In this document: positions 1 through 64,000 of the stretch, in pieces
Position numbering within the stretch: the first letter of the stretch is position 1
Layout: each line of letters begins with the position of its first letter
NCBI RefSeq assembly: GCF_001598215.1
Contig: NZ_BCXJ01000005.1
Span: 1 to 64,000, forward strand
Direction of reading: 5' to 3'
Origin: Shouchella clausii
GTDB lineage: Bacteria; Bacillota; Bacilli; Bacillales; Bacillaceae_D
Length of the DNA: 64,000 nt
Notes under the pieces: generated by a model
The model's database searches: none
What the model was told of the DNA's origin: nothing
The model's input: the letters and a program-made list of their open reading frames with translations, nothing else
Translations under genes and position numbers: made by a program

Positions 1-100
1 ACCGAAGTTGTGGCTCACTATCATTCATTGACGAGATACCTTGTATCTCTTTTACGCTTGGCTTTTGTTCAGTTTTCAAAGGACTCGGTTACGACTTCAT
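1..100 (-). other. rRNA operon leader (16S gene lies left of the window)
   Basis: Read on the minus strand, this stretch lies just downstream of two strong tandem promoters and contains CTTTGAAAACTGAACAAAA, a sequence typical of Bacillus pre-16S leaders. The 16S gene itself would start beyond the left edge. The rrn assignment is inferred from the promoters and leader sequence only; no rRNA sequence is inside the window. Confidence 0.7.
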
Positions 101-101
101 G

Positions 102-131
102 ATCTTAACATAGCGAAGACCATTCAGTCAA
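102..131 (-). promoter_or_regulatory. rrn P2-type sigma-A promoter
   Basis: Minus strand: -35 TTGACT (126-131) and -10 TAAGAT (102-107) with an 18-base spacer (TTAAGA would give 17). It follows a second, stronger promoter about 70 bases upstream, the tandem P1-P2 arrangement usual for Bacillus rRNA operons. Confidence 0.7.
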
Positions 132-173
132 TTTGTTTTTCAGTGAATCGCCAGTTCGTTGGCGACATCAAAT

Positions 174-202
174 AATATATCACGGCTATATAAATCGGTC
201 AA
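174..202 (-). promoter_or_regulatory. rrn P1-type sigma-A promoter
   Basis: Minus strand: -35 TTGACC (197-202), 17-base spacer, -10 TATATT (174-179), preceded by an A-rich tract on the coding side (an UP-element-like T run on the plus strand at 206-232). It points out of the left edge. Confidence 0.75.
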
Positions 203-348
203 CACTTTTTTTCGATTTTTTTTTGGGAATGATCTCCTTCTGTTTATAGAAGCGCTTTAACGGAATTGGTTAACCTATGTTATACTATACTCGATTCGAT
301 TTATTGAAAGTAAGCTGCTATTTCAGATAAACATCAGGAGGGCAAGCA

Positions 349-714
349 ATGAAGCTGAAGTATACAAACAAAATCAACAAAATACGCACATTCGCACTAA
401 GCTTAGTGTTTGTCGGGATCCTCATTATGTATGTCGGCATCTTCTTTAAAGAGTATCCAGTCATTATGGTCATTGCTATGATACTCGGTTTTCTAGCCGT
501 TATCGCCAGTACAGTTGTCTATTTTTTTATCGGCCTTCTTTCGACGCGGGCCGTTCCTGTCATCTGCCCGTCATGCGAAAAACAAACAAAAGTGCTTGGC
601 CGTGTCGATGCGTGCATGCATTGCGACCAGCCACTAACGATGGACCGTTCACTTGAAGGGAAGGAATTTGACGAAGCTTATAATTCTCCCGCCTCCAAAA
701 GGTCACAAACATAA
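349..714 (+). CDS. ygzB: YgzB-family membrane protein
   Basis: A 121-residue protein with two hydrophobic segments (about residues 13-35 and 40-64), followed by a short soluble tail with two CxxC-like pairs (CPSCEK around 73-76 and CMHC around 89-92) that may bind zinc. The start is supported by AGGAGGG seven bases upstream. It lies next to perR and converges on it, as ygzB does in B. subtilis; the name rests on this synteny and on size and topology. No function is established. The tail after the membrane segments is charged and probably cytoplasmic. Confidence 0.8.
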
Positions 715-730
715 AGAAGGTACGGCAAGG

Positions 731-764
731 AAAAGAGGAAAGAGCGCTAGCTATTTCCTCTTTT
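731..764. terminator. bidirectional terminator between ygzB and perR
   Basis: An 11-base inverted repeat, AAAAGAGGAAA (731-741) and TTTCCTCTTTT (754-764), runs into a T-rich tract. It serves ygzB on the plus strand and lies just past the perR stop on the minus strand. Confidence 0.8.
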
Positions 765-786
765 TTTTCTTTCCTATCAGGTGCTC

Positions 787-1218
787 TTAATGCGCTTTTT
801 TGCAATCTGGGCATACGCCGTAAATTTCCATGCGATGATTGTCAACTTCAAAACCTGTCACATGCTCTGCAAGGGTTTCCACTTCGTCCAGTCCAGGATA
901 ATGGAAGTCAACAATTTTTCCGCATTGCGTGCAAATAACATGGTAATGGTTGCTTGTCACGCAATCAAAACGGCTTGAAGCGTCGCCATACGATAACTCT
1001 TTTACAATGCCAACTTCCTTAAAAACACGCAGATTGTTATATACAGTCGCTACGCTCATATTCGGGAAGCGCCCTTCTAATGCTTTATAAATTTCATCCG
1101 CTGTAGGGTGTGTCATTGATTCATACAAAAACTCCAAAATCGCGTGGCGCTGCGGTGTCATACGTACTCGTGTGCTTTTTAGCGCATCAATTGCTTCCGA
1201 TAAGCCTCGATTAGCCAT
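787..1218 (-). CDS. perR: PerR, peroxide-sensing Fur-family repressor
   Basis: A 143-residue Fur-family regulator. The N-terminal winged helix (about 15-85) contains the conserved MTPQRHAIL and SVATVYNNL stretches. All five metal-site residues defined in B. subtilis PerR fall at identical positions: H37, D85, H91, H93 and D104. The structural zinc cysteines are C96, C99, C136 and C139. In the family, peroxide oxidises H37 or H91 in the Fe-loaded form and releases repression of katA, ahpCF, mrgA, hemA and similar genes. A near-perfect PerR box sits 36 bases upstream of the start, so autoregulation is likely. bcp, a peroxide-removing gene, lies two genes away. Confidence 0.97.
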
Positions 1219-1253
1219 ACTATGCGCCTCTCTTTCGGAAAACTATTCTTTCT

Positions 1254-1268
1254 TTATATTAATTATAA
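1254..1268. promoter_or_regulatory. PerR box upstream of perR
   Basis: TTATATTAATTATAA matches the B. subtilis PerR consensus TTATAATNATTATAA at 13 of 14 defined positions. Its place just upstream of perR implies negative autoregulation. Confidence 0.85.
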
Positions 1269-1436
1269 GTTGTAACTTGGCTTTAAGCAAGAGCAGGCAA
1301 AAATTTGCTGTTTCGAAGCAAAAGAACCACCCTACATGGGCGGTTCTTAGACTAGAGGCAAACACCTTGCCTCTGCTCATGAACAGCACGTTCTATTCAG
1401 ATTACACTCCTCGTCTGACAAGCGTTTTTATGGTGT

Positions 1437-1733
1437 TCATGTCTGCACGGACAACGGCGTTGCGTTTGCAGCTGGCACGAGAAAAGAGGTGTAACGATGT
1501 GTCTTTTTGTCTTTTCGCTGCCGTTTTGATTCAACACTTAAGCATGCATTTTTTAGGGCAGCTTGAAGCTTTTCCAAGTCCGATTCATGAACGCCAAACA
1601 AAAACGTGGTGCTGCCCTTTCTTAAAAAGCCACCTGAACTAGAAAGTTCGGTCATCCGATACCCTTGTTTGCGCAAATCTTTTTCTACATCATCAGCGTA
1701 AAAATCATCAATAATGCATACTAACAGCTTCAT
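1437..1733 (-). CDS. DarA/YaaQ-like (PII-like, cyclic-di-AMP receptor family) protein
   Basis: A 98-residue protein resembling DarA (PstA/YaaQ): it starts MKLLVCIIDD, then has the family's GGFLRKGSTTFLFGV stretch at about residues 34-48, which in DarA binds cyclic-di-AMP. It is about ten residues shorter than B. subtilis DarA and its C-terminal strand (FLVPA) is less typical, so it may be a paralogue rather than the main DarA. GGAGGGATC precedes the ATG. Ligand binding is inferred from family resemblance. It stands between perR and the dehydrogenase gene, all on the minus strand. Confidence 0.7.
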   Translation of the reverse strand: MKLLVCIIDDFYADDVEKDLRKQGYRMTELSSSGGFLRKGSTTFLFGVHESDLEKLQAALKNACLSVESKRQRKDKKTHRYTSFLVPAANATPLSVQT

Positions 1734-1750
1734 CGTTATGATCCCTCCCT

Positions 1751-2716
1751 TTAGTACCCTTTTTCAAAACAAACGTGGTTTTTAAGGTCTTCATTGTTTA
1801 TAAAGGCTTTTAAATTTTCCATAAAAATAGCAAGAGCCCTTTTCATGTATTGGGATGTTGCTGCCGAAACATGAGGGGTAATCGTCACTGCTTCATCGTC
1901 CCACAAAGGCGAATCAATGGGGAGCGGCTCTTCTGCAAATACATCCAAATAAGCGTGGTCAATTTGCTTTAATTTTAATGCATCGAGCAAATCGGTTTCA
2001 ACTACCGATTTTCCTCTGCCTAAATTAATAAACACCGTGCGCCCCTTAAGTTGCCTAAACGCCTCTTTATTCAAAATACCATGCGTCTGTTCTGTATAAG
2101 GAAGAATGTTGATCAGAACATCTGCCTTCCTCAATGCTTTATGCCACTCTTGCATGCTAAATGTCTGCTCAAAATACTTTTGCGGACGACCATTTGTATT
2201 AACGCCGATTGTTTGCATGCCAAACATGCTTGCCCGTTCAGCTGTTTTTGAAGCGATGGCGCCTGTGCCAAGAAAAACGGCTGTCATCCCTGTAAGTTCT
2301 TTCGGCTTGATGCTTTTATCCCATTCTTTGTTTTGTTGCAACGCCCGATAACGAGTAGCGTTTTTAACGTAATCAAGCATCGCCCAAATGGCGTGTTCTG
2401 ACATCGGCTCAGCATGAATGCCTCTGCTATTGGTCACCAACACGCCTCTATCATGCAAAAGGCGAAGAGGCAACCCTTCAATGCCAGCAGACATGACATG
2501 AATCCACTTAAGCGAAGGCGCTTTGCTTACAAGCGATTCCGTAATGTCGTCGCCAAACGTAACAAGAACATCCGCCGTTTTTAAGATTTGATCGTTAGGA
2601 AGAGCTTTTTTATCAGGAAAGGAAAAGGACGTATTTGTAAAAGAGTGTTTAAGTAGCTCCTGCCTTTCCTCTGTTTGTTTCATAAAGAAAACAACCGATA
2701 CGTTTTCATTCATCAT
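1751..2716 (-). CDS. D-2-hydroxyacid dehydrogenase family protein (NAD(P)-dependent)
   Basis: A 321-residue member of the D-isomer 2-hydroxyacid dehydrogenase family. It has an N-terminal substrate domain, a GTGAIA-type dinucleotide-binding loop near residue 140, and the family's catalytic trio: Arg in NLGRGK, Glu in AEEPLP and His in TPHVSA. The start was set at the ATG (2714-2716) preceded by AAGGA five bases upstream; a longer open frame exists but lacks a ribosome site. It overlaps the end of bcp by a few bases, so the two genes are probably translated as a unit. The substrate cannot be told from sequence. Confidence 0.85.
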   Translation of the reverse strand: MMNENVSVVFFMKQTEERQELLKHSFTNTSFSFPDKKALPNDQILKTADVLVTFGDDITESLVSKAPSLKWIHVMSAGIEGLPLRLLHDRGVLVTNSRGIHAEPMSEHAIWAMLDYVKNATRYRALQQNKEWDKSIKPKELTGMTAVFLGTGAIASKTAERASMFGMQTIGVNTNGRPQKYFEQTFSMQEWHKALRKADVLINILPYTEQTHGILNKEAFRQLKGRTVFINLGRGKSVVETDLLDALKLKQIDHAYLDVFAEEPLPIDSPLWDDEAVTITPHVSAATSQYMKRALAIFMENLKAFINNEDLKNHVCFEKGY

Positions 2717-3176
2717 TTTGTTCCTTAACAAAAGCGAGTACATCATCAACATGGTTTTTGACTTTTACATTGCGCCATTCTTTGAGAACCGTAAAGTCTT
2801 TGCCAATTACAAACGTAGAGCGAACAATGCCCATGTACTCCTTGCCAAAGTTCTTTTTAAGCTGCCAAACTCCGTACGCTTTTGCCGCCTCCAAGTCCTC
2901 ATCTGCTACAAGCGGAAAAGGTAGACCATGTTTTTCTGCAAATTTGTCATGTTTGTCTGCCGGATCAGGGCTTACGCCTAGTACGATCGCTCCCTCTTTT
3001 TTAAAGGCTTCTGTTTGGTCGCGAAAATCACACGCTTCCGTCGTGCAGCCAGGGGTCATATCTTTTGGATAAAAATAAAGGACGATGTAAGAGCCTTTGT
3101 AATCAGACAAACGAATCATCTTTCCGCCATTTGCCGGCAGTTCAAAATCAGGTGCTTTTTCTCCTTGTCGTACCAT
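2706..3176 (-). CDS. bcp: thiol peroxidase, BCP/PrxQ peroxiredoxin
   Basis: A 156-residue atypical 2-Cys peroxiredoxin. The active site PGCTTEACDFRD carries the peroxidatic Cys44 and the resolving Cys49 five residues later, the PrxQ/BCP pattern. It reduces hydrogen and organic peroxides in the cytoplasm using thioredoxin. The equivalent gene (ygaF) lies next to perR in B. subtilis, so the placement fits an oxidative-stress neighbourhood; no clear PerR box was found in its 5' region. It is divergent from gsaB. Confidence 0.95.
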   Translation of the reverse strand: MVRQGEKAPDFELPANGGKMIRLSDYKGSYIVLYFYPKDMTPGCTTEACDFRDQTEAFKKEGAIVLGVSPDPADKHDKFAEKHGLPFPLVADEDLEAAKAYGVWQLKKNFGKEYMGIVRSTFVIGKDFTVLKEWRNVKVKNHVDDVLAFVKEQNDE

Positions 3177-3343
3177 TCTATTACGCTCCTTTTCGATCAG
3201 TTACTCTCTCTTAAAAGATTAGCGGAATTGGCGAAATTCTTCAATGAAGAGATTTTTCTGCTGGCAAATGCCCTTTTCTCTGACTTGCTATAGGACATAT
3301 GCTATGATAAGCGTGAGAAGTTTATTAGCAGATGGAGGTCCTT

Positions 3344-4648
3344 ATGAATCGCAAAACATCAGAATCCCTTTACCAGGAAGCTCAACATTTAATTGTAGGT
3401 GGTGTAAATAGCCCTTCTAGAGCCTACAAAGGGGTGGGCGGCGGCACGCCTGTTTTCATGGAAAGGGGAGAAGGTGCCTATTTTTATGATGTTGACGGCA
3501 ACCGCTATATTGATTATTTAGCGGCATACGGCCCCATTATCACCGGTCACGCCCATCCAGTCATTACAAAAGCTATACAAGACCAGGCCGCCAAAGGCGT
3601 TCTTTTCGGTACACCGACACGGCTTGAAAATGAATTTGCACAGGCACTAACAAACGCCATTCCATCCCTTGAAAAAGTACGCTTTGTTAATTCGGGGACT
3701 GAAGCGGTCATGACGACGATTCGTGTCGCAAGAGCGTATACAGGCAAGGAAAAAATCATTAAATTTGCTGGATGCTACCATGGCCATTCTGATCTTGTTC
3801 TCGTAGCTGCTGGATCAGGCCCTTCTACTCTCGGCACTCCAGACTCAGCTGGCGTTACAGCTGCAACGGCAAGTGAAGTCATAACCGTTCCCTTTAATGA
3901 CATCGAGGCATTTAAAGAAGCGCTAACCCACTGGGGCAGCGAAACAGCAGCTGTCCTTGTTGAGCCAATCGTTGGCAATTTTGGCATTGTTGAACCTGAG
4001 CCAGGCTTTTTAGAGGCTGTTAATGACCTTGCTCATAGCGCCGGCGCTCTCGTGATCTATGATGAAGTCATTACGGCTTTCCGCTTTATGTACGGAGGCG
4101 CTCAAGACTACTTGAATGTGAAGCCAGATATGACCGCGCTAGGAAAAATTATTGGCGGCGGTTTGCCAATTGGCGCATACGGCGGCCGAATGGATATTAT
4201 GGAGCAAGTCGCGCCACTTGGACCCGCCTATCAAGCAGGAACAATGGCCGGAAACCCTGCATCCATGAGCGCCGGTATTGCTTGTCTCGAAGTATTGCGA
4301 ACAGAAGGCGTATACGAAAAACTTGATGAGCTTGGGGCACGCCTTGAAGAAGGACTTTATTTAGCGGCCGCAAAAGCGAATGTACCGATTTCAATTAACC
4401 GGCTAAAAGGAGCGCTAACCGTTTATTTCACCGATGAGCCCGTCATTGATTATGAAGGGGCCAAACGTTCTAACGGCGATCAATTTAGCGTCTTTTTCAA
4501 AGCGATGTTAGATGAAGGGATTCACTTGGCACCTTCGAAATATGAAGCTTGGTTTTTGACGATTGCCCATACGAAAAACGACATTGATGAAACGATTGAA
4601 GCTGCGTACCGTTCATTTAAAACAGTCTCTGAGCATTTCTACAGCTGA
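3344..4648 (+). CDS. gsaB: glutamate-1-semialdehyde 2,1-aminomutase
   Basis: A 434-residue class-III PLP aminotransferase-fold enzyme that converts glutamate-1-semialdehyde to 5-aminolevulinate in haem synthesis. Diagnostic stretches include [15 protein letters not shown] near the N-terminus, [27 protein letters not shown], and [10 protein letters not shown] with the PLP lysine. The start is the ATG after GGAGG at 3334-3338. A -35 CTGACT / -10 TATGAT pair 17 bases apart lies just upstream (about 3281-3309). Its synteny with bcp and perR matches B. subtilis gsaB (the hemL paralogue), not the hem operon copy. Confidence 0.95.
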
Positions 4649-4738
4649 TAAGCGCATGAAACACCCGGGACTCAAATATACTAGAAAGGTCCATAGCGGA
4701 ACGCAATGTTTTTAAACTGAGAAAGGACAATGCGATAC

Positions 4739-5803
4739 ATGAGACTAGGAGCTCGTATCTTGAAAACGGGGCTTGCAGTCGTACTTGCCCTTTACCTGGC
4801 CAATTGGCTCCAATTTAATCCACCGACATTTGCGGCGATTGCTGCCGCTTTCGCGATTCAGCCCTCGCTGTTTCGGACATTGCGGACATTCAGCCACCAA
4901 GTGCAAGCCAATTTGATTGGCGCTATTATCGGCGTCCTCTTTGTGATGACATTCGGGCATGCGCCTTTTGTAGTTGGCGTTGTAGTGATGCTTTCAATTG
5001 CTATCTTTATTAAATTGAAATTGGAGCCGGCTATTATCCCAACAGCGATTGTGACTGTGATTATCATTATGGAAAGCCCGTCCGATAATTTCCTAGAATT
5101 TGCAGCACAAAGATTTATCCTTGTTTTGATAGGAATCCTTGCCGCTTTTCTTGTGAATTTAGCCTTTATACCGCCACGGTATGAGAACAAAGTGTATGAC
5201 AAACTGTCTTCCACGACAGACAGCTTGCTCGAGTGGCTAGAACTTGTTGCTCGCCGTGAGGCTGATACGATCGCTTTGCGTGAAGACATGAAAGCGCAAA
5301 AAGTCCATTTGGATAAAACGAACGATTTGTTTAATTTGTTCAGGGAAGAGCGTAATTATTTTCGCTCGAAAACATTTAACCAACGCCGGAAAGTCGTCGT
5401 GTTTAGGCAAATGATTTCTACTAGCGAAAAAGCATACCGTGTCTTGGAAATGCTTGAGCACCGCTCTGAAGACTTTAGCAATCTCCCTGACCGTGTTAAA
5501 GGCAGAATCGAAGAGCAAATTACATCGTTGACCGATTATCATCGCCGCATTGTTTTGCGTTACAACGGGAAGGTTAGCATCAATGCGCCTGAAGATTATG
5601 TGAGCGAAATTGAAGAAGGGCAATCGACAATGACGAATCTGTTTGTCACTCTTTATGAAGAAGAAGCATTTGACTTGGCACAATGGCATTCGTTCCTGCC
5701 GGCGATCTCAGCCATTATTGAATACCAGCAAGAGCTGGAGCACCTTGACACACTTGTCGAAAACCATCAAATCCACACAACTGAAGACGATGGAACCACG
5801 TAA
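4739..5803 (+). CDS. aromatic acid exporter-family (FUSC-like) membrane protein, YgaE-like
   Basis: A 354-residue protein. The first ~145 residues are hydrophobic with about five or six membrane segments, including the typical NWLQFNPPTFAAIAA stretch; the remaining ~200 residues are soluble, charged and helical. This is the ArAE/FUSC-like layout of B. subtilis YgaE, found next to gsaB there as here. The start MRLGARILKTG is favoured by family resemblance and a suitable distance from AAAGGA; an ATG three codons earlier sits too close to that site. Transport of aromatic acids is only a family-level guess. Confidence 0.75.
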   Translation: MRLGARILKTGLAVVLALYLANWLQFNPPTFAAIAAAFAIQPSLFRTLRTFSHQVQANLIGAIIGVLFVMTFGHAPFVVGVVVMLSIAIFIKLKLEPAIIPTAIVTVIIIMESPSDNFLEFAAQRFILVLIGILAAFLVNLAFIPPRYENKVYDKLSSTTDSLLEWLELVARREADTIALREDMKAQKVHLDKTNDLFNLFREERNYFRSKTFNQRRKVVVFRQMISTSEKAYRVLEMLEHRSEDFSNLPDRVKGRIEEQITSLTDYHRRIVLRYNGKVSINAPEDYVSEIEEGQSTMTNLFVTLYEEEAFDLAQWHSFLPAISAIIEYQQELEHLDTLVENHQIHTTEDDGTT

Positions 5804-5828
5804 AAAACCGCCAACAAGGCGGTTTTTT
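5802..5828. terminator. bidirectional terminator
   Basis: A perfect 11-base stem (AAAAAACCGCC / GGCGGTTTTTT) with a five-base loop sits between two converging genes and overlaps both stop codons. Confidence 0.9.
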
Positions 5829-7575
5829 ACGCTTCCAATTCTTGGACGCTGTATAGTTTGTAATAGGAACCTTGCTTTTCCATTAATTCTTTATGAGTGC
5901 CTTGTTCGACCACTTTTCCGTCCTCTATAACCACAATCGTGTCGGCATTCGTAATGGTTGACAAACGATGTGCAACGATAAACGTTGTCCGATCACGGGC
6001 CAGCTTCTCAAGTGCTTCTTGGATAAAATGCTCGCTTTCCAAATCGAGCGCTGACGTCGCTTCGTCAAAAACGAGCACAGGTGGATTTTTTAAAAATACG
6101 CGGGCAATGGCAATGCGCTGCTTTTGCCCTCCAGATAATTTTACTCCTCGTTCGCCAACTTCGGTATCATAACCATTTTCCAGCTTGCAAATAAATTCAT
6201 GGGCGTTGGCTGCTTTTGCTGCTCGAATGACTTCTTCATCTGTTGCATCAGGCTTCCCAATTTTAATGTTCATTTTCACGCTGTCACTAAACAGGATATT
6301 ATCTTGCAGTACCATGCCAATATTGTCGCGCACACTTCTCACGACGAGGTCACGAATATCTTTGCCATCAATAAGAATCCGTCCTTTTGTAACATCGTAA
6401 AACCTCGGTATCAGGCTGACGAGCGTGCTTTTCCCTCCACCGCTCATGCCAACAAGGGCAACCGTCTGCCCAGCTGGAATGTTTAAATGAATATTTTGTA
6501 GTGCCGGTGTCTCGTCATTGTCGTAGGAAAATGTCACATGTTCAAATGTCACAGCTCCTTTGACATTGGTCAACACCTCTGCTCCTTCTTTGTCTGTAAT
6601 ATCATATTTCTCATCGATAAACTCAAAAACGCGGTCCATCGAAGCAATGGACTGTGTTAACGTTGTCGATGAATTGACAAGGCGTCGTAACGGACCGTAT
6701 AGCCGTTCCATATAAAGGACAAAAGCACTCATTGCCCCTAGCTCCAAACTGCCATTTAGCACAAACAGTGCCGATACAAACAAAACAAGGAGCGGGGCAA
6801 TGTCCGTCACCGTATTGACGACGGCAAACGTTTTTGCGTTCCAAGACGTATGATCAAGTGCTTTCGCTAAAAAACGTTGGTTGCGAACGGCAAATTGTGT
6901 TTGTTCATAGTCTTCATTGGCAAAACTGCGGATCACATTCATCCCTTGGACACGCTCATGCAAATGGCCTTGTACGTCAGCAAGAGCTTGTGAACGAATT
7001 CGTGTCAGCTTCCTCAGCCGTTGGTAAAAATATTTAATCGAAAATCCGTAAAACGGAAACATCGAAATAGCAACAAGCGTCAACCATACGTTTAATTGAA
7101 GCATAATTGCAATCGCGATTAGAATCGTCGCCAAATCCAGCCATATGTTCATAAGGCCAGTGATCACAAAGTTTTTCGTTTGCTCGACGTCATGAATGAC
7201 CCGGGAAATGACTTCCCCCACTTTGCGGTTTGAGTAAAAACGCAAACTCAGCTTTTGAATATGCGTGAACAGGTGGTCACGAATATCATAAAGGACTTTG
7301 TTGCCGATCCATTGGGCAAAATACTGCCTGTAGTATTCGATGGGCGGCCGCAAGACGATAAACAAAAACGCCATGCCGCCAATAATCCAATAAAGTTGTG
7401 AGGATTGTTCAGTGATAGACAATTCTTCATTGAGAAGAACATCGTCAATAATGTACATCATAGCAAGCGGGAATAACAGTGGAATGCCAAATTTGAGCAA
7501 CCCAATTAAAATCGTTCCAATAATTTCTTTACGGTACGGCTTTACAAACACCAAATACCTTTTGATTGTCTTCAA
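5827..7575 (-). CDS. ABC exporter, fused permease and ATPase (YgaD-like)
   Basis: A 582-residue half-transporter. Six membrane helices occupy about residues 15-300 (ABC_membrane), and the nucleotide-binding domain follows with Walker [10 protein letters not shown], signature LSGGQKQR, Walker [13 protein letters not shown] and a switch His in VAHRLS. Such homodimeric exporters (MsbA/LmrA/BmrA type) expel lipids or hydrophobic compounds. The equivalent B. subtilis gene ygaD sits at the same place. Substrate unknown. Confidence 0.9.
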
Positions 7576-7600
7576 GTAAACCCCTTCTTTTTCTTTAAAG

Positions 7601-7622
7601 AAAGCCTGAAGGCTCAGGCTTT
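7601..7622 (-). terminator. terminator after the DUF402 gene
   Basis: AAAGCCTGA (7601-7609) pairs with TCAGGCTTT (7614-7622); on the minus strand it begins at the stop of the upstream gene and is followed by TTTCTTT. Confidence 0.7.
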
Positions 7623-8149
7623 TAGCGGTATTGCAAATACCGCTCGTACCAGTTTTCTACAAATTGAGGCGCAAACGGCCCTTTTCTCTGGTGAATCCAC
7701 GATATAAGCTCGTCTACACTTTTTCGTAATATAACATCAAGTTCTGGCGGATACTTCATGAGCTTGCTATGCAGTTCGTATTCATCTTCATCGAGCAGCT
7801 TCATCGTCATATCCGGATACACTTTAATGTCCAAGTCATAATCAATATACTTCAACGCTTCTTCGTCCCATGTAAAAGGCGTTCCAAGATTGCAGTAGTA
7901 ATAAATGCCGTCAGCGCGAAGCATGCAAATCATGTTGAACCATTGCTCGGCATCAAAATAACAAATCGCTGGTTCACGCGTCCGCCAATTTCTTCCGTCC
8001 GCTTCCCTGACAATGATACGGTCATTTCCTGCTACTACGACTTTAGACGTTCCTTTCAACACAATCGTATCTTCCCAAATGCGGTGAAGCTTCCCATTAT
8101 GCTTGTAGCTGTGTATTTGGATAGTGCTGCCTTCCTTAGGAAAGCTCAT
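7622..8149 (-). CDS. DUF402 protein (YgaC-like nucleoside tri-/diphosphatase family)
   Basis: A 175-residue DUF402 protein with the typical [12 protein letters not shown] and [14 protein letters not shown] stretches; the acidic [10 protein letters not shown] part forms the metal site in characterised relatives that hydrolyse nucleoside tri- and diphosphates. The start is the ATG seven bases after AAAGGAG; an earlier in-frame start lacks a ribosome site. Size and position match B. subtilis YgaC. The activity of this exact protein is inferred from family. Confidence 0.85.
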
Positions 8150-8292
8150 AGCGGGCTCCTTTCTCTCAATTTCCACACACGCAGACTCTTCTGCTATCCT
8201 TCACAATTTGAATGTACATCCTCTATTATACAAGGTTCAGTTCGTATTTAAAACGTTAAGGCTTGTAACGGCGAAAGTAGCTTGATTTTGAC

Positions 8293-8336
8293 AAAAAAAG
8301 ACACCCCTTAACCTAGTTGGCAAAGGGTGTCTTTTT
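8293..8336. terminator. terminator between SASP gene and DUF402 gene
   Basis: AAAAAGACACCC and GGGTGTCTTTTT form a 12-base stem with an 18-base loop, ending in T5. It lies just downstream of the SASP gene on the minus strand. Confidence 0.85.
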
Positions 8337-8362
8337 GCGCCAAAGCGCTCGCGTTTCACTAA

Positions 8363-8515
8363 TTATTGTTGGTTCTTTTTAGCTGCTGATTGAGCGTTTT
8401 GTTGTTTTACTTCTTGTACGTCTGTTTCGCTCGCAAATTCAGCATTAAGTCCTTGTTCAGAAGCTTGGTTTTGCTTCCTTACTTGGTTTTTGTTTGTTTT
8501 TGATGCTTTGTCCAT
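8363..8515 (-). CDS. sspE: gamma-type small acid-soluble spore protein
   Basis: A 50-residue gene read directly from the minus strand. The product is Gln/Asn/Lys-rich and contains EFASETDVQEVKQQNAQ, the hallmark of gamma-type SASP, including the GPR protease cleavage context EFASE. The ribosome site GGAGGTGAT precedes the ATG by five bases. It is shorter than the B. subtilis SspE (one repeat instead of two), as in several alkaliphilic bacilli. Gamma SASP serve as an amino-acid store consumed at germination. Its neighbour fabL and the yga genes match B. subtilis sspE synteny. Confidence 0.93.
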   Translation of the reverse strand: MDKASKTNKNQVRKQNQASEQGLNAEFASETDVQEVKQQNAQSAAKKNQQ

Positions 8516-8582
8516 GGTTTATCACCTCCACGCTATATACTTTTCCCGTGGAGTTTTTTTCTATGCAAAAAAAAATAAAACG

Positions 8583-9353
<771 letters not shown>

Positions 9354-9438
9354 TCAGTACGGATTTATCCATTATAACGCATAGGTGGGCGGTCGAACAG
9401 CCAAACTACACGAAAGCACAGGAAAGGAGCATTTTAGT

Positions 9439-9639
9439 GTGTATGACGGCAGGGATTTAACTGAGTTAGAAGGCCTTTCGCCCCAAATGTGGACAGACGA
9501 AGAACTTGCTTTTTTCCACCATGGAATGCAACAGCTTAGTGCCTATTTGAACATTCAAGGCAATTCGCGCCATAAACAAATTTTACAAGAAATTGAACGC
9601 CGTGGCGGCTTGCAAAAGCTGGACCAATCCTTTTCTTAA
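9439..9639 (+). CDS. small conserved hypothetical protein (YfhS-region)
   Basis: A 66-residue acidic protein starting at GTG nine bases after AAAGGAG; a longer in-frame GTG start exists at 9385 but has no ribosome site. It has no membrane segment or recognisable domain, only an amphipathic C-terminal half (HKQILQEIERRGGLQKL). It precedes the next gene by 15 bases and is probably cotranscribed. It occupies the position of small yfh genes in B. subtilis, but I do not recognise it. Confidence 0.6.
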   Translation: MYDGRDLTELEGLSPQMWTDEELAFFHHGMQQLSAYLNIQGNSRHKQILQEIERRGGLQKLDQSFS

Positions 9640-9654
9640 CAGGGAGGTAATAAA

Positions 9655-10005
9655 ATGGATAAACAATTGTATTACGTTAATTTAAACCCGATTAGTATGG
9701 ACACGATTAGCAATGTGCGTGTAAATGACGGCCAATTAATCGAATACGAAATCGCCGCTACTGAAGAAGAGAAAAAACAGTTTGAAGACTTGCTCAGGCA
9801 AGTCAATAAACACGATGTCGAGCTCGGCAACCTTTTTTCGTTTAGACATTTTGACGATCGCGCCGGCGATGCGGATAAAAATGAATTTCAAGTTGGCATG
9901 AATGATATATACGAACGCCTATACCAACTTGGCACAGAAGAAACAAAAGCAAAAATAAAAGAAATTAACTTGCTGAATGAAGATGACACCGAGCCAGGCA
10001 TCTAA
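9655..10005 (+). CDS. hypothetical soluble protein
   Basis: A 116-residue acidic, apparently cytoplasmic protein starting YYVNLNPISMDTISN and ending in a helical, Glu-rich tail. GGGAGGT is placed well before the ATG. It follows the 66-residue ORF closely and likely shares its transcript, which ends at the hairpin starting at 10009. No family recognised. Confidence 0.65.
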   Translation: MDKQLYYVNLNPISMDTISNVRVNDGQLIEYEIAATEEEKKQFEDLLRQVNKHDVELGNLFSFRHFDDRAGDADKNEFQVGMNDIYERLYQLGTEETKAKIKEINLLNEDDTEPGI

Positions 10006-10008
10006 AAT

Positions 10009-10202
10009 AGCACACCACGGTCTCGGCGGTGTGCTGAGGTTGTCGACAAAGTCGATAACGTCACTCAGACTGATAAAAAACGCTTGTCAGACGAGGGAAG
10101 ATGCGAATAGAACGGGGGTTCATGAGCCCTATGACCGAGGCAAACGACGACGTATGCGAGCGTTTGCCTGCAGTCTGAGCACACCGGTGTGGACGGTGTG
10201 CT
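10009..10202. repeat. structured intergenic element with nested inverted repeats
   Basis: Two hairpins with the same arms AGCACACC/GGTGTGCT (10009-10035 and 10178-10202) bracket about 142 bases. Inside, CTCAGACTG (10064-10072) is complementary to CAGTCTGAG (10171-10179), and AGGCAAACG (10138-10146) to CGTTTGCCT (10161-10169). It occupies the terminator slot between two convergent genes and looks like an insertion of a structured repeat into a terminator, or a terminator cassette that was duplicated. Only one copy was seen in this window. Confidence 0.5.
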
Positions 10203-10206
10203 TGTC

Positions 10207-10956
10207 CTATATATTCGATTTTGACTGGCCGCCGTCTACGACAAGTGTAGCCCCAGTCACCCAGCTCGCTTTATCGGATGCTAAAAACACGACCACATCC
10301 GCTACTTCTTCTGGTGTTCCAAACCGACCGGCTGGAATTTCACGATTCACAAATTCGGTGATCCCCTCTGGATCGGCGTCAAGACGTTTTTGCCAATTCC
10401 CAGTCGGATGAAGAATGGAGCCTGGGGCTATGCCGTTGACGCGAAGGCCTTGTTTTGCCGTCTCGTCAGCAAGAGCTTTGGTGAAACTAATGAGCGCCGC
10501 TTTTGCGCTATTATAAGTCGCTTTCCCACCTGACTCACGGCCAAATATAGAAGAAATATTGATAATCGTTCCTTTCCCTGCCGATTCCATCGCTGGCAAT
10601 GCAAGCTTTGAGAAATGAACAGCGGAAAAATAATTAAGCTCGAACGCTTCATAAAACAAATCCATGTCCGTTTCGGAAATTGCTCCGCCATTGCTGCCCC
10701 CTGCATTGTTAACCAATATGTCAATCGGTCCGATCACAGCTGATGCTTCGGCAAACATTCGCTCACGTTCAGCCGCTTTGGTCACATCGCCGCTAATCGT
10801 ATGAATTTCTGCTTTTAGTCCCTCTATGCCTTCTGTCACTCTTGCACAAACAGCAACTTTGGCTCCTTCTGCAGCAAAAGCGTTGGCAATTGCTTTGCCA
10901 ATCCCTTTTGTTCCTCCTGTTACGAATACGCGTTTTCCCGTTAAGCCTAAATTCAT
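10207..10956 (-). CDS. SDR-family oxidoreductase
   Basis: A 249-residue classical short-chain dehydrogenase: TGGTKGIG cofactor loop at about 13-20, NNAGG near 87, catalytic Ser in NISSIFG, and Tyr/Lys in YNSAKAA. The ATG at 10954-10956 overlaps the mutY stop in an ATGA arrangement and has AAGGAGGG six bases upstream, so it is translated coupled to mutY. Substrate not predictable; resembles the broad FabG-like group. Confidence 0.85.
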   Translation of the reverse strand: MNLGLTGKRVFVTGGTKGIGKAIANAFAAEGAKVAVCARVTEGIEGLKAEIHTISGDVTKAAERERMFAEASAVIGPIDILVNNAGGSNGGAISETDMDLFYEAFELNYFSAVHFSKLALPAMESAGKGTIINISSIFGRESGGKATYNSAKAALISFTKALADETAKQGLRVNGIAPGSILHPTGNWQKRLDADPEGITEFVNREIPAGRFGTPEEVADVVVFLASDKASWVTGATLVVDGGQSKSNI

Positions 10957-12110
10957 AGCAATCCCTCCTTCAAGCAATGATTCAACAATTTTTGCTGTGA
11001 AACTGGAAAGGCATACTGCTCTAGTTCTGCCGCTTTTATAATCCGGCAATTCGCCGGTAGTTCAGCATTTCGATTCACCATGCCTACGTATAACTCAATT
11101 TCCCAAATTAAATGGCTAAACACATGTTTCACTTGAAAATTAGCAGCACTGGGCTCTGCTTCGACGTGATATTTTTCAGCAAGTTTTTGCTGGCGCTTCC
11201 CTTGATCAAACCGCCCTTCAAGCACAGGAAGTTGCCATAAGCCAGCTAATAACCCCTTGTCTGGACGCTTCTCGATTAGTAGCTCGCCCTTTTCCGTTTT
11301 CAATAAAAACGATTCAAGCTCAATTGATTTTGCTTTTTTCTTTTTCATTTTTATCGGCAGTCGCTCTTGTTGTCCTCGTTCATAGGCGAAGCATTGCGTT
11401 CGCACGGGACAAAGCAGGCAACCTGGCGAGGTAGGTGTACACACAAGAGCGCCTAGCTCCATTAATCCTTGGTTAAAGCTTGATGGATCGCTCTTATCAA
11501 TCAGTTCGTATAAAATCGCTTCATGTTTTTTTCTCGTTTGCGGTTTGCCAATATCATCCTCCATGCAAAAAACACGTGACAACACACGCATGACATTGCC
11601 GTCAACGGCAGGCTCTGCTTTTGCATAAGCAATGCTTAAAATCGCGCCGGCGGTATAAGGGCCGACTCCTTTTAATTGTTCGATTTCTTTGCGCGTGTCG
11701 GGCACGACGCTACCGTATTGTTCCACGACTTCCCTTACGGCGGCCTGCAAATTGCGCACACGGGAATAATAGCCAAGCCCTTCCCATACTTTCAATATCT
11801 CTTCCTCTTCAGCGTAAGCAAGGTCTTCCATCTCAGGAAATTTACGCATGAATTGTTCATAGTAAGGAATAACCGTATCAACTCTTGTCTGTTGCAACAT
11901 TATTTCCGACACCCATATATGGTAGGGATCGTTCGACTCACGCCAAGGCAGTTCCCGTTTATGAGCCTGATACCACTCGATTAACTGGCGCCTAAAATCG
12001 CTGTATGATATGTTTTCATTGTATGTTTCTGTCACTCTTCTCACCTGATGTCCCTTTGACTTGACCTGAAAAGCAAATGCCTTCATGATGAAGAGACGCT
12101 TATTTTCCAC
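10953..12110 (-). CDS. mutY: A/G-specific adenine glycosylase MutY
   Basis: A DNA glycosylase that removes adenine opposite 8-oxoguanine. It shows ELPWRESNDPYHIWVSE and LQQTRVDTVIPYY, the helix-hairpin-helix LKGVGPYTAGAI followed by the catalytic Asp region (AEPAVDGNV), and a 4Fe-4S loop with Cys spacing C-x6-C-x2-C-x5-C (CTPTSPGCLLCPVRTQC). The C-terminal part is the NUDIX-like 8-oxoG recognition domain. The N-terminus is uncertain: several starts precede the conserved region by 20-35 residues. The B. subtilis equivalent yfhQ lies beside yfhP as here. Confidence 0.93.
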   Translation of the reverse strand: MENKRLFIMKAFAFQVKSKGHQVRRVTETYNENISYSDFRRQLIEWYQAHKRELPWRESNDPYHIWVSEIMLQQTRVDTVIPYYEQFMRKFPEMEDLAYAEEEEILKVWEGLGYYSRVRNLQAAVREVVEQYGSVVPDTRKEIEQLKGVGPYTAGAILSIAYAKAEPAVDGNVMRVLSRVFCMEDDIGKPQTRKKHEAILYELIDKSDPSSFNQGLMELGALVCTPTSPGCLLCPVRTQCFAYERGQQERLPIKMKKKKAKSIELESFLLKTEKGELLIEKRPDKGLLAGLWQLPVLEGRFDQGKRQQKLAEKYHVEAEPSAANFQVKHVFSHLIWEIELYVGMVNRNAELPANCRIIKAAELEQYAFPVSQQKLLNHCLKEGLL

Positions 12111-12209
12111 TAACGTCGGGTATAACTATAGCATAAATTACTTTTAGGCACAGCCGCCAATTACGAAATATGTGCATGATTGGTTGCAAAAGGAGGATGC
12201 TCTCTTCAT

Positions 12210-13190
12210 ATGGATACATCCACACATATTGTAATGGGGGCTGGACTGGCTGGACTGGCGACGCTTGATGCCCATGTTGCTTCATCGCCTTATTTGATGA
12301 CAGCCGTCCTAGCCACCACACTGGTTGCCTCCAATGCGCCAGATTTCGATACCGTTTTAAAATTAAAAAACAATGCAGAATACATTCGCCATCATCGCGG
12401 CGTGACACACTCCATTCCGGCACTATTGCTTTGGCCTTTCATTATCTCTGGCGGAATGATGCTGTTCTTTCAAGATGCCCATTGGCCGACGATTCTTCTG
12501 TGGGCTGCAATTTCTGTATTTTTACATGTGTTTGTTGATATTTTTAATGCCTATGGCACACAGGCGCTCTGGCCATTTTCGAATCGCTGGATCGCACTCG
12601 GCGTCATTAATATTTTTGACCCAGTCGTCTTTGGCGCTCATGTTGCCGGGATTTTATTATGGGCATTGGGCTTTCCCCCAGGTCCATCCTTTGTCGTTAT
12701 CTATGTAGGATTGGTTTTATACTATCTATGGCGAATCAGCGAGAAAAGAGATGTTGTCAAGCGGGCAAGGCAACACCATCCAAATGCTACCCATATCTTT
12801 GTATCGCCGACGATTCGCTGGAACAAATGGCATCTTGTTATTCGGACACCTGATATGCTTTATGTAGCCCAATCAAAACATAAAAAAATCATTTTCTTTG
12901 AACGTTATGCCTTTGACCCAATTCCAACTGATCCTGTCATGCAAGCAGCTTGCTCAGACAAAAATCTTGCTGCTTTCCTGTCATTTTCGCCAACGTATCG
13001 CTGGGAAATGGAGGCGACAACTGACGGTGGCTATGAAGTTCGTTTTTTCGATTTACGCTACCGCAGTAAAGGCCATTACCCATTCGTAGCCATTGTGCAA
13101 CTTGATGGCGATTTAAATATTGTTACCTCATACACTGGATGGGTTTACAGTGAAGAAGCACTGCAGAAAAAATTAAAAATCATTACGTAA
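12210..13190 (+). CDS. yfhP: YfhP-family membrane-bound metal-dependent hydrolase (DUF457)
   Basis: A 326-residue protein beginning MDTSTHIVMGAGLAGLA. The N-terminal half has about four membrane segments with the family's conserved histidines and acids (NAPDFDTVLK, HHRGVTHSIP, HVFVDIFNAYG); the C-terminal half is soluble. The start was chosen by the conserved N-terminus; the AGGAGG at 12191-12196 is 13 bases away, slightly long. It is divergent from mutY, as in B. subtilis. The family is predicted to hydrolyse phospholipid-like substrates; no activity is proven. Confidence 0.85.
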   Translation: MDTSTHIVMGAGLAGLATLDAHVASSPYLMTAVLATTLVASNAPDFDTVLKLKNNAEYIRHHRGVTHSIPALLLWPFIISGGMMLFFQDAHWPTILLWAAISVFLHVFVDIFNAYGTQALWPFSNRWIALGVINIFDPVVFGAHVAGILLWALGFPPGPSFVVIYVGLVLYYLWRISEKRDVVKRARQHHPNATHIFVSPTIRWNKWHLVIRTPDMLYVAQSKHKKIIFFERYAFDPIPTDPVMQAACSDKNLAAFLSFSPTYRWEMEATTDGGYEVRFFDLRYRSKGHYPFVAIVQLDGDLNIVTSYTGWVYSEEALQKKLKIIT

Positions 13191-13300
13191 TGTCTATTGC
13201 CTTTACACGATGGCGATAAAACTGGTTAGCTTTGCCACCGATAGCGCTCGATATCCTGGACATACTAGAGATAAGCCGATATGGCGAGGGGGTTTCACCG

Positions 13301-13456
13301 ATGCGAAACAAAGCTAAAGGTTTCCCAAACCCGATTTCGTTCAACGGGAATAAAGCGAATAATGCCGATGAGCACGCGTCTAAGCGTCCTGACGGTACGA
13401 CGCGCGACCACCCGCAAGAACGAATGAGATCGTCCAACCACTTTAACTCGCTTTAA
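13301..13456 (+). CDS. sspK: acid-soluble spore protein K
   Basis: A 51-residue protein starting MRNKAKGFPNP with the C-terminal signature ASKRPDGTTRDHPQERMR, characteristic of the SspK minor SASP. GAGGGGG precedes the ATG; the open frame extends further upstream without a ribosome site. Expected to be made in the forespore under sigma-G. It lies in the yfh cluster with yfhH and recX, as in B. subtilis. Confidence 0.93.
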   Translation: MRNKAKGFPNPISFNGNKANNADEHASKRPDGTTRDHPQERMRSSNHFNSL

Positions 13457-13474
13457 TTTTGGGAGGAATGCCTC

Positions 13475-13633
13475 ATGGGCAAGGAAAACTCGCGTTTCTC
13501 ACACAGTTTGTATACTGATCCGTTCATGTCACCGCGTGCCAATGCAAAGCACGCTTTCCACCAAGTGAATGGCGAAACCCAACAAAGCCAACACAATATT
13601 GTGCTTGAAGCGCAAATGCGCAAACGCACGTAA
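13475..13633 (+). CDS. YpzG-like small protein
   Basis: A 52-residue ORF, too short for routine callers, with GGGAGGA before the ATG. It contains SPRANAKHAFHQVNGETQQSQ, the conserved core of the YpzG family, and ends MRKRT. It follows sspK by 18 bases and precedes a perfect terminator, so the two are likely cotranscribed and probably sporulation-associated. Function unknown. Confidence 0.8.
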   Translation: MGKENSRFSHSLYTDPFMSPRANAKHAFHQVNGETQQSQHNIVLEAQMRKRT

Positions 13634-13640
13634 CCGTGCG

Positions 13641-13674
13641 AAAAACGGGTCTCCAGAAATGGAGACCCGTTTTT
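13641..13674. terminator. bidirectional terminator
   Basis: A perfect 15-base stem, AAAAACGGGTCTCCA and its complement, with a four-base GAAA loop. It serves the sspK unit on the plus strand and yfhH on the minus strand, whose stop it touches. Confidence 0.95.
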
Positions 13675-13993
13675 AATTTGCTGTTTTTTTATCGCCTAAC
13701 AATGAGATCGGCACCCCGACTAACTCACGCTCACCGGCGCGGTAGCCCCAAGCGAAGCGTCCATTTAAATAGGAGACTTCAAAAAAAGACTCCCCATCAG
13801 TCATATGGTAAACTTGTCCTGGCTCAATCTCCGCCGGGTCCATTAAATACGCTTGCGCAAGTGTTTTCCGGCGTTCATAAACGGCGTATTCATTGCTATT
13901 TCCTAGCTGCTCCGCTTTTTTTGCTTTTTCGTTTAACATCGCGATTTCCAGCTTTAATTCGTATTCGTCCATGTCGCTAAATCGTTTTTCCAT
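13673..13993 (-). CDS. yfhH: YfhH (DUF1811) protein
   Basis: A 106-residue DUF1811 protein starting MEKRFSDMDEYELKLEIAMLNEKAKKAEQ, a helical N-terminus, followed by a small beta-rich domain (PGQVYHMTDGESFFEVSYLNGRFAWGYR). It follows recX with the start overlapping the recX stop, so the genes are coupled. Position beside recX matches B. subtilis yfhH. Molecular role unknown. Confidence 0.88.
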   Translation of the reverse strand: MEKRFSDMDEYELKLEIAMLNEKAKKAEQLGNSNEYAVYERRKTLAQAYLMDPAEIEPGQVYHMTDGESFFEVSYLNGRFAWGYRAGERELVGVPISLLGDKKTAN

Positions 13994-14814
13994 TACGTCT
14001 CTTCCCCCTCCATTTCAGTATGTAAAAAACGGTCAATCTTCGAAAGCGCGAATCCTTTCCGATAAAGCGCCTGTTTTAATTTATAAGTCAGTTCACGTCC
14101 ACTATATTTTTTTACATATGATTTCAAGAGCTTCTCCCCTTGGTACACAAGAGCCTCCCACTCATTGTCCTCATCTGCTTCTCGGTTTGCAAGTGCGACC
14201 TGAATCGCCTCATATTCAAACCCTTTAGCCAACAATTGCTGCATTCGTTTCTGCTTTAATTGCTCATTTGATTCGCGCCGATTGACAGCACGCCTTTCCT
14301 GTTTATCTAACCATGCTGTTAACACGTCGATTTGCCACTTTATTTGATACGGCGAAAGCGCCTTCGCGATTGCTTCGCCATTTACACCCTTTTGCAAGAG
14401 CTGTTGCCTTATTTTATTCGGGCCGATCACCGTTTGTGCTGTTTTCGAACGGGCAAATGCTTCGGCAAAGGCGCGGTCGTCGATGAGCTTTTCCGCTTTT
14501 AGGGAAGAAATCGTTTTTTCAATATGCTCGTCTAGACGGTCCTTTTCTTTTAAATAATCGCGTATTTCCTTTTCTGTACGCATGCGATACGATAAATAAT
14601 GAAGTGCAAGATGATGCGTTTTTTTTAGTTCGTCTGCTTCAATGAGCGCCTTGATCTCATTTTCGTCCAGTTCCAGTCCTTTTCTCAAGCCATATTTCAC
14701 TAAGATGGCTTCGTCAACACTAAACGCGAACCGTTCTGCTCCTGGCTTGCCGATAAAAACGTTGTAGCGCTGTTTTGCTTTTTTTTGGACGGTGATTTTG
14801 GAAATCGTCGCCAC
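13993..14814 (-). CDS. recX: regulatory protein RecX
   Basis: A 273-residue RecX that modulates RecA filaments. It shows the tandem three-helix repeats with ALHYLSYRMRTEKEIRDYLKEK, LIDDRAFAEAFARSK and GPNKIRQQLLQKGV. The start is GTG at 14812-14814, nine bases after GGGAGG; a longer open frame upstream lacks a ribosome site. It is divergent from yfhF with 100 bases between. Length is close to B. subtilis RecX (264). Confidence 0.9.
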   Translation of the reverse strand: MATISKITVQKKAKQRYNVFIGKPGAERFAFSVDEAILVKYGLRKGLELDENEIKALIEADELKKTHHLALHYLSYRMRTEKEIRDYLKEKDRLDEHIEKTISSLKAEKLIDDRAFAEAFARSKTAQTVIGPNKIRQQLLQKGVNGEAIAKALSPYQIKWQIDVLTAWLDKQERRAVNRRESNEQLKQKRMQQLLAKGFEYEAIQVALANREADEDNEWEALVYQGEKLLKSYVKKYSGRELTYKLKQALYRKGFALSKIDRFLHTEMEGEET

Positions 14815-14916
14815 GTAGGCACGCCTCCCTTCTTTGTAGCCAAACATGTGTGAATAACAGCATAAGCGGGTATCGTGTAGAACAAGTTCCATCCAAAACG
14901 AAAAAGGGGATATGCT

Positions 14917-15819
14917 ATGAAAATCGCTATAGCCGGTGGTACAGGGTTTATTGGTTCTAAACTAGCCAAGCGCCTTTATGATCAAGGCCATGATATTTAC
15001 ATTTTAACGCGGAACGCCAAAAATAAGCAAAACAAAAAACGCCTGACATTCGTGGAATGGCTGAATCCAGCGGCCTCGCCACTCGAGCAGCTTGAGGGGA
15101 CAGAAGCATTTGTCAATCTTGCTGGCGAGCCGCTAATGAGCAGGTGGACAAAAAGCAAAAAAGCTCAGATTGTCGCTAGCAGGCTTGAGGCTACGAACGA
15201 AGTAGTGGCGCTCATCAGCAAGATGGATCAAAAACCGAGCGTGCTTATTCAAGCATCTGCTATCGGCTATTATGGCCATTCAGACTCCATTACATTTACG
15301 GAAGCAGACGGACCAGTTAACAACAACTTTCTAACTGAAGTAGCGAGAAAATGGGAAAATGCTGCTGTTCTAGCTGAAGCCCATGGGGTCCGTACCGTGT
15401 TAACCCGGATTGGCATTGTTCTTGATAAACGGGAAGGCGCATTAGCCAAAATGATCATTCCATACAAACTTTATGCAGGCGGCAAAGTCGGTTCTGGCAG
15501 GCAATGGATGTCATGGATCCACATTGATGATGCCGTCGGTTTAATGGCTTTTGCTATCCAAACGAAATCGATAAAAGGCCCGCTCAATGTAACAGCGCCC
15601 CATCCAGTGCGCATGCAGCACCTCAACCGTTCAGTCGCCAACGTTTTAGGAAGGCCTTACTGGCTGCCAGCTCCCGCTTTCGCCATTAAAGTTGCCCTCG
15701 GGGAAATGAGCACATTGGTGCTAGATGGCACATACGCTTACCCAAAAAAGGCAGTCATGCATGACTACCCTTTTATGTATACCAATATTGACGCTGCGCT
15801 CAAACAAGTGCTAATGTAA
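14917..15819 (+). CDS. yfhF: YfhF, TIGR01777-family NAD(P)-dependent epimerase-like protein
   Basis: A 300-residue extended SDR protein with IAGGTGFIGSKLAKRL at the N-terminus, NLAGEPLMSRWT, the SAIGYYG active-site stretch, and a C-terminal DUF1731-like part (YPKKAVMHDYPF). This is the SDR39U1/TIGR01777 group related to cell-division inhibitor SulA-like names in old annotation; the actual substrate is unknown. It is divergent from recX and ends in a strong terminator. Confidence 0.88.
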   Translation: MKIAIAGGTGFIGSKLAKRLYDQGHDIYILTRNAKNKQNKKRLTFVEWLNPAASPLEQLEGTEAFVNLAGEPLMSRWTKSKKAQIVASRLEATNEVVALISKMDQKPSVLIQASAIGYYGHSDSITFTEADGPVNNNFLTEVARKWENAAVLAEAHGVRTVLTRIGIVLDKREGALAKMIIPYKLYAGGKVGSGRQWMSWIHIDDAVGLMAFAIQTKSIKGPLNVTAPHPVRMQHLNRSVANVLGRPYWLPAPAFAIKVALGEMSTLVLDGTYAYPKKAVMHDYPFMYTNIDAALKQVLM

Positions 15820-15853
15820 AAAAGCTTAGGTGTATGTGAACCTAAGCTTTTTT
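15818..15853. terminator. bidirectional terminator
   Basis: AAAAAAGCTTAGGT and ACCTAAGCTTTTTT form a 14-base stem around a seven- or eight-base loop between two converging genes. Confidence 0.92.
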
Positions 15854-16148
15854 AATGGACGAGCACTTGTTCAAAATAAATGTTTTTTTCATCAATTCCG
15901 ATCTTGCGCAAAAACTCTTCAGCTTCTTTAAGCGTATCAAGCGGGTATTGCGTTTCGCAAAGCAGGGTGGCTCTGCGCAGGCTTTCCTGAAATTGCTTAT
16001 TCAACGCCAAATCCCGCTTTACATTATACATGGCATTTAATACGCGCTCATCCCGTTCAAAACTGACGAACCCTTCTGTTTGGTTAAAATAGACAATGAG
16101 TGGCACATGCGTATGTGGATGAATGATGTGCGTTTTGTATAAGTTCAA
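15852..16148 (-). CDS. small hypothetical protein
   Basis: A 98-residue soluble protein. The most likely start is TTG at 16146-16148, preceded by AAGGGGGG eight bases upstream; a GTG eleven codons earlier has no spaced ribosome site. It contains IVYFNQTEGFVSFERDERVLNAMYNVKRD and a Leu/Glu-rich helical C-terminus. I do not recognise a family. It lies between yfhF and the LD-carboxypeptidase gene. Confidence 0.6.
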   Translation of the reverse strand: MNLYKTHIIHPHTHVPLIVYFNQTEGFVSFERDERVLNAMYNVKRDLALNKQFQESLRRATLLCETQYPLDTLKEAEEFLRKIGIDEKNIYFEQVLVH

Positions 16149-16271
16149 GCGTGAAGCCCCCCTTGTTGGTGCACAGGCCACCTTTCTTCTTTATCGTATG
16201 GAAAACAAGCGCTTGCGGTCAACTATGAACGCCTAGTTTTGCGTCTTTTTTTAGCCGTAGCTTTTTTAGTG

Positions 16272-17309
16272 CTACCGTACTCCCGGCTCCAAAATCGCAA
16301 ACGTCCCATTGCTTGCATTGATTTCCGCAAGTGCCCCATAGGGCAGCAAACATTTCGGCTCATTATGGCCGAAACTAGCATTGTATAGGACAGGCAACTG
16401 TCCGCAATTAAATTCAGCTAGCACTTTTTTGATTACTTGTTTATATTCTTTATAAAACTGGCCATTTTGAGGTTTGGCAAACAGAATGCCGTTTATCCGT
16501 TCTAAAATCCCACATACCCCGTATTGGCGAAGCCCGTCTTCAAGGAGCCACTCAGGCGCGTGTACTTCGGACGTTTCTAGAAACAAAATTGCTCCATCAA
16601 ATTGCGAATGAGCGGGAAACAACGGCGTGCCTTTTAGAAATTCTAGCACTTCAAAACAACCACCGATTAATCGCCCTTGCACGACTCCCTCCCCTTGTAC
16701 AACTTCATAATCACAGTTAGGCTTGTATGTACGCCGCTTTTCTTTGTTGGCAACCGCCCATTCAAGCCATTCCCCTGTCCACTCGGGAGCGACTGGGATA
16801 TGGCCAACTGGGGTGCCAGAGAACAATACCGTTTCAATCCATTTGACTGTGTAAGGATGCATCCCACCATTCTCTGCAAAGTCATTGAGCACAGAAACGC
16901 CATAAAAGCTAGAAAGCCCGGCTTTCAGGCAAATAAGATGAGCAACTGTGCTATCCGAATAGCCTGTAAAGATTTTCGGGTTTGCGCGAATCCGTTCAAA
17001 ATCTATGTAAGGCAGCATACGAATGCTATCATTGCCGCCAATGCAGGAAATAATGGCTTTAATGGACGGATCGGCAAAAGCAGCCATGAAATCTGCCGCT
17101 CGCTTTTCTGGGTGGCGATATATGTCGTCAGGAGGGCTTAACGTATGGGGCATCTCTACCACCTCAAGACCAAACACTTCCTCAATCCGCCGCTTCCCTT
17201 GTTCATAACGCCAACGAATCGCCTCGTCTCCAGCTCCTCCCCAACTAAGGCTCACAGTTGCGACTTTATCCCCTTTTTGCAGTCTAGCAGGCTGTAAAAG
17301 TTTAAGCAC
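16272..17309 (-). CDS. S66-family LD-carboxypeptidase / MccF-like peptidase
   Basis: A 345-residue member of the S66 serine peptidase family: N-terminal GDKVATVSLSWGG, nucleophile Ser in IFTGYSDSTVAHL (about residue 115), and downstream Glu and His regions (FLETSEVHAPEWLLEDGLRQYG and NASFGHNEPKC). Members either trim the terminal D-Ala from peptidoglycan tetrapeptides (LdcA) or inactivate microcin C (MccF). This longer S66 type, with the ERINGILFAKPQNG stretch, resembles the MccF/YocD branch. The start is GTG with GGAGGG six bases upstream. It is the last core-type gene before the mobile region. Confidence 0.85.
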   Translation of the reverse strand: MLKLLQPARLQKGDKVATVSLSWGGAGDEAIRWRYEQGKRRIEEVFGLEVVEMPHTLSPPDDIYRHPEKRAADFMAAFADPSIKAIISCIGGNDSIRMLPYIDFERIRANPKIFTGYSDSTVAHLICLKAGLSSFYGVSVLNDFAENGGMHPYTVKWIETVLFSGTPVGHIPVAPEWTGEWLEWAVANKEKRRTYKPNCDYEVVQGEGVVQGRLIGGCFEVLEFLKGTPLFPAHSQFDGAILFLETSEVHAPEWLLEDGLRQYGVCGILERINGILFAKPQNGQFYKEYKQVIKKVLAEFNCGQLPVLYNASFGHNEPKCLLPYGALAEINASNGTFAILEPGVR

Positions 17310-17373
17310 GCCATTCCCTCCCTTTTTCGATTGGCCCTCTTTTCATTTTCCTATTGGAAGCAAACAATATTTT

Positions 17374-17411
17374 AAAAGATCGAAAAGCAGCTTGGTGCTT
17401 TTCGATCTTTT
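17374..17411. terminator. strong terminator at the chromosome/mobile boundary
   Basis: AAAAGATCGAAAAGCA and TGCTTTTCGATCTTTT form a 16-base perfect stem with a six-base loop, placed 29 bases beyond the recombinase stop. GC content drops sharply just to the right, so the element's left end is likely within 17412-17440. Confidence 0.9.
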
Positions 17412-17439
17412 AGGAAGCCTTTTTTATTTGAGAATCAGC

Positions 17440-19206
17440 TCAGTCACACTTTCCACCTGTATTGTCCTTATTATCAGAACACAATTCATTGACCTCGTTT
17501 CGTGTATAGGAACACAATTCATTTGGTGATTCTTTTTTTTTAGCATTTTTTCTTGGTGGTTTAAAATTATTTCCATCCAATGAATGACTAGAACCTATTT
17601 TATATATAAATGTTAAATCATAAGGATTAGTATTTCCATCTTTATCAATTTCTCCGACTATCACTTTCTCTATTAAACTTTCAAAAACATGTCGATCAAA
17701 AATGGCTAAACCTTTATCATTTTCTAATAACTTTCTAAAGCCTAATAGACGTTTTTTTATACCACTTTCTTCTTGGAGATTTTCTCTTAAATGAGACCTC
17801 CTTTGCTCTTTTTCATCTAATTTTTGTATAATTTCATTATATTTCTCTTCATACGTATTTTTATCTAAGCTGCCTTCTAATCTCAGATCAATCAATTTAT
17901 TTTTTCTCGTTTCTAGTCTTTCAATCTCTCTTTCTACTTTAGAGACTTCATTATATACAACATCCGGACTTAAACTTTCTTCCATTCTTTGCAAAAATTC
18001 TTCTAAAACATCTTGATTATTATTACACATGATACGATAACTTTCTAAAAATGTATTTTCAATTACTTCCTCCGGAATACCTTTACTATTTGGACAGTGT
18101 TTTTTCCCATGCTTTGTACTAGTAACACAGTGCCATATCGCCTTATCATATTTTTCCCCACTATGCCATCTGCGCCTCGTTAAAGAAGCTCCACAATAAG
18201 CGCATTTCATCAAACTGCTGAAAGTATATTTACGACTATATTTTTCTCGTTTTCCACCATTCTTTTCTACAGTATTTTTACTCCAACTTCTGCGTAATCT
18301 AATTTCTTCTGCTTTTTCAAATATTTCAGTACTTATTATTGGTTGGTGATGATTTTTTATATAATATTGATCTTCTTCTCCATAATTATCTAACCTGCGT
18401 CCTGAAATGGGATCAACAGTGTAAGTTTTTCCCATTAAAAGATCACCTTTATACTTCTCGTTTTTAATAATTCCAAGAACCGTTGACTCATGCCATTTTG
18501 TAGAGCCTCTATTAGTTTTATGACCTAAAGCTTCCAGTTCTCTAGCAATCATACTACCCCCAGCACCTTCAACATACCGCTCAAATATATATCGTACTGT
18601 TTCTGCTTCTTTTTCATTTACTGTAATCGTTTTATCCTCTGGGTGATAATCATAGCCAAGACAACTATGAAAGCCAATTAATTCCCCGCGTTTCATTTTC
18701 ATCTTTAATCCTTTTTTCACGTTGGCAGAAATATTTTCAACTTCTTGTTGTGCAACCGAACTTAATACTACAAGTAATAATTCACCATCCATAGTAAGCG
18801 TATTAATTTTTTCATCCTCAAAAAATACAGCAACATCTCTTTCCTTAAGCATTCGCACGTATTTAAGCGTATCTAAAGTATTTCTTGCAAAACGAGATAT
18901 TGATTTAGTTATAACCATATCAATATCTCCATTCATACAATCATTTATCATTCTCTGAAAGTTTTCCCGTTTAATTGTTTGTGTCCCTGTGATTGCTTCA
19001 TCAGCATATATATCCACTAATACCCATTCTGGATTGTTTTTTATTAAATCAGTATAATAGGTAACTTGTGACTTATAACTACTTAATTGATCCTCTGTAT
19101 CCGTACTAACCCGACAATATGCTGCTACTCGACGCTGTTCAATAGTCTTACCTCGTCGATGACTAAACCTAGTATTGTTTCCTTTGATAATTTCTACCTC
19201 TGGCAT
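17440..19206 (-). CDS. large serine recombinase (TndX/TnpX-type site-specific integrase)
   Basis: A 588-residue large serine recombinase. The N-terminal resolvase domain begins RRVAAYCRVSTDTEDQ with nucleophile Ser34, then has TKSISRFARNTLDTLKYV and SVAQQEVENISANVKKG. The recombinase domain (about 170-290) is followed by a zinc ribbon (CAYCGASL and a later Cys pair) and a long coiled coil near 400-490. It would integrate and excise the element without a host-specific tyrosine transfer. The start follows AAGGAGGGG by seven bases; the ten-residue-longer frame is rejected. Codon use is AT-rich, unlike the genes to the left. Tn5397 carries a comparable recombinase in place of Tn916 int/xis, which fits the Orf7/Orf8-like neighbours here. 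Confidence 0.93.
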   Translation of the reverse strand: MPEVEIIKGNNTRFSHRRGKTIEQRRVAAYCRVSTDTEDQLSSYKSQVTYYTDLIKNNPEWVLVDIYADEAITGTQTIKRENFQRMINDCMNGDIDMVITKSISRFARNTLDTLKYVRMLKERDVAVFFEDEKINTLTMDGELLLVVLSSVAQQEVENISANVKKGLKMKMKRGELIGFHSCLGYDYHPEDKTITVNEKEAETVRYIFERYVEGAGGSMIARELEALGHKTNRGSTKWHESTVLGIIKNEKYKGDLLMGKTYTVDPISGRRLDNYGEEDQYYIKNHHQPIISTEIFEKAEEIRLRRSWSKNTVEKNGGKREKYSRKYTFSSLMKCAYCGASLTRRRWHSGEKYDKAIWHCVTSTKHGKKHCPNSKGIPEEVIENTFLESYRIMCNNNQDVLEEFLQRMEESLSPDVVYNEVSKVEREIERLETRKNKLIDLRLEGSLDKNTYEEKYNEIIQKLDEKEQRRSHLRENLQEESGIKKRLLGFRKLLENDKGLAIFDRHVFESLIEKVIVGEIDKDGNTNPYDLTFIYKIGSSHSLDGNNFKPPRKNAKKKESPNELCSYTRNEVNELCSDNKDNTGGKCD

Positions 19207-19262
19207 TACAAACCCCTCCTTGGATAATGTTACCAATATTCTACGGCGTTCAAACTCAAAAG

Positions 19263-19409
19263 TCAGCCTGTAATATCAGAGATAATTTGATAATCTTTCA
19301 TTAATTTACTTTTAACCGTTTTATATTCTTTCTCAGAAATTAACTTATGAGTTAGTAATTGTTTTAACATAGAAATTTGCATACTGTATAGAATCAAATT
19401 ATTCTTCAT
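19263..19409 (-). CDS. small SHOCT-like recombinase-associated protein
   Basis: A 48-residue ORF just upstream of the serine recombinase on the same strand, with GAGGTAGGT before its ATG. It contains LKQLLTHKLISEKEYKTVKSKL, a short oligomerisation-type helix pair resembling SHOCT domains. Small ORFs of this kind often precede large serine recombinases in Firmicutes elements, and it may act as an accessory or directionality factor; that role is inferred only from position. Confidence 0.65.
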   Translation of the reverse strand: MKNNLILYSMQISMLKQLLTHKLISEKEYKTVKSKLMKDYQIISDITG

Positions 19410-19441
19410 AAAACCTACCTCCTCACATAAATTCATCATGA

Positions 19442-19692
19442 AAAATCAGACGGCCGTTGGTACAGCTCCACGGGTATTTCACCCCTGCAAGTATTGCTTC
19501 CAGCCCCACTCATAGCTTGCGACGCTCCAAACGCTCGAACCATGACGGTAGGGGAGTATCATTATTCTACTGATAAGTCATCGCTCGTAATTCACCACAA
19601 TTACATTAGATTTCTTGGTTATCGCTCGTTTCTATGGAAAGTCATGGCGCAAGAATCAAGTAGCTCGTAATCAGTAGAACGTGTCTGATTTT
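19442..19692. ncRNA. structured non-coding element, copy A
   Basis: A 251-base element closed by a perfect 10-base inverted repeat (AAAATCAGAC / GTCTGATTTT). Internal helices on the plus strand: GGGTATTTCACCC hairpin; TGcAAG/CTTcCA; CCCC/GGGG; TATCA/TGATA; GTAATT/AATTAC. Unpaired stretches GGGAGTATCATTAT, TATCGCTCG and GTCATGGCG are identical to a second copy at 50690-50948. It lies between the Orf7/Orf8-like regulatory genes and the recombinase. Strand is undecided. No gene of the expected kind is encoded. The RNA nature is inferred from covariation between the two copies. Confidence 0.6.
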
Positions 19693-19836
19693 CCTATTTA
19701 TAATGCATGAGGTTAATCATGCTTTCTTTATCAAAGAACGTTGAAAATTGTACTCCCATCTTGAGTAGTTGCTACAAGAAAAAGGAAAATCCATATGCAG
19801 CATATCTATTTGTAATACAAAGAAATGCTGCCTTAC

Positions 19837-19890
19837 TTCCTCCTTTTTCTTTGCTATTACTACAAATAGAAAGAACCATTTTGCCAAAAA
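19837..19890 (-). promoter_or_regulatory. conserved promoter-like element in front of the recombinase unit
   Basis: On the minus strand TTTTTGGCAAAAT, nine bases, TATTTGTAGTAAT, twelve bases, GGAGGAA. It matches the sequence at 21674-21727 at 44 of 54 positions without a gap. TTGGCA and TGTAGT are 17 bases apart, compatible with a weak sigma-A promoter or an operator. It would drive transcription toward copy A of the structured element and the recombinase. Confidence 0.55.
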
Positions 19891-20056
19891 CGAATGAAAA
19901 TCCAAAAAGAAATCATGAATTGAACTTGCATGTGTTTGGTAAATGTTCTTCATTTGTTGAGCTGTTACGATTAAGAATTTAATACTAATTGGCTATAAAT
20001 TGTTTATGATATTATGTATTTAAAGGAAAGAATAGATAGGATTGGGAGGGAAAAAC

Positions 20057-20707
20057 TTGAACGTTCATGAGTACATAAAATTACTTCGCAAAGCAATCAA
20101 TAATGTAGAAGAAGTGTATTTTGGAAACCAAAATTGGATTGACTCTATGTTAAATGTTCATAATATTAAATCTCAGGATAAAAAGCGGGAAAAATTAATG
20201 CCATATTTGAGTATGCATAATGAACGAGTTTTCTGTTATGAGCTTTATCATCAATTGCGTAAAATTATGGAAGAGAATATGTTGAATGAAAAAGTGATTT
20301 TGCAAGCTGAACTTCGCAAGGCTCAAGTAAGTGATGAAATCACACAATTATTTGGAGTAAATAGTACAGACGGGGTATATTACCCTGACTTCTTAATACA
20401 TGAACCGGGTACATATGAAAATCAAGACTTAATTATTGAAGTCAAAGCTAATCCTAAACTTTCTACAACAGATATGCTAAATGATATTAAGAAAATTGAT
20501 CAATTCATTAATAGATATAACTACAAAAAAGGAATCTTTTTAGCAATAAATGTGAATAAAGAAAGGTATAATCAACTAATGACAAATAATCATCTTCTAA
20601 ATAGTTTAGAAGAACAAATTAATTCTAAAAATGAAATCTTGCTTATGTTTAGAGGGTCAGCAAAGGAGTCCACGATCTCAATAAACCTAGCAAACTTGTT
20701 ACAATGA
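20057..20707 (+). CDS. lone PD-(D/E)XK-like nuclease-fold protein
   Basis: A 216-residue protein starting at TTG six bases after GGGAGGG. Residues 105-132 read as a PD-(D/E)XK core: Pro110-Asp111 (YYPDFLIHE), then 17 residues on the Glu128-Val-Lys130 strand (LIIEVKAN), preceded by a helix with Glu56 (NERVFCYELYHQLR) that could be the third acid. This layout is typical of restriction-endonuclease-fold enzymes. It sits alone, on the strand opposite to all neighbours, inside the element's control region between the regulators and the recombinase, and ends in a strong terminator. The substrate is unknown; a defence or element-maintenance role is possible but not shown. Confidence 0.6.
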   Translation: MNVHEYIKLLRKAINNVEEVYFGNQNWIDSMLNVHNIKSQDKKREKLMPYLSMHNERVFCYELYHQLRKIMEENMLNEKVILQAELRKAQVSDEITQLFGVNSTDGVYYPDFLIHEPGTYENQDLIIEVKANPKLSTTDMLNDIKKIDQFINRYNYKKGIFLAINVNKERYNQLMTNNHLLNSLEEQINSKNEILLMFRGSAKESTISINLANLLQ

Positions 20708-20744
20708 AAAAGCTAAATATTAACTTATAATCATCATGGCCTGC

Positions 20745-20794
20745 AAAACTATCACCACTTCCTTTAATCACCTTTACAAAGTGGTGATAGTTTT
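20745..20794. terminator. bidirectional terminator
   Basis: AAAACTATCACCACTT pairs with AAGTGGTGATAGTTTT (16 bases). It lies after the nuclease-like gene and after the orf8-like gene on the other strand. The rest of 20708-20955 shows no gene. Confidence 0.85.
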
Positions 20795-20955
20795 AGCTAA
20801 TAATAATCATTTGTCTTGTAATCCTCCAAATTGTCTCTTTTCTTATTTAAAACATTTCTGATTTGTTCCTGATACAACATTGTATTTTCTCAAAGCTTTC
20901 TTTATCAAATATCAACTAGGAAGAACGAGGATTAAAATGCTTAAGAATAAAAACT

Positions 20956-21210
20956 CTAAGTCAATTCAAATCTTAATATAGCTGTAATTAATTTTGTTTC
21001 TAAGCGTCTACGCGTATAATCATCTACTACCATTTGAGAAGCACCAAAATCATCTTGTACTAACCGTAACGATAGTTTATTTATATAAGGTTCATAATGT
21101 TTAAGCACTGCGTTTATAGCTTCTACCTCACCCTTTGAAGCTTCTGCAATAATAGAGAAAGGTAACAATTCATTTACTGAATTAAGAGAAATCAATTGAT
21201 TCTGATCCAT
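20956..21210 (-). CDS. Tn916 Orf8-like helix-turn-helix protein
   Basis: An 84-residue protein. Its core LPFSIIAEASKGEVEAINAVLKHYEPYINKLS and tail RRLETKLITAILRFEL line up well with the Orf8-like gene at 51083-51313 (PFSLIVQATDGDTEAIHHIVKHY and GRMQTRLITKVLSFE). The start codon is one of three consecutive ATGs; the last, seven bases after a G-run, is chosen. It overlaps the sigma-like gene, repeating the orf7-orf8 pair of Tn916. In Tn916 these genes control transfer and excision transcription. Confidence 0.85.
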   Translation of the reverse strand: MDQNQLISLNSVNELLPFSIIAEASKGEVEAINAVLKHYEPYINKLSLRLVQDDFGASQMVVDDYTRRRLETKLITAILRFELT

Positions 21211-21628
21211 CATCATTCCCCCCCAATCTCTGTTTTAATTCTTCTAGTGCCTTCTTTCTTTGATATTGAACTGTGCTTCGAGGAAGACCCAATACTTTTC
21301 CGACTTCCTTATCCGTCATATTCAAGAAATAGGATAAAAGAATAACTTCTCGTTTTTTATCAGATAAGTGACAAAGTGCACGAATTAGCTTTTCATTTTT
21401 TAAATTAACTTCATATCCTAAAACTTGAAAATAATACCCCTCCAGGACATAATCATCAATAACTGCAAGCTCTTGAGGTTCAAAATTTGATAAATTTGTA
21501 AAAGATACTTCTACTTCACGCTGGCGTTGTAATTGTCTTTGGATGTTAATCACTTCATTTTTTAAGGTTTTCTTACAATAACTATCAAAAGTATGCTTTT
21601 TATGCTCTTCATAGGAAGTTAACTTCAT
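21182..21628 (-). CDS. Tn916 Orf7-like sigma-70 region 4 regulator
   Basis: A 148-residue sigma-like protein. Its C-terminus has LSDKKREVILLSYFLNMTDKEVGKVLGLPRSTVQYQRKKALEELKQR, a region-4 helix-turn-helix, matching the Orf7 relative at 51310-51732 (LSEKKRNIILLYYFMDMNDTEIAKLL). The start MKLTSYEE was preferred because Orf7 starts similarly; an in-frame ATG 13 codons upstream with AGGAGG is an alternative. Preceded by a terminator and the conserved promoter-like element. Likely activates the element's own operons. Confidence 0.85.
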   Translation of the reverse strand: MKLTSYEEHKKHTFDSYCKKTLKNEVINIQRQLQRQREVEVSFTNLSNFEPQELAVIDDYVLEGYYFQVLGYEVNLKNEKLIRALCHLSDKKREVILLSYFLNMTDKEVGKVLGLPRSTVQYQRKKALEELKQRLGGNDDGSESIDFS

Positions 21629-21673
21629 AATTTTCAGCTCCTTCCATTTTCGTAAAAGCAGTGATAGCATTAA

Positions 21674-21727
21674 TTCCTCCTCTTCCTTTGTCATTACTAC
21701 AAATAGGAGTACATATTTTGCCAAAAA
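21674..21727 (-). promoter_or_regulatory. conserved promoter-like element in front of the sigma-like gene
   Basis: The partner of 19837-19890: the blocks TTTTTGGCAAAAT, TATTTGTAGTAAT and GGAGGAA occur with the same spacing on the minus strand. Here it directly precedes the Orf7-like regulator, so regulator and recombinase units may share one control signal. Confidence 0.55.
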
Positions 21728-21755
21728 TGAGAGAAGATCCTTATAAAGACAAGTA

Positions 21756-21788
21756 AAAAACCCGAATAACAAATAAGTTATCGGGTTG
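21756..21788 (-). terminator. intrinsic terminator upstream of the Orf7-like gene
   Basis: On the minus strand AACCCGATAAC and GTTATTCGGGTT form a stem followed by TTTTTT. It would stop transcripts entering from the metal-resistance genes, or act as an attenuator for the regulatory unit, as at the corresponding place in the Tn916-like copy. Confidence 0.75.
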
Positions 21789-21864
21789 TTGTAATAAAAG
21801 TATTGATTCTTTATTCTATATCTATTATTAATTTGTTATTAGCGTCTAATATCTAGTAGAGAGA

Positions 21865-21909
21865 AATAAAGCAACCCTCTCTTATAATGAAGATACAGGT
21901 TGCTTTATT
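21865..21909. terminator. terminator downstream of the MFS gene
   Basis: AATAAAGCAACC (21865-21876) and GGTTGCTTTATT (21898-21909) form a 12-base stem. It lies about 150 bases after the stop of the minus-strand transporter gene; nothing else is visible in 21910-22059. Confidence 0.8.
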
Positions 21910-22059
21910 GTGTTATTTCAAATGATGTTTACATTAAATTCAATCTACCGTACCATGGTTGGGTATTTGTTTATTTAAAATATATACACAAAACTTATTT
22001 CATTTTGTGCTTTTTAATCCCTCTTAAGAATGAATGATACTTATATACCCTCTTACTTA

Positions 22060-23613
22060 TTATTCCTTTTCATTCTGCTGTGCTTTACCAGAAGGCGGAA
22101 TATGGCGTAATCGTGTTGCGGAAATAATTGCTGCAACTCCTGCAATTATAGCTGAAACAATAGCGGCAGTATTTAATCCACTGGTGAACGCATTTTGAGC
22201 CGCCATAATTAAAGACTCCCCAAGCGTTCCTGAAAGATTAGTAACTGAAACAATGGCACCATCAATACTGTCTGAAGCTGCTGCTGCAACATTCGGAGGT
22301 AAATCTTGAGGTAGTGTATCGACAATCTCACTCCGGTAAGCTGCAATACCAACACTTCCAATTACTGCAACCCCTAATGAAATACCTAAATCATTAGCTG
22401 TTGTCGCAAGACCAGAAGCCCCTCCTGCTTTTTCCGGCGGCACAGAGCTAACTACTAAATCGGTTGTTAAAGCCATCGATGGAGCTACACCAGGATAGGT
22501 GACCACAAAACTTGCAATAACAAGCGCAAGCCCCGTACCAGCGTCAAGTTGCGTAAAGAGAATATAGCCAATCACTTGAATGGCTAGACCGATTGCAATA
22601 ACATTACCTGGACGAAAACGGCGTGCCATCATCGGTGAAAGTGTAGAGACTACAATCAATACTGCGGCGGCTGGAAGAATAGCAAATCCTGCTGCCATCG
22701 GCGAAAGTCCTTGTACTTGCTGTAAATATTGAGTGAAAAGCGAATACACTCCACCAAGCGCTGCTGCCGAAAGTAAGAATACACTAAGTGCACCGCTAAC
22801 AGTACGATTTTTAAACAGCCGAACATCTAGTAAAGGTTGTTTAGCACGCAATTGTCGAACCACAAACCAAATTCCCACAAGTATACCTGCAACTAACAAA
22901 GTAATTGTAGGACCTACTGCAGCCTGTGCTGCAAATTGTTTAATACTGTAAATTATCGCTAGCAATGCAGCAACTAATAAAAGAGCACTGAATAAATCAA
23001 GTCTTCCACTATTTTGATCACGATGTTCAGGTACTAGAATAGGTGCACCGAGTGCAACAATCAGCATAACTGGAACGGCTACTAAAAAGGTTGCTTGCCA
23101 TCCAAATACTTCTAAAAGCAGACCGCTTAATAATGGACCTAGAGCTACACCAGCTGAAATTCCACCTGCCCAAATACCAATCGCAACTCCTCGTTGTTCA
23201 GCATTTTGAAACAGAACGAAAATCAGTCCAAGTGTGGCAGGTACCATCATGGCTGCTGCTAAACCTAAAATAGCACGCCAAGCAATCATCATGGATGGAT
23301 CACTCGTTAATGCTGCTAATATAGAAACAACTCCAAACAAGATAGCGCCTATTACCATTAATAACCGTTTTCCTACTCTATCTCCAAGAACTCCCATTGC
23401 GACTAGGAACCCCGCCATTACAAAACCGTATATATCAAGAATCCACAACAATTGTGTACTGGAAGGCCCCAAGTCAGCTGCCATACTAGGAGCAGCTAAG
23501 AACAAAATAGTTAACATCATGAACAATAATGTTGAAGGTAAAACTAACACCACAAGCCCCCACCATTGTCGGGCACTTGCACGAGGCACTTCAGGATTAT
23601 TCGAATCAGCCAT
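22060..23613 (-). CDS. MFS drug transporter, DHA2 family (QacA/SmvA-like, 14 helices)
   Basis: A 517-residue membrane protein with roughly 14 hydrophobic segments. Helix 2-3 has LGDRVGKR, the MFS motif A, and WIAW-like Arg in MIAWRAILGLAAAMMVPATL fits the drug/H+ antiporter motif B. The GISAGVALGPLLSGLLLE stretch is motif C of drug exporters. This set identifies the DHA2 family that pumps out cationic antiseptics and drugs. The start follows AGGAGGT by seven bases. Its GC content is higher than the flanking genes, suggesting separate acquisition. Confidence 0.87.
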   Translation of the reverse strand: MADSNNPEVPRASARQWWGLVVLVLPSTLLFMMLTILFLAAPSMAADLGPSSTQLLWILDIYGFVMAGFLVAMGVLGDRVGKRLLMVIGAILFGVVSILAALTSDPSMMIAWRAILGLAAAMMVPATLGLIFVLFQNAEQRGVAIGIWAGGISAGVALGPLLSGLLLEVFGWQATFLVAVPVMLIVALGAPILVPEHRDQNSGRLDLFSALLLVAALLAIIYSIKQFAAQAAVGPTITLLVAGILVGIWFVVRQLRAKQPLLDVRLFKNRTVSGALSVFLLSAAALGGVYSLFTQYLQQVQGLSPMAAGFAILPAAAVLIVVSTLSPMMARRFRPGNVIAIGLAIQVIGYILFTQLDAGTGLALVIASFVVTYPGVAPSMALTTDLVVSSVPPEKAGGASGLATTANDLGISLGVAVIGSVGIAAYRSEIVDTLPQDLPPNVAAAASDSIDGAIVSVTNLSGTLGESLIMAAQNAFTSGLNTAAIVSAIIAGVAAIISATRLRHIPPSGKAQQNEKE

Positions 23614-23724
23614 GTTGCACACCTCCTGTATTTGATATGATACTCACCCAATTATTACTTTTTAAATCTTTCAACATCTGGAATTCCTCCTTCATTATGA
23701 AAGATATTAGATTTCATTTCCTAA

Positions 23725-24039
23725 TTATTGTGTAGCAAAATCTTTGATTATTTTTTCATTTAATTTTAAGGTAGTTAATCGATCGACTTCTATTCCATTT
23801 TTAAATAGAATTAAAGTAGGAATACCTATCACATTATACCTCTGAACAGTAAATTCTAAGTTTTTATCTACATCGACATCATAAAACATAACATTTTTAA
23901 TTTCTTCTGCTGTCGATTCAATAATAGAAGCAACCTGCTGACAACCTTGACACCATCCTGCTGTAAAGTTGAGTACAACAGGTTTTTCTTCCATTTTGAC
24001 TAAAGTACAAAAGTCATCTGTTTTCAATTCCTTTAGCAT
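23725..24039 (-). CDS. thioredoxin-family protein
   Basis: A 104-residue thioredoxin fold with active site WCQGC near residue 29 and the cis-proline in IGIPTLILFKNG. It is clearly a tandem paralogue of the next gene (WCPGC), but less acidic, and has an unusual Gln in the CxxC loop, which changes redox potential. Together with TrxB downstream in the cluster it forms a disulfide-reducing set. Confidence 0.88.
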   Translation of the reverse strand: MLKELKTDDFCTLVKMEEKPVVLNFTAGWCQGCQQVASIIESTAEEIKNVMFYDVDVDKNLEFTVQRYNVIGIPTLILFKNGIEVDRLTTLKLNEKIIKDFATQ

Positions 24040-24088
24040 AGAGATATCTCCTTCACCATGAAAGATAGTACCTTAACTTTAACCTCTA

Positions 24089-24403
24089 TTATTGTAATGA
24101 AAAGTCCCGAACGACTTCCTCACTTGCTTCCGGTGCAGTTACTCTGTCTGCCTCTTCCCCGTTTTTGAAAAGAATTAAAGTTGGAATACTCATCACCTGA
24201 TATTGCTGAGCAAACTCCAGCTCTTCATCTACATCAACATGATAGAATGCAATCTCTTCTTCCAACTCTTCTGCAACTGATTCAACGACAGGAGCCAGCT
24301 GCTTACAGCCCGGGCACCAGTCTGCAGTAAATTTCAACACAACAGGTTTTTCTGCTGCTGTTACCAATGTGTCAAACTCGTTGGCTCTCAACTCTTTAAC
24401 CAC
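24089..24403 (-). CDS. thioredoxin-family protein
   Basis: A 104-residue thioredoxin with active site WCPGC (about residues 29-33) and SIPTLILFKNGEE. It is followed by a tandem paralogue and preceded on the minus strand by trxB, so the three genes are probably one operon. The CPGC variant, rather than CGPC, is common in small thioredoxin-like proteins from Firmicutes resistance islands. Confidence 0.88.
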   Translation of the reverse strand: MVKELRANEFDTLVTAAEKPVVLKFTADWCPGCKQLAPVVESVAEELEEEIAFYHVDVDEELEFAQQYQVMSIPTLILFKNGEEADRVTAPEASEEVVRDFSLQ

Positions 24404-24440
24404 TGCAAATCCCTCCTTTCCTTTTCCTTGTTTAAAAACG

Positions 24441-25370
24441 TTATTTTAAAGGATTCGTCTCTATAAATGTCTCTACATCCATGGCAGCCATGCAACCCGT
24501 TCCAGCAGCTGTGACAGCCTGCCTGTATCTTTGATCTTGCACATCACCTGCTGCAAACACACCAGGTATATTCGTTTTTGTCGTACCAGGTTCCACTTTT
24601 ATATAACCATTTGGATAAATATCAATTGCCTCTTCTAGAAAATGCGTATTGGGAATATGCCCGATAGCCAAGAAGACACCGTCTGTTTCAATAAGTTGTT
24701 CTTCCTGGGTTTCTTTATTCTTAAGACGAATACCCGTGACCTTACTATCTTGAGAAAGAATTTCTACTGGAGTACTATTAAAAATCCAAGATATTTTCTC
24801 ATTATTCATTGCACGATCCTGCATAATCTTGGAAGCTCGCAGTTGATCTCTGCGATGAATGACATGCACTTCTTTCGCAAACTTTGTTAAAAATAAAGCT
24901 TCTTCCATGGCAGAATCTCCACCACCAACAACAACCACTTTTTTGTCACGGAAAAAGAAACCATCACATGTTGCACAGGTACTTACACCACGCCCAAGGT
25001 TTTCTGCCTCTCCAGGAATCTCCAGCATTTTCGCCCGGGCACCAGTAGAAATAATCACAGATTCCGCTTGAATTTCCCCAAGACCATCTGTTTCTAGCCG
25101 AAAGGGACGAGTTGAAAAATCTACCTTTTTTACTAAAGCCGTTTTAAATTGTGCTCCAAATCGCTTAGCTTGTGCCCGCATGGTCTCTATCAATTCTGGC
25201 CCCATCACTGGATCAGAAAAACCCGGGTAATTTTCGACTTCTGTTGTCAATGTTAACTGTCCACCTGGTTCTGGTCCTTCTAAGATGAATGGTTCCATAT
25301 TCGCTCTTGCTAAATAAATAGCAGATGTTAATCCAGCAGGACCCGTTCCTAAAATGGCCGTTTTATACAT
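24441..25370 (-). CDS. trxB: thioredoxin reductase
   Basis: A 309-residue flavoprotein: FAD loop GTGPAGLTSAIYLARAN at the N-terminus, redox-active CATCDG in the middle, NADPH loop VVGGGDSAMEEALFL, and C-terminal PGVFAAGDVQDQRYRQAVTAAGTGC. It transfers electrons from NADPH to thioredoxins, here encoded next to it. The start MYKTAILG follows AGAGGTGGA; the five-residue-longer frame lacks a ribosome site. It is a second copy relative to a usual chromosomal trxB, and the island location suggests a metal- or thiol-stress role. Confidence 0.95.
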   Translation of the reverse strand: MYKTAILGTGPAGLTSAIYLARANMEPFILEGPEPGGQLTLTTEVENYPGFSDPVMGPELIETMRAQAKRFGAQFKTALVKKVDFSTRPFRLETDGLGEIQAESVIISTGARAKMLEIPGEAENLGRGVSTCATCDGFFFRDKKVVVVGGGDSAMEEALFLTKFAKEVHVIHRRDQLRASKIMQDRAMNNEKISWIFNSTPVEILSQDSKVTGIRLKNKETQEEQLIETDGVFLAIGHIPNTHFLEEAIDIYPNGYIKVEPGTTKTNIPGVFAAGDVQDQRYRQAVTAAGTGCMAAMDVETFIETNPLK

Positions 25371-25542
25371 AATCCACCTCTTCATTTTAAAAAATTTATA
25401 TATTTTAAAAGGACATTCAGTGAAGGATAAACTGTGCCTTCACTGAATGTTAGGCTATCAACCTAAACTTTCCTCTAAATCGTTTCAGCAGACGATTTAT
25501 TATTAGAAAGAGAAACTTACCATACTAGGATTGCCTTTTACA

Positions 25543-25638
25543 TTATTTCTTCGATGAATCTTTTGGCTGGTCTGTTTTTGTGTTCTCAGTCTTTGCTGAT
25601 TGTTTTGGTGAGCAGCAAGAGCACGCCGGTTTAGCCAT
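25543..25638 (-). CDS. tiny Cys-rich, Lys-rich protein
   Basis: A 31-residue ORF with a strong ribosome site (AAGGAGGTGAT) five or six bases before its ATG. The product starts MAKPACSCCSPKQ: three cysteines in a CxCC cluster, then a charged hydrophilic tail. Placement between trxB and a glutaredoxin-like gene suggests a small metal-binding or redox peptide. I know of no family name. Confidence 0.65.
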   Translation of the reverse strand: MAKPACSCCSPKQSAKTENTKTDQPKDSSKK

Positions 25639-25682
25639 TTATATCACCTCCTTAAAGTAGGTGTTATATGATAAACCACTCA

Positions 25683-25961
25683 TTATCCAATTTCTAAGAG
25701 CCGTTTAATCTCCTCTTTATTCATTTCAAACCCTGTCATACTTTTTCTTGTTTTTCTTAGACCTAAAATGGAGGATTGAGAAAAGACAATTCCAGGAACC
25801 ACTCTAGCCCCTGTTCGACTTTTCAGCTCTTTTTCTTTTTCTGGTTGCTTCGTTAAATCATATTGCTTGTGTGGTATACGATGTGTTTTCAAGAATTTCT
25901 TCAATTCCTGGCAATCAGAACAAGTTGGTCTTGTATAGATTTCTAATTGATAATTAGCCAT
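25683..25961 (-). CDS. glutaredoxin-like protein
   Basis: A 92-residue thioredoxin-fold protein with YTRPTCSDCQELKKFLKTH (active site CSDC, residues about 14-17) and the cis-Pro motif RVVPGIVFS near residue 54. It resembles NrdH/glutaredoxin-type proteins more than Spx/ArsC. Its GTGAR stretch replaces the usual glutathione-site residues. Function probably reduction of a cysteine disulfide in the island's thiol set. Confidence 0.75.
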   Translation of the reverse strand: MANYQLEIYTRPTCSDCQELKKFLKTHRIPHKQYDLTKQPEKEKELKSRTGARVVPGIVFSQSSILGLRKTRKSMTGFEMNKEEIKRLLEIG

Positions 25962-25999
25962 TTATCTCGCTCCTTCCATTGGATCTATATAACAATGAT

Positions 26000-26905
26000 T
26001 TACTCTTTTACTTCTAAAATAAATGGATACACATGAATTTCTCCGTCAAATTTGAATTCTGCCCATACTTTATACATCCCTGGATTTGTGAAATGGGCGT
26101 TAAACGTTGTAGAGTCATCTGACGCAGGGTGAACATGGATATATTCTTCCACCTCTTCATCTACAATCACCACATGACCTAAAGCACCAAGGTGTGTTTC
26201 CGGCTGTTCCCCTTGCATATCAAAGACTAAAGGAACTTCTTCGCCGGCAGTTGCCTCGATTTCCTCTAACGTCACTGTTTTACCATCTATTTCTTTTGTC
26301 CATTCATTATCCGCATGTAAATGTGCGTTAGCTGTTTCTTCTGTTCCAATCTGTAAAAGATTTGGAGCAGGCGTATAAGCTTTGTTTTCCGGTACAATAT
26401 CCACAAATGCCTGATACGTTCCATCTGCTAAAGCTTGATTAACGCGGAATCTTCCTTCTGCTTCCTTTTCTGGGTGCAGATGATAATAATCTTCTAAATC
26501 GTTAGAAATCAGGATAAAATGCATTTCTTTTTCATGCTCAACAGCGAGTTCAGGCGCTGCTCCAGTATCATCTTCCAATGAAATGACAAGTTCTTCATTA
26601 TCATAGGATACATCCGTTTTTACTTCTGAATCTATTTCATGTCCATGTTCATGCTCGTGCTCATGTTTATGATCCATGTCTTCATCCTCCTCTTGATTAC
26701 TTTCTGTATGATGTTCATGATCAGTTGCCTCTTCTTGTGAACCTTCATCGTTATCATGTTCCTCATGCTCAGCTTCTTCGTCACTATGTCCATCGTGTTC
26801 CATTTCTCCACTGGCCAGAGGATTGTTACCAGTAATCACACTATATCCTGCAAAAACAATAATTACATAGACAATCCCTAGGGATACCCACTTTTTTACG
26901 GACAT
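26000..26905 (-). CDS. membrane-anchored His/Glu/Asp-rich metal-binding protein
   Basis: A 301-residue protein with one N-terminal membrane helix (about 5-25) and a ~70-residue linker extremely rich in His, Glu and Asp (HEHEHEHGHE and similar). The rest is a beta-rich domain containing HFILISNDLEDYYHLHPE and EEYIHVHPASDDSTTFNAHFTNPGMYKVWAEF, a duplicated pattern with HxHP motifs. It is located directly after copA and overlaps none. Extracytoplasmic metal binding is inferred from composition and from the copZ-copA operon. No named family assigned. Confidence 0.75.
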   Translation of the reverse strand: MSVKKWVSLGIVYVIIVFAGYSVITGNNPLASGEMEHDGHSDEEAEHEEHDNDEGSQEEATDHEHHTESNQEEDEDMDHKHEHEHEHGHEIDSEVKTDVSYDNEELVISLEDDTGAAPELAVEHEKEMHFILISNDLEDYYHLHPEKEAEGRFRVNQALADGTYQAFVDIVPENKAYTPAPNLLQIGTEETANAHLHADNEWTKEIDGKTVTLEEIEATAGEEVPLVFDMQGEQPETHLGALGHVVIVDEEVEEYIHVHPASDDSTTFNAHFTNPGMYKVWAEFKFDGEIHVYPFILEVKE

Positions 26906-26907
26906 AA

Positions 26908-29334
26908 TTATTGGCCTCCTTTTAACTTCAATCGCTGTAATCGTAAAGCATTGAGTACTACAGATACAGAACTAAATGCCATTGCGGCTCCAGCAACCCA
27001 AGGTGCTAATAGACCAATTGCAGCAATTGGAATCGAAGCTGAATTATAGAAGAAAGCAAAGAATAGGTTTTGCTTGATATTACGCATGGTCTTCGCACTG
27101 ATTTCCACACTGTCTGCCACGCTGTTCAAGTCACCACGCATTAACGTAATATCTGCTGCCTCAATTGCTACATCTGTTCCTGTACCAATGGCCATTCCGA
27201 TATCGGCTACTGCTAAGGCAGGTGCGTCATTGACACCATCTCCGACCATCGCTACTTTTTTATCCATATCTTGCAGCATTTTAATTTGCTCTGCTTTTTG
27301 CTCCGGTACTACTTCTGCAATTACATGGTCAATACCCACTTGTTTTCCAATTGCTTCTGCTGTCCGTTCATTATCCCCTGTAAGCATAATGACCTCTAAA
27401 CCAAGCTGGTGCATACGATGAATGGCAGCTTTAGATGTTTCTTTCACAGTATCTGCAACTGCGATAACCCCAGCTAATTGATTGTCTATCCCAATTAACA
27501 TCGCTGTCTTTCCTTCTGATTCTAACCTTGTCATTTGGTCTTCCACAGAATCAACGGTTATATTTTGCTGTTTCATTAGCTTTCTGGTTCCAACATAAAT
27601 CATTTTTCCATTTATAGAAGCTTGAATACCATATCCTGGTATTGCTTCAAAGGAGTCGGATTCTTGTACTTGAACTCCCATTGCTTTGGCACCTTTAACA
27701 ATCGCTTCTGCAAGTGGATGCTCCGAATTGTTTTCAGCCGAAGCAACATAATAAAGAACTTCTTCTTCTGTAAAATGTTGATTTGGAAGAACATCGGTCA
27801 ATTCCGGTTCCCCTTTAGTAACGGTACCTGTTTTATCTAACACAATCGTCGTTAGAGAGCGGGTATTTTCCAAATACTCTCCACCTTTAAATAAAACACC
27901 GAGCTCTGCTGCTCTTCCTGATCCAGCCATAACTGATGTTGGAGTTGCTAAACCAAGTGCACATGGGCAAGCAATAACAAGAATAGTGATAGCAGGAACT
28001 AATGCAGAACGGAGATCACCTGGCGCAACGACAAAATACCATACTAGAGACGACGCAATAGCAATTAACACAACAATAGGAACAAAAATCCCGGATACAC
28101 GGTCAGCTACCCTCTGAATATCCGCTTTGCTTCCTTGTGCCTCTTCTACTACCTTGACAATTTGAGAAAGAGCCGTATCTTTACCAACTTTTGTCACTTC
28201 AATTGTCAGCAGACCATTTTTATTGATCGTTGACCCTATAGCTACATCCCCTGTTTTCTTATCAACAGGGATACTTTCACCGGTTATCATTGATTCATCA
28301 ACTGCAGATTCCCCTTTAACAATTTGACCATCAACTGGAATCTTTTCACCTGGTCGTACCATGATGGTATCGCCAACGATAACTTCTTCAATCGCAATCT
28401 CTTGTTCCTCCCCATTCCTGATTACCCGGGCTGTTTTTGCCTGCATACCGAGTAATTTTTGAATGGCCTGACCAGTACGCCCTTTGGCACGTACTTCGAA
28501 TAGTTTTCCAAGAATGATCAAAGTGATAATCACTGCCGCCGCTTCAAAATAGAGCTCTGGCATACCGACTTGACCTTGTACTTGCCACTCGTAACCCAGG
28601 AAAATACTATAGAAGAAGGCAACAGATGTACCTAATGCGACAAGAACGTCCATGTTGGCACTGCCATTCTTCAAGGCTTTATACGCCGATTTATAGAACT
28701 GCGCTCCTACAATAAATTGTACGGGTGCTGCTAAAGCTAGTTGAACCCAGGGATTCATCAGCATATCTGGTGAGTAAATAAAGGATGTAAATTCAAAGTG
28801 TGTCACCATCGTCCATAATAACGGTAAGGTTAAAATGGCTGAAAAAATGAATTTCCCTGTCTGATGACGAATTTCTTCATCCTTACTATTAGCAGTATCT
28901 TCTTTAGAAGTTTGTGTCTTAAGACTATAGCCAAGCTTTTTGACCGTTTCAATCATATCGTTTACGGTAACTTGACCTTGATCATAATCCACTGCCACAT
29001 TCTCTAAAGCAAAATTCACGGAGGCATTTGTTACACCATCCATTTTATTTAATCGTTTTTCAATTTTTGTAGCACATGCCGCACATGTCATACCTGAAAT
29101 ATCAAAGGTTTGTTTATCATGAACTACATGATAACCCAATTTTTCAATTTTCTCTTCAAAATCCTGTACACTTGTGACAGATGGATTATAAGTAACTCTT
29201 GTCTTCTCTATTGCAAAGTTAACATTGGCTTCTGCTACACCATCGATTTTATTTAATCCTTTTTCAATCTTAGTGGCGCATGCTGCACAAGTCATACCTT
29301 GAATCTGCAAGCTGACTTCCTTTTGTGTTTCCAT
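26908..29334 (-). CDS. copA: copper-exporting P-type ATPase CopA
   Basis: An 808-residue P1B-type ATPase. Two N-terminal heavy-metal domains carry GMTCAAC (Cys16/19 and Cys84/87). The membrane metal site is CPC in [14 protein letters not shown], the phosphorylation loop is DKTGTVTKG, the HP motif is in SEHPLAEA, and [13 protein letters not shown] closes the hinge. The CPC plus GLATP pattern is the Cu(I) subfamily P1B-1. It exports Cu(I) from the cytoplasm using CopZ as donor. A CsoR-type operator lies 22 bases upstream of its start, in addition to the operator upstream of copZ. Confidence 0.97.
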
Positions 29335-29355
29335 TTTTTATTTTCCTCCTTCCTT

Positions 29356-29372
29356 ATACCAGGACAGGGTAT
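29356..29372. promoter_or_regulatory. CsoR-type operator upstream of copA
   Basis: ATACCAGGACAGGGTAT: outer arms ATACC and GGTAT match the copper-responsive CsoR operator pattern ATACC-N7-GGTAT also seen at 29705-29721 and 30132-30148. Confidence 0.7.
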
Positions 29373-29385
29373 AATATAGATAAAA

Positions 29386-29420
29386 AGGAAATCGTGCAGG
29401 TTTTGCACGATTATCCTTAT
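29386..29420 (-). terminator. hairpin between copZ and copA
   Basis: AATCGTGCA and TGCACGATT with flanking AAGGA/TCCTT form a long stem in the copZ-copA gap. It may separate copZ from copA transcripts, leaving copA to its own operator, or stabilise the message end. Confidence 0.6.
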
Positions 29421-29459
29421 TATTTAACAAGAAATGAAGCATGATTTGCTGAATATTCC

Positions 29460-29666
29460 CTATGCAACATCATATCCCTGGTCTTCAATCGCTTCTTTGA
29501 TGTCTTTCAAGTCCACTTTATCTCCATCAAAAGTGATATCAACCTTTCCATCTTGTAAATGAACTTTGACGGATTCAACCCCGTTTAATTCACCAACACT
29601 GCCTTCAATGGAGCTGATGCAATGCCCGCAAGACATGCCTTGTACGTTAAGTGTTTTGTTTGTCAT
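29460..29666 (-). CDS. copZ: copper chaperone CopZ
   Basis: A 68-residue Atx1-like chaperone with MSCGHCISSIE (metal Cys about residues 12 and 15) and the C-terminal EAIEDQGYDV. It hands Cu(I) to CopA's N-terminal domains. A CsoR operator sits 38 bases upstream; csoR precedes it on the same strand, giving the csoR-copZ-copA order found in many bacilli. Confidence 0.95.
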   Translation of the reverse strand: MTNKTLNVQGMSCGHCISSIEGSVGELNGVESVKVHLQDGKVDITFDGDKVDLKDIKEAIEDQGYDVA

Positions 29667-29704
29667 GAATCATCCCTCCTTTCTGATTACATTTATATAT
29701 TACC

Positions 29705-29721
29705 ATACCCTAGTTAGGTAT
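29705..29721. promoter_or_regulatory. CsoR-type operator upstream of copZ
   Basis: ATACCCTAGTTAGGTAT, a near-palindrome (ATACC/GGTAT arms, 7-base centre), the best CsoR match in the island. Confidence 0.75.
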
Positions 29722-29736
29722 TGTCAAGTAAAAAAT

Positions 29737-30072
29737 TTATTTCATTATTTTAGAAATCGTCGTCATGAATTCAGATATAACTTCTGGATCTTTTTTTTCC
29801 AATTTTTCAATGACACAAGTATGAATATGACTTTCCAATAGTAATCGAGAAACAGCATGTAATGCCGATTGTACGGCAGCCATTTGATTTAATATATCAT
29901 CACAATATACATTTCGGTCAATCATTCGTTTTACTCCCTTTACCTGTCCTTCAATGCGACTCATTCGATTCATCAGCTGCTTCTGAATATCATCTGACAT
30001 CATTACCTCTCCGTCTTTACAACAGTTTTCCTTTTGATCCATATGGGGGACTAGTTGGGTAATTTCCTTCAT
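29737..30072 (-). CDS. csoR: copper-sensing repressor CsoR
   Basis: A 111-residue four-helix repressor. Metal-site residues Cys57, His82 and Cys86 are in YCDDILNQ and SHIHTC, the C-H-C set of Cu(I)-sensing CsoR, with His-x3-Cys spacing as in Mycobacterium tuberculosis CsoR. The start follows AGGGAG by seven bases; an eight-residue-longer frame is less likely. An extra CC pair near residues 17-18 in the N-terminal tail is unusual. It is preceded by an operator at 30132-30148, so autoregulation is likely. Confidence 0.92.
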   Translation of the reverse strand: MKEITQLVPHMDQKENCCKDGEVMMSDDIQKQLMNRMSRIEGQVKGVKRMIDRNVYCDDILNQMAAVQSALHAVSRLLLESHIHTCVIEKLEKKDPEVISEFMTTISKIMK

Positions 30073-30131
30073 GTAAACGCTCCCTTCTAAAATCAAATAA
30101 TTACTTTATATTTTCTTATCGCCAATATACC

Positions 30132-30148
30132 ATACCCCCAGAAGGTAT
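30132..30148. promoter_or_regulatory. CsoR-type operator upstream of csoR
   Basis: ATACCCCCAGAAGGTAT, with arms ATACC and GGTAT around a 7-base centre; located about 60 bases before the csoR start. Confidence 0.75.
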
Positions 30149-30172
30149 ACAAGTGTTTTATTTAAAATAAAT

Positions 30173-30218
30173 AAAAAGTTTATAGAGAAAGTTATTTCAT
30201 TTTCTCTATAAACTTTTT
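30173..30218. terminator. bidirectional terminator
   Basis: An 18-base perfect inverted repeat (AAAAAGTTTATAGAGAAA and complement, 10-base loop) separates the second csoR-like gene from csoR. Confidence 0.92.
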
Positions 30219-30239
30219 ATGAAGGATTGTTCTCTTATA

Positions 30240-30566
30240 TTATTTAGAGTACTGATTAATAACTGCTAACAATTCATCAATAACTTCTTCTTCATTTCCA
30301 TCCTTAATAGAATGAGTCATACATGTTTTTGCATGTCGTTCCATGACAGAAAAGCCAACTTTCTTTAAAGCTGACTGCACGGCAGATAACTGAATAAGAA
30401 TATCCATACAGTAACGGTCATTTTCAACCATATTTTGAAGTCCTCTAACTTGACCTTCTACACGTTTTAAACGGTTAATTACGCGTTCCTTTTCCTTATC
30501 TGTTCGTGGTTCCACTGCCTTTTTTTCTTCTGTTACATTTTGTATTATTTCTTCAGATTTCATCAT
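30240..30566 (-). CDS. second CsoR-family regulator
   Basis: A 108-residue CsoR-family repressor with Cys53, His78 and Cys82 (RYCMDIL and ERHAKTC), again the C-H-C copper set rather than the two-Cys set of persulfide sensor CstR. The start was placed at the ATG pair six bases after AAAGGAG. It is the last gene after the CoA-disulfide reductase, so it may regulate that operon. Having two CsoR copies a few hundred bases apart suggests that they bind different promoters or different inducers. Confidence 0.9.
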   Translation of the reverse strand: MMKSEEIIQNVTEEKKAVEPRTDKEKERVINRLKRVEGQVRGLQNMVENDRYCMDILIQLSAVQSALKKVGFSVMERHAKTCMTHSIKDGNEEEVIDELLAVINQYSK

Positions 30567-30720
30567 AGTAATCTCCTTTAATTTATATTTATATATTATT
30601 ATCTTACATTTGAGTATCATTACTCAACACGTTTTAAGAAAGGTTCAGTATGACAGATCAATTAGAGCTCTAATTTACAAAATTACTACACTCTACATAG
30701 CTGTTCCATGCCAGTTTTTA

Positions 30721-32379
30721 TCATTGTGATTGACTCCCCAAAGCGAAGGAATATGTCTTCCATCCGCCATCCACATTTTTCACTTGAAACCCTTTATTTT
30801 TTAGAATACGGCTGGCCAGATACCCTCTTAAACCAACTTGACAACTTACATAAATGGTCTGATCTTTTGGTATAGTATCAAGAGAATTTCTTAGCTCATT
30901 TAGCGGAATATTAATAGAGCCTTTGATATAACCAGATTCACGTTCCACTGAGTTACGAACATCAATCAAAAATCCCCCATCAGCAACAATCTGATCTACT
31001 TCATGCCACTGGATATGCTCTAATTCTCCGTCTATGATGTTCGCAGCTACATACCCTGCCATATTAACTGGATCTTTTGCTGATGAATAAGGTGGTGCAT
31101 AGGATAATTCTAAATTTGTTAAATCTTCTACGGTTAACCTACCTTTTATGGCTGTAGCGATAACATCCATCCGTTTATCCACGCCATCTTCTCCAACAGC
31201 CTGAGCGCCAAAGATTTTTCCTGTTTCTTTATCAAAAATTAACTTTAGAGAAATTGGTACAGCTCCTGGATAATAATTAGCGTGAGAGGTTGGATGAACA
31301 TGGACAACTTCGTAGGGAATCCCTAGCCGCTTAAGTGTTTTTTCATTATTTCCTGTGGATGCAACGGTCAAATCAAACACCTTTGCAATGGATGTGCCTA
31401 CTGTGCCTTGATATTTCTCTTTTTTACCCATTAAATTGTTAGCCGCAATACGACCTTGTCGATTCGCCGGTCCAGCAAGTGGAATCATTGTCTTTGTGCC
31501 TGTGATATAATCTGCTACTTCGACCGCATCCCCAACCGCATAGATATGATCATTGGATGTCTGCAGGTATTCATTCACAATGATTCCTCCACGTTGTCCC
31601 AAGGCAAGCCCTGCAGATTTCGCCAGTTCATTTTCCGGCACAACTCCGATAGAAAGAATCGTCATATCTGTTTGAAGTTCCATTCCATCAGAAAGTATAA
31701 TCTTCTTTCCTTCCTCTGCAAATGATTGAACGCCATTTCCCAGAATCAATTGAATCCCTTTTTCTCTTAAATGCATGTGCAGAATAGCTGCCATTTCCAT
31801 ATCAATTGGTGCCATAATTTGATTGGCCATTTCAACTAAGGTAACCTCAACCCCTCTGTTTGCGAGATTTTCCGCCATTTCAACACCAATAAATCCGCCG
31901 CCAACAATGACAGCTTTTTGTGGTAAGTAATTGTCCACATAATTTTTGATAGCATCTGTGTCAGGAATATTTCTTAAGGTAAATAACGAATTATTTTCCT
32001 TTAACCCTGGTATCGCAGGTACAATTGGTTTAGCTCCCGGTGATAACAATAATTCATCATAGGATTCTTTGTACGTTTCTCCGCTTTTTAAGTTATTAAC
32101 CGTCACCTGTTTTTTATCTGTATCGATATTCACTACTTCACTCAAATTTCGTATGTCGAGATTAAATCGTTCCGACATACTTTCCACAGTTTGCACTAAT
32201 AATTTATTGCGATCCTTAATTGTTTCTCCGATATAGTAAGGTAATCCACAATTCGCAAATGAAATATGTTCTCCTCTTTCGAAAAGTACAATTTCTATTT
32301 CTTCACTTATTCTTCTTAACCTTGCGGCGGCTGTTGCACCACCTGCTACGCCACCTATGATAACAACTTTTTGTGTCAT
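30721..32379 (-). CDS. CoA-disulfide reductase with C-terminal rhodanese domain
   Basis: A 552-residue flavoprotein. The N-terminal domain has VVIIGGVAGGATAAARLRR (FAD) and SFANCGLPYYIG with the single catalytic Cys44, the mark of CoA-disulfide reductases. NAD(P)H-binding VIVGGGFIGVEMAENLANRG lies near residue 155. The last ~95 residues form a rhodanese domain with active Cys in YVSCQVGLRG. Such fusions reduce CoA-persulfide or polysulfides. It is encoded with a CsoR-family gene, an arrangement also seen in cst-type sulfur operons. The start follows GGGAGG by eight bases. Confidence 0.9.
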   Translation of the reverse strand: MTQKVVIIGGVAGGATAAARLRRISEEIEIVLFERGEHISFANCGLPYYIGETIKDRNKLLVQTVESMSERFNLDIRNLSEVVNIDTDKKQVTVNNLKSGETYKESYDELLLSPGAKPIVPAIPGLKENNSLFTLRNIPDTDAIKNYVDNYLPQKAVIVGGGFIGVEMAENLANRGVEVTLVEMANQIMAPIDMEMAAILHMHLREKGIQLILGNGVQSFAEEGKKIILSDGMELQTDMTILSIGVVPENELAKSAGLALGQRGGIIVNEYLQTSNDHIYAVGDAVEVADYITGTKTMIPLAGPANRQGRIAANNLMGKKEKYQGTVGTSIAKVFDLTVASTGNNEKTLKRLGIPYEVVHVHPTSHANYYPGAVPISLKLIFDKETGKIFGAQAVGEDGVDKRMDVIATAIKGRLTVEDLTNLELSYAPPYSSAKDPVNMAGYVAANIIDGELEHIQWHEVDQIVADGGFLIDVRNSVERESGYIKGSINIPLNELRNSLDTIPKDQTIYVSCQVGLRGYLASRILKNKGFQVKNVDGGWKTYSFALGSQSQ

Positions 32380-32474
32380 GTTATTTCCCTCCCAAATCAT
32401 TTATTGAAATCTGGACTTTAATATGTCCTTAACCAGTTATAAAATAACATCTTTTTTTGATTAAAAATGACACT

Positions 32475-33920
32475 TTAATAATTATTAACACATTCATTCA
32501 TGTTTGGTTGTTTTGTCTTTGGATGACATTGACATTCTACTTTATCTTTAAATGACATCTTCTTTTCGGATTTAATCCATTTATCTTTTTCCATTCTGTA
32601 CCACATAACAACGGCGCGTATCACGATGTCAATACCTATTGCTATCCAGACACCAGCTATCCCTAACTCCATTTGAATTGCTAAGAGATATACAAAAAGT
32701 GTTCGAATCAGCCACATCCCAATCGTCGTTAAATACATAGGGTATTTTGTATTTCTAGCACCTTGATATGCTCCTGTAAGAATAAGCAATATCGCTAGAA
32801 AAGGTTGGAATAATGCTGCTATTTTTAATGCAATACCTATTTCAGATACAACTACTGGATCTTCACTGAAAAAACCGCCTATCCATTCTCCAAGAATAAA
32901 TAATAATACTCCCATGAAAACCATAAATACAGCTGATAATATGGAGATTAATTTTGCATAACTTTTAGCTTCTTCATAATTACCTGCTCCTACTTGTTTG
33001 CCTACAATGATAGTTGCGGCAGCAGCAAAACCATAAGCAATCATATAAGAAAATGTCTCGATATTCCCTGCTATTTGATGTGCTGCAAATGTACTTGTAC
33101 CTAATGCAACAATGAAGCCAAAATAAACGACCTGCCCTATTCTCATTGCCAGGCGCTCACCTGCTGCTGGAGCACCTAAACCTAAAAGCTCTTTTTGATA
33201 AACCTTATCAAACCTCCACCAGTTCTTTTGAAACAGAATCTGGTTATTTTTCTTAATATATAAAATAAGCACAAATGTACCAACCAGACGTGCAATTACT
33301 CCTGCTAATCCAGCCCCTACAATACCTAGTTCAGGTATAAACAAGAAGCCAAAGATAAGGATATAATCCAAAATAATATTGACAATATTTGCAATAATAA
33401 CTGCTTTCATTGGTGATTTTGTATCTCCAACTCCCCTTAAAATACTACTCATCACAAACATATAAGCCATGAGTATAGAAGGAACAGCAACAATTCTAAA
33501 GTACACTGCACCAATCTCTAACACCTGTTGTTCTACACCAAGAAGGCTTAAAAGAGGTTCTGCAAAAATCAGTGTTAACATACCTGTTAGGCCACCTATG
33601 ATAGTGGTCAAAATTACTCCTTGCTGTGCAACTTTTGAGGCACGTTCATAGTCGCCTGCACCAGTTGCATTAGCCATTAACACATTGACACCAACACCTA
33701 TTGCCATAAAAATTGCAAAATAAATGGCTAGTATAGCGTTCGTTACCCCCACTGCAGACACTTCATCTAGCCCAATTTGGGCAACAAAAAATGTATCTGC
33801 AAATCCTAACATCGTCTGAAAGAAATTCTCTATTACAGCTGGAACTGCCAATATGATAATAATTTTTAACTTTTCACTGGTACTTAAACCTTTCTTTAAT
33901 GTTTGATCTGCAACACTCAT
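32475..33920 (-). CDS. MATE-family efflux transporter
   Basis: A 481-residue multidrug and toxin extrusion protein with about 12 hydrophobic helices in two six-helix halves (PAVIENFFQTMLGFADTFFVAQIG near the start, and a second PAAGERLAMRIGQVVYFGFI). It exports cationic drugs or metabolites by Na+ or H+ antiport. The cytoplasmic tail ends CQCHPKTKQPN with two cysteines, unusual for the family. GGAGG is eight or nine bases before the ATG. A CsoR-type operator lies about 65 bases upstream. Confidence 0.9.
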   Translation of the reverse strand: MSVADQTLKKGLSTSEKLKIIIILAVPAVIENFFQTMLGFADTFFVAQIGLDEVSAVGVTNAILAIYFAIFMAIGVGVNVLMANATGAGDYERASKVAQQGVILTTIIGGLTGMLTLIFAEPLLSLLGVEQQVLEIGAVYFRIVAVPSILMAYMFVMSSILRGVGDTKSPMKAVIIANIVNIILDYILIFGFLFIPELGIVGAGLAGVIARLVGTFVLILYIKKNNQILFQKNWWRFDKVYQKELLGLGAPAAGERLAMRIGQVVYFGFIVALGTSTFAAHQIAGNIETFSYMIAYGFAAAATIIVGKQVGAGNYEEAKSYAKLISILSAVFMVFMGVLLFILGEWIGGFFSEDPVVVSEIGIALKIAALFQPFLAILLILTGAYQGARNTKYPMYLTTIGMWLIRTLFVYLLAIQMELGIAGVWIAIGIDIVIRAVVMWYRMEKDKWIKSEKKMSFKDKVECQCHPKTKQPNMNECVNNY

Positions 33921-33985
33921 CAATCATCCCTCCATTCAACCTAATTCCAAGAGCTTTTTATCAATTTCCTTAACAACATAATATC

Positions 33986-34002
33986 ATACCCCCGTATAGT
34001 AT
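33986..34002. promoter_or_regulatory. CsoR-like operator upstream of the MATE gene
   Basis: ATACCCCCGTATAGTAT: left arm ATACC intact, right arm AGTAT has one deviation from GGTAT. Weaker than the three copA-region sites. Confidence 0.5.
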
Positions 34003-34167
34003 ACAATAAGAAAGTTTTTACAGGAAATAATTTTGCTTAACTTTCATTTCTCACTGTACCCAGCATTGAATTTTTAATTATTTTAACAATTCTATGAAGA
34101 TGAACTTTCTATTTTATTTAAATGTTATAATAATGCTATATATTTTATATGGTAAGGAGTTGTCTAT

Positions 34168-34680
34168 TTGAAAAATCGAATAGTGTTTGTTTGTGTTTTT
34201 CTTTTGGTTATTTTAGCAGCTTGTAACAGTAGTACTGATCAATCATCTGAAGTAGATGTTAAATCATTAATACACGATTACAGCACAGATCAAATAAGTG
34301 CTACCTCTGCTTCGGTCGATTCTAGCCAATTAGTAGTTGAAAAAGATAATAAAGAAGTAAATTATGATTTACCTGATGATGAGTTTTATGTATCGATTGC
34401 TCCCTTTATCAATGAAACACATCCCTGTACATTTCACAGTCTTACAGGATGTCAAGGCGAGTTAGTGAATACTCCATTTGAAGTTTACATCGAAGATTCC
34501 AATGGAAATGTAATTATCGATGACTCGATTGAATCCTTTGACAATGGCTTTATTGATTTATGGCTGCCAAGAGATCAGGAGTTTAAAGCCATTATTACTT
34601 TAGATGACAAACAAGTAGAATCAACCATATCTACATTCAAGGATGATCCAACTTGTATTACGACTATGCAACTTATTTAA
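34168..34680 (+). CDS. cueP: CueP-like copper-binding lipoprotein
   Basis: A 170-residue secreted lipoprotein: signal peptide with lipobox LAAC (Cys19 anchored). The mature part shows FYVSIAPFINETHPCTFHSLTGCQGEL and a C-terminal DPTCITTMQ, the conserved Cys/His residues of CueP, a periplasmic copper-binding protein of Salmonella that supports CueO-type or superoxide-dismutase function. The resemblance is in the THPCxxHsltgCqGEL core; in a Gram-positive it must act at the membrane surface. It is the only plus-strand gene in the 30-36 kb block. Confidence 0.85.
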   Translation: MKNRIVFVCVFLLVILAACNSSTDQSSEVDVKSLIHDYSTDQISATSASVDSSQLVVEKDNKEVNYDLPDDEFYVSIAPFINETHPCTFHSLTGCQGELVNTPFEVYIEDSNGNVIIDDSIESFDNGFIDLWLPRDQEFKAIITLDDKQVESTISTFKDDPTCITTMQLI

Positions 34681-34751
34681 ATGACAAGGCATTTGATAGA
34701 AAGCATTTGTTATTGAGTGAAATGTAAAGTTCTTCACTTTAGACAATTCAA

Positions 34752-34779
34752 ACCCGCATTTTTCCATTGAAAAATGCGG
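34752..34779. terminator. inverted repeat downstream of cueP
   Basis: CCCGCATTTTTC and AAAAATGCGGG form a stem of about 11 pairs. It lacks a following T-run on the plus strand, so it may be a processing or weak termination site. Confidence 0.5.
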
Positions 34780-34927
34780 GTCATTAATAAAATAATCCTT
34801 TATTTTTTCCTCTATCACAACCGTTTGAGACAAAAACACATAATAATAAAGCGTTTGACTAAGTTCCATTTCTCAAAATAGTGCCCGATAGTTGAAGAAC
34901 CAATTTTTATTATATGGTTCTTACACG

Positions 34928-35026
34928 TGTGCAACAGCATGCGAGAAATTTAAAGATCCCCATCGTCAAGAATGTGCGGCTTTTTGTCGTTCTTGTGTGA
35001 ATGCATACAGACAGATGGCTTCATAA
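34928..35026 (+). pseudogene. C-terminal remnant of a four-helix-bundle copper-binding protein (DUF326)
   Basis: 33 in-frame codons ending in TAA encode CATACEKFKD, PHRQECAAFCRSC and VNAYRQMAS, the characteristic last helix of DUF326/Csp copper storage proteins (CxxxC spacing). Upstream sequence is not in the same frame with a start, so the N-terminal three helices are gone. A complete relative is at 42717-43043. The region 34690-34927 holds only the inverted repeat and no convincing gene. Confidence 0.7.
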
Positions 35027-35037
35027 GACTCAATAAT

Positions 35038-35066
35038 AAAGTTCTGGCCAGTGGTCAGAACTTTTT
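35038..35066 (+). terminator. terminator after the DUF326 remnant
   Basis: AAAGTTCTG and CAGAACTTT with T5 following: the old terminator of the broken gene, still intact. Confidence 0.75.
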
Positions 35067-35120
35067 ACATTATAAAATAAACTCTATATAAGTTAAGTTG
35101 AAACTGTTGGCATGACTTTT

Positions 35121-36014
35121 TTATGGGATTATTTCTATCATACCTGTCATCCCAGATTCTTCATGTCCAGGAATTGTACAGACATAACGGTATGTTCCTG
35201 GAGTGTTTGTAGTAAATGAAACTTCCTGCTTTTCTCCCGGATAACTGTGCAAATGTATTTGATTATTTGTATGAGTGTGATCGTTCGAAGAAGGCTGCTC
35301 CTCAATTTCTGCTTTCATTCCTATAATTTCTAAATCATGTTCTCTTTCTCCTATATTTTCCAAAACAATCGTAGCCATTTCACCAGCTTTTATTTCTATC
35401 TGGCTCGGAGAAAAAGTATATTCATCAGCTTGTACCACGAAGTTATTCGTACTCACACCGTGGTGATGATTACTGTTATTGTGTAAATCTGTAGATGGGA
35501 TTAAGGCATCCATCTGATTATAACTGACAATAAAAAGCACAAATAATATAATCATGGCAGTAGGATGATTGATCATTGACTTGCTTTTTATAAATTCCTG
35601 TTGCATCATTTGGTATAAAATTATAACAATTCCAATGAATAACAAAAACATGATTTTTATTAAAGTTTCCTGGTTTTCGGGGGCAATCATATCCCCAAGC
35701 ATTGCACCCATCATCCCACCCATCAATCCTGCTAATATTCCGTCTAAAACTGCCATCAGTCCAGTTGGTAAACCTGCTACGAAACCAACAGAGATTCCAA
35801 TAATAATTGCCCATAAAGTGGAGGAAAATAGATCTCCTGAGAGTAATACGCCAATTATTACCCCTATAGTTAATCCAACAACCATACCCAGTACCATTGA
35901 AATCATCATCCCAGTCATAACCGTTATTTTGTTACGATGGTTGATGGTATTCCATATAATCCATATGGTTAAAATAAAAATACCTATTACTGTAACATAT
36001 AGCGAAATCGGCAT
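35121..36014 (-). CDS. membrane protein with C-terminal cupredoxin domain
   Basis: A 297-residue protein. The N-terminal ~165 residues are hydrophobic with about five or six Gly-rich helices (GMMISMVLGMVVGLTIGVIIGVLL, and a second Gly/Met-rich stretch). A short extracytoplasmic linker (HNNSNHHHG) leads to a cupredoxin domain with type-1 copper ligands His (GEREHDLEI), Cys and His (CTIPGHEESGM) and the following Met. Copper is therefore likely bound outside. The membrane part has no assigned role. It lies near the multicopper oxidase and CueP, so a role in oxidation or delivery of surface copper fits. Confidence 0.8.
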   Translation of the reverse strand: MPISLYVTVIGIFILTIWIIWNTINHRNKITVMTGMMISMVLGMVVGLTIGVIIGVLLSGDLFSSTLWAIIIGISVGFVAGLPTGLMAVLDGILAGLMGGMMGAMLGDMIAPENQETLIKIMFLLFIGIVIILYQMMQQEFIKSKSMINHPTAMIILFVLFIVSYNQMDALIPSTDLHNNSNHHHGVSTNNFVVQADEYTFSPSQIEIKAGEMATIVLENIGEREHDLEIIGMKAEIEEQPSSNDHTHTNNQIHLHSYPGEKQEVSFTTNTPGTYRYVCTIPGHEESGMTGMIEIIP

Positions 36015-36316
36015 TCTACAATTCTCCTTTTTGGATCTTGTCCTAATGGTCCATTATATGATGGTAAGCAACTGTTCATTCCTTGGAAATCATCATTATT
36101 AATTAATTTATTACATAGTTTTTAAATTACTATTTAATGCAGATCTTTTTCAGACTTTGTAGACTTGTGATAAAAAGTCATGGAAACTATAGATAAAAAG
36201 TATTTATATCATTATTTTTCATATAAGTTTCTTAACTACAAATTCAGATTAATTTGCATATTCGGAATTTAAAAATGGTTAGAGTTTATCTTTTGCAAAC
36301 AAAAGTACAGAACACG

Positions 36317-36346
36317 AAAAATCCTGCATAACAATACAGGATTTTT
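36317..36346. terminator. terminator in the 36015-36670 gap
   Basis: AAAAATCCTG and CAGGATTTTT (10-base stem) with T5. The rest of this 650-base gap is AT-rich with many stops in all frames, and I see no gene in it. Confidence 0.75.
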
Positions 36347-36670
36347 AATCAACCTTTATTATAAATCTACAAAGAAAATGAATCGTTGAAGCCCAACTTA
36401 AATTTGTCATTGTATCTATCAACTCTAGTGTTGAATTATGGTCAGCTTTTTACCCACTCCGTCTTCAAAAAACATCCATTTGTATATCTTTGAACGCTTA
36501 CATTTCACTATAGCAATAAATCATAATATCACCACTCCCATCAGACAGCAAACAAATCCATTCGCAATTTGAGGATTATTCCTTTACCATTCTAAATGAT
36601 CCGCTCTATATTCCAGTGGAATACTTTTCTTGCTTAGTAGTACCATCCTATATATAAAGGATACTTAATT

Positions 36671-37660
36671 TTACTCAAAACCTTGTTGTAAAGAATCTAT
36701 ATTCTTTTTCATGATATCAAAATAATCTTCGGCGGAATTGATATTTTCTTCTGTAATTGATTCGAGATTACTTAATGTTAAGGTTTCTGTACCTGTTTCT
36801 CTTTGGGTAGTTTCTGCGATTTTATTCGATAGATTTGGTTCAAAGTAGATATATTTTAAGTTATTTTCTTTCACCAAATTGATTATTTCAACCATTTCCT
36901 GTTGAGAAGGTTCATCACTTGTAGATAATCCGCTTATGCCTATTTGTTCTAAACCATAAACATCTTCCCAATATCCGTATGCCGAATGAGAGACAAGAAA
37001 GGTTTTGTTTTCAGCTTGACCCACCATATTTTTAAATTCAGAATCTAATTCTTCTAAATCTTGTTTAAGAGAATTAAAATTCACTTCGAATACATCTTCA
37101 CTCTCAGGTTTTAGTTCTATTAGTTTATTTTTAATATTCTCTGCAATCGTTATAGATCGATTAGGATCTAACCAAACATGAGGATCACTATCTGTCACTT
37201 CGTTATGCTCATCATGTTCATTTTCTTCATGACCTTCATGCTCGTCTTCTTCGCCATGGTCATGAGAATATACCCCTTCACCATTTATAAAATTGACTCC
37301 TTCAGTGGCATTTACAATTAAAACTTCTTCATTCTCAATTGCTTCGATAACGGTATCTGCAAATTCTTCCAGTCCAGCTCCTGAATAGATAAAAGCATCA
37401 CTTTCAGCTAAGTCGACCATTGTTCTTGAAGTGGGTTCAAACGAATGTGCATCCGCACCGGGAGGAATGACATTTTCGATGTTTACATCAGCTCCACCAA
37501 TTCTTTCCGTAAAATATTCAAGTGGGTAAATGGTGGTATATACCGTTAATGAATCATCACTCGTATCTTCTGAATTACCACTGCTTTCATTATCACTGCA
37601 AGCAGCAAGCAACAAAATTATGAAAATAATAAAAATAAATTGAATTGCCTTTTTCTGCAT
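36671..37660 (-). CDS. zinc ABC transporter substrate-binding lipoprotein (ZnuA/AdcA-like)
   Basis: A 329-residue cluster-A1 binding protein. Lipobox LLAAC, then IPPGADAHSFEPT with the metal His, an acidic His-rich loop (SHDHGEEDEHEGHEENEHDEHN), DPHVWLDP, SHSAYGYW, and GISGLSTSDEPS. These are the Zn-binding residues and the flexible collecting loop of ZnuA. No permease or ATPase gene follows, so it would depend on a chromosomal partner. A Zur-like box lies about 45 bases upstream. Its presence in a copper island may offset zinc loss or metal mis-binding. Confidence 0.9.
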   Translation of the reverse strand: MQKKAIQFIFIIFIILLLAACSDNESSGNSEDTSDDSLTVYTTIYPLEYFTERIGGADVNIENVIPPGADAHSFEPTSRTMVDLAESDAFIYSGAGLEEFADTVIEAIENEEVLIVNATEGVNFINGEGVYSHDHGEEDEHEGHEENEHDEHNEVTDSDPHVWLDPNRSITIAENIKNKLIELKPESEDVFEVNFNSLKQDLEELDSEFKNMVGQAENKTFLVSHSAYGYWEDVYGLEQIGISGLSTSDEPSQQEMVEIINLVKENNLKYIYFEPNLSNKIAETTQRETGTETLTLSNLESITEENINSAEDYFDIMKKNIDSLQQGFE

Positions 37661-37703
37661 TTGTCCTGTCTCCTTTATATAAATTAGACGTTATTAACGA
37701 TAA

Positions 37704-37718
37704 TAGTAATTATTATGA
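37704..37718. promoter_or_regulatory. Zur-like operator upstream of znuA
   Basis: TAGTAATTATTATGA; its reverse TCATAATAATTACTA matches TCGTAATNATTACGA at all but two positions. It suggests zinc-repressed expression of the znuA-like gene. Confidence 0.55.
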
Positions 37719-37977
37719 TTTACAATTAAAATATTAATTTTAGCTACAAATGTTTATTTATTCTTTGCCTCATAAAGCCTTCCCAATTAACAGCTCCATT
37801 TCTTGCTTTCATTCAGGAACCTTTTCTACAAGAACAGACTTTATTGACTTGTAGAAAAGGTAAAATACCCCCTTTTCATATGATTAATAAAAATTTTAAA
37901 TAGCCAGTATGAACTAATCACACTGGCAACTTAATAATTCTTTTTTACATGTCTAACGCTATATTATGAATCGTACT

Positions 37978-39504
37978 CTATTCTACCTTTACCTGCCCCA
38001 TCATGCCATTGTCTTCATGTTCAAGAATATGACAATGGAACATATACACGCCTTTATGCTGAAATTTTACAGCTATTTTAACTGTCTCATCTGGTTCAAT
38101 GGAAATACTGTCTTTCCAACCTCGCTCGTTTTCTGGTGGTTCTTCTCCATTCCTAGAAATTATTTTAAATTGAGCTCCGTGAATGTGGAATGGATGAATC
38201 ATTCCGCCCATCATGTCAGGTTTATTGTAAATTTCCCATACTTCAGTGACCCCTTGCTCTTGTGTGAAATCAATTCTCTCTGGATCAAATTTCTTTCCAT
38301 TTATCGTTACCATATCCATCATTCCAAAAAGTTCCACGTTTTTTGTTACTGGCAAGTTCATCTCTTCTTCTGTAATTGAAAAATCATTCATCTCTTCAGG
38401 AATGCTGCTATCCTCTCCACTTTGATCAGAAACTTCAAATGGTAAAAGGATCGAACCATCCTCCTCATTTATTAACGCAAACTCATCTTCTGAGTTAAGT
38501 TGTGAAAAATCAATAATTATTTCTGCCCGTTCTGATGGGGTCAGTGTAATTTCATCTAGTGTCACCGGTTTATTCAGGAAACCTCCATCCGTTGCAACTT
38601 GCACAAAGGAATCCCCTGTATTCAATTTAAAAGTGTAATTCCTTGCATTGGACCCATTTAAGAGACGAAGACGAACCTTTTCTTTGTCTACAGTCAACTT
38701 CGGATTTAACGTTCCATTTACCAATGACATATCACCGATTGTTCCATCATCATTCATAGCAGCACTGTAATTCAATTGTTTCTGATTATCAAATGTTTTA
38801 TCTTGGAAAATCAAGGGAATATCATTCTTTCCATACTCATTGGGCAATCCAAGACTCTTGGAATTGTCATCTTCTATATAAATCAATCCTGCAAGTCCAT
38901 TGTAAACCTGTTCAGAAGTTTTCCCTTCTGGATGGGGATGGAACCATAACGTTGATGCCTCTTGTGTCACTTCAAATTCGATCAGCTCTTCTTCTCCTGG
39001 CTTTAATGAATTATGTGGCCCACCATCTTCTTCACCTGATACTTCCAACCCGTGCCAATGAAAAGTTGTCTCCTCATCTAACTCATTTATCGTTCTAATT
39101 TTCACCGTATCGCCTTTTTCAAATTGAAGCACCGGTCCTAAAAATGACCCATTGTATCCATATGTTTTCGTTTTAGTACCATCGAATATTTCAGTCTCTC
39201 CTTCTTGTGCTCGAACAGTGTATACAACTTCTTCTTCATTATCGCTTTCAAGCAAAGGAGGTATTTTCAATTCATTTTCCCCTGTAGAATCATTTAAACT
39301 TACCACCTCATCATGACTCATATGACCATCCGCCATTGCATCATCATCCATAGATGAATGATCCATTCCTTCTTCCATGGAATCAGACTCTTGTTCCATA
39401 TCTGAGTTTTCTTCAGGTGTTGATTCAACATTCCCTGCACAAGCCGATAAGACAAGTGCTGTCAATAAAGAAATTAAACTTATTAATAACAATTTTCGTT
39501 TCAT
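37978..39504 (-). CDS. mco: multicopper oxidase (CueO/McoP-type lipoprotein)
   Basis: A 508-residue three-domain cupredoxin oxidase. Lipobox LSAC; an N-terminal Met/Asp/Ser-rich segment (DHSSMDDDAMADGHMSH) that can bind copper. All four ligand stretches are present: TTFHWHGLE, LWFHPHPEG, IHPFHIHGA and MFHCHILEHEDNGMM. It oxidises Cu(I) to Cu(II) outside the cell. S. aureus copper hyper-resistance loci likewise join mco with copB; here copB is ~1 kb downstream on the other side of a gap. A Met-rich linker replaces the usual methionine-rich insert of CueO. Confidence 0.93.
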   Translation of the reverse strand: MKRKLLLISLISLLTALVLSACAGNVESTPEENSDMEQESDSMEEGMDHSSMDDDAMADGHMSHDEVVSLNDSTGENELKIPPLLESDNEEEVVYTVRAQEGETEIFDGTKTKTYGYNGSFLGPVLQFEKGDTVKIRTINELDEETTFHWHGLEVSGEEDGGPHNSLKPGEEELIEFEVTQEASTLWFHPHPEGKTSEQVYNGLAGLIYIEDDNSKSLGLPNEYGKNDIPLIFQDKTFDNQKQLNYSAAMNDDGTIGDMSLVNGTLNPKLTVDKEKVRLRLLNGSNARNYTFKLNTGDSFVQVATDGGFLNKPVTLDEITLTPSERAEIIIDFSQLNSEDEFALINEEDGSILLPFEVSDQSGEDSSIPEEMNDFSITEEEMNLPVTKNVELFGMMDMVTINGKKFDPERIDFTQEQGVTEVWEIYNKPDMMGGMIHPFHIHGAQFKIISRNGEEPPENERGWKDSISIEPDETVKIAVKFQHKGVYMFHCHILEHEDNGMMGQVKVE

Positions 39505-40169
39505 ATACCATAACTCCTATTAAGTAAAATTTTACATATTAATCCAGCTTTAAAGGCTAACATTCAATAACACTTTACTATTAGCCAATTTACTTGATTC
39601 CAGAATTATATTTGATTATTGTTTCATCACTTAAATTACAATTATAGATGTTAACTTTTCCCCTTTCATTAGATACTTGATACCAATTTATGTTAATGAC
39701 TCATTATCCTTATGACATAACTATATTTTAAAACTATCGAGAATTTATCAAGAAAAAGTTAATATTTGATGAATTACATAATTAAATATTATATAATCAT
39801 AAAATACCTTAATGGAAAACCTTTTACAGTTTTACCCCCTCCACCTTTAACGAAAAATCTTTAATCATATATAGGGGCAACAAATATTATGCAAAACATA
39901 GATGTTCATTTCTTTATCTATTCCGGAAATCAACTAGAACGTTAAAAGTTATTAACAATTAACCTTTTTCCATAAAGGCGTTAGTACCTTGTGGATCAGA
40001 AGTGATTCGTCGATTGTATTTTACTCGTTTATATCATCTACTAAAACGAAATCAGCTATTGCGGTGGCCACCTATACACCAAGTCAGCTTTTTCTCACAT
40101 TACTTTAATCTTTCAACTAGAAAAAACTGATTTTCACCTAACGGAAAACCAGCTTTTTCATTTTTATAT
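39505..40169. other. intergenic stretch without a convincing gene
   Basis: About 665 AT-rich bases between the multicopper oxidase and the copB region. Reading frames are short and full of stops. A hairpin-like segment with CTGATTTTC and GAAAACCAG arms near 40125-40155 may act as a terminator for copB on the minus strand. I see no ribosome-site-plus-ORF that could be supported. Confidence 0.4.
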
Positions 40170-40289
40170 TTAGACACTAAATTCATAACCTTGATCTAAA
40201 ACAACTTCTTTCAAATTTTCCAATGGAACTTTTGAACCTTTATATCTAAAGTTTTTCTTTACAGGTTGAACTTTTTTCCGAGTATAATA
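40170..40289 (-). pseudogene. possible remnant of a small HMA-like or hypothetical ORF
   Basis: About 37 codons ending in TAA read KVPLENLKEVVLDQGYEFSV at the end. This resembles the tail of heavy-metal-associated domains (compare CopZ, ending IKEAIEDQGYDV) but lacks a start and an MxCxxC motif. Upstream is an in-frame stop. It is most likely debris of a deleted gene after copB; the resemblance is weak. Confidence 0.3.
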
Positions 40290-40340
40290 ATAGCATTATA
40301 CTGTTAACACTTAACCTATATTTCATTTTCATACTAAATT

Positions 40341-42476
40341 TTAATCAATCTTCAACAATTGGGCATTAATTGCACAAATAATTGTACTTAACGACATAAC
40401 AGCAGCACCGATAGCTGGTGTAATCACGATACCGACATTATATAATACACCTGCTGCTAGTGGGATGGCTATTACATTGTAACCTGCTGCCCACCCTAAG
40501 TTTTGTATCATTTTTCTGTAACTAGCTTTCGATAACTTCACAATATTTAAGATATCGATAGGATTACTATTTACTAAAACAACATCCGCTGTTTCAATTG
40601 CAACGTCTGTACCAGCACCAATCGCAATACCTAAATCAGCTTCAGCTAAAGCAGGCGCGTCATTGATTCCGTCACCAATCATGGCAACCTTTTTGCCACC
40701 TTCCTTCAGTTTTTTCACATTATCCGATTTATCATGTGGCAAAACCTCTGAAATAACTTTTGATAATCCAAGTTTTTCACCTACATAATTTGCAACGCGA
40801 TTATTATCACCTGTCATCATAACCGTTTCAATGCCACGATTTTTTAATTGCTTGATAACTTCATAAGAGGATTCACGAATGATATCTGCTAAAGCAATCA
40901 TTCCTTGCAATACGTTATCTCTTAATACAAAAACAACTGTTTTTCCTTGTTGGGCTAGCTTTTCATACGTTTCTTCATCGAAACCTATATTATTCGCTTT
41001 CATCGCTCCAGGGCTAATGACTGCGATTTCAGCTCCTTTTACATCAGCAGTTAATCCTTTCCCAGTTAAGTTTCTATAATTCGTTACATCATATAGTTCT
41101 AAATTACGATCCTTTCCTTCCTTCACAATTCCTTTTGCAATTGGATGGTCGGATTGTGTCTCAACTGAATAAGCTAACTTCACTAACTCATCTTCACTTA
41201 CATTGTTACTTGGATGAATATCAGTAACCCCGAAGTTTCCTTCTGTAAGGGTACCTGTCTTATCAAATACTACTCGATCTAGCTTTCGAGCATTTTCAAA
41301 TGGGGTACGATTACGAATCAACAAACCATTTTTAGCAGCAATAGACGTTGATCTGGATGTAACTAGAGGCATAGCCAGACCAAGTGCATGCGGACAAGCT
41401 ATAATCAGAACGGTAACCATTCTTTCTAGTGCAAATTCAAAATCTCCTGTCGTACTCCAGTAAGCAATCGTGAAGATTCCAGCAACCACCGCCACATAAA
41501 ATAGCCATTTTGCTGCAATATCTGCAAACCCCTGTGCTTTTGATTTAGTATTTTCCGCCTCACTTACTAATTGAATTACTTGGGATAAATACGTGTCATT
41601 TCCAATTTTGCTTACCTTAATTTTTAATACACCTTCACCATTAACGGCTCCACCTATCGCTTTCATTCCAGGCCCTTTTTCTACAGGGACGGATTCACCT
41701 GTTAACATAGATTCGTCGACGGTAGATTCCCCTTCAAAAATTTCTCCATCAATTGGTATTTTTTCTCCCGATTTAACAAGGATCTCATCTCCAGGGTGTA
41801 ATTCTTCAACAGACACTTCTACAATATTTCCGGACGCGTCAATTTTATGTGCCTCTTTTGGCATTAGTTTAATTAATTCTTCGAGTGCTTTTGAAGCACC
41901 CATTATGGACCTCATTTCTACCCAGTGACCTAACAACATAATGACAATTAACGTAGCTACCTCAAAATAAAAGTCACTGCCATCAATCAAGAAGGCTGTT
42001 AAAGTACTATAAATGTAGGCTGTTACAATGGCAAGTGAAATTAACAACATCATCCCTGGTGTTTTTGTTTTTATTTCATCCCATGCACCAAGCAAAAATG
42101 GTTTTCCACCATAGAAAAACACGATGGTTGAAAGTATGAACAGCAATAGAGTATTACCTGTAAATGTTACTTCATAGTTGAATAGCATTTGGATCATTGG
42201 TGACAGATAAGTTATTGGTATCGCTATAACTAAAGAGATCCAAAAACGCTTTTTAAAATCATCAATCATATGTTCATGATGACCGGCATGACCCCCTCCA
42301 TGATCGTGTCCATGTCCCGAGTGGTCATGACCATGGTGATTATGTTGCTCTTGGTGGTCATGGTTATTGTGTTCATGATCATGATGCTCGTGGTTATGAT
42401 GTTCGTGATTATAGTGCTTGTGCTCATCCTGTTCACTATGTCTTTGGTTATTTTTCTTACTATCATGATTTTCCAT
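40341..42476 (-). CDS. copB: copper-transporting P-type ATPase CopB
   Basis: A 711-residue P1B-3 ATPase. The first ~70 residues are almost entirely His-rich (repeated HNHEHH/HDHSGHGHDH). The membrane site is CPH in ACPHALGLAMPLV, the CopB signature for Cu(II)/Cu(I). The phosphorylation loop is DKTGTLTEG, with SDHPIAKG and MIGDGINDAPALAEA in their usual places. The His tail buffers copper on the cytoplasmic side. It is transcribed divergently from the DUF326 storage gene. Confidence 0.95.
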   Translation of the reverse strand: MENHDSKKNNQRHSEQDEHKHYNHEHHNHEHHDHEHNNHDHQEQHNHHGHDHSGHGHDHGGGHAGHHEHMIDDFKKRFWISLVIAIPITYLSPMIQMLFNYEVTFTGNTLLLFILSTIVFFYGGKPFLLGAWDEIKTKTPGMMLLISLAIVTAYIYSTLTAFLIDGSDFYFEVATLIVIMLLGHWVEMRSIMGASKALEELIKLMPKEAHKIDASGNIVEVSVEELHPGDEILVKSGEKIPIDGEIFEGESTVDESMLTGESVPVEKGPGMKAIGGAVNGEGVLKIKVSKIGNDTYLSQVIQLVSEAENTKSKAQGFADIAAKWLFYVAVVAGIFTIAYWSTTGDFEFALERMVTVLIIACPHALGLAMPLVTSRSTSIAAKNGLLIRNRTPFENARKLDRVVFDKTGTLTEGNFGVTDIHPSNNVSEDELVKLAYSVETQSDHPIAKGIVKEGKDRNLELYDVTNYRNLTGKGLTADVKGAEIAVISPGAMKANNIGFDEETYEKLAQQGKTVVFVLRDNVLQGMIALADIIRESSYEVIKQLKNRGIETVMMTGDNNRVANYVGEKLGLSKVISEVLPHDKSDNVKKLKEGGKKVAMIGDGINDAPALAEADLGIAIGAGTDVAIETADVVLVNSNPIDILNIVKLSKASYRKMIQNLGWAAGYNVIAIPLAAGVLYNVGIVITPAIGAAVMSLSTIICAINAQLLKID

Positions 42477-42567
42477 ATGATCAATCCTCCTAGTGGTAGT
42501 CGTATTACGAATTCCTTTTCTATATAGTGTACAAAAGATATTCTTCTTATTACTAATACACTATACC

Positions 42568-42584
42568 GTACCCCTCTAATGTAT
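42568..42584. promoter_or_regulatory. weak CsoR-like site between copB and the copper storage gene
   Basis: GTACCCCTCTAATGTAT in the divergent promoter region keeps the TACCCC arm but the right arm (TGTAT) is imperfect. It could allow CsoR control of both genes, but the match is poor. Confidence 0.35.
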
Positions 42585-42716
42585 TAATTAAACAAGGTAA
42601 ATTGTAAAGAATTAGTGCATTTTTTGTGCAGTTTTCAAAAAGCAGTTTATTTTGGAGTGATGATGGGGAAATTATTTATATGAATAAAATATTAGTGATT
42701 TAGGAGGTTCTATAAA

Positions 42717-43043
42717 ATGTCACATGAACAACATCAACAACTATTACAAACCCTGCATGAATGTATGACAGCATGTAATCACTGTTATGATGCATGCCTA
42801 AAAGAAGAAGACATAAAGATGATGGCTGAGTGTATACGATTGGACAGAGAGTGTGCTGATATCTGTTCTTATTTAGAACAGGCCATATCAAGAAACACAC
42901 CATTTGTTTCTGAATTAGCCACTGTTTGTGCTAAAATTTGTGAAGCGTGTGGAAACGAATGTAAGAAGCATAATCATGAACACTGTCAGAAATGTGCCGA
43001 CGCCTGCTTTAAATGTGCCGAAGTATGTAAAAGTGTTGCTTAA
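42717..43043 (+). CDS. four-helix-bundle copper-binding protein (DUF326/Csp-like)
   Basis: A 108-residue cytosolic Cys-rich protein: TLHECMTACNHCYDACLKEE, RLDRECADICSYL, VCAKICEACGNECKKHNHEHCQKCADACFKCAEVC. About 17 Cys in CxxxC and CxxC spacing along helices match Csp copper storage proteins (cytosolic Csp3 type; no signal peptide). AGGAGG lies before the ATG. It is divergent from copB and ends in a strong terminator. Expected to store Cu(I) ions in the helix core. Confidence 0.88.
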   Translation: MSHEQHQQLLQTLHECMTACNHCYDACLKEEDIKMMAECIRLDRECADICSYLEQAISRNTPFVSELATVCAKICEACGNECKKHNHEHCQKCADACFKCAEVCKSVA

Positions 43044-43057
43044 AAAAATTCATCTGT

Positions 43058-43104
43058 AAAAAATGCTCAAATAGGTAGTTATCTAACATATTTGAGCATT
43101 TTTT
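43058..43104. terminator. bidirectional terminator
   Basis: A 16-base stem, AAAAAATGCTCAAATA and complement, with a 15-base loop between the storage protein and the response regulator gene. Confidence 0.92.
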
Positions 43105-43126
43105 AATCCATTAAATAAATTCTCTG

Positions 43127-43801
43127 TCATGGGTTATTAGCCCATTTATATCCTACACCCCATACAGTTTTAAAATAGTCATCTATTGGAAATCCTGTTT
43201 GACGGATTTTCTCTCTCATATTCCGCACGTGTGAATCAACTGTTCTTCCCCCTGTCTCGGAATCAAACCCCCAAATTAAATCAATCAAATGCTCCCTAGC
43301 AAATACTTGATTTGGATTTCTCATAAAGTGTCCAATCATAATAAATTCTTTAGGCGTTACCTTGATTGGGTTAGTTCTATAGGTTAATTCAAAACGGTCC
43401 TTATTCCAAATTAACCCATTTACTTCAACATAACTCTTAGGTTCTCTTCTACGTAATATAGCTGACATCCGAGCCAGTAATTCTTCTTCATTAAATGGTT
43501 TAGTTATATAATCGTCTGCACCTAACCGCAACCCTTTTATAATATCCTCATGTTGGTCACGAGCAGTTAACATAATAATGGGTACATCAGAAATATCTCT
43601 AATTTCTTGGCATAATTCCCAGCCATCCATTTCAGGCATCATAATGTCAAGTAAAATAATGTCAAATGTTTCTTGATTTATATAAGACAATGCTTCCATA
43701 GCTCCTAGAGCTTCTTTGCAAATATATTGATGAGGTTGTAAATACAACACAATCAAATCTAACATTCGTTTCTCATCATCAACAATAAGAACCTTATACA
43801 T
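43127..43801 (-). CDS. OmpR-family response regulator
   Basis: A 224-residue two-domain regulator: receiver domain (1-120) with VDDEKRM, phospho-Asp in DIILLDIMMPEMDG, MLTARDQHED and ITKPF, then a winged-helix DNA-binding domain (VTPKEFIMIGHF, HLIDLIWG, GGRTVDSHVRNMREKI). It overlaps the sensor kinase stop by eight bases. By location it is probably a metal- or envelope-stress regulator of the copper island; target promoters are not visible. Confidence 0.93.
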   Translation of the reverse strand: MYKVLIVDDEKRMLDLIVLYLQPHQYICKEALGAMEALSYINQETFDIILLDIMMPEMDGWELCQEIRDISDVPIIMLTARDQHEDIIKGLRLGADDYITKPFNEEELLARMSAILRRREPKSYVEVNGLIWNKDRFELTYRTNPIKVTPKEFIMIGHFMRNPNQVFAREHLIDLIWGFDSETGGRTVDSHVRNMREKIRQTGFPIDDYFKTVWGVGYKWANNP

Positions 43802-45182
43802 TTCGTTCCCTCCTTGCCAACTTAATAATGATACTTGTGCCTTGTCCTATCTTGCTTTTTGCTTCAATACTACCACCATGGGATTCAATAATTTCTTTTG
43901 AAATAGCTAGTCCTAGCCCAGTTCCACCGCTTTGCCTTGAACGTGATTTTTCCACACGGTATAATCGGTCAAATATATATGGAAGATTTTCTGCAGGAAT
44001 TCCTTCTCCTTCATCCGTGGTTGTAATAATGAAATACTGATCAGTCTGCTTTACCTCTATTAAGATTTTTGAACCTTCCTTAGAATGCTTTTTCGCGTTA
44101 TCTAAAATATTTATTAACACTTGTTGAAAGCGTTCTGGATCAATATAAGCTTTTATTTCATCCAGGCAATTCACATGAATTGATATTTTTTTCTCTGCAA
44201 GTGCAGGACGAATACGTTCATTTATTCTTTGAATAAGTTCACATAAATTCACTTGTTCACGTCTAATTCGAAAATTATTTTGATCTATTTTAGCTAATTC
44301 AAATAAGTTCTTAATTAATACTGTTAATTGCTCTGTTTCTTCTCGAATTATTTCAACATATCCTTTAACTTCTTCTTCAGACGTACCTTGACGATTAATG
44401 ATATCTGCATATCCTTTTATATATGTTAATGGCGTCCGCAGCTCATGTGACACACTGGCCAGGAACTCATTTCTAGCCTGTTTTAGTTCTTTCAACTCCT
44501 GTGATAGCTTGGTGATGGAATTAGCTAATTCACCTAATTCATCCTTCCTTTTGATATGTAGCGCTACATTATGCTTTCCTTTACTTAATTGTTCCGTCTC
44601 TTCTTTCATTTTAATTAACGGTTGTGTAATAAATCGTGATAAAATAAATATGGTAATAATTGTTAATAACACAGTAATGAAACTAACAATCAAAAACTGA
44701 TTGCTAAGCTGATCAACTGTTTTCTTTACATAAGTCGTATCAGCAAACATAAACACATGTCCCTTATGCTCGCCATTTATTGTAATAGGACTATCTGTCA
44801 CAATATAATTTCCTTCACTCCACTTATCTTCAACTATTTTACCTTCTGTCGGTATTTCTTCATCATTAGTATGTTCTACCACATTAATCATTTCTTGTTC
44901 TACAGGATCAGATGAAATAATAATCTCGCCCTTTTCATCTGTAATGATAACGATAAATTCAGACGCTGATTCCATAATACCGACATGTTCTAATGTAGGT
45001 TGATCGAAATGATCTTCCAAAACGTCACGATGAGTGTTTCCACGTGCCAGCAGACTATTCATAACTTCTTCAACACGATCATTTACTAGGTTTGTATATA
45101 AAATAAAAAACAAAAAAGTTTCAATAACCAGAATAAATACAAAAAACAGTAATCCAATTTTAAAAGATAATTTATTAAACAT
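43794..45182 (-). CDS. sensor histidine kinase
   Basis: A 462-residue kinase: membrane helix 7-27, extracytoplasmic domain ~28-165 (acidic, with EHFDQPTL and EEIPTEGK), second helix ~167-190, HAMP, then ASVSHELRTPLTYIKGY with the phospho-His, and ATPase boxes NILDNAKKH and GTGLGLAISKEI. The sensor domain has few His/Cys, so direct metal sensing is uncertain. Kinase precedes regulator, the reverse of the common order. RBS GAGGTGAAG before the ATG. Confidence 0.92.
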   Translation of the reverse strand: MFNKLSFKIGLLFFVFILVIETFLFFILYTNLVNDRVEEVMNSLLARGNTHRDVLEDHFDQPTLEHVGIMESASEFIVIITDEKGEIIISSDPVEQEMINVVEHTNDEEIPTEGKIVEDKWSEGNYIVTDSPITINGEHKGHVFMFADTTYVKKTVDQLSNQFLIVSFITVLLTIITIFILSRFITQPLIKMKEETEQLSKGKHNVALHIKRKDELGELANSITKLSQELKELKQARNEFLASVSHELRTPLTYIKGYADIINRQGTSEEEVKGYVEIIREETEQLTVLIKNLFELAKIDQNNFRIRREQVNLCELIQRINERIRPALAEKKISIHVNCLDEIKAYIDPERFQQVLINILDNAKKHSKEGSKILIEVKQTDQYFIITTTDEGEGIPAENLPYIFDRLYRVEKSRSRQSGGTGLGLAISKEIIESHGGSIEAKSKIGQGTSIIIKLARRERNV

Positions 45183-45191
45183 ACTTCACCT

Positions 45192-45923
45192 CTATACCCA
45201 ATAAGTAAGTGTATCCAACACACCAAGAATTAAAAGTAACAAACCAGCAATCTTTTGGGTGATAGCTCCAATTTTTCTACTTTTTTTTAATATGGCACCA
45301 CTTGCTCCAAAGTACCAAATTAAAAAGATAACAGTCAATAGGGGAAGAGAAGTACCAATTCCGAAGACCGCTGGAAGAACTGCCCCATACGAAGTAATCA
45401 GCACTATTGGCATTAATGTTAGCAGAAAGAGTACAAACATAGTCGGACAAAAAGCTAGTGTAAAACTAACTCCCATTAAAAAACTGCCTAAATAACTGTC
45501 TTTAAATACCTTTGTGGGAAAAGTAAAAATTCGCCATGTTTTCTTCCACCGAAATAATCCAATCATAAATAACCCAATTACAATTAGCATTGGTCCTATT
45601 GCTTTACGTATAATAGGCAGAATTTGTGACAGTGAACTATATACCTCTCTACCTAACAGCCAAACAATAATTCCTAATATACAATAAACTACAATCTTTC
45701 CTAAGACAAATAACCATACATGTAACCATGGAACTTTATCAACTAGTGATTTATTGCCATAGATTGTAATTGCACTGAGGTTACTTGTAAGCTGACAAGG
45801 TGCAAGTGCCCCAACAACACCAAGAAAAAAAGCAAATAATAATGGTAAATGCTCCAAGCCATTCGTGATTTCTATTATTGGTTCCATTAATGTATAGCTT
45901 ATTCGGTTAAATAATTCAAACAT
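45192..45923 (-). CDS. DsbD/CcdA-family membrane thiol-redox protein
   Basis: A 243-residue membrane protein with about six helices. Conserved Pro-Cys pairs GALAPCQLTSN (Cys43) and LAFCPTM (about Cys158) match the CcdA/DsbD transmembrane electron carrier, which passes reducing power from cytoplasmic thioredoxin to outside thiols. Thioredoxins and a reductase are encoded in the same island. It precedes the kinase by nine bases on the same strand and likely shares its transcript. Confidence 0.8.
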   Translation of the reverse strand: MFELFNRISYTLMEPIIEITNGLEHLPLLFAFFLGVVGALAPCQLTSNLSAITIYGNKSLVDKVPWLHVWLFVLGKIVVYCILGIIVWLLGREVYSSLSQILPIIRKAIGPMLIVIGLFMIGLFRWKKTWRIFTFPTKVFKDSYLGSFLMGVSFTLAFCPTMFVLFLLTLMPIVLITSYGAVLPAVFGIGTSLPLLTVIFLIWYFGASGAILKKSRKIGAITQKIAGLLLLILGVLDTLTYWV

Positions 45924-46030
45924 ATAAATTCAACTCACTATATAATAAATTAAATTGATCTTATCATTAACTTCTCGATATATGTGCCTCTATTAATTTG
46001 CTAGTTTTTTATTTTTTTTACTGCTTTCGG

Positions 46031-46246
46031 TTATTTTTGTTTTATTACTGATTTAAGCCGTTCATATTCCAATTCGTCAATTTCACCTTTAGCTAAACGT
46101 TCTTTAATTATTTGTAATGGGGTTTTCTTTTTATCTCCCTTTATAAAATTTGTGACTAAATAAACACCAAAACTAATTAATCCAATCCAGAAAATAATCA
46201 TTAGGAGCATTGGCCAAAAGGCTACATGCCCATTCATCATATGCAT
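46031..46246 (-). CDS. small SHOCT-domain membrane protein
   Basis: A 71-residue protein: one membrane helix (about 10-34) and a C-terminal SHOCT motif with IIKERLAKGEIDELEYERLKSVI. Such proteins are common beside copper-resistance genes and two-component systems in Firmicutes. The Met-rich N-terminus (MHMMNGH) could bind copper, but this is unproven. Confidence 0.82.
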   Translation of the reverse strand: MHMMNGHVAFWPMLLMIIFWIGLISFGVYLVTNFIKGDKKKTPLQIIKERLAKGEIDELEYERLKSVIKQK

Positions 46247-46527
46247 TTTAAATCACCTTCTCATTTTATATCTTTTCATTTATTATAGCTCTTATTTATC
46301 AAGAAAATATGCAGACATGTCAAAAAATGATTCCTCTTCTTTTACAAAACAACTTCTACGTTTTATGACAGATAGCCTATTAAGAAAATAAATCAAGAGG
46401 TTTTATAAATGACGTAAAACATTCACATATTAAATAGTCCATAGAACTTTAAACAATCTGCACATAATCTGCAAAAAAATAGGGTACTGTAACATTGAAT
46501 TCAGAATAATGAAAGGAGTAACATAAA

Positions 46528-47127
46528 ATGGCGAATAAAAAAATGATAATAGGATTGGTATCTTTACTTGCCATCGTCATACTCTCCGCATGTGCGGAGC
46601 AAACGGAAGATACAAATAACGATAACAACACGGAACAAAACTCTGAGGATAGTACACATGATGATATGGAGGGCATGGATCACTCTGAAATGCATATGTC
46701 TGGATCTGGAGAGGTACCGGAAGGATTACAGGAAGCAGACAATCCAACCTATGAAGTTGGCAGTAAGGCGATCATTGAATCAAATCATATGGAAGGTATG
46801 AAAGGTGCGGAGGCAACAATAGTTGGAGCTTATGATACCACTGTTTATACCGTATCTTATATGCCTACAACAGGTGGTGAGGAAGTAAGCAATCATAAGT
46901 GGGTCATTCATGAAGAATTGGAAGATCCCAGCGAAACACCATTAGAACCTGGTGATGAAGCTGTCCTAAATGCTGATCATATGGAAGGCATGGATGGTGC
47001 GACCGCTCAAATTGATTCGGCCGAAGAAACCACAGTATATATGGTTGATTTTGCTTTAACTACAAGTGGAGAAGAAGTAACAAACCATAAATGGGTCACC
47101 GAAGATGAATTGTCCCCTATGGAATAA
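46528..47127 (+). CDS. YdhK/CopL-like DUF1541 lipoprotein
   Basis: A 199-residue lipoprotein (lipobox ILSAC) with an acidic Met/His linker (MEGMDHSEMHMSG) and two DUF1541 repeats: SKAIIESNHMEGMKGAEATIVGAY...NHKWVIHEEL and EAVLNADHMEGMDGATAQI...NHKWVTEDEL. DUF1541 includes B. subtilis YdhK and the S. aureus CopL surface copper-binding protein encoded with copB. The HMEGM pair in each repeat is a plausible metal site. Binding of surface copper is inferred. Confidence 0.87.
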   Translation: MANKKMIIGLVSLLAIVILSACAEQTEDTNNDNNTEQNSEDSTHDDMEGMDHSEMHMSGSGEVPEGLQEADNPTYEVGSKAIIESNHMEGMKGAEATIVGAYDTTVYTVSYMPTTGGEEVSNHKWVIHEELEDPSETPLEPGDEAVLNADHMEGMDGATAQIDSAEETTVYMVDFALTTSGEEVTNHKWVTEDELSPME

Positions 47128-47196
47128 AATTAGAATTAACTAGCGTAAATTTTAAAGACGAGCAACTCTGTCTTTTAGTGTATCATCATTATAAAT

Positions 47197-47238
47197 TAGA
47201 GAAGAAATCTTCTACAAAAGATATCTTCTCTATTTTTT
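47197..47238 (+). terminator. terminator after the YdhK-like gene
   Basis: TAGAGAAGA and TCTTCTCTA arms followed by T6 on the plus strand. Confidence 0.8.
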
Positions 47239-47365
47239 ATTGAATCCGATAACTAAGTTGCTATTGAGCAAGAAAGTTATGTTAATATTTTTTTCATTCT
47301 GCAAAGAATCTGCATAAATACCAATTATTATTAAAAAAAATCTATTCAAATGGAGTGTTCATTTT

Positions 47366-47713
47366 ATGTATGATTCATACCTTCTAAATGAAAAAAATCC
47401 CCAACTAAGTCCAACTGGATTATTTTGTACATTAACCAGTAGTTATTCTATTACCCTCCCCAAACCTATTAGGGATATTTTAAATTTGAACCCTGGGGAT
47501 GAGATAGTAATTAGTTTAAGATCTCAATCTCATGAATTAGTAGTGCAAAAATTTGGTGGAAATTCACTAGAGAATATAATGATATTGAATGAAAGAGGTT
47601 CATTCAGAGTACCAAAAGAGTTTATTAAATTTCTATATTTAGAAAAAGGGGACACCTTTATTTTATACCTTAATAGAGAGCAAAAAATCGTTTTGTTGAG
47701 AAAACGATCATGA
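47366..47713 (+). CDS. double SpoVT-AbrB-domain protein
   Basis: A 115-residue protein with two AbrB-like beta motifs: TLTSSYSITLPKPIRDILNLNPGDEIVI (about 22-49) and NERGSFRVPKEFIKFLYLEKGDTFILYL (about 74-101). It probably forms a swapped-hairpin DNA-binding dimer in a single chain. Targets unknown; it could regulate island genes, including the neighbouring cell-wall protein. GGAGTG precedes the ATG by eight bases. Confidence 0.75.
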   Translation: MYDSYLLNEKNPQLSPTGLFCTLTSSYSITLPKPIRDILNLNPGDEIVISLRSQSHELVVQKFGGNSLENIMILNERGSFRVPKEFIKFLYLEKGDTFILYLNREQKIVLLRKRS

Positions 47714-47875
47714 CATTTTGTTTAATCGTCAAGATAAAGACAACAGTTTTAAAACGCTCCTTACCTTTCATCTATTTTTAGAAATTTACGAGCAGCGGGG
47801 CAAGACGTTTACATAAAAAATGCTGTCGATTATTGTAACAAAACTTATTCAATTCTGTAATATTTAATCATATTA

Positions 47876-47892
47876 TGTAACCTTTATGTAAT
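47876..47892 (+). promoter_or_regulatory. WalR (YycF) box
   Basis: TGTAAC, five bases, TGTAAT: an exact match to the WalR consensus TGTWAH-N5-TGTWAH. It is about 130 bases before a secreted NlpC/P60 gene, the kind of cell-wall gene WalRK controls. A candidate -35 (TTGACA at 47917-47922) follows closely. Confidence 0.7.
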
Positions 47893-48019
47893 TTTATTAT
47901 GATTTCTATTGTGATGTTGACATGCTAAACTTTATCTAAGAGTGAAAAATTTATTACATAGAATTTCAATCTTAACTGCAAAACAACCAGAATTATAAAC
48001 ATTAAAAGGAGGAACACTT

Positions 48020-48934
48020 ATGGCAACATCCCGTCTTAACATGAAAAAATATGTACTTTCAAGTACATTTGCTGCTTCTATTGCATTAACTCCATTTTTA
48101 GGAGATAGTGTGTTGGCAAGTGCAGGTGAAGACTCTTCTAAAGGTGATATCTCTATTGAAGAAAGCAACTTATCCAATCTTCAAGTTGAGCAACAAGCAC
48201 CAACCACTACAGAAAATGTAAACACATCCCTTCTCCGACAAGGTAGTACGGGATCAGAGGTAGAGAATTTACAAAGTACTCTACAGGCACTTGGTTACTA
48301 TTCTTATGATGCAGATGGTATTTTTGGTGATATTACTGCACAAGCAGTGAGGAATTTCCAAGCAGATCAAGGATTACAAGTAGATGGTATTGTCGGGTCA
48401 AATACAAAGAACGCATTAGCATTACCCACTGACACACCTTCTTTACCTCAGGACTCCTTATCTGAAACGAATGATGAAGAAATTGTTCTTAAAGAGACTG
48501 GAAATTCAAATGAATTAAATAACACGAACATATCTAATGGGCCAAGCGAATCTGTAGCTATTTCCCCTAGTCAAGATAATATTGTTTCTGCAGCAGAGAG
48601 TGTGCTTGGAACACCTTATGTCTGGGGAGGAACTACTGCTTCTGGTTTAGATAGTAGCGGCTTTATTCAATATGTATTTAATCAAGTAGGTATTGATGTT
48701 GCCCGTACACACCGTGATAATTGGGTAAATACTGGCGTGCATGTTGGCTCTCCTAGTATTGGTGATATTGTATTCTTTGAAGGTACTTATGACGTTCAAG
48801 GCGCTTCCCATAGTGGTGTTTATATTGGAAATAATCAAATGATTCATTCAGGGGATAATGGAGTGGTTGTAGCAGATATAAGCATTGATTACTGGCAAAA
48901 TCACTATATTGGTGCAAAATCTTATACACAATAA
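48020..48934 (+). CDS. secreted peptidoglycan-binding NlpC/P60-like protein, catalytic Cys replaced by Ser
   Basis: A 304-residue secreted protein. Signal peptide (MKKYVLSSTFAASIALTPF, cleaved after SVLASA), then PG_binding_1 (about 71-133: LLRQGSTGSEVENLQSTLQALGYYSYDADGIFG), a Ser/Asn linker, and an NlpC/P60 domain (about 185-303). Where active members have D-C-S-G, this one reads Asp211-Ser212-Ser213-Gly214 (codon AGT at 48653-48655), so the nucleophile is lost. The later His (SHSGVYIG) and overall fold are retained. The related Orf14 at 58167 keeps D-C-S-G. Likely a wall-binding or inactive homologue, or a Ser enzyme. AAAGGAGG precedes the start. Confidence 0.85.
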   Translation: MATSRLNMKKYVLSSTFAASIALTPFLGDSVLASAGEDSSKGDISIEESNLSNLQVEQQAPTTTENVNTSLLRQGSTGSEVENLQSTLQALGYYSYDADGIFGDITAQAVRNFQADQGLQVDGIVGSNTKNALALPTDTPSLPQDSLSETNDEEIVLKETGNSNELNNTNISNGPSESVAISPSQDNIVSAAESVLGTPYVWGGTTASGLDSSGFIQYVFNQVGIDVARTHRDNWVNTGVHVGSPSIGDIVFFEGTYDVQGASHSGVYIGNNQMIHSGDNGVVVADISIDYWQNHYIGAKSYTQ

Positions 48935-48954
48935 ATAACGATAAAAACAAGCTT

Positions 48955-48980
48955 AAGCCATCATAATTTGATGGCTTTTT
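48955..48980 (+). terminator. terminator after the NlpC/P60-like gene
   Basis: AAGCCATCA and TGATGGCTT with T-run following. Confidence 0.85.
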
Positions 48981-49026
48981 AAAATAAACAAAGTATAAAT
49001 TTTTGATTATCTTTTTATATATTCTT

Positions 49027-49069
49027 AAATGCTCGTATAGCCTTATTCTATTGGCTTGCGAGCATTTTT
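49027..49069 (-). terminator. terminator at the int end of the Tn916-like element
   Basis: AAATGCTCG / CGAGCATTT with an inner AGCC/GGCT pair and T5 on the plus side. It lies just beyond the int stop and marks the outer region of the element. Confidence 0.75.
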
Positions 49070-49125
49070 ACTGTTGGTAGATACTTCACGTTTCATTACA
49101 TATTTCTTTATATTTTAGCTGTCAA

Positions 49126-49147
49126 AAGTGGTAAATAAGTAGTAAAT
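49126..49147. repeat. Int arm-type (DR2-like) tandem repeats
   Basis: Two adjacent 11-base repeats, AAGTGGTAAAT and AAGTAGTAAAT, differing at one position. DR2 sites of this type bind the N-terminal domain of Tn916 Int, and they lie between int and the element's end, as here. Confidence 0.7.
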
Positions 49148-49160
49148 TCATTTGTTACTA

Positions 49161-50374
49161 CTAAGCAGCTAGTTGTTCCTTTTGTTTTCTTTTTTCCAAA
49201 CGTTCCACTTCTGCCATTGCGGAATCGAATGTTGCGTGAGCGTAATAGTCCAGTGTCATAGTTATATTTGCGTGTCCCATAATGTACTGCAATGCTTTTG
49301 GGTTCATACCCTCATTTGCATAGTTGGTACAGAATGTATGTCGCAAAATATGTGGAGTGATGTGTGGTAACTTATCCTCATTATACTTGTTGTACTTCTT
49401 AACAAGGTTCCTCAACATATTTCCGTAATCAGTAGCAACCTTTGGATACCCTTTACGATTAACAAAGAGAAAATCACTATATCCATCAATCACAACACGT
49501 TTACCATTTTTACGATTGGCTAACACTCGCATAAATGCTTGATAGGCTTCTTCAACCATAGGAACTTGACGCTCGCCACTTTTGGTTTTTGGTGTTTCAA
49601 TGTAGTACCCAATTTCAGTATCTCTCAATAGTTGATGGTCTACATGGATAAGACGATTTTCAAAATCTAAATCGGAAAGGGTCAAACCACCAAACTCTGA
49701 AATACGAAGACCTGTTTTTAAGAGTATCAGAATTTCATCATAATTTTTGCTGTAGGTCTTATCAGCTTTCGCAAAGGCTAACAGTTTTTCTTTCTGTTCT
49801 TCTGTTAATGCAATCTTAGGAACAGTATCATCATCAATCACTGTGTTCAGTTGAAAATCAAATGGATTCTTCCGAACATAATCATCTTGTATGGCAATAT
49901 AGAACGAAGCCTTTAAAGAACGCTTATAATTATTGATGGTTGAATAAGCAAATCCATTTTCATTCTAATCGCCCATTCCTTAGCGTCAGAAGGCTTAATA
50001 CTGTCAATGCTTCTTACACCTAACTTGTCTTTTTCCAAAATATCCATCAGATATTTACGTCCCGTTTGAGTGGGTTTTCTAACCTTTGGTCTTTGAGCAT
50101 TTTGTTTGGCGTAAAGTTGACAGAGTGTCATTTTCTTCCCTACAACATCAATACCATCATGAATATCTTTCTGTACCTCTGCTACTTTCTCTCGAAGTGA
50201 AACACAATCACGCTTACCTGCTGGGACTCTATCCGTAGATACAAGTTTCCATGAATATACCGATTGTGGCAGTCCAAATGTATCTACATACTTGTATAAA
50301 TACCTTCCGTCTTTTCGTTGGCTCTCTCCTGTTTTTAAGATTCGACCTTTGTTGTCCCGTCTTTTTTGTGACAT
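49161..50374 (-). pseudogene. int: Tn916-type tyrosine integrase, frameshifted
   Basis: Two reading frames together cover a full Tn916-like Int. The N-terminal part (start near 50374) reads MSQKRRDNKGRILKTGESQRKD through SDAKEWAIRM. The C-terminal part carries the catalytic Arg (TGLRISEFGG), HILRHTF, GHANI and the nucleophile Tyr in MTLDYYAHA. They are out of frame at 49959-49960: after ATG, two A's stand where Tn916 has six bases (codons Ser-Glu), i.e. a four-base deletion. Translation as written would stop after ISVL. Element excision is therefore probably blocked unless another integrase helps. Confidence 0.9.
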
Positions 50375-50454
50375 GACAATTGCTCCTTTCCTTATATGGA
50401 AAGAGCCTTGATACGACTTAAGACGATCATATCATATACAAGACTCTGAGACGA

Positions 50455-50658
50455 CTAGATAACATCTAATGTATCTATTACTTTTTCAAACTGTTTCCGC
50501 TTAATCTGAATACGGTTACCATTCATAATGAGCCAGTTTTCATGTTTATTTTCTTCTGCCAAGCGACGAAGTTTGTTTTCGCCAATACGAAAATATTGTG
50601 ACGCTTCTTCAATGGTTAAGGTATAACGCTCCCAGATAGGAATGTCAGCCTGTTTCAT
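50455..50658 (-). CDS. xis: excisionase Xis (Tn916 type)
   Basis: A 67-residue winged-helix directionality factor, [30 protein letters not shown]..., the same length as Tn916 Xis. The start follows AAAGGAGG by five bases; a longer in-frame start is rejected. It precedes int by about 80 bases on the same strand. It binds DNA at the element ends to direct excision, but its partner Int is broken here. Confidence 0.95.
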
Positions 50659-50689
50659 AAAATCCTCCTTTCCATAAACGTGTTTTACA

Positions 50690-50948
50690 AACAATCAAAC
50701 AGCTTTAGCAAAGCTCACTGGATTTTCACCTCTACATGGTTCTCATGTAGCCATACCCATTGCCTGCGACGTTTCTATCACGTTCGGACTGTGGCTGTAT
50801 GGGAGTATCATTATCACGATAAGAAAGTCATAGCAGTAATCTTGCTAAGGATTACTTACGAATCACTAACATGTATCGCTCGCTGTCTTGCAAGGTCATG
50901 GCGTATTAGTTCGGCGGCTCTTTTCTTATCGAAACGTATTTGATTGTT
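50690..50948. ncRNA. structured non-coding element, copy B
   Basis: A 259-base element closed by AACAATCAAA / TTTGATTGTT. Internal plus-strand helices: AGCTTTagcAAAGCT; CTACATGgttctCATGTAG; CCATAC/GTATGG; TATC/GATA; GTAATC/GATTAC. It shares GGGAGTATCATTAT, TATCGCTCG and GTCATGGCG with copy A and the same order of helices. It lies between orf8 and xis, the position where some Tn916 annotations place the doubtful orf5. RNA function is inferred; strand undecided, although a G-U type pair (GACGT/ACGTT) slightly favours the plus strand. Confidence 0.6.
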
Positions 50949-51082
50949 TTATTTAGTTGTCAAAGAACATTGGCTTATCAGCCTATCAAAATATACTGGG
51001 AACAATATGTTTTGATAGAATGACAAACTTCTAGCCAGGAAGCGTGTAACGCTCCAACACGCTTCCACGGTTGGCGAAAGGA

Positions 51083-51313
51083 TTAGTTGACTTCAAAGGA
51101 CAAAACTTTGGTAATCAGTCGAGTTTGCATTCTGCCTCGTAGCACTTCATCCACGACCATTTGTTGATTCCCATATTCATCTTTCATGGGGCGAAGAGAG
51201 CGTTTTGAGATATAACCTCTGTAGTGCTTTACAATGTGATGAATAGCTTCTGTATCACCGTCTGTCGCCTGTACAATAAGAGAAAAGGGAACCATAGGAT
51301 ATGTTGTTCTCAT
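51083..51313 (-). CDS. Tn916 Orf8-like helix-turn-helix regulator
   Basis: A 76-residue protein, MRTTYPMVPFSLIVQATDGD..., close to Tn916 Orf8 in length and sequence. The start overlaps the orf7 stop (ATGA). In Tn916, Orf7 and Orf8 are needed for transcription through the closed circle into the transfer genes. It is the counterpart of the gene at 20956-21210. Confidence 0.93.
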   Translation of the reverse strand: MRTTYPMVPFSLIVQATDGDTEAIHHIVKHYRGYISKRSLRPMKDEYGNQQMVVDEVLRGRMQTRLITKVLSFEVN

Positions 51314-51732
51314 TCTGCATGCTCCTTTATAATTTTTTTAATCAAGGCTAGTCCACTGGTTCGGTGACGATAAACAGTAGAACGACTTAATTTTAATAGC
51401 TTTGCGATCTCCGTATCGTTCATATCCATAAAGTAATACAGCAAAATGATGTTACGCTTTTTTTCTGATAGATTCCGTAGTGCTTCACTTAATAAATCAC
51501 TTTTCACACCAATGTTTGAACCGTACAATGGGAACATTTGCAAATGGGTGGCATAGTGATCGACAGTAGAAAACTGATTGACCAGATAATCTCCTGTATC
51601 AGAGAAGGAAATTTCTTGTTTTGAAATTCTTGATAAATGTTTGAAATAATCTTTACGTTCATCTTCCATCGCACTTTTACAGAGATAATCAAACTGATTT
51701 TCTATCGTTGTTTGAAAAGAAGATGGTTTCAT
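51310..51732 (-). CDS. Tn916 Orf7-like sigma-factor-type regulator
   Basis: A 140-residue protein (Tn916 Orf7 is 140) with a C-terminal sigma region-4 helix-turn-helix (LSEKKRNIILLYYFMDMNDTEIAKLLKLSRSTVYRHR). The start MKPSSFQ follows AAAGGGGGTG; the longer frame upstream includes terminator DNA and is rejected. Counterpart of 21182-21628. Confidence 0.93.
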   Translation of the reverse strand: MKPSSFQTTIENQFDYLCKSAMEDERKDYFKHLSRISKQEISFSDTGDYLVNQFSTVDHYATHLQMFPLYGSNIGVKSDLLSEALRNLSEKKRNIILLYYFMDMNDTEIAKLLKLSRSTVYRHRTSGLALIKKIIKEHAE

Positions 51733-51864
51733 CGTTTTCACCCCCTTTCTTGTCATGAAAGGAAGTGAGCAATGCTCTTTTATCTCCCTTTGTACTAAGT
51801 CCCGACACGAAAGGGCTGTTTGCTGCATTTCTGGTAAAAAAACTATAAAAAAAGTTTTCAGCAA

Positions 51865-51906
51865 ACAAAAAAACACATAATCAGATGGATTGATCTGTAT
51901 ATGTGT
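51865..51906 (-). terminator. terminator/attenuator in front of orf7
   Basis: On the minus strand ACACATATACAGAT and ATCTGATTATGTGT pair with a small internal mismatch, followed by T6-7. It stands about 130 bases before orf7, matching the terminator upstream of the paired gene at 21628 and suggesting attenuation control. Confidence 0.7.
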
Positions 51907-51963
51907 CTTATTAATTCGTTCTATATGACTTATAAAACCACATTTTTGGGTATTTTCACCCAA

Positions 51964-52320
51964 TGTAAGTGGATGATCTTTTTTGACAAGGTTTCAAAAA
52001 GCAAATATTGTTGCCTAACAATATATTGCATGGCGACTACCTCCTAGAAGCCGTCATATTATTGAAAAAACAGAGATTAATACACCACCTATAAATTTTG
52101 TACAAAAATAGAGACGACAGCTATTAAACCGTCGTCTGGAAAATAGAATATATTTAATACATGAAAAGGGTACTGCCAGATAACGGTTTTTTTTATTACC
52201 GTCTAGCAGTATCTTTTGTTGTATGAAACTAGAAATGGGTATTGTACAACCACATAATACGTTTTTCTATACCTGTTTCTATTTTAATAGGAACACTAAG
52301 ATGTATAGAGGTGGTTTATT
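51964..52320. other. divergent orf7/orf9 control region with two hairpins
   Basis: No coding gene. One hairpin has arms AGACGAC (52112-52118) and GTCGTCT (52131-52137). A second has outer arms TACTGC/GCAGTA (52171-52211) with an inner ACGGT/ACCGT pair and a T-run after it. The region separates the plus-strand orf9 from minus-strand orf7 and probably holds both promoters. Confidence 0.55.
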
Positions 52321-52677
52321 ATGCGTAAAAAAGAAGATAAATATGATTTTAGAGCGTTTGGACTTACGATAAAAGAAGCCCGTATAAAACATGGTTTAAC
52401 CCGAGAACAAGTGGGAGCAATGATAGAGATTGATCCACGCTATTTAACGAATATTGAGAATAAAGGACAGCACCCAAGCATACAGGTGCTATATGATCTT
52501 GTCTCTTTACTAAACGTTTCTGTTGATGAGTTTTTTTTGCCAACAACCAATCTGTCGAAAAACACCAGACGCATACAATTGGAAAAGCAAATGGATAGCT
52601 TCACGGATAAAGAACTAATGCTTATGGAAGCTTTGGCTCACGGTATTAAAGAAACAAAAGCAATAAAAGATGAATGA
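52321..52677 (+). CDS. Tn916 Orf9-like XRE-family regulator
   Basis: A 118-residue protein with an N-terminal helix-turn-helix ([52 protein letters not shown]). Tn916 Orf9 is about this size and represses orf7. The AGGTGG site is close to the ATG. It is divergent from orf7, as in Tn916. Confidence 0.93.
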
Positions 52678-52695
52678 ACCTAAATTTCTAAAAAA

Positions 52696-52739
52696 AGAGC
52701 CGATAAAATGAGGAACATTAACCTCAAATTATCGGCTCT
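52696..52739. terminator. bidirectional terminator between orf9 and orf6
   Basis: AGAGCCGATAA pairs with TTATCGGCTCT, with an inner TGAGG/CCTCA pair; on the minus strand a T-run follows. It overlaps the orf6 stop. Confidence 0.85.
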
Positions 52740-52920
52740 GCGTCTTAGCGTCTGGCTCTTTAACTATGGTAATTTTAAATTTGTTTATATTAACTAAACT
52801 TTCTTGTTTACATTTAGGACAGTAAAGAGGAAAGCTAATTAATATTGTATCCGCACATACCTTAGTACGTGTCTTTGAATTACAAATTGGGCAGAATATC
52901 CATTTGCTTTTTTCAATCAT
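52729..52920 (-). CDS. Orf6-like Cys-rich KTR-domain protein
   Basis: A 63-residue protein with IFCPICNSKTRTKVCADT and YCPKCKQESL, two CPxC knuckles that form a zinc ribbon, and the C-terminal KEPDAKTQSR. It matches Tn916 Orf6. Role unknown. It occupies the same place next to orf9 as in Tn916. Confidence 0.88.
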   Translation of the reverse strand: MIEKSKWIFCPICNSKTRTKVCADTILISFPLYCPKCKQESLVNINKFKITIVKEPDAKTQSR

Positions 52921-53051
52921 ATAATCTTATCCTTTCTTATTTACATCCTCACATAAATACATTTTCTACAAACAAATTTTCAAAATGTATTTTTTCACAT
53001 TCATTTATTCTTAAAAAGTTGAAAGTTTGTAATAACAAAACGACTTCATCT

Positions 53052-53672
53052 TCATGATGAAAGAAAAGTAATCAAAGCATGGAATGTACCATTCTCAGCC
53101 ATTATATAAACCCCTAACCCTATAAATACAATTGGTACAATCCAGCGTTCATACTTCTCAATTTTTTCCGATATATATTTCATAGAAGCTAGGCGATAGC
53201 TGATATAGCATAAGATACCAACCATAATTAAAAAGACAATTATAGCAATCACTATTTCAATGGCATTTAATGCTGTGAAGTATGGTATATAAATCGAAAA
53301 ATCATCTGCACTGGAAGCCAATACGATAAACGCAACTGTCAAATATAATTGTTTAAACCGATTGGATGAAAATAGTGATAAAATATTACTTTCGTCTGCA
53401 TCCTCTTCCCCCTTAACCCAAATTTTAATTCCTAAATAAAGTGGAAGAAGTCCAAGTAATCCTATAACCCATTCTTGAGGAATTAAATTCGCCACTCCAA
53501 GAGCAACTAATAAACTTACTGTAATAATAATTACAGTACCTATATATTGCCCTATCCAAATATGTTTTTCTTGACCTTTTTTTAATTGTGAAAACAAAAC
53601 TATTAATATAACAAGATAATCAATCCCTGTTGCAACATAAATAGCAGCAGCTGTAAATATAGTTACAATCAT
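53052..53672 (-). CDS. cadD: CadD-family cadmium resistance transporter
   Basis: A 206-residue protein with about five or six membrane helices, MIVTIFTAAAIYVATGIDYLVILIVLF, and the polar motif SSADDFSIYIPYF, typical of the CadD/LysE-related cadmium resistance family. It lies ~115 bases downstream of cadA on the same strand and may share its control. It is probably a Cd export or binding protein of the membrane. Confidence 0.87.
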   Translation of the reverse strand: MIVTIFTAAAIYVATGIDYLVILIVLFSQLKKGQEKHIWIGQYIGTVIIITVSLLVALGVANLIPQEWVIGLLGLLPLYLGIKIWVKGEEDADESNILSLFSSNRFKQLYLTVAFIVLASSADDFSIYIPYFTALNAIEIVIAIIVFLIMVGILCYISYRLASMKYISEKIEKYERWIVPIVFIGLGVYIMAENGTFHALITFLSS

Positions 53673-53788
53673 TTCTTCATCTCCAATGTTTTATAGTAAG
53701 GGCTTTTCTTTCAATTGAAAAACCCTTAGATTAAATCATCTATTAGGTTAAGAATTCTTGGTAGATGTGTTTTTAAATTCTATATTAG

Positions 53789-55951
53789 TTATTCATCTTC
53801 CTTTACTCGCATAAGCCGCAACCCATTTAAAGCAACTAAAAGGGTTGCCCCCATATCTGATAAGATTGCGATCCAAAGTGTTAACCAGCCAGGAATAACC
53901 AACAGTAGAGCCACTATTTTAATGGCAATTGCAAAAGTAATGTTCGCTTTGATGATATTTAGAGTTTTACGGCTGAGTTTAACGGTAAACGGAAGCTTCC
54001 TTAAATCATCGCCCATTAGAGCAACATCTGCCGTTTCTAACGCTGTATCTGTACCCGCACCGCCCATTGCAATGCCAACAGAAGAGGCAGCAAGTGCTGG
54101 GGCATCATTAACACCATCACCAACCATTGCTACATTACCATACTCCGATCTCATTTGTTTAATATAGTCCAATTTATCCTGTGGCATTAATTCTGCTTGA
54201 GTATCAGATACTCCAACGTGTGTACCGATTGCAGCAGCAGTACCTTTATTATCACCAGTCAACATAATCGTCTTTTTGATACCCAACTGATGTAACTTTT
54301 GAATCACATTTTTGCTTGTTTCTCGTACTTCATCAGCAACCGCAATAACTGCAAGTATATTTTGCTCCGTTCCAATAATCATGGCTGTTTTCCCTTGATT
54401 TTGAAGGTTTTTAACCTTATCTTCAAACTCTTGGCTAAAATCAGGAACAAATAATTCCTTGAAGAGTTTTGGGCTTCCTATATAATAGGTTGTTCCATTT
54501 ACAATTCCTTTTATACCCCGACCCGTAACAGAAGAAAAGTCCGTTACACTTATATCTGAATATGGGATATTCTCTTGCTCTGCTTTTTTCATAATTGCTG
54601 AAGCGAGAGGGTGTTGCGAAAGGTATTCAAGTGCTGTAATGATAGAAAGCAGCTCTTTTTCGTCTACCTGTTTATTTAATAAATTAAAATCTGTTACAAC
54701 GGGAACGCCTTTTGTAAGTGTTCCCGTTTTATCAAATGCAATGGCTTTTAAAGCCCCTATTTCTTCTAAATAGACACCGCCTTTGACCAGAACACCTTTT
54801 TTGGCAGCATTGCCGATTGCTGAAACAATCGAAATGGGAGTCGAAATGACCAACGCACAAGGACATCCAACAACCAGCGTGGCTAAACCTAGATACACCC
54901 AGTTCCCCCAACTTCCATCAAAGAATAAAGGCGGTACGGTAGCTACTAATGCTGCAATGACCATAATGCTTGGGGTATAATATTTTGCGAATTTATCAAC
55001 AAAAGCTTGCGACGGTGCACGTTCTCCTTGCGCTTCCTCTACGAGATGAATGATTTTAGATATCGTTGTGTCTTCAACAAGCTTTGTAATTTTGACCTCA
55101 AGCATTCCTTCTTCATTAAGCGTTCCTGCAAACACTTCATCGTCAACGGTTTTTTCAACAGGGACCGATTCACCTGTTATCGCCGCTTGGTTAATGGAGG
55201 AATATCCATTTACAATGACTCCATCCATGGCAATTTTCTGTCCGGGTTTAACAAGCATAATATCTCCAATTGCAATATCATTTACATGAATGGTCATTTC
55301 TTGTCCATTTCTTCTGACAATAGCTTCCTTTGGTGCAATGTCCATTAATGAATGGATAGATTGCCTTGCTCTATCCATGGAAAACCGTTCCAGTGCTTCA
55401 CTAATGGCAAAGAGTATAACGACAATGGCAACCTCTGCCCATTCCCCAATAATGACACCACCGATTACAGCAACTGTCATAAGGGTTCTCATATCAAACT
55501 GTAATCGAATTAAGTTTTGCAAACCCACTTTAAACAGTGATAATCCACCTACTAACATAGATGTGATAAATAACAATGCTGTAACGATATTCTCATTTCC
55601 GTTTACAAACATAGAAAGGAAACCGAGAGCCATAAATAAGGTCGAGTACAGTAATGTACTATGTTTTTTATAAAATGGAATTTTTTCCTCCCTATCAAGC
55701 TCTTCACTTTTTGGATCTTTCTCTCCATATTCAGCAGTCACTTTAAGATTTTCAAAAGCTCCTGCTTTTTCAAGTTCCTCTGTTGTGGTTTCCCCGTAAA
55801 CGGAAATTTTAGAGGCCCCAAAGTTTACTTTTGCCTCTTGTACACCTTCTAATGCTTTTACGTTATCTTCAAAAGTTTGTGCACAGCTTGCACAACTAAA
55901 CCCTTGTACACGATAAGTGTTCATTGTTTCTTTTGGTAATGATTCAGACAC
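53789..55951 (-). CDS. cadA: cadmium/zinc P-type ATPase CadA
   Basis: A 720-residue P1B-2 ATPase. One N-terminal metal domain with [11 protein letters not shown] (Cys20/Cys23), membrane CPC in [11 protein letters not shown] (the ALVIS variant is the Zn/Cd/Pb type), [17 protein letters not shown] and [13 protein letters not shown]. It exports Cd(II) and Zn(II). It overlaps cadC by eight bases, giving the cadC-cadA operon of plasmid pI258 type. It sits in the tet(M) slot of the Tn916-like element. Confidence 0.96.
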
Positions 55952-56312
55952 TTGCTTCCACTTCCTTCTTTTGAACCAGTGTAATGGTCATTAATTGTTT
56001 GATTTGTTCATTCTCTAATGAATAAAATGCTAATTTTCCTTCCTTGCGATATGTCACTATTCTTTGTTTATGAAGAATTCGTAAATGATGAGAAGCTGTA
56101 GCTATCGAAGAACCAATAATGTTAGCGATGTCACATACACACAACTCATCCTCTTGACATAAAGCATAGGAAATCTTTGCTCTATTTTCATCTGCAAGTA
56201 TTTTAAATAATTGAGCAGCACTAGAAATATCTTGTTGTTGCAAATCTTCTTGTATTCGATTGACTTTTTCTTCGTCATAACAAAAAATTTCACACATATC
56301 TTTATTACTCAT
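55944..56312 (-). CDS. cadC: cadmium-sensing ArsR/SmtB repressor CadC
   Basis: A 122-residue winged-helix repressor, same length as pI258 CadC. The Cd(II) ligands Cys7, Cys11, Cys58 and Cys60 (CEIFC and ELCVCD) are in the exact pI258 positions. The recognition helix lies in [16 protein letters not shown]. The start is the ATG eight bases after GGAG. It binds inverted repeats just upstream (56332-56394) and releases on Cd/Pb/Zn. First gene of the cadC-cadA unit. Confidence 0.95.
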
Positions 56313-56331
56313 TATCTTCACTCCATTTCAT

Positions 56332-56394
56332 TCAAATATTCATTTGATTATAGTGTAATACATTTTTGCGTTTCATTCAAGTGTTAATTTGAAT
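56332..56394. promoter_or_regulatory. CadC operator and promoter region
   Basis: Two inverted repeats of the ArsR/SmtB type: TCAAATATTCATTTGA (56332-56347) and ATTCAA-8-TTGAAT (56375-56394). Between them, on the minus strand, TATAAT (with an upstream TGAAAC at 17 bases) looks like the -10 box, so a bound repressor would cover the promoter. Confidence 0.75.
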
Positions 56395-57237
56395 ATAATG
56401 AAGGATAAATTTCTTTCAATTATTAAATATTGGAATATAAGTTTTCTGTCCATCCAAAATATCTCCTACCGAAAGTATTCAAGAAAAAAATGCGGTAAAT
56501 GGTAACAACAATCAGCAAAGGAGGTATTATAAAAATGCTTATAAGATACGCTAAGAGCCTTGCTGAAAAGTCTAAAGCTGGGAAAATAATAATAAATTAT
56601 TGATTTTAAGTAATTAAGATGTTAAGAAAACATATGAATTTTGATTGTATAAAAGCGATCACCACTTCTCTAGTACCAAACAGGTAAGTGATGATCGCTT
56701 ATACAATCTTTATACAAAATTTCTTTTTATTCCTAATTTGTTAAGCCAAAGATCAGAACCTTCTAATTGCCTAATTTCATTCATTATTGCCCGTTGTTAC
56801 AGTTCTAATTGGTCAATTATCTTAATTAATTCAGGAATAGCATGATCCACCGTATATAGATCATCTGCCATTAGGCAATAAGTGACTTTAACTAATTTTT
56901 CTTCTATTTCTGCAAAATATAATTTTCGATTTAACTGATGAGCAAGTAGATTCCTTTCTGTTTTTTAGATAATAACCTCAAATCCTCCTTACTATCTTTT
57001 AATCATACATTGTGAAAAAATGTTTAATCAATTTCTCTTGTATAAAGTCAGCACATAAGGAAACTTTGATATAACCACATTCTATAATCTATAGACAACA
57101 ATTTAGTGTTAAAAACTATCCATTGACTAAACTTCATGGAGAGCATTTAAATCTGATAAAAATAAATAGCAATCACCACCTATTTATTGTAGATTGAACA
57201 GGTAGTGATTCTTTATACTTTCCGACTAAAAGCCTTC
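56395..57237. other. tet(M)-slot junction region: small ORF, hairpins and gene debris
   Basis: This 840-base gap holds a 22-residue ORF after a strong AAGGAGG site (56535-56603), unverified. A long hairpin at about 56645-56707 has arms around AAGCGATCACCACTT and its near-complement. A similar shorter hairpin lies at about 57166-57215 (AATCACCACCT / AGGTAGTGATT). Between them, minus-strand frames carry a frameshifted fragment with FAEIEEKLVKVTY and DHAIPELIKIIDQLEL, of unknown family. Confidence 0.5.
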
Positions 57238-58149
57238 TTATTCAACTATCATCCAGTTAGAACCTTTCTCTAATGTGAGGTCATATTGTGAAAGTTGTGT
57301 TGCTTTTGTGGTATTATCCAAATACTTCACTGTAACCCAAGCTTTAATCTGATTATCTTGTTCTTGATATACTGGATTTACAAGTTCAGAAAATATATAG
57401 TCCCTTTCAATAGATGGTAAAGCATTGTTCTTTACATAATATGCAAGCTCTTGTTCTGTCGCAGTAGGGTAAGAAGCAAAAAATGTCTCTAAAAATAGAG
57501 TGACTTCTTCTGCTGTTTCTGATTCTACCGTTCCGTTACTTTCAACTTGTTCTGGTGTAAAGTTAGATTTTTTGGGCTTATCCCACAGAGTAGGGTTTTG
57601 CGTAATAACCAGATTCTCTTGTTCATCTTGATAAATTACAATGCGATAGGTTGAACTTGTTAATGTGCTGTCTTTATCTTCCGTAATTTTTTGCTGTACG
57701 AAATAAACCACCGAAAAAGTATTTTCTGTTTCTTCTGTTAACGACCAAATGTTTATATTTTGCACAGTAGAACTCGTTGGAATATCATCTCGAACCATAT
57801 CGGTATTTAAAGATTGTAGTTCTTCTGTCAAATAACCAGTCAATTTTTCGGTTCGTTCTTCCAATGCTTCGGCTTCATTTTCCCACGTGTAATAGTCTTT
57901 CACAAAGTTTCTTGTAAAACTTTCTATCGCCGTTGTATCTGAAATCGTTGCTTCAATTACTTTCGTTTCGTGTATCGTATGCTGGTCAATCGCTGTAAAG
58001 TTTTTATAGATTCCAAAGGCTAGACTGCTGATTAATAGAATCCATAAAAATAGAACCGACTTTTTACGCTTCCCAACGGTTCTCACTTTCACCTTTTTTT
58101 CTTTCTTTAACTGTGCCTGCTTTTCTTTCTTATTAAAAGGAAACTTCAT
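57238..58149 (-). CDS. conjugal transfer protein, TcpC/Orf13-like
   Basis: A 303-residue protein: basic N-terminus, one membrane helix (about 30-48), and an extracytoplasmic part with TcpC-type domains (IESFTRNFVKDYYTWE and a C-terminal WVTVKYLDNTTKATQLSQYDLTLEKGSNWMIV). Matches Tn916 Orf13. It would be part of the transfer channel. It follows orf14 with 17 bases between. Confidence 0.93.
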   Translation of the reverse strand: MKFPFNKKEKQAQLKKEKKVKVRTVGKRKKSVLFLWILLISSLAFGIYKNFTAIDQHTIHETKVIEATISDTTAIESFTRNFVKDYYTWENEAEALEERTEKLTGYLTEELQSLNTDMVRDDIPTSSTVQNINIWSLTEETENTFSVVYFVQQKITEDKDSTLTSSTYRIVIYQDEQENLVITQNPTLWDKPKKSNFTPEQVESNGTVESETAEEVTLFLETFFASYPTATEQELAYYVKNNALPSIERDYIFSELVNPVYQEQDNQIKAWVTVKYLDNTTKATQLSQYDLTLEKGSNWMIVE

Positions 58150-58166
58150 ACTATCCCAACCTTTCC

Positions 58167-59204
58167 TTAGTTTTTGATACGTCCTGCACCTACAAGATGT
58201 GTTTGCCAGTAAGAAGAAGTTAAATCTGCATAACCAATCGGAGATCCTGCATGGAACATTTGGTTATTGCCAACATAAATACCGTTATGTGTAATGTAGT
58301 TGGCGGTATTGTAAGTCGAATGGAAAAATACTAAATCTCCTGGCTTTGCTTCTGACAAAGGAATGTGTTCTGTTGCGTCATATTGCTCTTGTGCGGTTCG
58401 AGGTAAATTAATTCCTGCTTCACGGAAAATCCATTGCATAAGCCCACTACAATCAAACGAAGTATTCGGATGAGCCCCTCCAAAAACATAAGGGTAGCCT
58501 TCATATTTTAGTGCTTCTTCCATTACTAATTGAAAGGTATCATCATCAAAGGATGGTGTTGTACGAAGGTAAGGCTGCAACAAATCCACATAAAACATGT
58601 TGCCATAGCTGTAACGCCAACCTCCGTTTTTTTCAACTGCAATAGGGTTCGAGTAGGTAACTTTATTTCCTTCTGATCGGGATCGCTCTTTCGCAAAGCT
58701 TTCCGCCAGTTCAAAAGAGTAAGAGTTTCCCCGTTCTGCCACATAATCAATAAAAGCACCGCCATAGTTATAACTTTGAAGAACAGTGGAATCATCCACG
58801 CCTTTTGTATCTGCTGACTGTAATAAGCTTGCGAGATATTTCGTTCCCTGTTCAATGGAAGTTTCTGTATCTAAGGTGTTGGGCGGTAAGCCTAACGATT
58901 CACTGCTTTGCATGACATCTTCCGCAGTACCGCCACTTTCAACGGCAATAATCGCAAGTAAGATCGGCACGTAGTCGCTAATCCCATATTCATTTGCGTA
59001 TTTTTCCACCATCGGTTGATGAGCCAGCACATCTTCGGATAGAGAAACATTTTGCCAATCATCTGGTGAACCTAAATCTAGGGAAGAATCAAAATCGCCT
59101 GCTTCATCGGAAATAAAAATAGCCACAAAGGCAAGCAAGCCTAGAAATGCTAAGAAGCCTATTCCACCGACAAGCAACATGATTTTCAGACGTAAGAGTA
59201 TCAT
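58167..59204 (-). CDS. conjugal lysozyme/NlpC-P60 protein, Orf14-like
   Basis: A 345-residue secreted bifunctional wall hydrolase: N-terminal membrane anchor, a soluble lytic transglycosylase/lysozyme-like domain (PILLAIIAVESGGTAEDVMQSSES and LQSYNYGGAF), then NlpC/P60 with intact FDCSGLMQWIF and His in THNGIYVGNNQMFHAG. It opens the wall for the transfer channel. The ATG overlaps the orf15 stop. Compare the Cys-lacking protein at 48020. Confidence 0.95.
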   Translation of the reverse strand: MILLRLKIMLLVGGIGFLAFLGLLAFVAIFISDEAGDFDSSLDLGSPDDWQNVSLSEDVLAHQPMVEKYANEYGISDYVPILLAIIAVESGGTAEDVMQSSESLGLPPNTLDTETSIEQGTKYLASLLQSADTKGVDDSTVLQSYNYGGAFIDYVAERGNSYSFELAESFAKERSRSEGNKVTYSNPIAVEKNGGWRYSYGNMFYVDLLQPYLRTTPSFDDDTFQLVMEEALKYEGYPYVFGGAHPNTSFDCSGLMQWIFREAGINLPRTAQEQYDATEHIPLSEAKPGDLVFFHSTYNTANYITHNGIYVGNNQMFHAGSPIGYADLTSSYWQTHLVGAGRIKN

Positions 59205-61378
59205 GGACGCTTCCTCCTAACCGTTTGTCTTTGACGTGGAGGTGTTGGTTGTTTTCGAGTCTGCTTTCTAGGAAGGGCAGGACGTTGAATGACTTGTTGC
59301 TTCTTTGCTATTGGTGTCTGCTTTGGAAGTCGGACAGGGTGTGCCTTTCGATAGGACTTCTTTCTGTCGATCGATTCTTTATAAGGTTGATTGGCTTTTT
59401 CCTTTGGATTTCGTAATACTTGTTTTTCTTCTTTTGGCATAGGAACTTGTTTCCTTTGACGACTTTCAGGAACTAGCCTGTCTTTCGGATTCATTTTCTG
59501 TTTCTCTTTTATTAAAGAAGAAGGAGACTTCTTTTGTGTTGTTGGCTTATTGGAGTAAGCAGTGGTATTCTTCTGCTTTTTGTCCAATGCTTGACGCTTT
59601 TCTGCAATCGTTTGTCGATGTTTACTGGTGCGTTCCGTATTTTCACGTTGTCGTTGTTCTTTGGCTTGAATGATTCCTTGTTTAAAGTCTTTGCTTGGTT
59701 GTTGAAGCCTTTCTTTTCCTTTTATTGCAGCGTATTTTGCGGTTGTCGGCAAATCTTTCATTTGTTGTTTTCTGTGTTGGAAATTTGTACGCACACGATT
59801 TTTCGTGTCTAACACTTTTCCAGTAGATTGTCCGATTTTCTGACTAAACGATTTTCTCTCTCCATTGTTTGATTCCTTCTGATTCTGCTTGTTGGCTGAC
59901 AAACGCTGTAAAGGACGTAAAGGAGAGAAGGAACGTTTTGTTTTTCCTGATTGACTCATCATCTTGCCAACAGTTGCCCCAGCCGTTACCCCTGTCAATG
60001 TGCGTCCAATGGAACGTTGTAATCGACGACCACTGCGGTATGCCATCTGTTTCGGACGACGCATAACGCTCCGTCCAACTTGTTGACTATCGCTACTTTG
60101 TAACCGAAACATACCCATAATGTCGCCAAGCTTCATGTAGATTCCTGCGAAGGTTACAATCTGTAAAAAAGCAATTAAGAAAAATGGATAGGTGCTCGTT
60201 AATCCGTAGAGCATGGACGAAATACTGAAAGCAACAGTAATCACAAGTGTGATTCCAGCCCGCAACATAATCACATTAAACAGCTTTAAAATCGCTTGTT
60301 TCCCTATGTTTTCGAAAGTTGGTATCATGGAAAGAAGGAAACTGATTGGTAGAAATGTCGCAAACACAATAAAAAGTAGTTGCGAGAAAATAGCCATTCC
60401 CGACAGCAAAAATATAAAAATCGAAATCCCAATGTTAAATAAAAATAAGAAAAAGACCATCCCTAAACGTGTGGTGGTCTTGGTAATGGTCAAATTTTTA
60501 TTATCGTAATCCTCAATCTCTGCTTGAACGGCTGCTTCTCGATCTTCTCCATTATTTGTGTCAGGACTGATGGAAACTAAAGCTTCTACACGTTCTTCTC
60601 CAATTGCTTCTTTGTCGGAGTTATCAAACTGCAATAACAGCCAAGGCTGTTCCACTTGAATGGAAAAGAGATTATTACGAATCATATCGACACTATCTCT
60701 GCCTTGACTGTTGGAGTTTGGCATTAAAATGTTCGTTCCTAAATCAAGGGCTGCTTCACTGACATCTGCGGAAAAATCATTAATTTTTGTAATATACGTG
60801 GGGGCAAAAGCAATAAAGGCAGCCGATACGATAAACACGACTAGAAAATTGATAATCGCTCGTATCGCCTTTGTCGTTTCTCGTTTCATTAAGCCTGTGT
60901 AGGTCACATAAATACCCAACACTAATACAAAGAGGAGAAGGAAACCCACATAAAACCCTTCTGTTCCAAATCCTTCTGCGGTAACCCCTGCTAGTGTTTG
61001 CATATTTTCCCCAATGGCGGTTGCCGTTTCGGAAATAAAGTCTAAAGAATATGCTTGCTGCACCAAGTAACCTGTCGCATTAGAGAGATACAGGTTAATA
61101 ATCCAAATAAAATTGGTGATGGTGTATAGTCCATACATGACTTGTTTGCCTATACCATCATCCCAATTCCACGGCAGCCAATCCCAGCCTGAATCGACGT
61201 AAAAATCTAATTGATAATGATCCAATGGATAGAGGGAATAAAGGTTATCTTCTGATACGGTATCATCGACTAATCCAGCCGCATGAGTTATCGTAAATAG
61301 AGAAAGAAACCATAAAAAAATGACCGCACTAATAAGTACCGTCACAATAGCGATTTTTTTAAGTTTTGGTTTGTTCAT
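59201..61378 (-). CDS. conjugal transfer membrane protein, Orf15-like (CD3337/EF1877 family)
   Basis: A 725-residue protein. Signal/anchor helix at the start, then about six helices between residues 135-430, and a ~280-residue basic tail rich in Lys, Arg and Gln with Pro-rich end (RKQTRKQPTPPRQR). It matches Tn916 Orf15, the polytopic VirB6-like part of the transfer machinery. Its start lies five bases after the orf16 stop. Confidence 0.93.
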   Translation of the reverse strand: MNKPKLKKIAIVTVLISAVIFLWFLSLFTITHAAGLVDDTVSEDNLYSLYPLDHYQLDFYVDSGWDWLPWNWDDGIGKQVMYGLYTITNFIWIINLYLSNATGYLVQQAYSLDFISETATAIGENMQTLAGVTAEGFGTEGFYVGFLLLFVLVLGIYVTYTGLMKRETTKAIRAIINFLVVFIVSAAFIAFAPTYITKINDFSADVSEAALDLGTNILMPNSNSQGRDSVDMIRNNLFSIQVEQPWLLLQFDNSDKEAIGEERVEALVSISPDTNNGEDREAAVQAEIEDYDNKNLTITKTTTRLGMVFFLFLFNIGISIFIFLLSGMAIFSQLLFIVFATFLPISFLLSMIPTFENIGKQAILKLFNVIMLRAGITLVITVAFSISSMLYGLTSTYPFFLIAFLQIVTFAGIYMKLGDIMGMFRLQSSDSQQVGRSVMRRPKQMAYRSGRRLQRSIGRTLTGVTAGATVGKMMSQSGKTKRSFSPLRPLQRLSANKQNQKESNNGERKSFSQKIGQSTGKVLDTKNRVRTNFQHRKQQMKDLPTTAKYAAIKGKERLQQPSKDFKQGIIQAKEQRQRENTERTSKHRQTIAEKRQALDKKQKNTTAYSNKPTTQKKSPSSLIKEKQKMNPKDRLVPESRQRKQVPMPKEEKQVLRNPKEKANQPYKESIDRKKSYRKAHPVRLPKQTPIAKKQQVIQRPALPRKQTRKQPTPPRQRQTVRRKRP

Positions 61379-61382
61379 CTTA

Positions 61383-61745
61383 TCACTGCCTTTCTAGGAC
61401 AGGTGGGCGAGTGTCGAAAGCGTCAAATAAATCTTCAAAGACAGGGTGGACTTGAATAGTTCCCACTCGTCCATAAAGATCTTGCATAAGGCATTGTCCG
61501 TTTTCCAATTCTCTTAATCGCCGTTGATTCGCTTCATCTTCCGCATTCACGCCAAAAAATTGAAGGGTTTTCTTAATTTCGGTACTGTCTCTGGAACGAA
61601 AAGCGAACTTGACGCCAATATTATTTTTGAGCTTTTCATCGGTTAAATCCGCAGCGTTTTGTGTGACAAAGTATACGCCTGCATTCATCGCACGACCAGC
61701 TCGTACCAGCTTGTTAGAGAGTGTTTTCCCTTGTGCCACCTGCAA
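61383..61745 (-). pseudogene. 3' end of orf16 (conjugal ATPase), cut by the group II intron
   Basis: 121 codons encode the C-terminus of a Tn916 Orf16-type VirB4-like ATPase: TQNAADLTDEKLKNNIGVKFAF, then a tail ending PPVLERQ. The larger N-terminal part must lie beyond the intron, outside the window, so the gene is split rather than deleted. If the intron still splices, the protein could be made. Confidence 0.85.
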
Positions 61746-61754
61746 AAATAGCGA

Positions 61755-64000
61755 TAGGTAACCCTTTGAAATTATCTCCAGGTTTTCCCCCGCCCCACAC
61801 CGTACGTGAGATTTTCACCTCATACGGCGCTCCATCATTTATTTATTGAATTCATTTTTCTTAATCTATCATTCGTTAGAAAATGACTAATTGTTCTTGA
61901 GTTGGTTCTGTTGTTGATATTGGTATTTCATCGTTTTTGACCAATTTACGAAGTTTATTTAATTTCTCCAGTTTTTCATTTGATAAAGAGAGTTGTTTTA
62001 ATAATCGTTGAATAGTTTTAGGTGCTGTCGCATGAATTAGCGTGTGTACTTCTTTTTGGACGAGGACAAGATTCTGATAGGAATCATTCTTTGTCAATAT
62101 CCAAGGTTCTTTATGGTGACAGTGGAAGTCGTTTAAGAAAAGTTCCTCACCTGTTATGGCACACCTACCTTTTTGTGCGACAAATAAAGAAATTCGATTA
62201 TCATTAAACTCAATACTTGCTCTTTCATTTATTACTGGATGTTGTCGTAACCATTGAACTTTCCAATCTGGAACGGATTGTTGTTTTCGATGAATCGCCA
62301 GTCTGCCTTCGGGTGTATATTTGTTATAAGCATGCTGCTTCAACATTGGTTTTCTCATCTGAACATAACCTAAAGGCAGGATAGGGTAATCACGTAAATA
62401 GCGCATTTGTTTTGATTTCAAATACTTCTTGATTCCCTTGTCATGACCTTTATATTCACCTTTTTTGGTCAATCCATCTTGTCGAAGTAAATTATACATA
62501 GTAGTTAGTAGTTGATAATTAATTGGTACGAAATCTAGGTTTACATGTGTGGCTAACGAATAATACTGGTGTATTCCAATAATCATGGAATTATATTTTT
62601 TAACTTCTCGTACCACATCTCTTTGCTTATCCATTTTCTTAATTCGTTTTATTTGTTTTTTAAGACCATGTTTAATGCGTTTAAGAGCTTTTGGCGCAAC
62701 ATGTGAGTGGCAAACTTTTTTGCCACTTTTTGAAACTAACCGCAATGTAAATCCTAGAAATTCGCTAGATTCCTTGTTTAGGTTGGTTATCTGAGACTTT
62801 TCTTCTGATACAGGAAGCCTTAACCTATCTTTTAACCACAGTTTGACTGCATGATATATTTTGTGAGCGTCTGCTTCTGAGCGACAAAATATTTTGAAGT
62901 CATCGCAATACCTCACGATATACATTTCTTTTAGGGACGTAGTCTTTCGTAATTTTTCAAAAACTATGTCCTTTGTCCAAGTAGCCTTTCTTATTGTAGT
63001 TAGGTTTTAACTCCCGACAGGTACGTTCCTCCCATTGATTGGCAATCCACCAATCGAACTCATTCAAATTAATATTTGCAAGTAGGGGACTTAAAATTCC
63101 GCCTTGAGGTGTTCCTTTCGTTGGAATTTCAGTCTCCCCATTTGGAAGGACAATTGGTGCTTTCAACATCTTTCGTAAGATAACCAATAGTTGTTTATCA
63201 CGAATACCCATTGTCCATATCTGGCGCATGAGTTTTCCATGATGAACATTATCAAAGAATCCTTTAATATCTACATCAACTACATAATTTAATCGACTTT
63301 GGTTCATTCGGTACATACACGTAGCTATTGCATTTTCTGTAGACCGTTGAGGTCTAAATCCATAGCTGTGTTTATAAAATTTAGCTTCGCAAATTGGTTC
63401 AAGTACTTGCAGAATACATTGTTGAGTAATTCTATCCCATATAGAGGGGATACCCAACGGTCTTTTACGACCATTTGCTTTAGGAATTTCGACTCTACGA
63501 ACTTTTCTAGGTGTATAGCGTTGAAATCTTTTTTGTACAATTGTAAGAAAGGTAGTGTAGGGGAGGTTTTCAATATCTTTGATGGAAACCCCGTCAATAC
63601 CCTTTGTTTTACTGCCACTATTTCTTTTGATTGTACGATACGCTAATTGAATATTTTCATTTGATGTGATGATGTTCATTAGGTTTTTGAACGAAACTCC
63701 TTCGGCGCTTTTCTGATATAGCTTATCGAAAATTTCGGTCATTCCGTAGTATTCTGCATAACGTAATTTATTATCTTTTAGAACAATTTCTTCTCTAACA
63801 GTTTGTTTCATGGTCTATCACTCCTCTCGTCAGATTCGTGACCTTTTTAGTCCTACTAGAATCCATGAGTAGCGATTAAGTTTTATCAATAAATAAATGA
63901 CTTGTGGCTGTTCCTCCGATTCCATTACAGAATCATCAACGGTCGCGCCACTACTCTCACTAAAGATTAAGAAAAGTTATGCTTTCCTTTTCAACGCTTC
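61755..64000 (-). mobile_element. group II intron in orf16, 3' part (5' end outside the window)
   Basis: Domain V is clear on the minus strand at 61797-61832: CCGTATGAG/CTCACGTACGG hairpin with a GAAA-type loop, followed by a domain VI-like stem (AACCT...AGGGTT) ending near the orf16 sequence. A reverse transcriptase gene lies inside (61876-63811). About 550 bases of domains I-III normally precede the ORF, so the 5' end lies beyond position 64000. It is the kind of intron known from Tn5397 and many Firmicutes ICEs. Confidence 0.85.
61876..63811 (-). pseudogene. ltrA: group II intron reverse transcriptase/maturase, frameshifted
   Basis: The N-terminal frame (63811-62957) has RT blocks: GIDGVSIKDIENL, RRVEIPKANGRKRPLGIPSIWDRI, YSYGFRPQRS-like (KHSYGFRPQRST), DIKGFFDNV and GTPQGGILSPLLANI. 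The second frame (62925-61876) starts just before the catalytic YCDD (IVRYCDDF) and continues with maturase X and an HNH endonuclease (CAITGEELF, CHHKEPW). They join if one T is removed from the T5 run near 62966-62970. So either a T4-to-T5 insertion or a sequence error splits it. Confidence 0.88.

Follow-up and report, generated by a model that had tools for sequence, protein, structure and literature searches.

Two predicted canT-like RNA elements beside unrelated recombinases in Shouchella clausii

The two copies and their genetic surroundings

In the window, i.e. the whole stretch of 64,000 nucleotides of Shouchella clausii DNA analysed here, the initial annotation had proposed two copies of one structured element, and both were confirmed at the positions proposed. 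We refer to them as copy A and copy B, lying in elements A and B, respectively. The features of both loci are as follows.

17440..19236, minus strand: large serine recombinase of element A (Pfam)
19263..19409, minus strand: 48-aa SHOCT_2 mini-ORF in the xis position, directly downstream of copy A (Pfam)
19442..19694, minus strand: copy A, whole predicted canT-like RNA element, closed by P1 (19683-19692 with 19442-19451); RNA fold z = -2.36
19468..19565, minus strand: 3' domain of copy A, RF02913 pemK RNA, 57.7 bits
19553..19684, minus strand: 5' domain of copy A, model R1, 100.2 bits, E 3.2e-22; outside Rfam coverage
19555..19565, minus strand: AUAAUGAUACU of copy A, joint between the domains, invariant in 25 sequences
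19726..19739, minus strand: boxA-like GTTCTTTGATAAAG upstream of copy A, 11/14 to rrn boxA
20956..21216, minus strand: orf8-like HTH_16 protein of element A (Pfam)
21182..21772, minus strand: orf7-like sigma-70 region 4 protein of element A (Pfam)
49161..50374, minus strand: Tn916-type integrase, split in two frames (49913-50374 and 49161-49841; ORF list and Pfam)
50455..50694, minus strand: ORF with Tn916-Xis domain, directly downstream of copy B (Pfam)
50680..50943, plus strand: orf5-like antisense ORF of 87 aa over copy B (ORF list)
50690..50948, minus strand: copy B, whole predicted canT element; z = -2.73
50715..50814, minus strand: 3' domain of copy B, RF02913 pemK RNA, 56.4 bits
50802..50939, minus strand: 5' domain of copy B, model R1, 95.1 bits, E 5.4e-21
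50804..50814, minus strand: AUAAUGAUACU of copy B, its first three bases being the counterparts of those altered in Tn916 canT(S3)
50955..50968, minus strand: boxA-like GTTCTTTGACAACT upstream of copy B, 13/14; 0/50 shuffles
51083..51313, minus strand: orf8 (HTH_16) of element B (Pfam)
51310..51963, minus strand: orf7 (sigma-70 region 4) of element B (Pfam)

Both copies lie in sense orientation between an orf8-type regulator and xis or a recombinase. The proposed position between orf7/orf8-type regulators and a recombinase was thus borne out by Pfam for both, with the reservation that about 1.2 kb and a plus-strand ORF separate copy A from its orf8-like gene. The partners also differ as proposed, a serine recombinase following copy A and a Tn916-type integrase, i.e. 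a tyrosine recombinase, following copy B.

Relatives were collected in a genome scan, which is no census, and all counts are drawn among the matches listed. The starting set contained at least 142 places of ATAATGATACT with sufficient flank, places too near contig ends being left out. Six of the 142 lacked the 3' pattern and were removed; these include places in the RF02913 members L004-L006, which reappear in the 98-source test of model R1 given below. At 95% identity the remaining 136 (among the matches listed) were reduced to 91; visual inspection removed seven of these as chance occurrences, since they have no 5' motifs (several are from Bacteroidota), and 84 remained, both window copies among them. 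Counts needing long flanks have n = 83, 82 or 79, window copies included.

Among the matches listed, the next large gene is a recombinase at 50 of 56 loci (25 tyrosine, 25 serine); the remaining six have another kind of large gene downstream, ParA-like in four cases, and at 26 of 82 loci no gene of at least 250 aa begins on the same strand within 1.5 kb. Upstream ORFs from the same matches (n = 124) carry sigma-70 region 4 in 40 cases and HTH_16 in 27. Antisense ORFs cover the element in 32 of 79 cases among the matches listed, versus 12.8% in shuffles, and sense ORFs in 12; the remaining 47, copy A included, have no antisense ORF over the element, and no plus-strand ORF of at least 60 aa crosses copy A. 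The excess of antisense ORFs can stem from sense motifs such as ATAATGATACT, whose TAA and TGA act as stops in the sense direction alone, and the orf5-like ORF over copy B is most probably incidental to the RNA sequence.

Domains, helices and family membership

Helix P1 encloses the whole element. The 5' domain consists of P2-P5, with P2 as its closing helix, and the unpaired motifs AYACRUU, CGCCAUGAC, GAGCGA and GCGAYGAC, and the 3' (pemK) domain consists of P6-P9. The three stretches described as common to both copies are present; as RNA, i.e. on the minus strand, their sequences are AUAAUGAUACUCCC, CGAGCGAUA and CGCCAUGAC. Most of the proposed pairings found their place in this scheme: the closing stems are P1 (AAAATCAGAC/GTCTGATTTT and AACAATCAAA/TTTGATTGTT), the GTAATY/RATTAC hairpin is P5, CCCC/GGGG and CCATAC/GTATGG are P6, and the variable hairpin slot is P7. 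TATC/GATA is a real pairing but only part of the longer helix P2 (CUACUGAU/AUCAGUAG in copy A, CGAUAAGAA/UUCUUAUCG in copy B). A GCGAC/GUCGC pseudoknot drawn by eye was dropped, as it is absent from the Tn916-type locus L001.

Automatic treatment of all 84 members by MAFFT/RNAalifold gave nearly no consensus structure because loop lengths vary, a problem that anchored parsing solved; 45 of the 84 fitted every anchor and 39 of these were used after redundancy removal (among the matches listed). The covariation that the initial annotation had suggested checking is strong, with 87.8% paired cells as opposed to 55.0% in shuffles for loci among the matches listed. In the minus-strand helices of loci among the matches listed, G-U exceeds A-C (121 versus 68), an excess that P3 and P4 by themselves do not show. 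Single-sequence folding of copy B did not distinguish the strands (z = -2.73 versus -2.56).

Whether Rfam already describes the element had been left as a question, and the answer differs between the halves. RF02913 (‘pemK RNA’) matches the 3' half of both copies far over its gathering score (57.7 bits in A and 56.4 in B, cut-off 34.8), and the 5' half of either copy matches no Rfam family. With E values of up to 10 allowed, neither window copy matched RF03082 (dinG RNA), and the Rfam scan of the copies otherwise gave chance-level matches alone; neither copy qualified as a member of the family of EAR (eps operon RNA), which has an Rfam entry and to which the copies show no Rfam similarity beyond chance level. 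What is new here is that Rfam covers the 3' domain alone, its 61 positions omitting the entire 5' domain, P1 and boxA (Rfam type merely ‘Cis-reg’), and that R1 adds the 5' domain.

Model R1 was trained on 25 sequences, among which were relatives of copy B of the Tn916 type and, from Bacillaceae, the one locus L078; the window and L001-L017 were excluded. In the window it scored 100 bits for copy A and 95 for copy B (E ~1e-21). Given these R1 values and the RF02913 E values obtained in scanning the 64 kb (9.1e-8 and 1.8e-7), both copies are far from chance. Because fitting the anchors favours sequences with the 5' domain, R1 was tested on 98 unfiltered sources among the matches listed, and it matched 92, 25 being its training set. 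In the genome survey, 8 of 42 RF02913 matches had no preceding R1 match. Five RF03082 ‘dinG RNAs’ were found in 398 genomes, and all five carry the R1 5' domain directly upstream, the match being weak in one (E 0.0076); dinG RNA and the window copies thus have a common 5' domain but different 3' domains. The vanB element L172 scored 94.4 bits with R1 and 57.8 with RF02913.

Relation to canT of Tn916 and to boxA

Judged from sequence and predicted fold, copies A and B are the same kind of folded RNA and relatives of canT of Tn916, a cis-acting processive antiterminator RNA experimentally demonstrated in 2024 by Wirachman and Grossman (PMC11658703). Tn916 canT is orientation-specific, and terminators of Tn916, B. 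subtilis, E. coli and lambda are read through (PMC11658703). Copy B is its counterpart and is like it in its place between orf8 and xis, strand, sequence (80.9% identity to L001, query of 351 nt), antisense orf5 and S3 site in AUAAUGAUACU, whereas copy A is a diverged form next to a serine recombinase, its homology appearing through the models and not as plain identity. Counting on L001 places S3 at the opening three bases of the invariant AUAAUGAUACU, which is also where the RF02913 model sets in: its match in L001 has 3185 as its first position, exactly the site of the S3 mutation. Deletion 162 of Tn916 takes away the latter half of the 5' domain together with almost the whole 3' domain. The S3 mutation inactivates canT but has little or no effect within a 400-bp fragment, and a 291-nt fragment containing the S3-mutated region is inactive (PMC11658703); the 400-bp S3 and 291-nt results are unexplained by a simple model.

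The canT paper presents single-sequence folds and does not evaluate RNA structures of relatives (PMC11658703). Our literature search found no paper connecting canT with RF02913, and a query for ‘pemK RNA’ did not return the canT paper. Other RNA antiterminators acting on their own transcript are EAR, put (HK022) and conAn2 (pLS20) (PMC11658703, PMC8955417). Kinship with conAn2 was not found by either model, there being no R1 match at E <1 and no RF02913 match in the first 49.9 of the 65.8 kb of pLS20.

The boxA of rRNA operons and of lambda nut is the NusB-S10 site. Among the matches listed, a boxA-like sequence of the rRNA-operon type lies upstream of 63 of 82 elements, with 1 of 82 in the antisense and 2 of 82 in the downstream controls. 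The score of copy A is reached by 4% of shuffles of the region and is thus weak taken alone. An identical boxA sequence stands ahead of 16S and 23S genes in the four relatives examined, the comparison having been made there as no 16S gene was found in the own assembly. A TTGACA-like string upstream was rejected as a promoter -35 box, with no -10 seen by eye and the better agreement being with rrn boxA. The rrn/nut and canT-type boxA share GTTCTTTGAAAACT and a position upstream of an antitermination signal, but the latter is joined to a large structured RNA. A text search of PMC11658703 returned neither boxA nor NusB. When mapped on the locus, the published active canT fragment of 452 bp starts inside boxA, at TTGAAAACTG; as this fragment with its cut boxA remains active (PMC11658703), a complete boxA is dispensable against the terminators tested, which weakens the idea of boxA as an essential part.

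Processive antitermination and its alternatives

We consider it very likely that copies A and B each provide the RNA signal for processive antitermination of the canT type, because RF02913 occurs in both copies and in L001, copy B is closely similar to the latter, and the published assays demonstrate the activity in Tn916; the R1 matches, covariation, strand bias, recombinase context and boxA point to the same reading. By analogy with Tn916 canT, copy A and the other relatives would antiterminate as well. The transcript would begin at an orf7-type promoter and traverse the sigma-like and HTH regulators, followed by boxA, the 5' domain, AUAAUGAUACU and the pemK 3' domain, with P1 closing all. 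The folded nascent RNA would then work on its own polymerase, and this modified polymerase would pass intrinsic terminators beyond xis and the recombinase; in the post-excision circle, read-through would span the junction into the transfer operon. The RNA may directly contact RNA polymerase, as the authors of the canT paper also suspect (PMC11658703), and boxA might add NusB-S10 protection, most likely against Rho. Of the control of excision or transfer assumed in the initial annotation, transfer would thus stand and excision as DNA would not, the element probably acting as RNA in transcription antitermination.

It is improbable that the copies are instead cis-regulatory leaders for the next gene only (xis or recombinase), similar to a riboswitch or attenuator. 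On one hand, many loci have a small ORF of xis type after the element, and the Rfam type of RF02913 is Cis-reg. On the other hand, the same 5' domain is also found upstream of ParA genes and of genes with a weak helicase match, and in a lacZ reporter lacking the remaining Tn916 genes, Tn916 canT passes terminators of foreign origin (PMC11658703). Still less can be said for a single-stranded DNA structure serving excision, recombination or transfer: the setting in mobile elements with adjoining recombinases would suit it, but the G-U excess over A-C on one strand, the strand-specific boxA, retention with two unrelated recombinase types and the published orientation-specific, cis-acting effect on transcription (PMC11658703) argue against it, so that of the conserved RNA or DNA structure proposed at the outset the nucleic-acid structure holds and the DNA form very probably does not. 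A plus-strand coding gene orf5, already doubted in the initial annotation, has practically no chance despite the 87-aa ORF across copy B and the antisense-ORF excess, given the strong covariation, the 47 elements without such an ORF and the wild-type conjugation of Tn916 orf5 start- and stop-codon mutants (PMC11658703).

Returning to antitermination, which has been demonstrated for Tn916 only, we infer that a shared 5' domain with alternative 3' domains is best read as belonging to canT-type antiterminators. We are inclined to believe, with some reserve, that canT represents one member of a modular superfamily of antiterminator RNAs in Bacillota mobile elements, whose parts would be an rrn-type boxA, one common 5' domain and interchangeable 3' domains (pemK RNA, dinG RNA and at least one without an Rfam match). 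A third 3' type is present in L179-L182, L186 and L187. If true, this would account in one step for two Rfam families that have no assigned function; variation would reside in the 3' domain, fitting it to host or polymerase, and boxA would serve as a second arm directed at Rho. The pemK RNA would gain processive antitermination as its function, and dinG RNA probably too. A comparative structure, which the canT paper says was not pursued (PMC11658703), is now supplied, and the way in which canT RNA alters RNA polymerase becomes directly testable with regard to the unpaired motifs, the domain and a part played by NusB-S10. Our results suggest that this RNA controls the transfer genes in many ICEs of Bacillota, irrespective of recombinase type and with the vanB element among them.

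The canT antiterminator of Tn916 and the two copies

The window holds two canT-like RNA elements of about 250 nt, each borne by a mobile element of its own (elements A and B). A scan of the whole window with all of Rfam 15 found the 'pemK RNA' family (RF02913, cut-off 34.8 bits) in both, and a whole-genome search gave these two matches in total and none beyond copies A and B.

Features of the two copies
19442-19694, minus strand: copy A, canT-like RNA element
19468-19565, minus strand: RF02913 'pemK RNA' in copy A, 57.7 bits
50690-50948, minus strand: copy B, canT element
50715-50814, minus strand: RF02913 'pemK RNA' in copy B, 56.4 bits

Copy B (351-nt query) shows 80.9% identity to the orf8-xis region of Tn916-type elements such as L001, which lies on an E. 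faecium plasmid and is distinct from the Tn916 record itself. According to PMC11658703, this region in Tn916 is canT, a processive antiterminator that acts in cis and in one orientation only, needs no other Tn916 genes, and lets polymerase pass the Tn916, gatB, rrnB and lambda terminators; start-codon and stop-codon mutants of Tn916 orf5 conjugated like the wild type. The authors state that their own sequence and structure analyses were not taken further and that RNA structures of relatives were not evaluated. Their inactivating mutation canT(S3) changes ATA to TGC at nucleotide 283 past the orf8 stop (PMC11658703). By counting on L001, we mapped this site to base 3185, the first base of AUAAUGAUACU, the invariant joint between the 5' and 3' domains. 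The L001 match to RF02913 (3185-3285, 55.0 bits) starts at that very base, and thus the experimental and comparative lines converge on the same bases. By homology, copy B has a known function; copy A is a diverged new member.

On the minus strand, copy B stands in the order sigma-like orf7, HTH_16 orf8, element, Tn916-type xis and Tn916-type integrase, the last gene (49161-50374) being split over two frames. Beyond the Cys_rich_KTR gene, at the place of tet(M) in L001, element B has genes for CadD, for a P-ATPase of the cadmium type and for an ArsR-type regulator (53052-56321). RF03532 SQ2397 ('cis-regulator of HTH transcription factor'; 52096-52333, minus strand, 172 bits) adjoins the orf9 HTH gene, and it is also close to pemK RNA in L001 and in one further locus, L173. 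At 61748-62925, the transfer genes contain a group II intron (RF00029 at 61748-61832) that has a reverse-transcriptase-like ORF.

At copy A, the minus strand first encodes proteins with sigma-70 region 4 and HTH_16; about 1.2 kb separates them from the element, which is followed by a SHOCT_2 ORF of 48 aa and a gene for a large serine recombinase. The 1.2 kb after the HTH_16 (orf8-like) gene holds a plus-strand ORF (20042-20707) with a weak TnsA-like match (E 0.005, under the Pfam cut-off). Two repeats in the region 19700-21772, one direct and 74 nt long (19830-19903 vs 21667-21740, 78%), the other exact over 15 nt (19721-19735 = 20895-20909), suggest partial duplication or insertion. Directly after the serine recombinase there is a strong bidirectional terminator-like stem (17370-17415, 20 pairs on the plus strand), a possible antitermination target.

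Folding and covariation of the element

The structure of the element is real, and it is RNA. Among 39 non-redundant members, each sequence's own arms paired better on average than swapped arms in all eight helices tested, with 0 of 5000 permutations reaching the observed value in each (z 16.1 for P1, 17.5 for P2, 8.2 for P3, 10.8 for P4, 12.2 for P5, 6.7 for P6, 10.1 for P7 and 4.9 for P9), these statistics ignoring kinship between the members. Support per sequence was uneven, as own arms exceeded 90% of swapped ones in 35/39 for P2 and in only 10/39 for P6 and for P9. Alignment A5 (92 distinct rows) had been fitted to the structure, unlike the arm-swap test; in it, 87.8% of cells were paired (shuffles 55.0%, slid partners 33-48%), and 915 cells were changed on both sides, against 274. 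Both-side variation was seen in 26 of its 29 pairs, a number that shuffles also reach (397/500), and three CGC/GCG pairs were almost invariant. Read on the minus strand, the helices held 121 G-U vs 68 A-C (20 vs 2 in P2 alone), with no G-U excess in P3 (15 vs 17) or P4 (6 vs 6). The initial annotation's conserved RNA or DNA structure is borne out by arm swaps and pairing, and the G-U excess speaks for RNA. Single copies folded more stably than shuffles (z -2.36 for copy A and -2.73 for copy B), but the plus strand of copy B folded equally well (-2.56).

A two-domain plan with exchangeable 3' parts

With a search pattern drawn from the two copies together with the Rfam consensus, species genomes gave at least 117 matching stretches and viral contigs 16. 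Among the matches listed, 84 elements were kept after filtering, both window copies included, and 45 of these fitted every anchor of the comparison, which gave the common plan P1 { AYACRUU, P2 { AGC, P3 { CGC-CAUGAC, P4, GA-GCG }, P5, GCGAYGAC }, AUAAUGAUACU, P6, P7, GGUGAAAYUCC hairpin, P9 }. The 61 positions of RF02913 begin at AUAAUGAUACU, so that it lacks the 5' half. We modelled the 5' domain as R1, trained on 25 relatives; the window and L001-L017 were excluded, and the training set took in Tn916-type relatives of copy B (e.g. L032, L130) as well as a single Bacillaceae locus, L078. R1 matched the window in exactly two places, copy A (100.2 bits) and copy B (95.1 bits). Across 98 sources, the 25 training loci counted in, it gave 93 matches in 92, missing L027, L047 (cut by contig start), L094, L096, L101 and L167, and being weak in L034 and L164 (E about 0.006).

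R1 gave 46 matches in 28 of 398 genomes of the phylum: 34 before RF02913, two before RF03082 'dinG RNA' and ten before neither. It lay directly before 34 of the 42 RF02913 matches at one constant offset; two of the eight without it (L164, L169) matched R1 under the less strict filter of the 98-source test. RF03082 matched five times in four genomes, each time with R1 directly upstream (67.7, 64.1, 54.9 and 46.3 bits, and one weak match of 16.6 bits), three of these pairs having been missed by the stricter filters of the genome scan. The Rfam entries show no clan for either family. Pfam found a sigma-70-region-4 gene upstream of dinG loci L188, L190 and L191 and none upstream of L192; L190 and L191 each have a downstream gene with a weak DEAD-helicase match, and the genes downstream of L188 and L192 gave no Pfam match.

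Nine of the ten remaining cases were inspected, their 3' types being described by eye. Six (L179-L182, L186, L187) have a third 3' type in common, which in L182 is preceded by an extra stretch; it matches no Rfam family at E up to 0.1, and a boxA-like sequence stands ahead of the R1 domain. The upstream gene, scanned in three of them, matches sigma-70 region 4 (L186, L187) or UPF0122 (L179). Downstream, L179, L181 and L187 have a serine recombinase and L180 has an ORF resembling an integrase; in L186 neither was seen. The 3' sequences of L184 and L185 are different from all of these, and L174 keeps to the familiar sequence up to the end of the 5' domain and not beyond.

boxA, genetic context and distribution

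GTTCTTTGAcAACT or GTTCTTTGACAAAG is present upstream of many elements. The word GTTCTTTGAAAACT occurs in four relatives, for the most part as two copies with a spacing of about 1.8-2.1 kb, and precedes 16S or 23S rRNA in all four loci checked; it is the rRNA-operon boxA, whose name and NusB-S10 binding are established (PMC12691694). Among the matches listed, C[TC]TT[GA]A[ACT]AA lies 115-300 nt upstream of 63/82 elements, against 1/82 on the other strand, 2/82 downstream and 3.9% in shuffles. A looser pattern gave 70, 11 and 7 of 82 and 15.9%, respectively, and at least 11 of the 14 positions of the whole boxA 14-mer were found in 51% of 83 elements (3.1% in shuffles). A text search of PMC11658703 found neither boxA nor NusB. 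The active 452-bp canT fragment of that paper begins inside boxA, which counts against boxA being necessary; on this ground we propose that boxA may have a second, Rho-directed role.

Among the matches listed, 82 fetched loci, window excluded, formed the context set. In 56 of them an ORF of 250 aa or more on the same strand starts within 1.5 kb; the other 26 have none. The 'unrelated recombinases' pointed out in the initial annotation proved general, as these 56 comprise 25 tyrosine integrases and 25 serine recombinases, without overlap, and six of neither type (L043, L045, L067, L083, L111, L118); four of the 56 matched ParA families. Upstream ORFs (n=124) matched sigma-70 region 4 in 40 cases and HTH_16 in 27. 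The 44 small ORFs ahead of the large one matched HTH_17 (18), Tn916-Xis (9) and SHOCT_2 (4), and none matched PemK. In the vanB element of E. faecalis pMG2200 (L172), both domains are found at the same position, between the sigma/HTH genes and xis-int and next to the vanB cluster. RF02913 was found in 9/299 genomes of the order and 26/398 of the phylum (own genome counted in both), and in 0/14 controls.

The pemK and dinG motifs reportedly come from a 2017 NAR report. Our full-text search of open-licence PMC papers found no link of canT to either family, no paper on 'pemK RNA' function by title, none on 'pemK motif' and only unrelated titles for 'dinG RNA'; PMC11658703 was the sole relevant paper by title on canT antitermination in Tn916. 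Within the reach of these searches, the 5' domain absent from Rfam, the identity of canT with RF02913, boxA, the context rule and the dinG RNA link are new. Because recombinases of both types follow, with sigma-70 region 4 and HTH_16 upstream, the RNA accompanies the element's promoter-regulator end rather than any single recombinase type.
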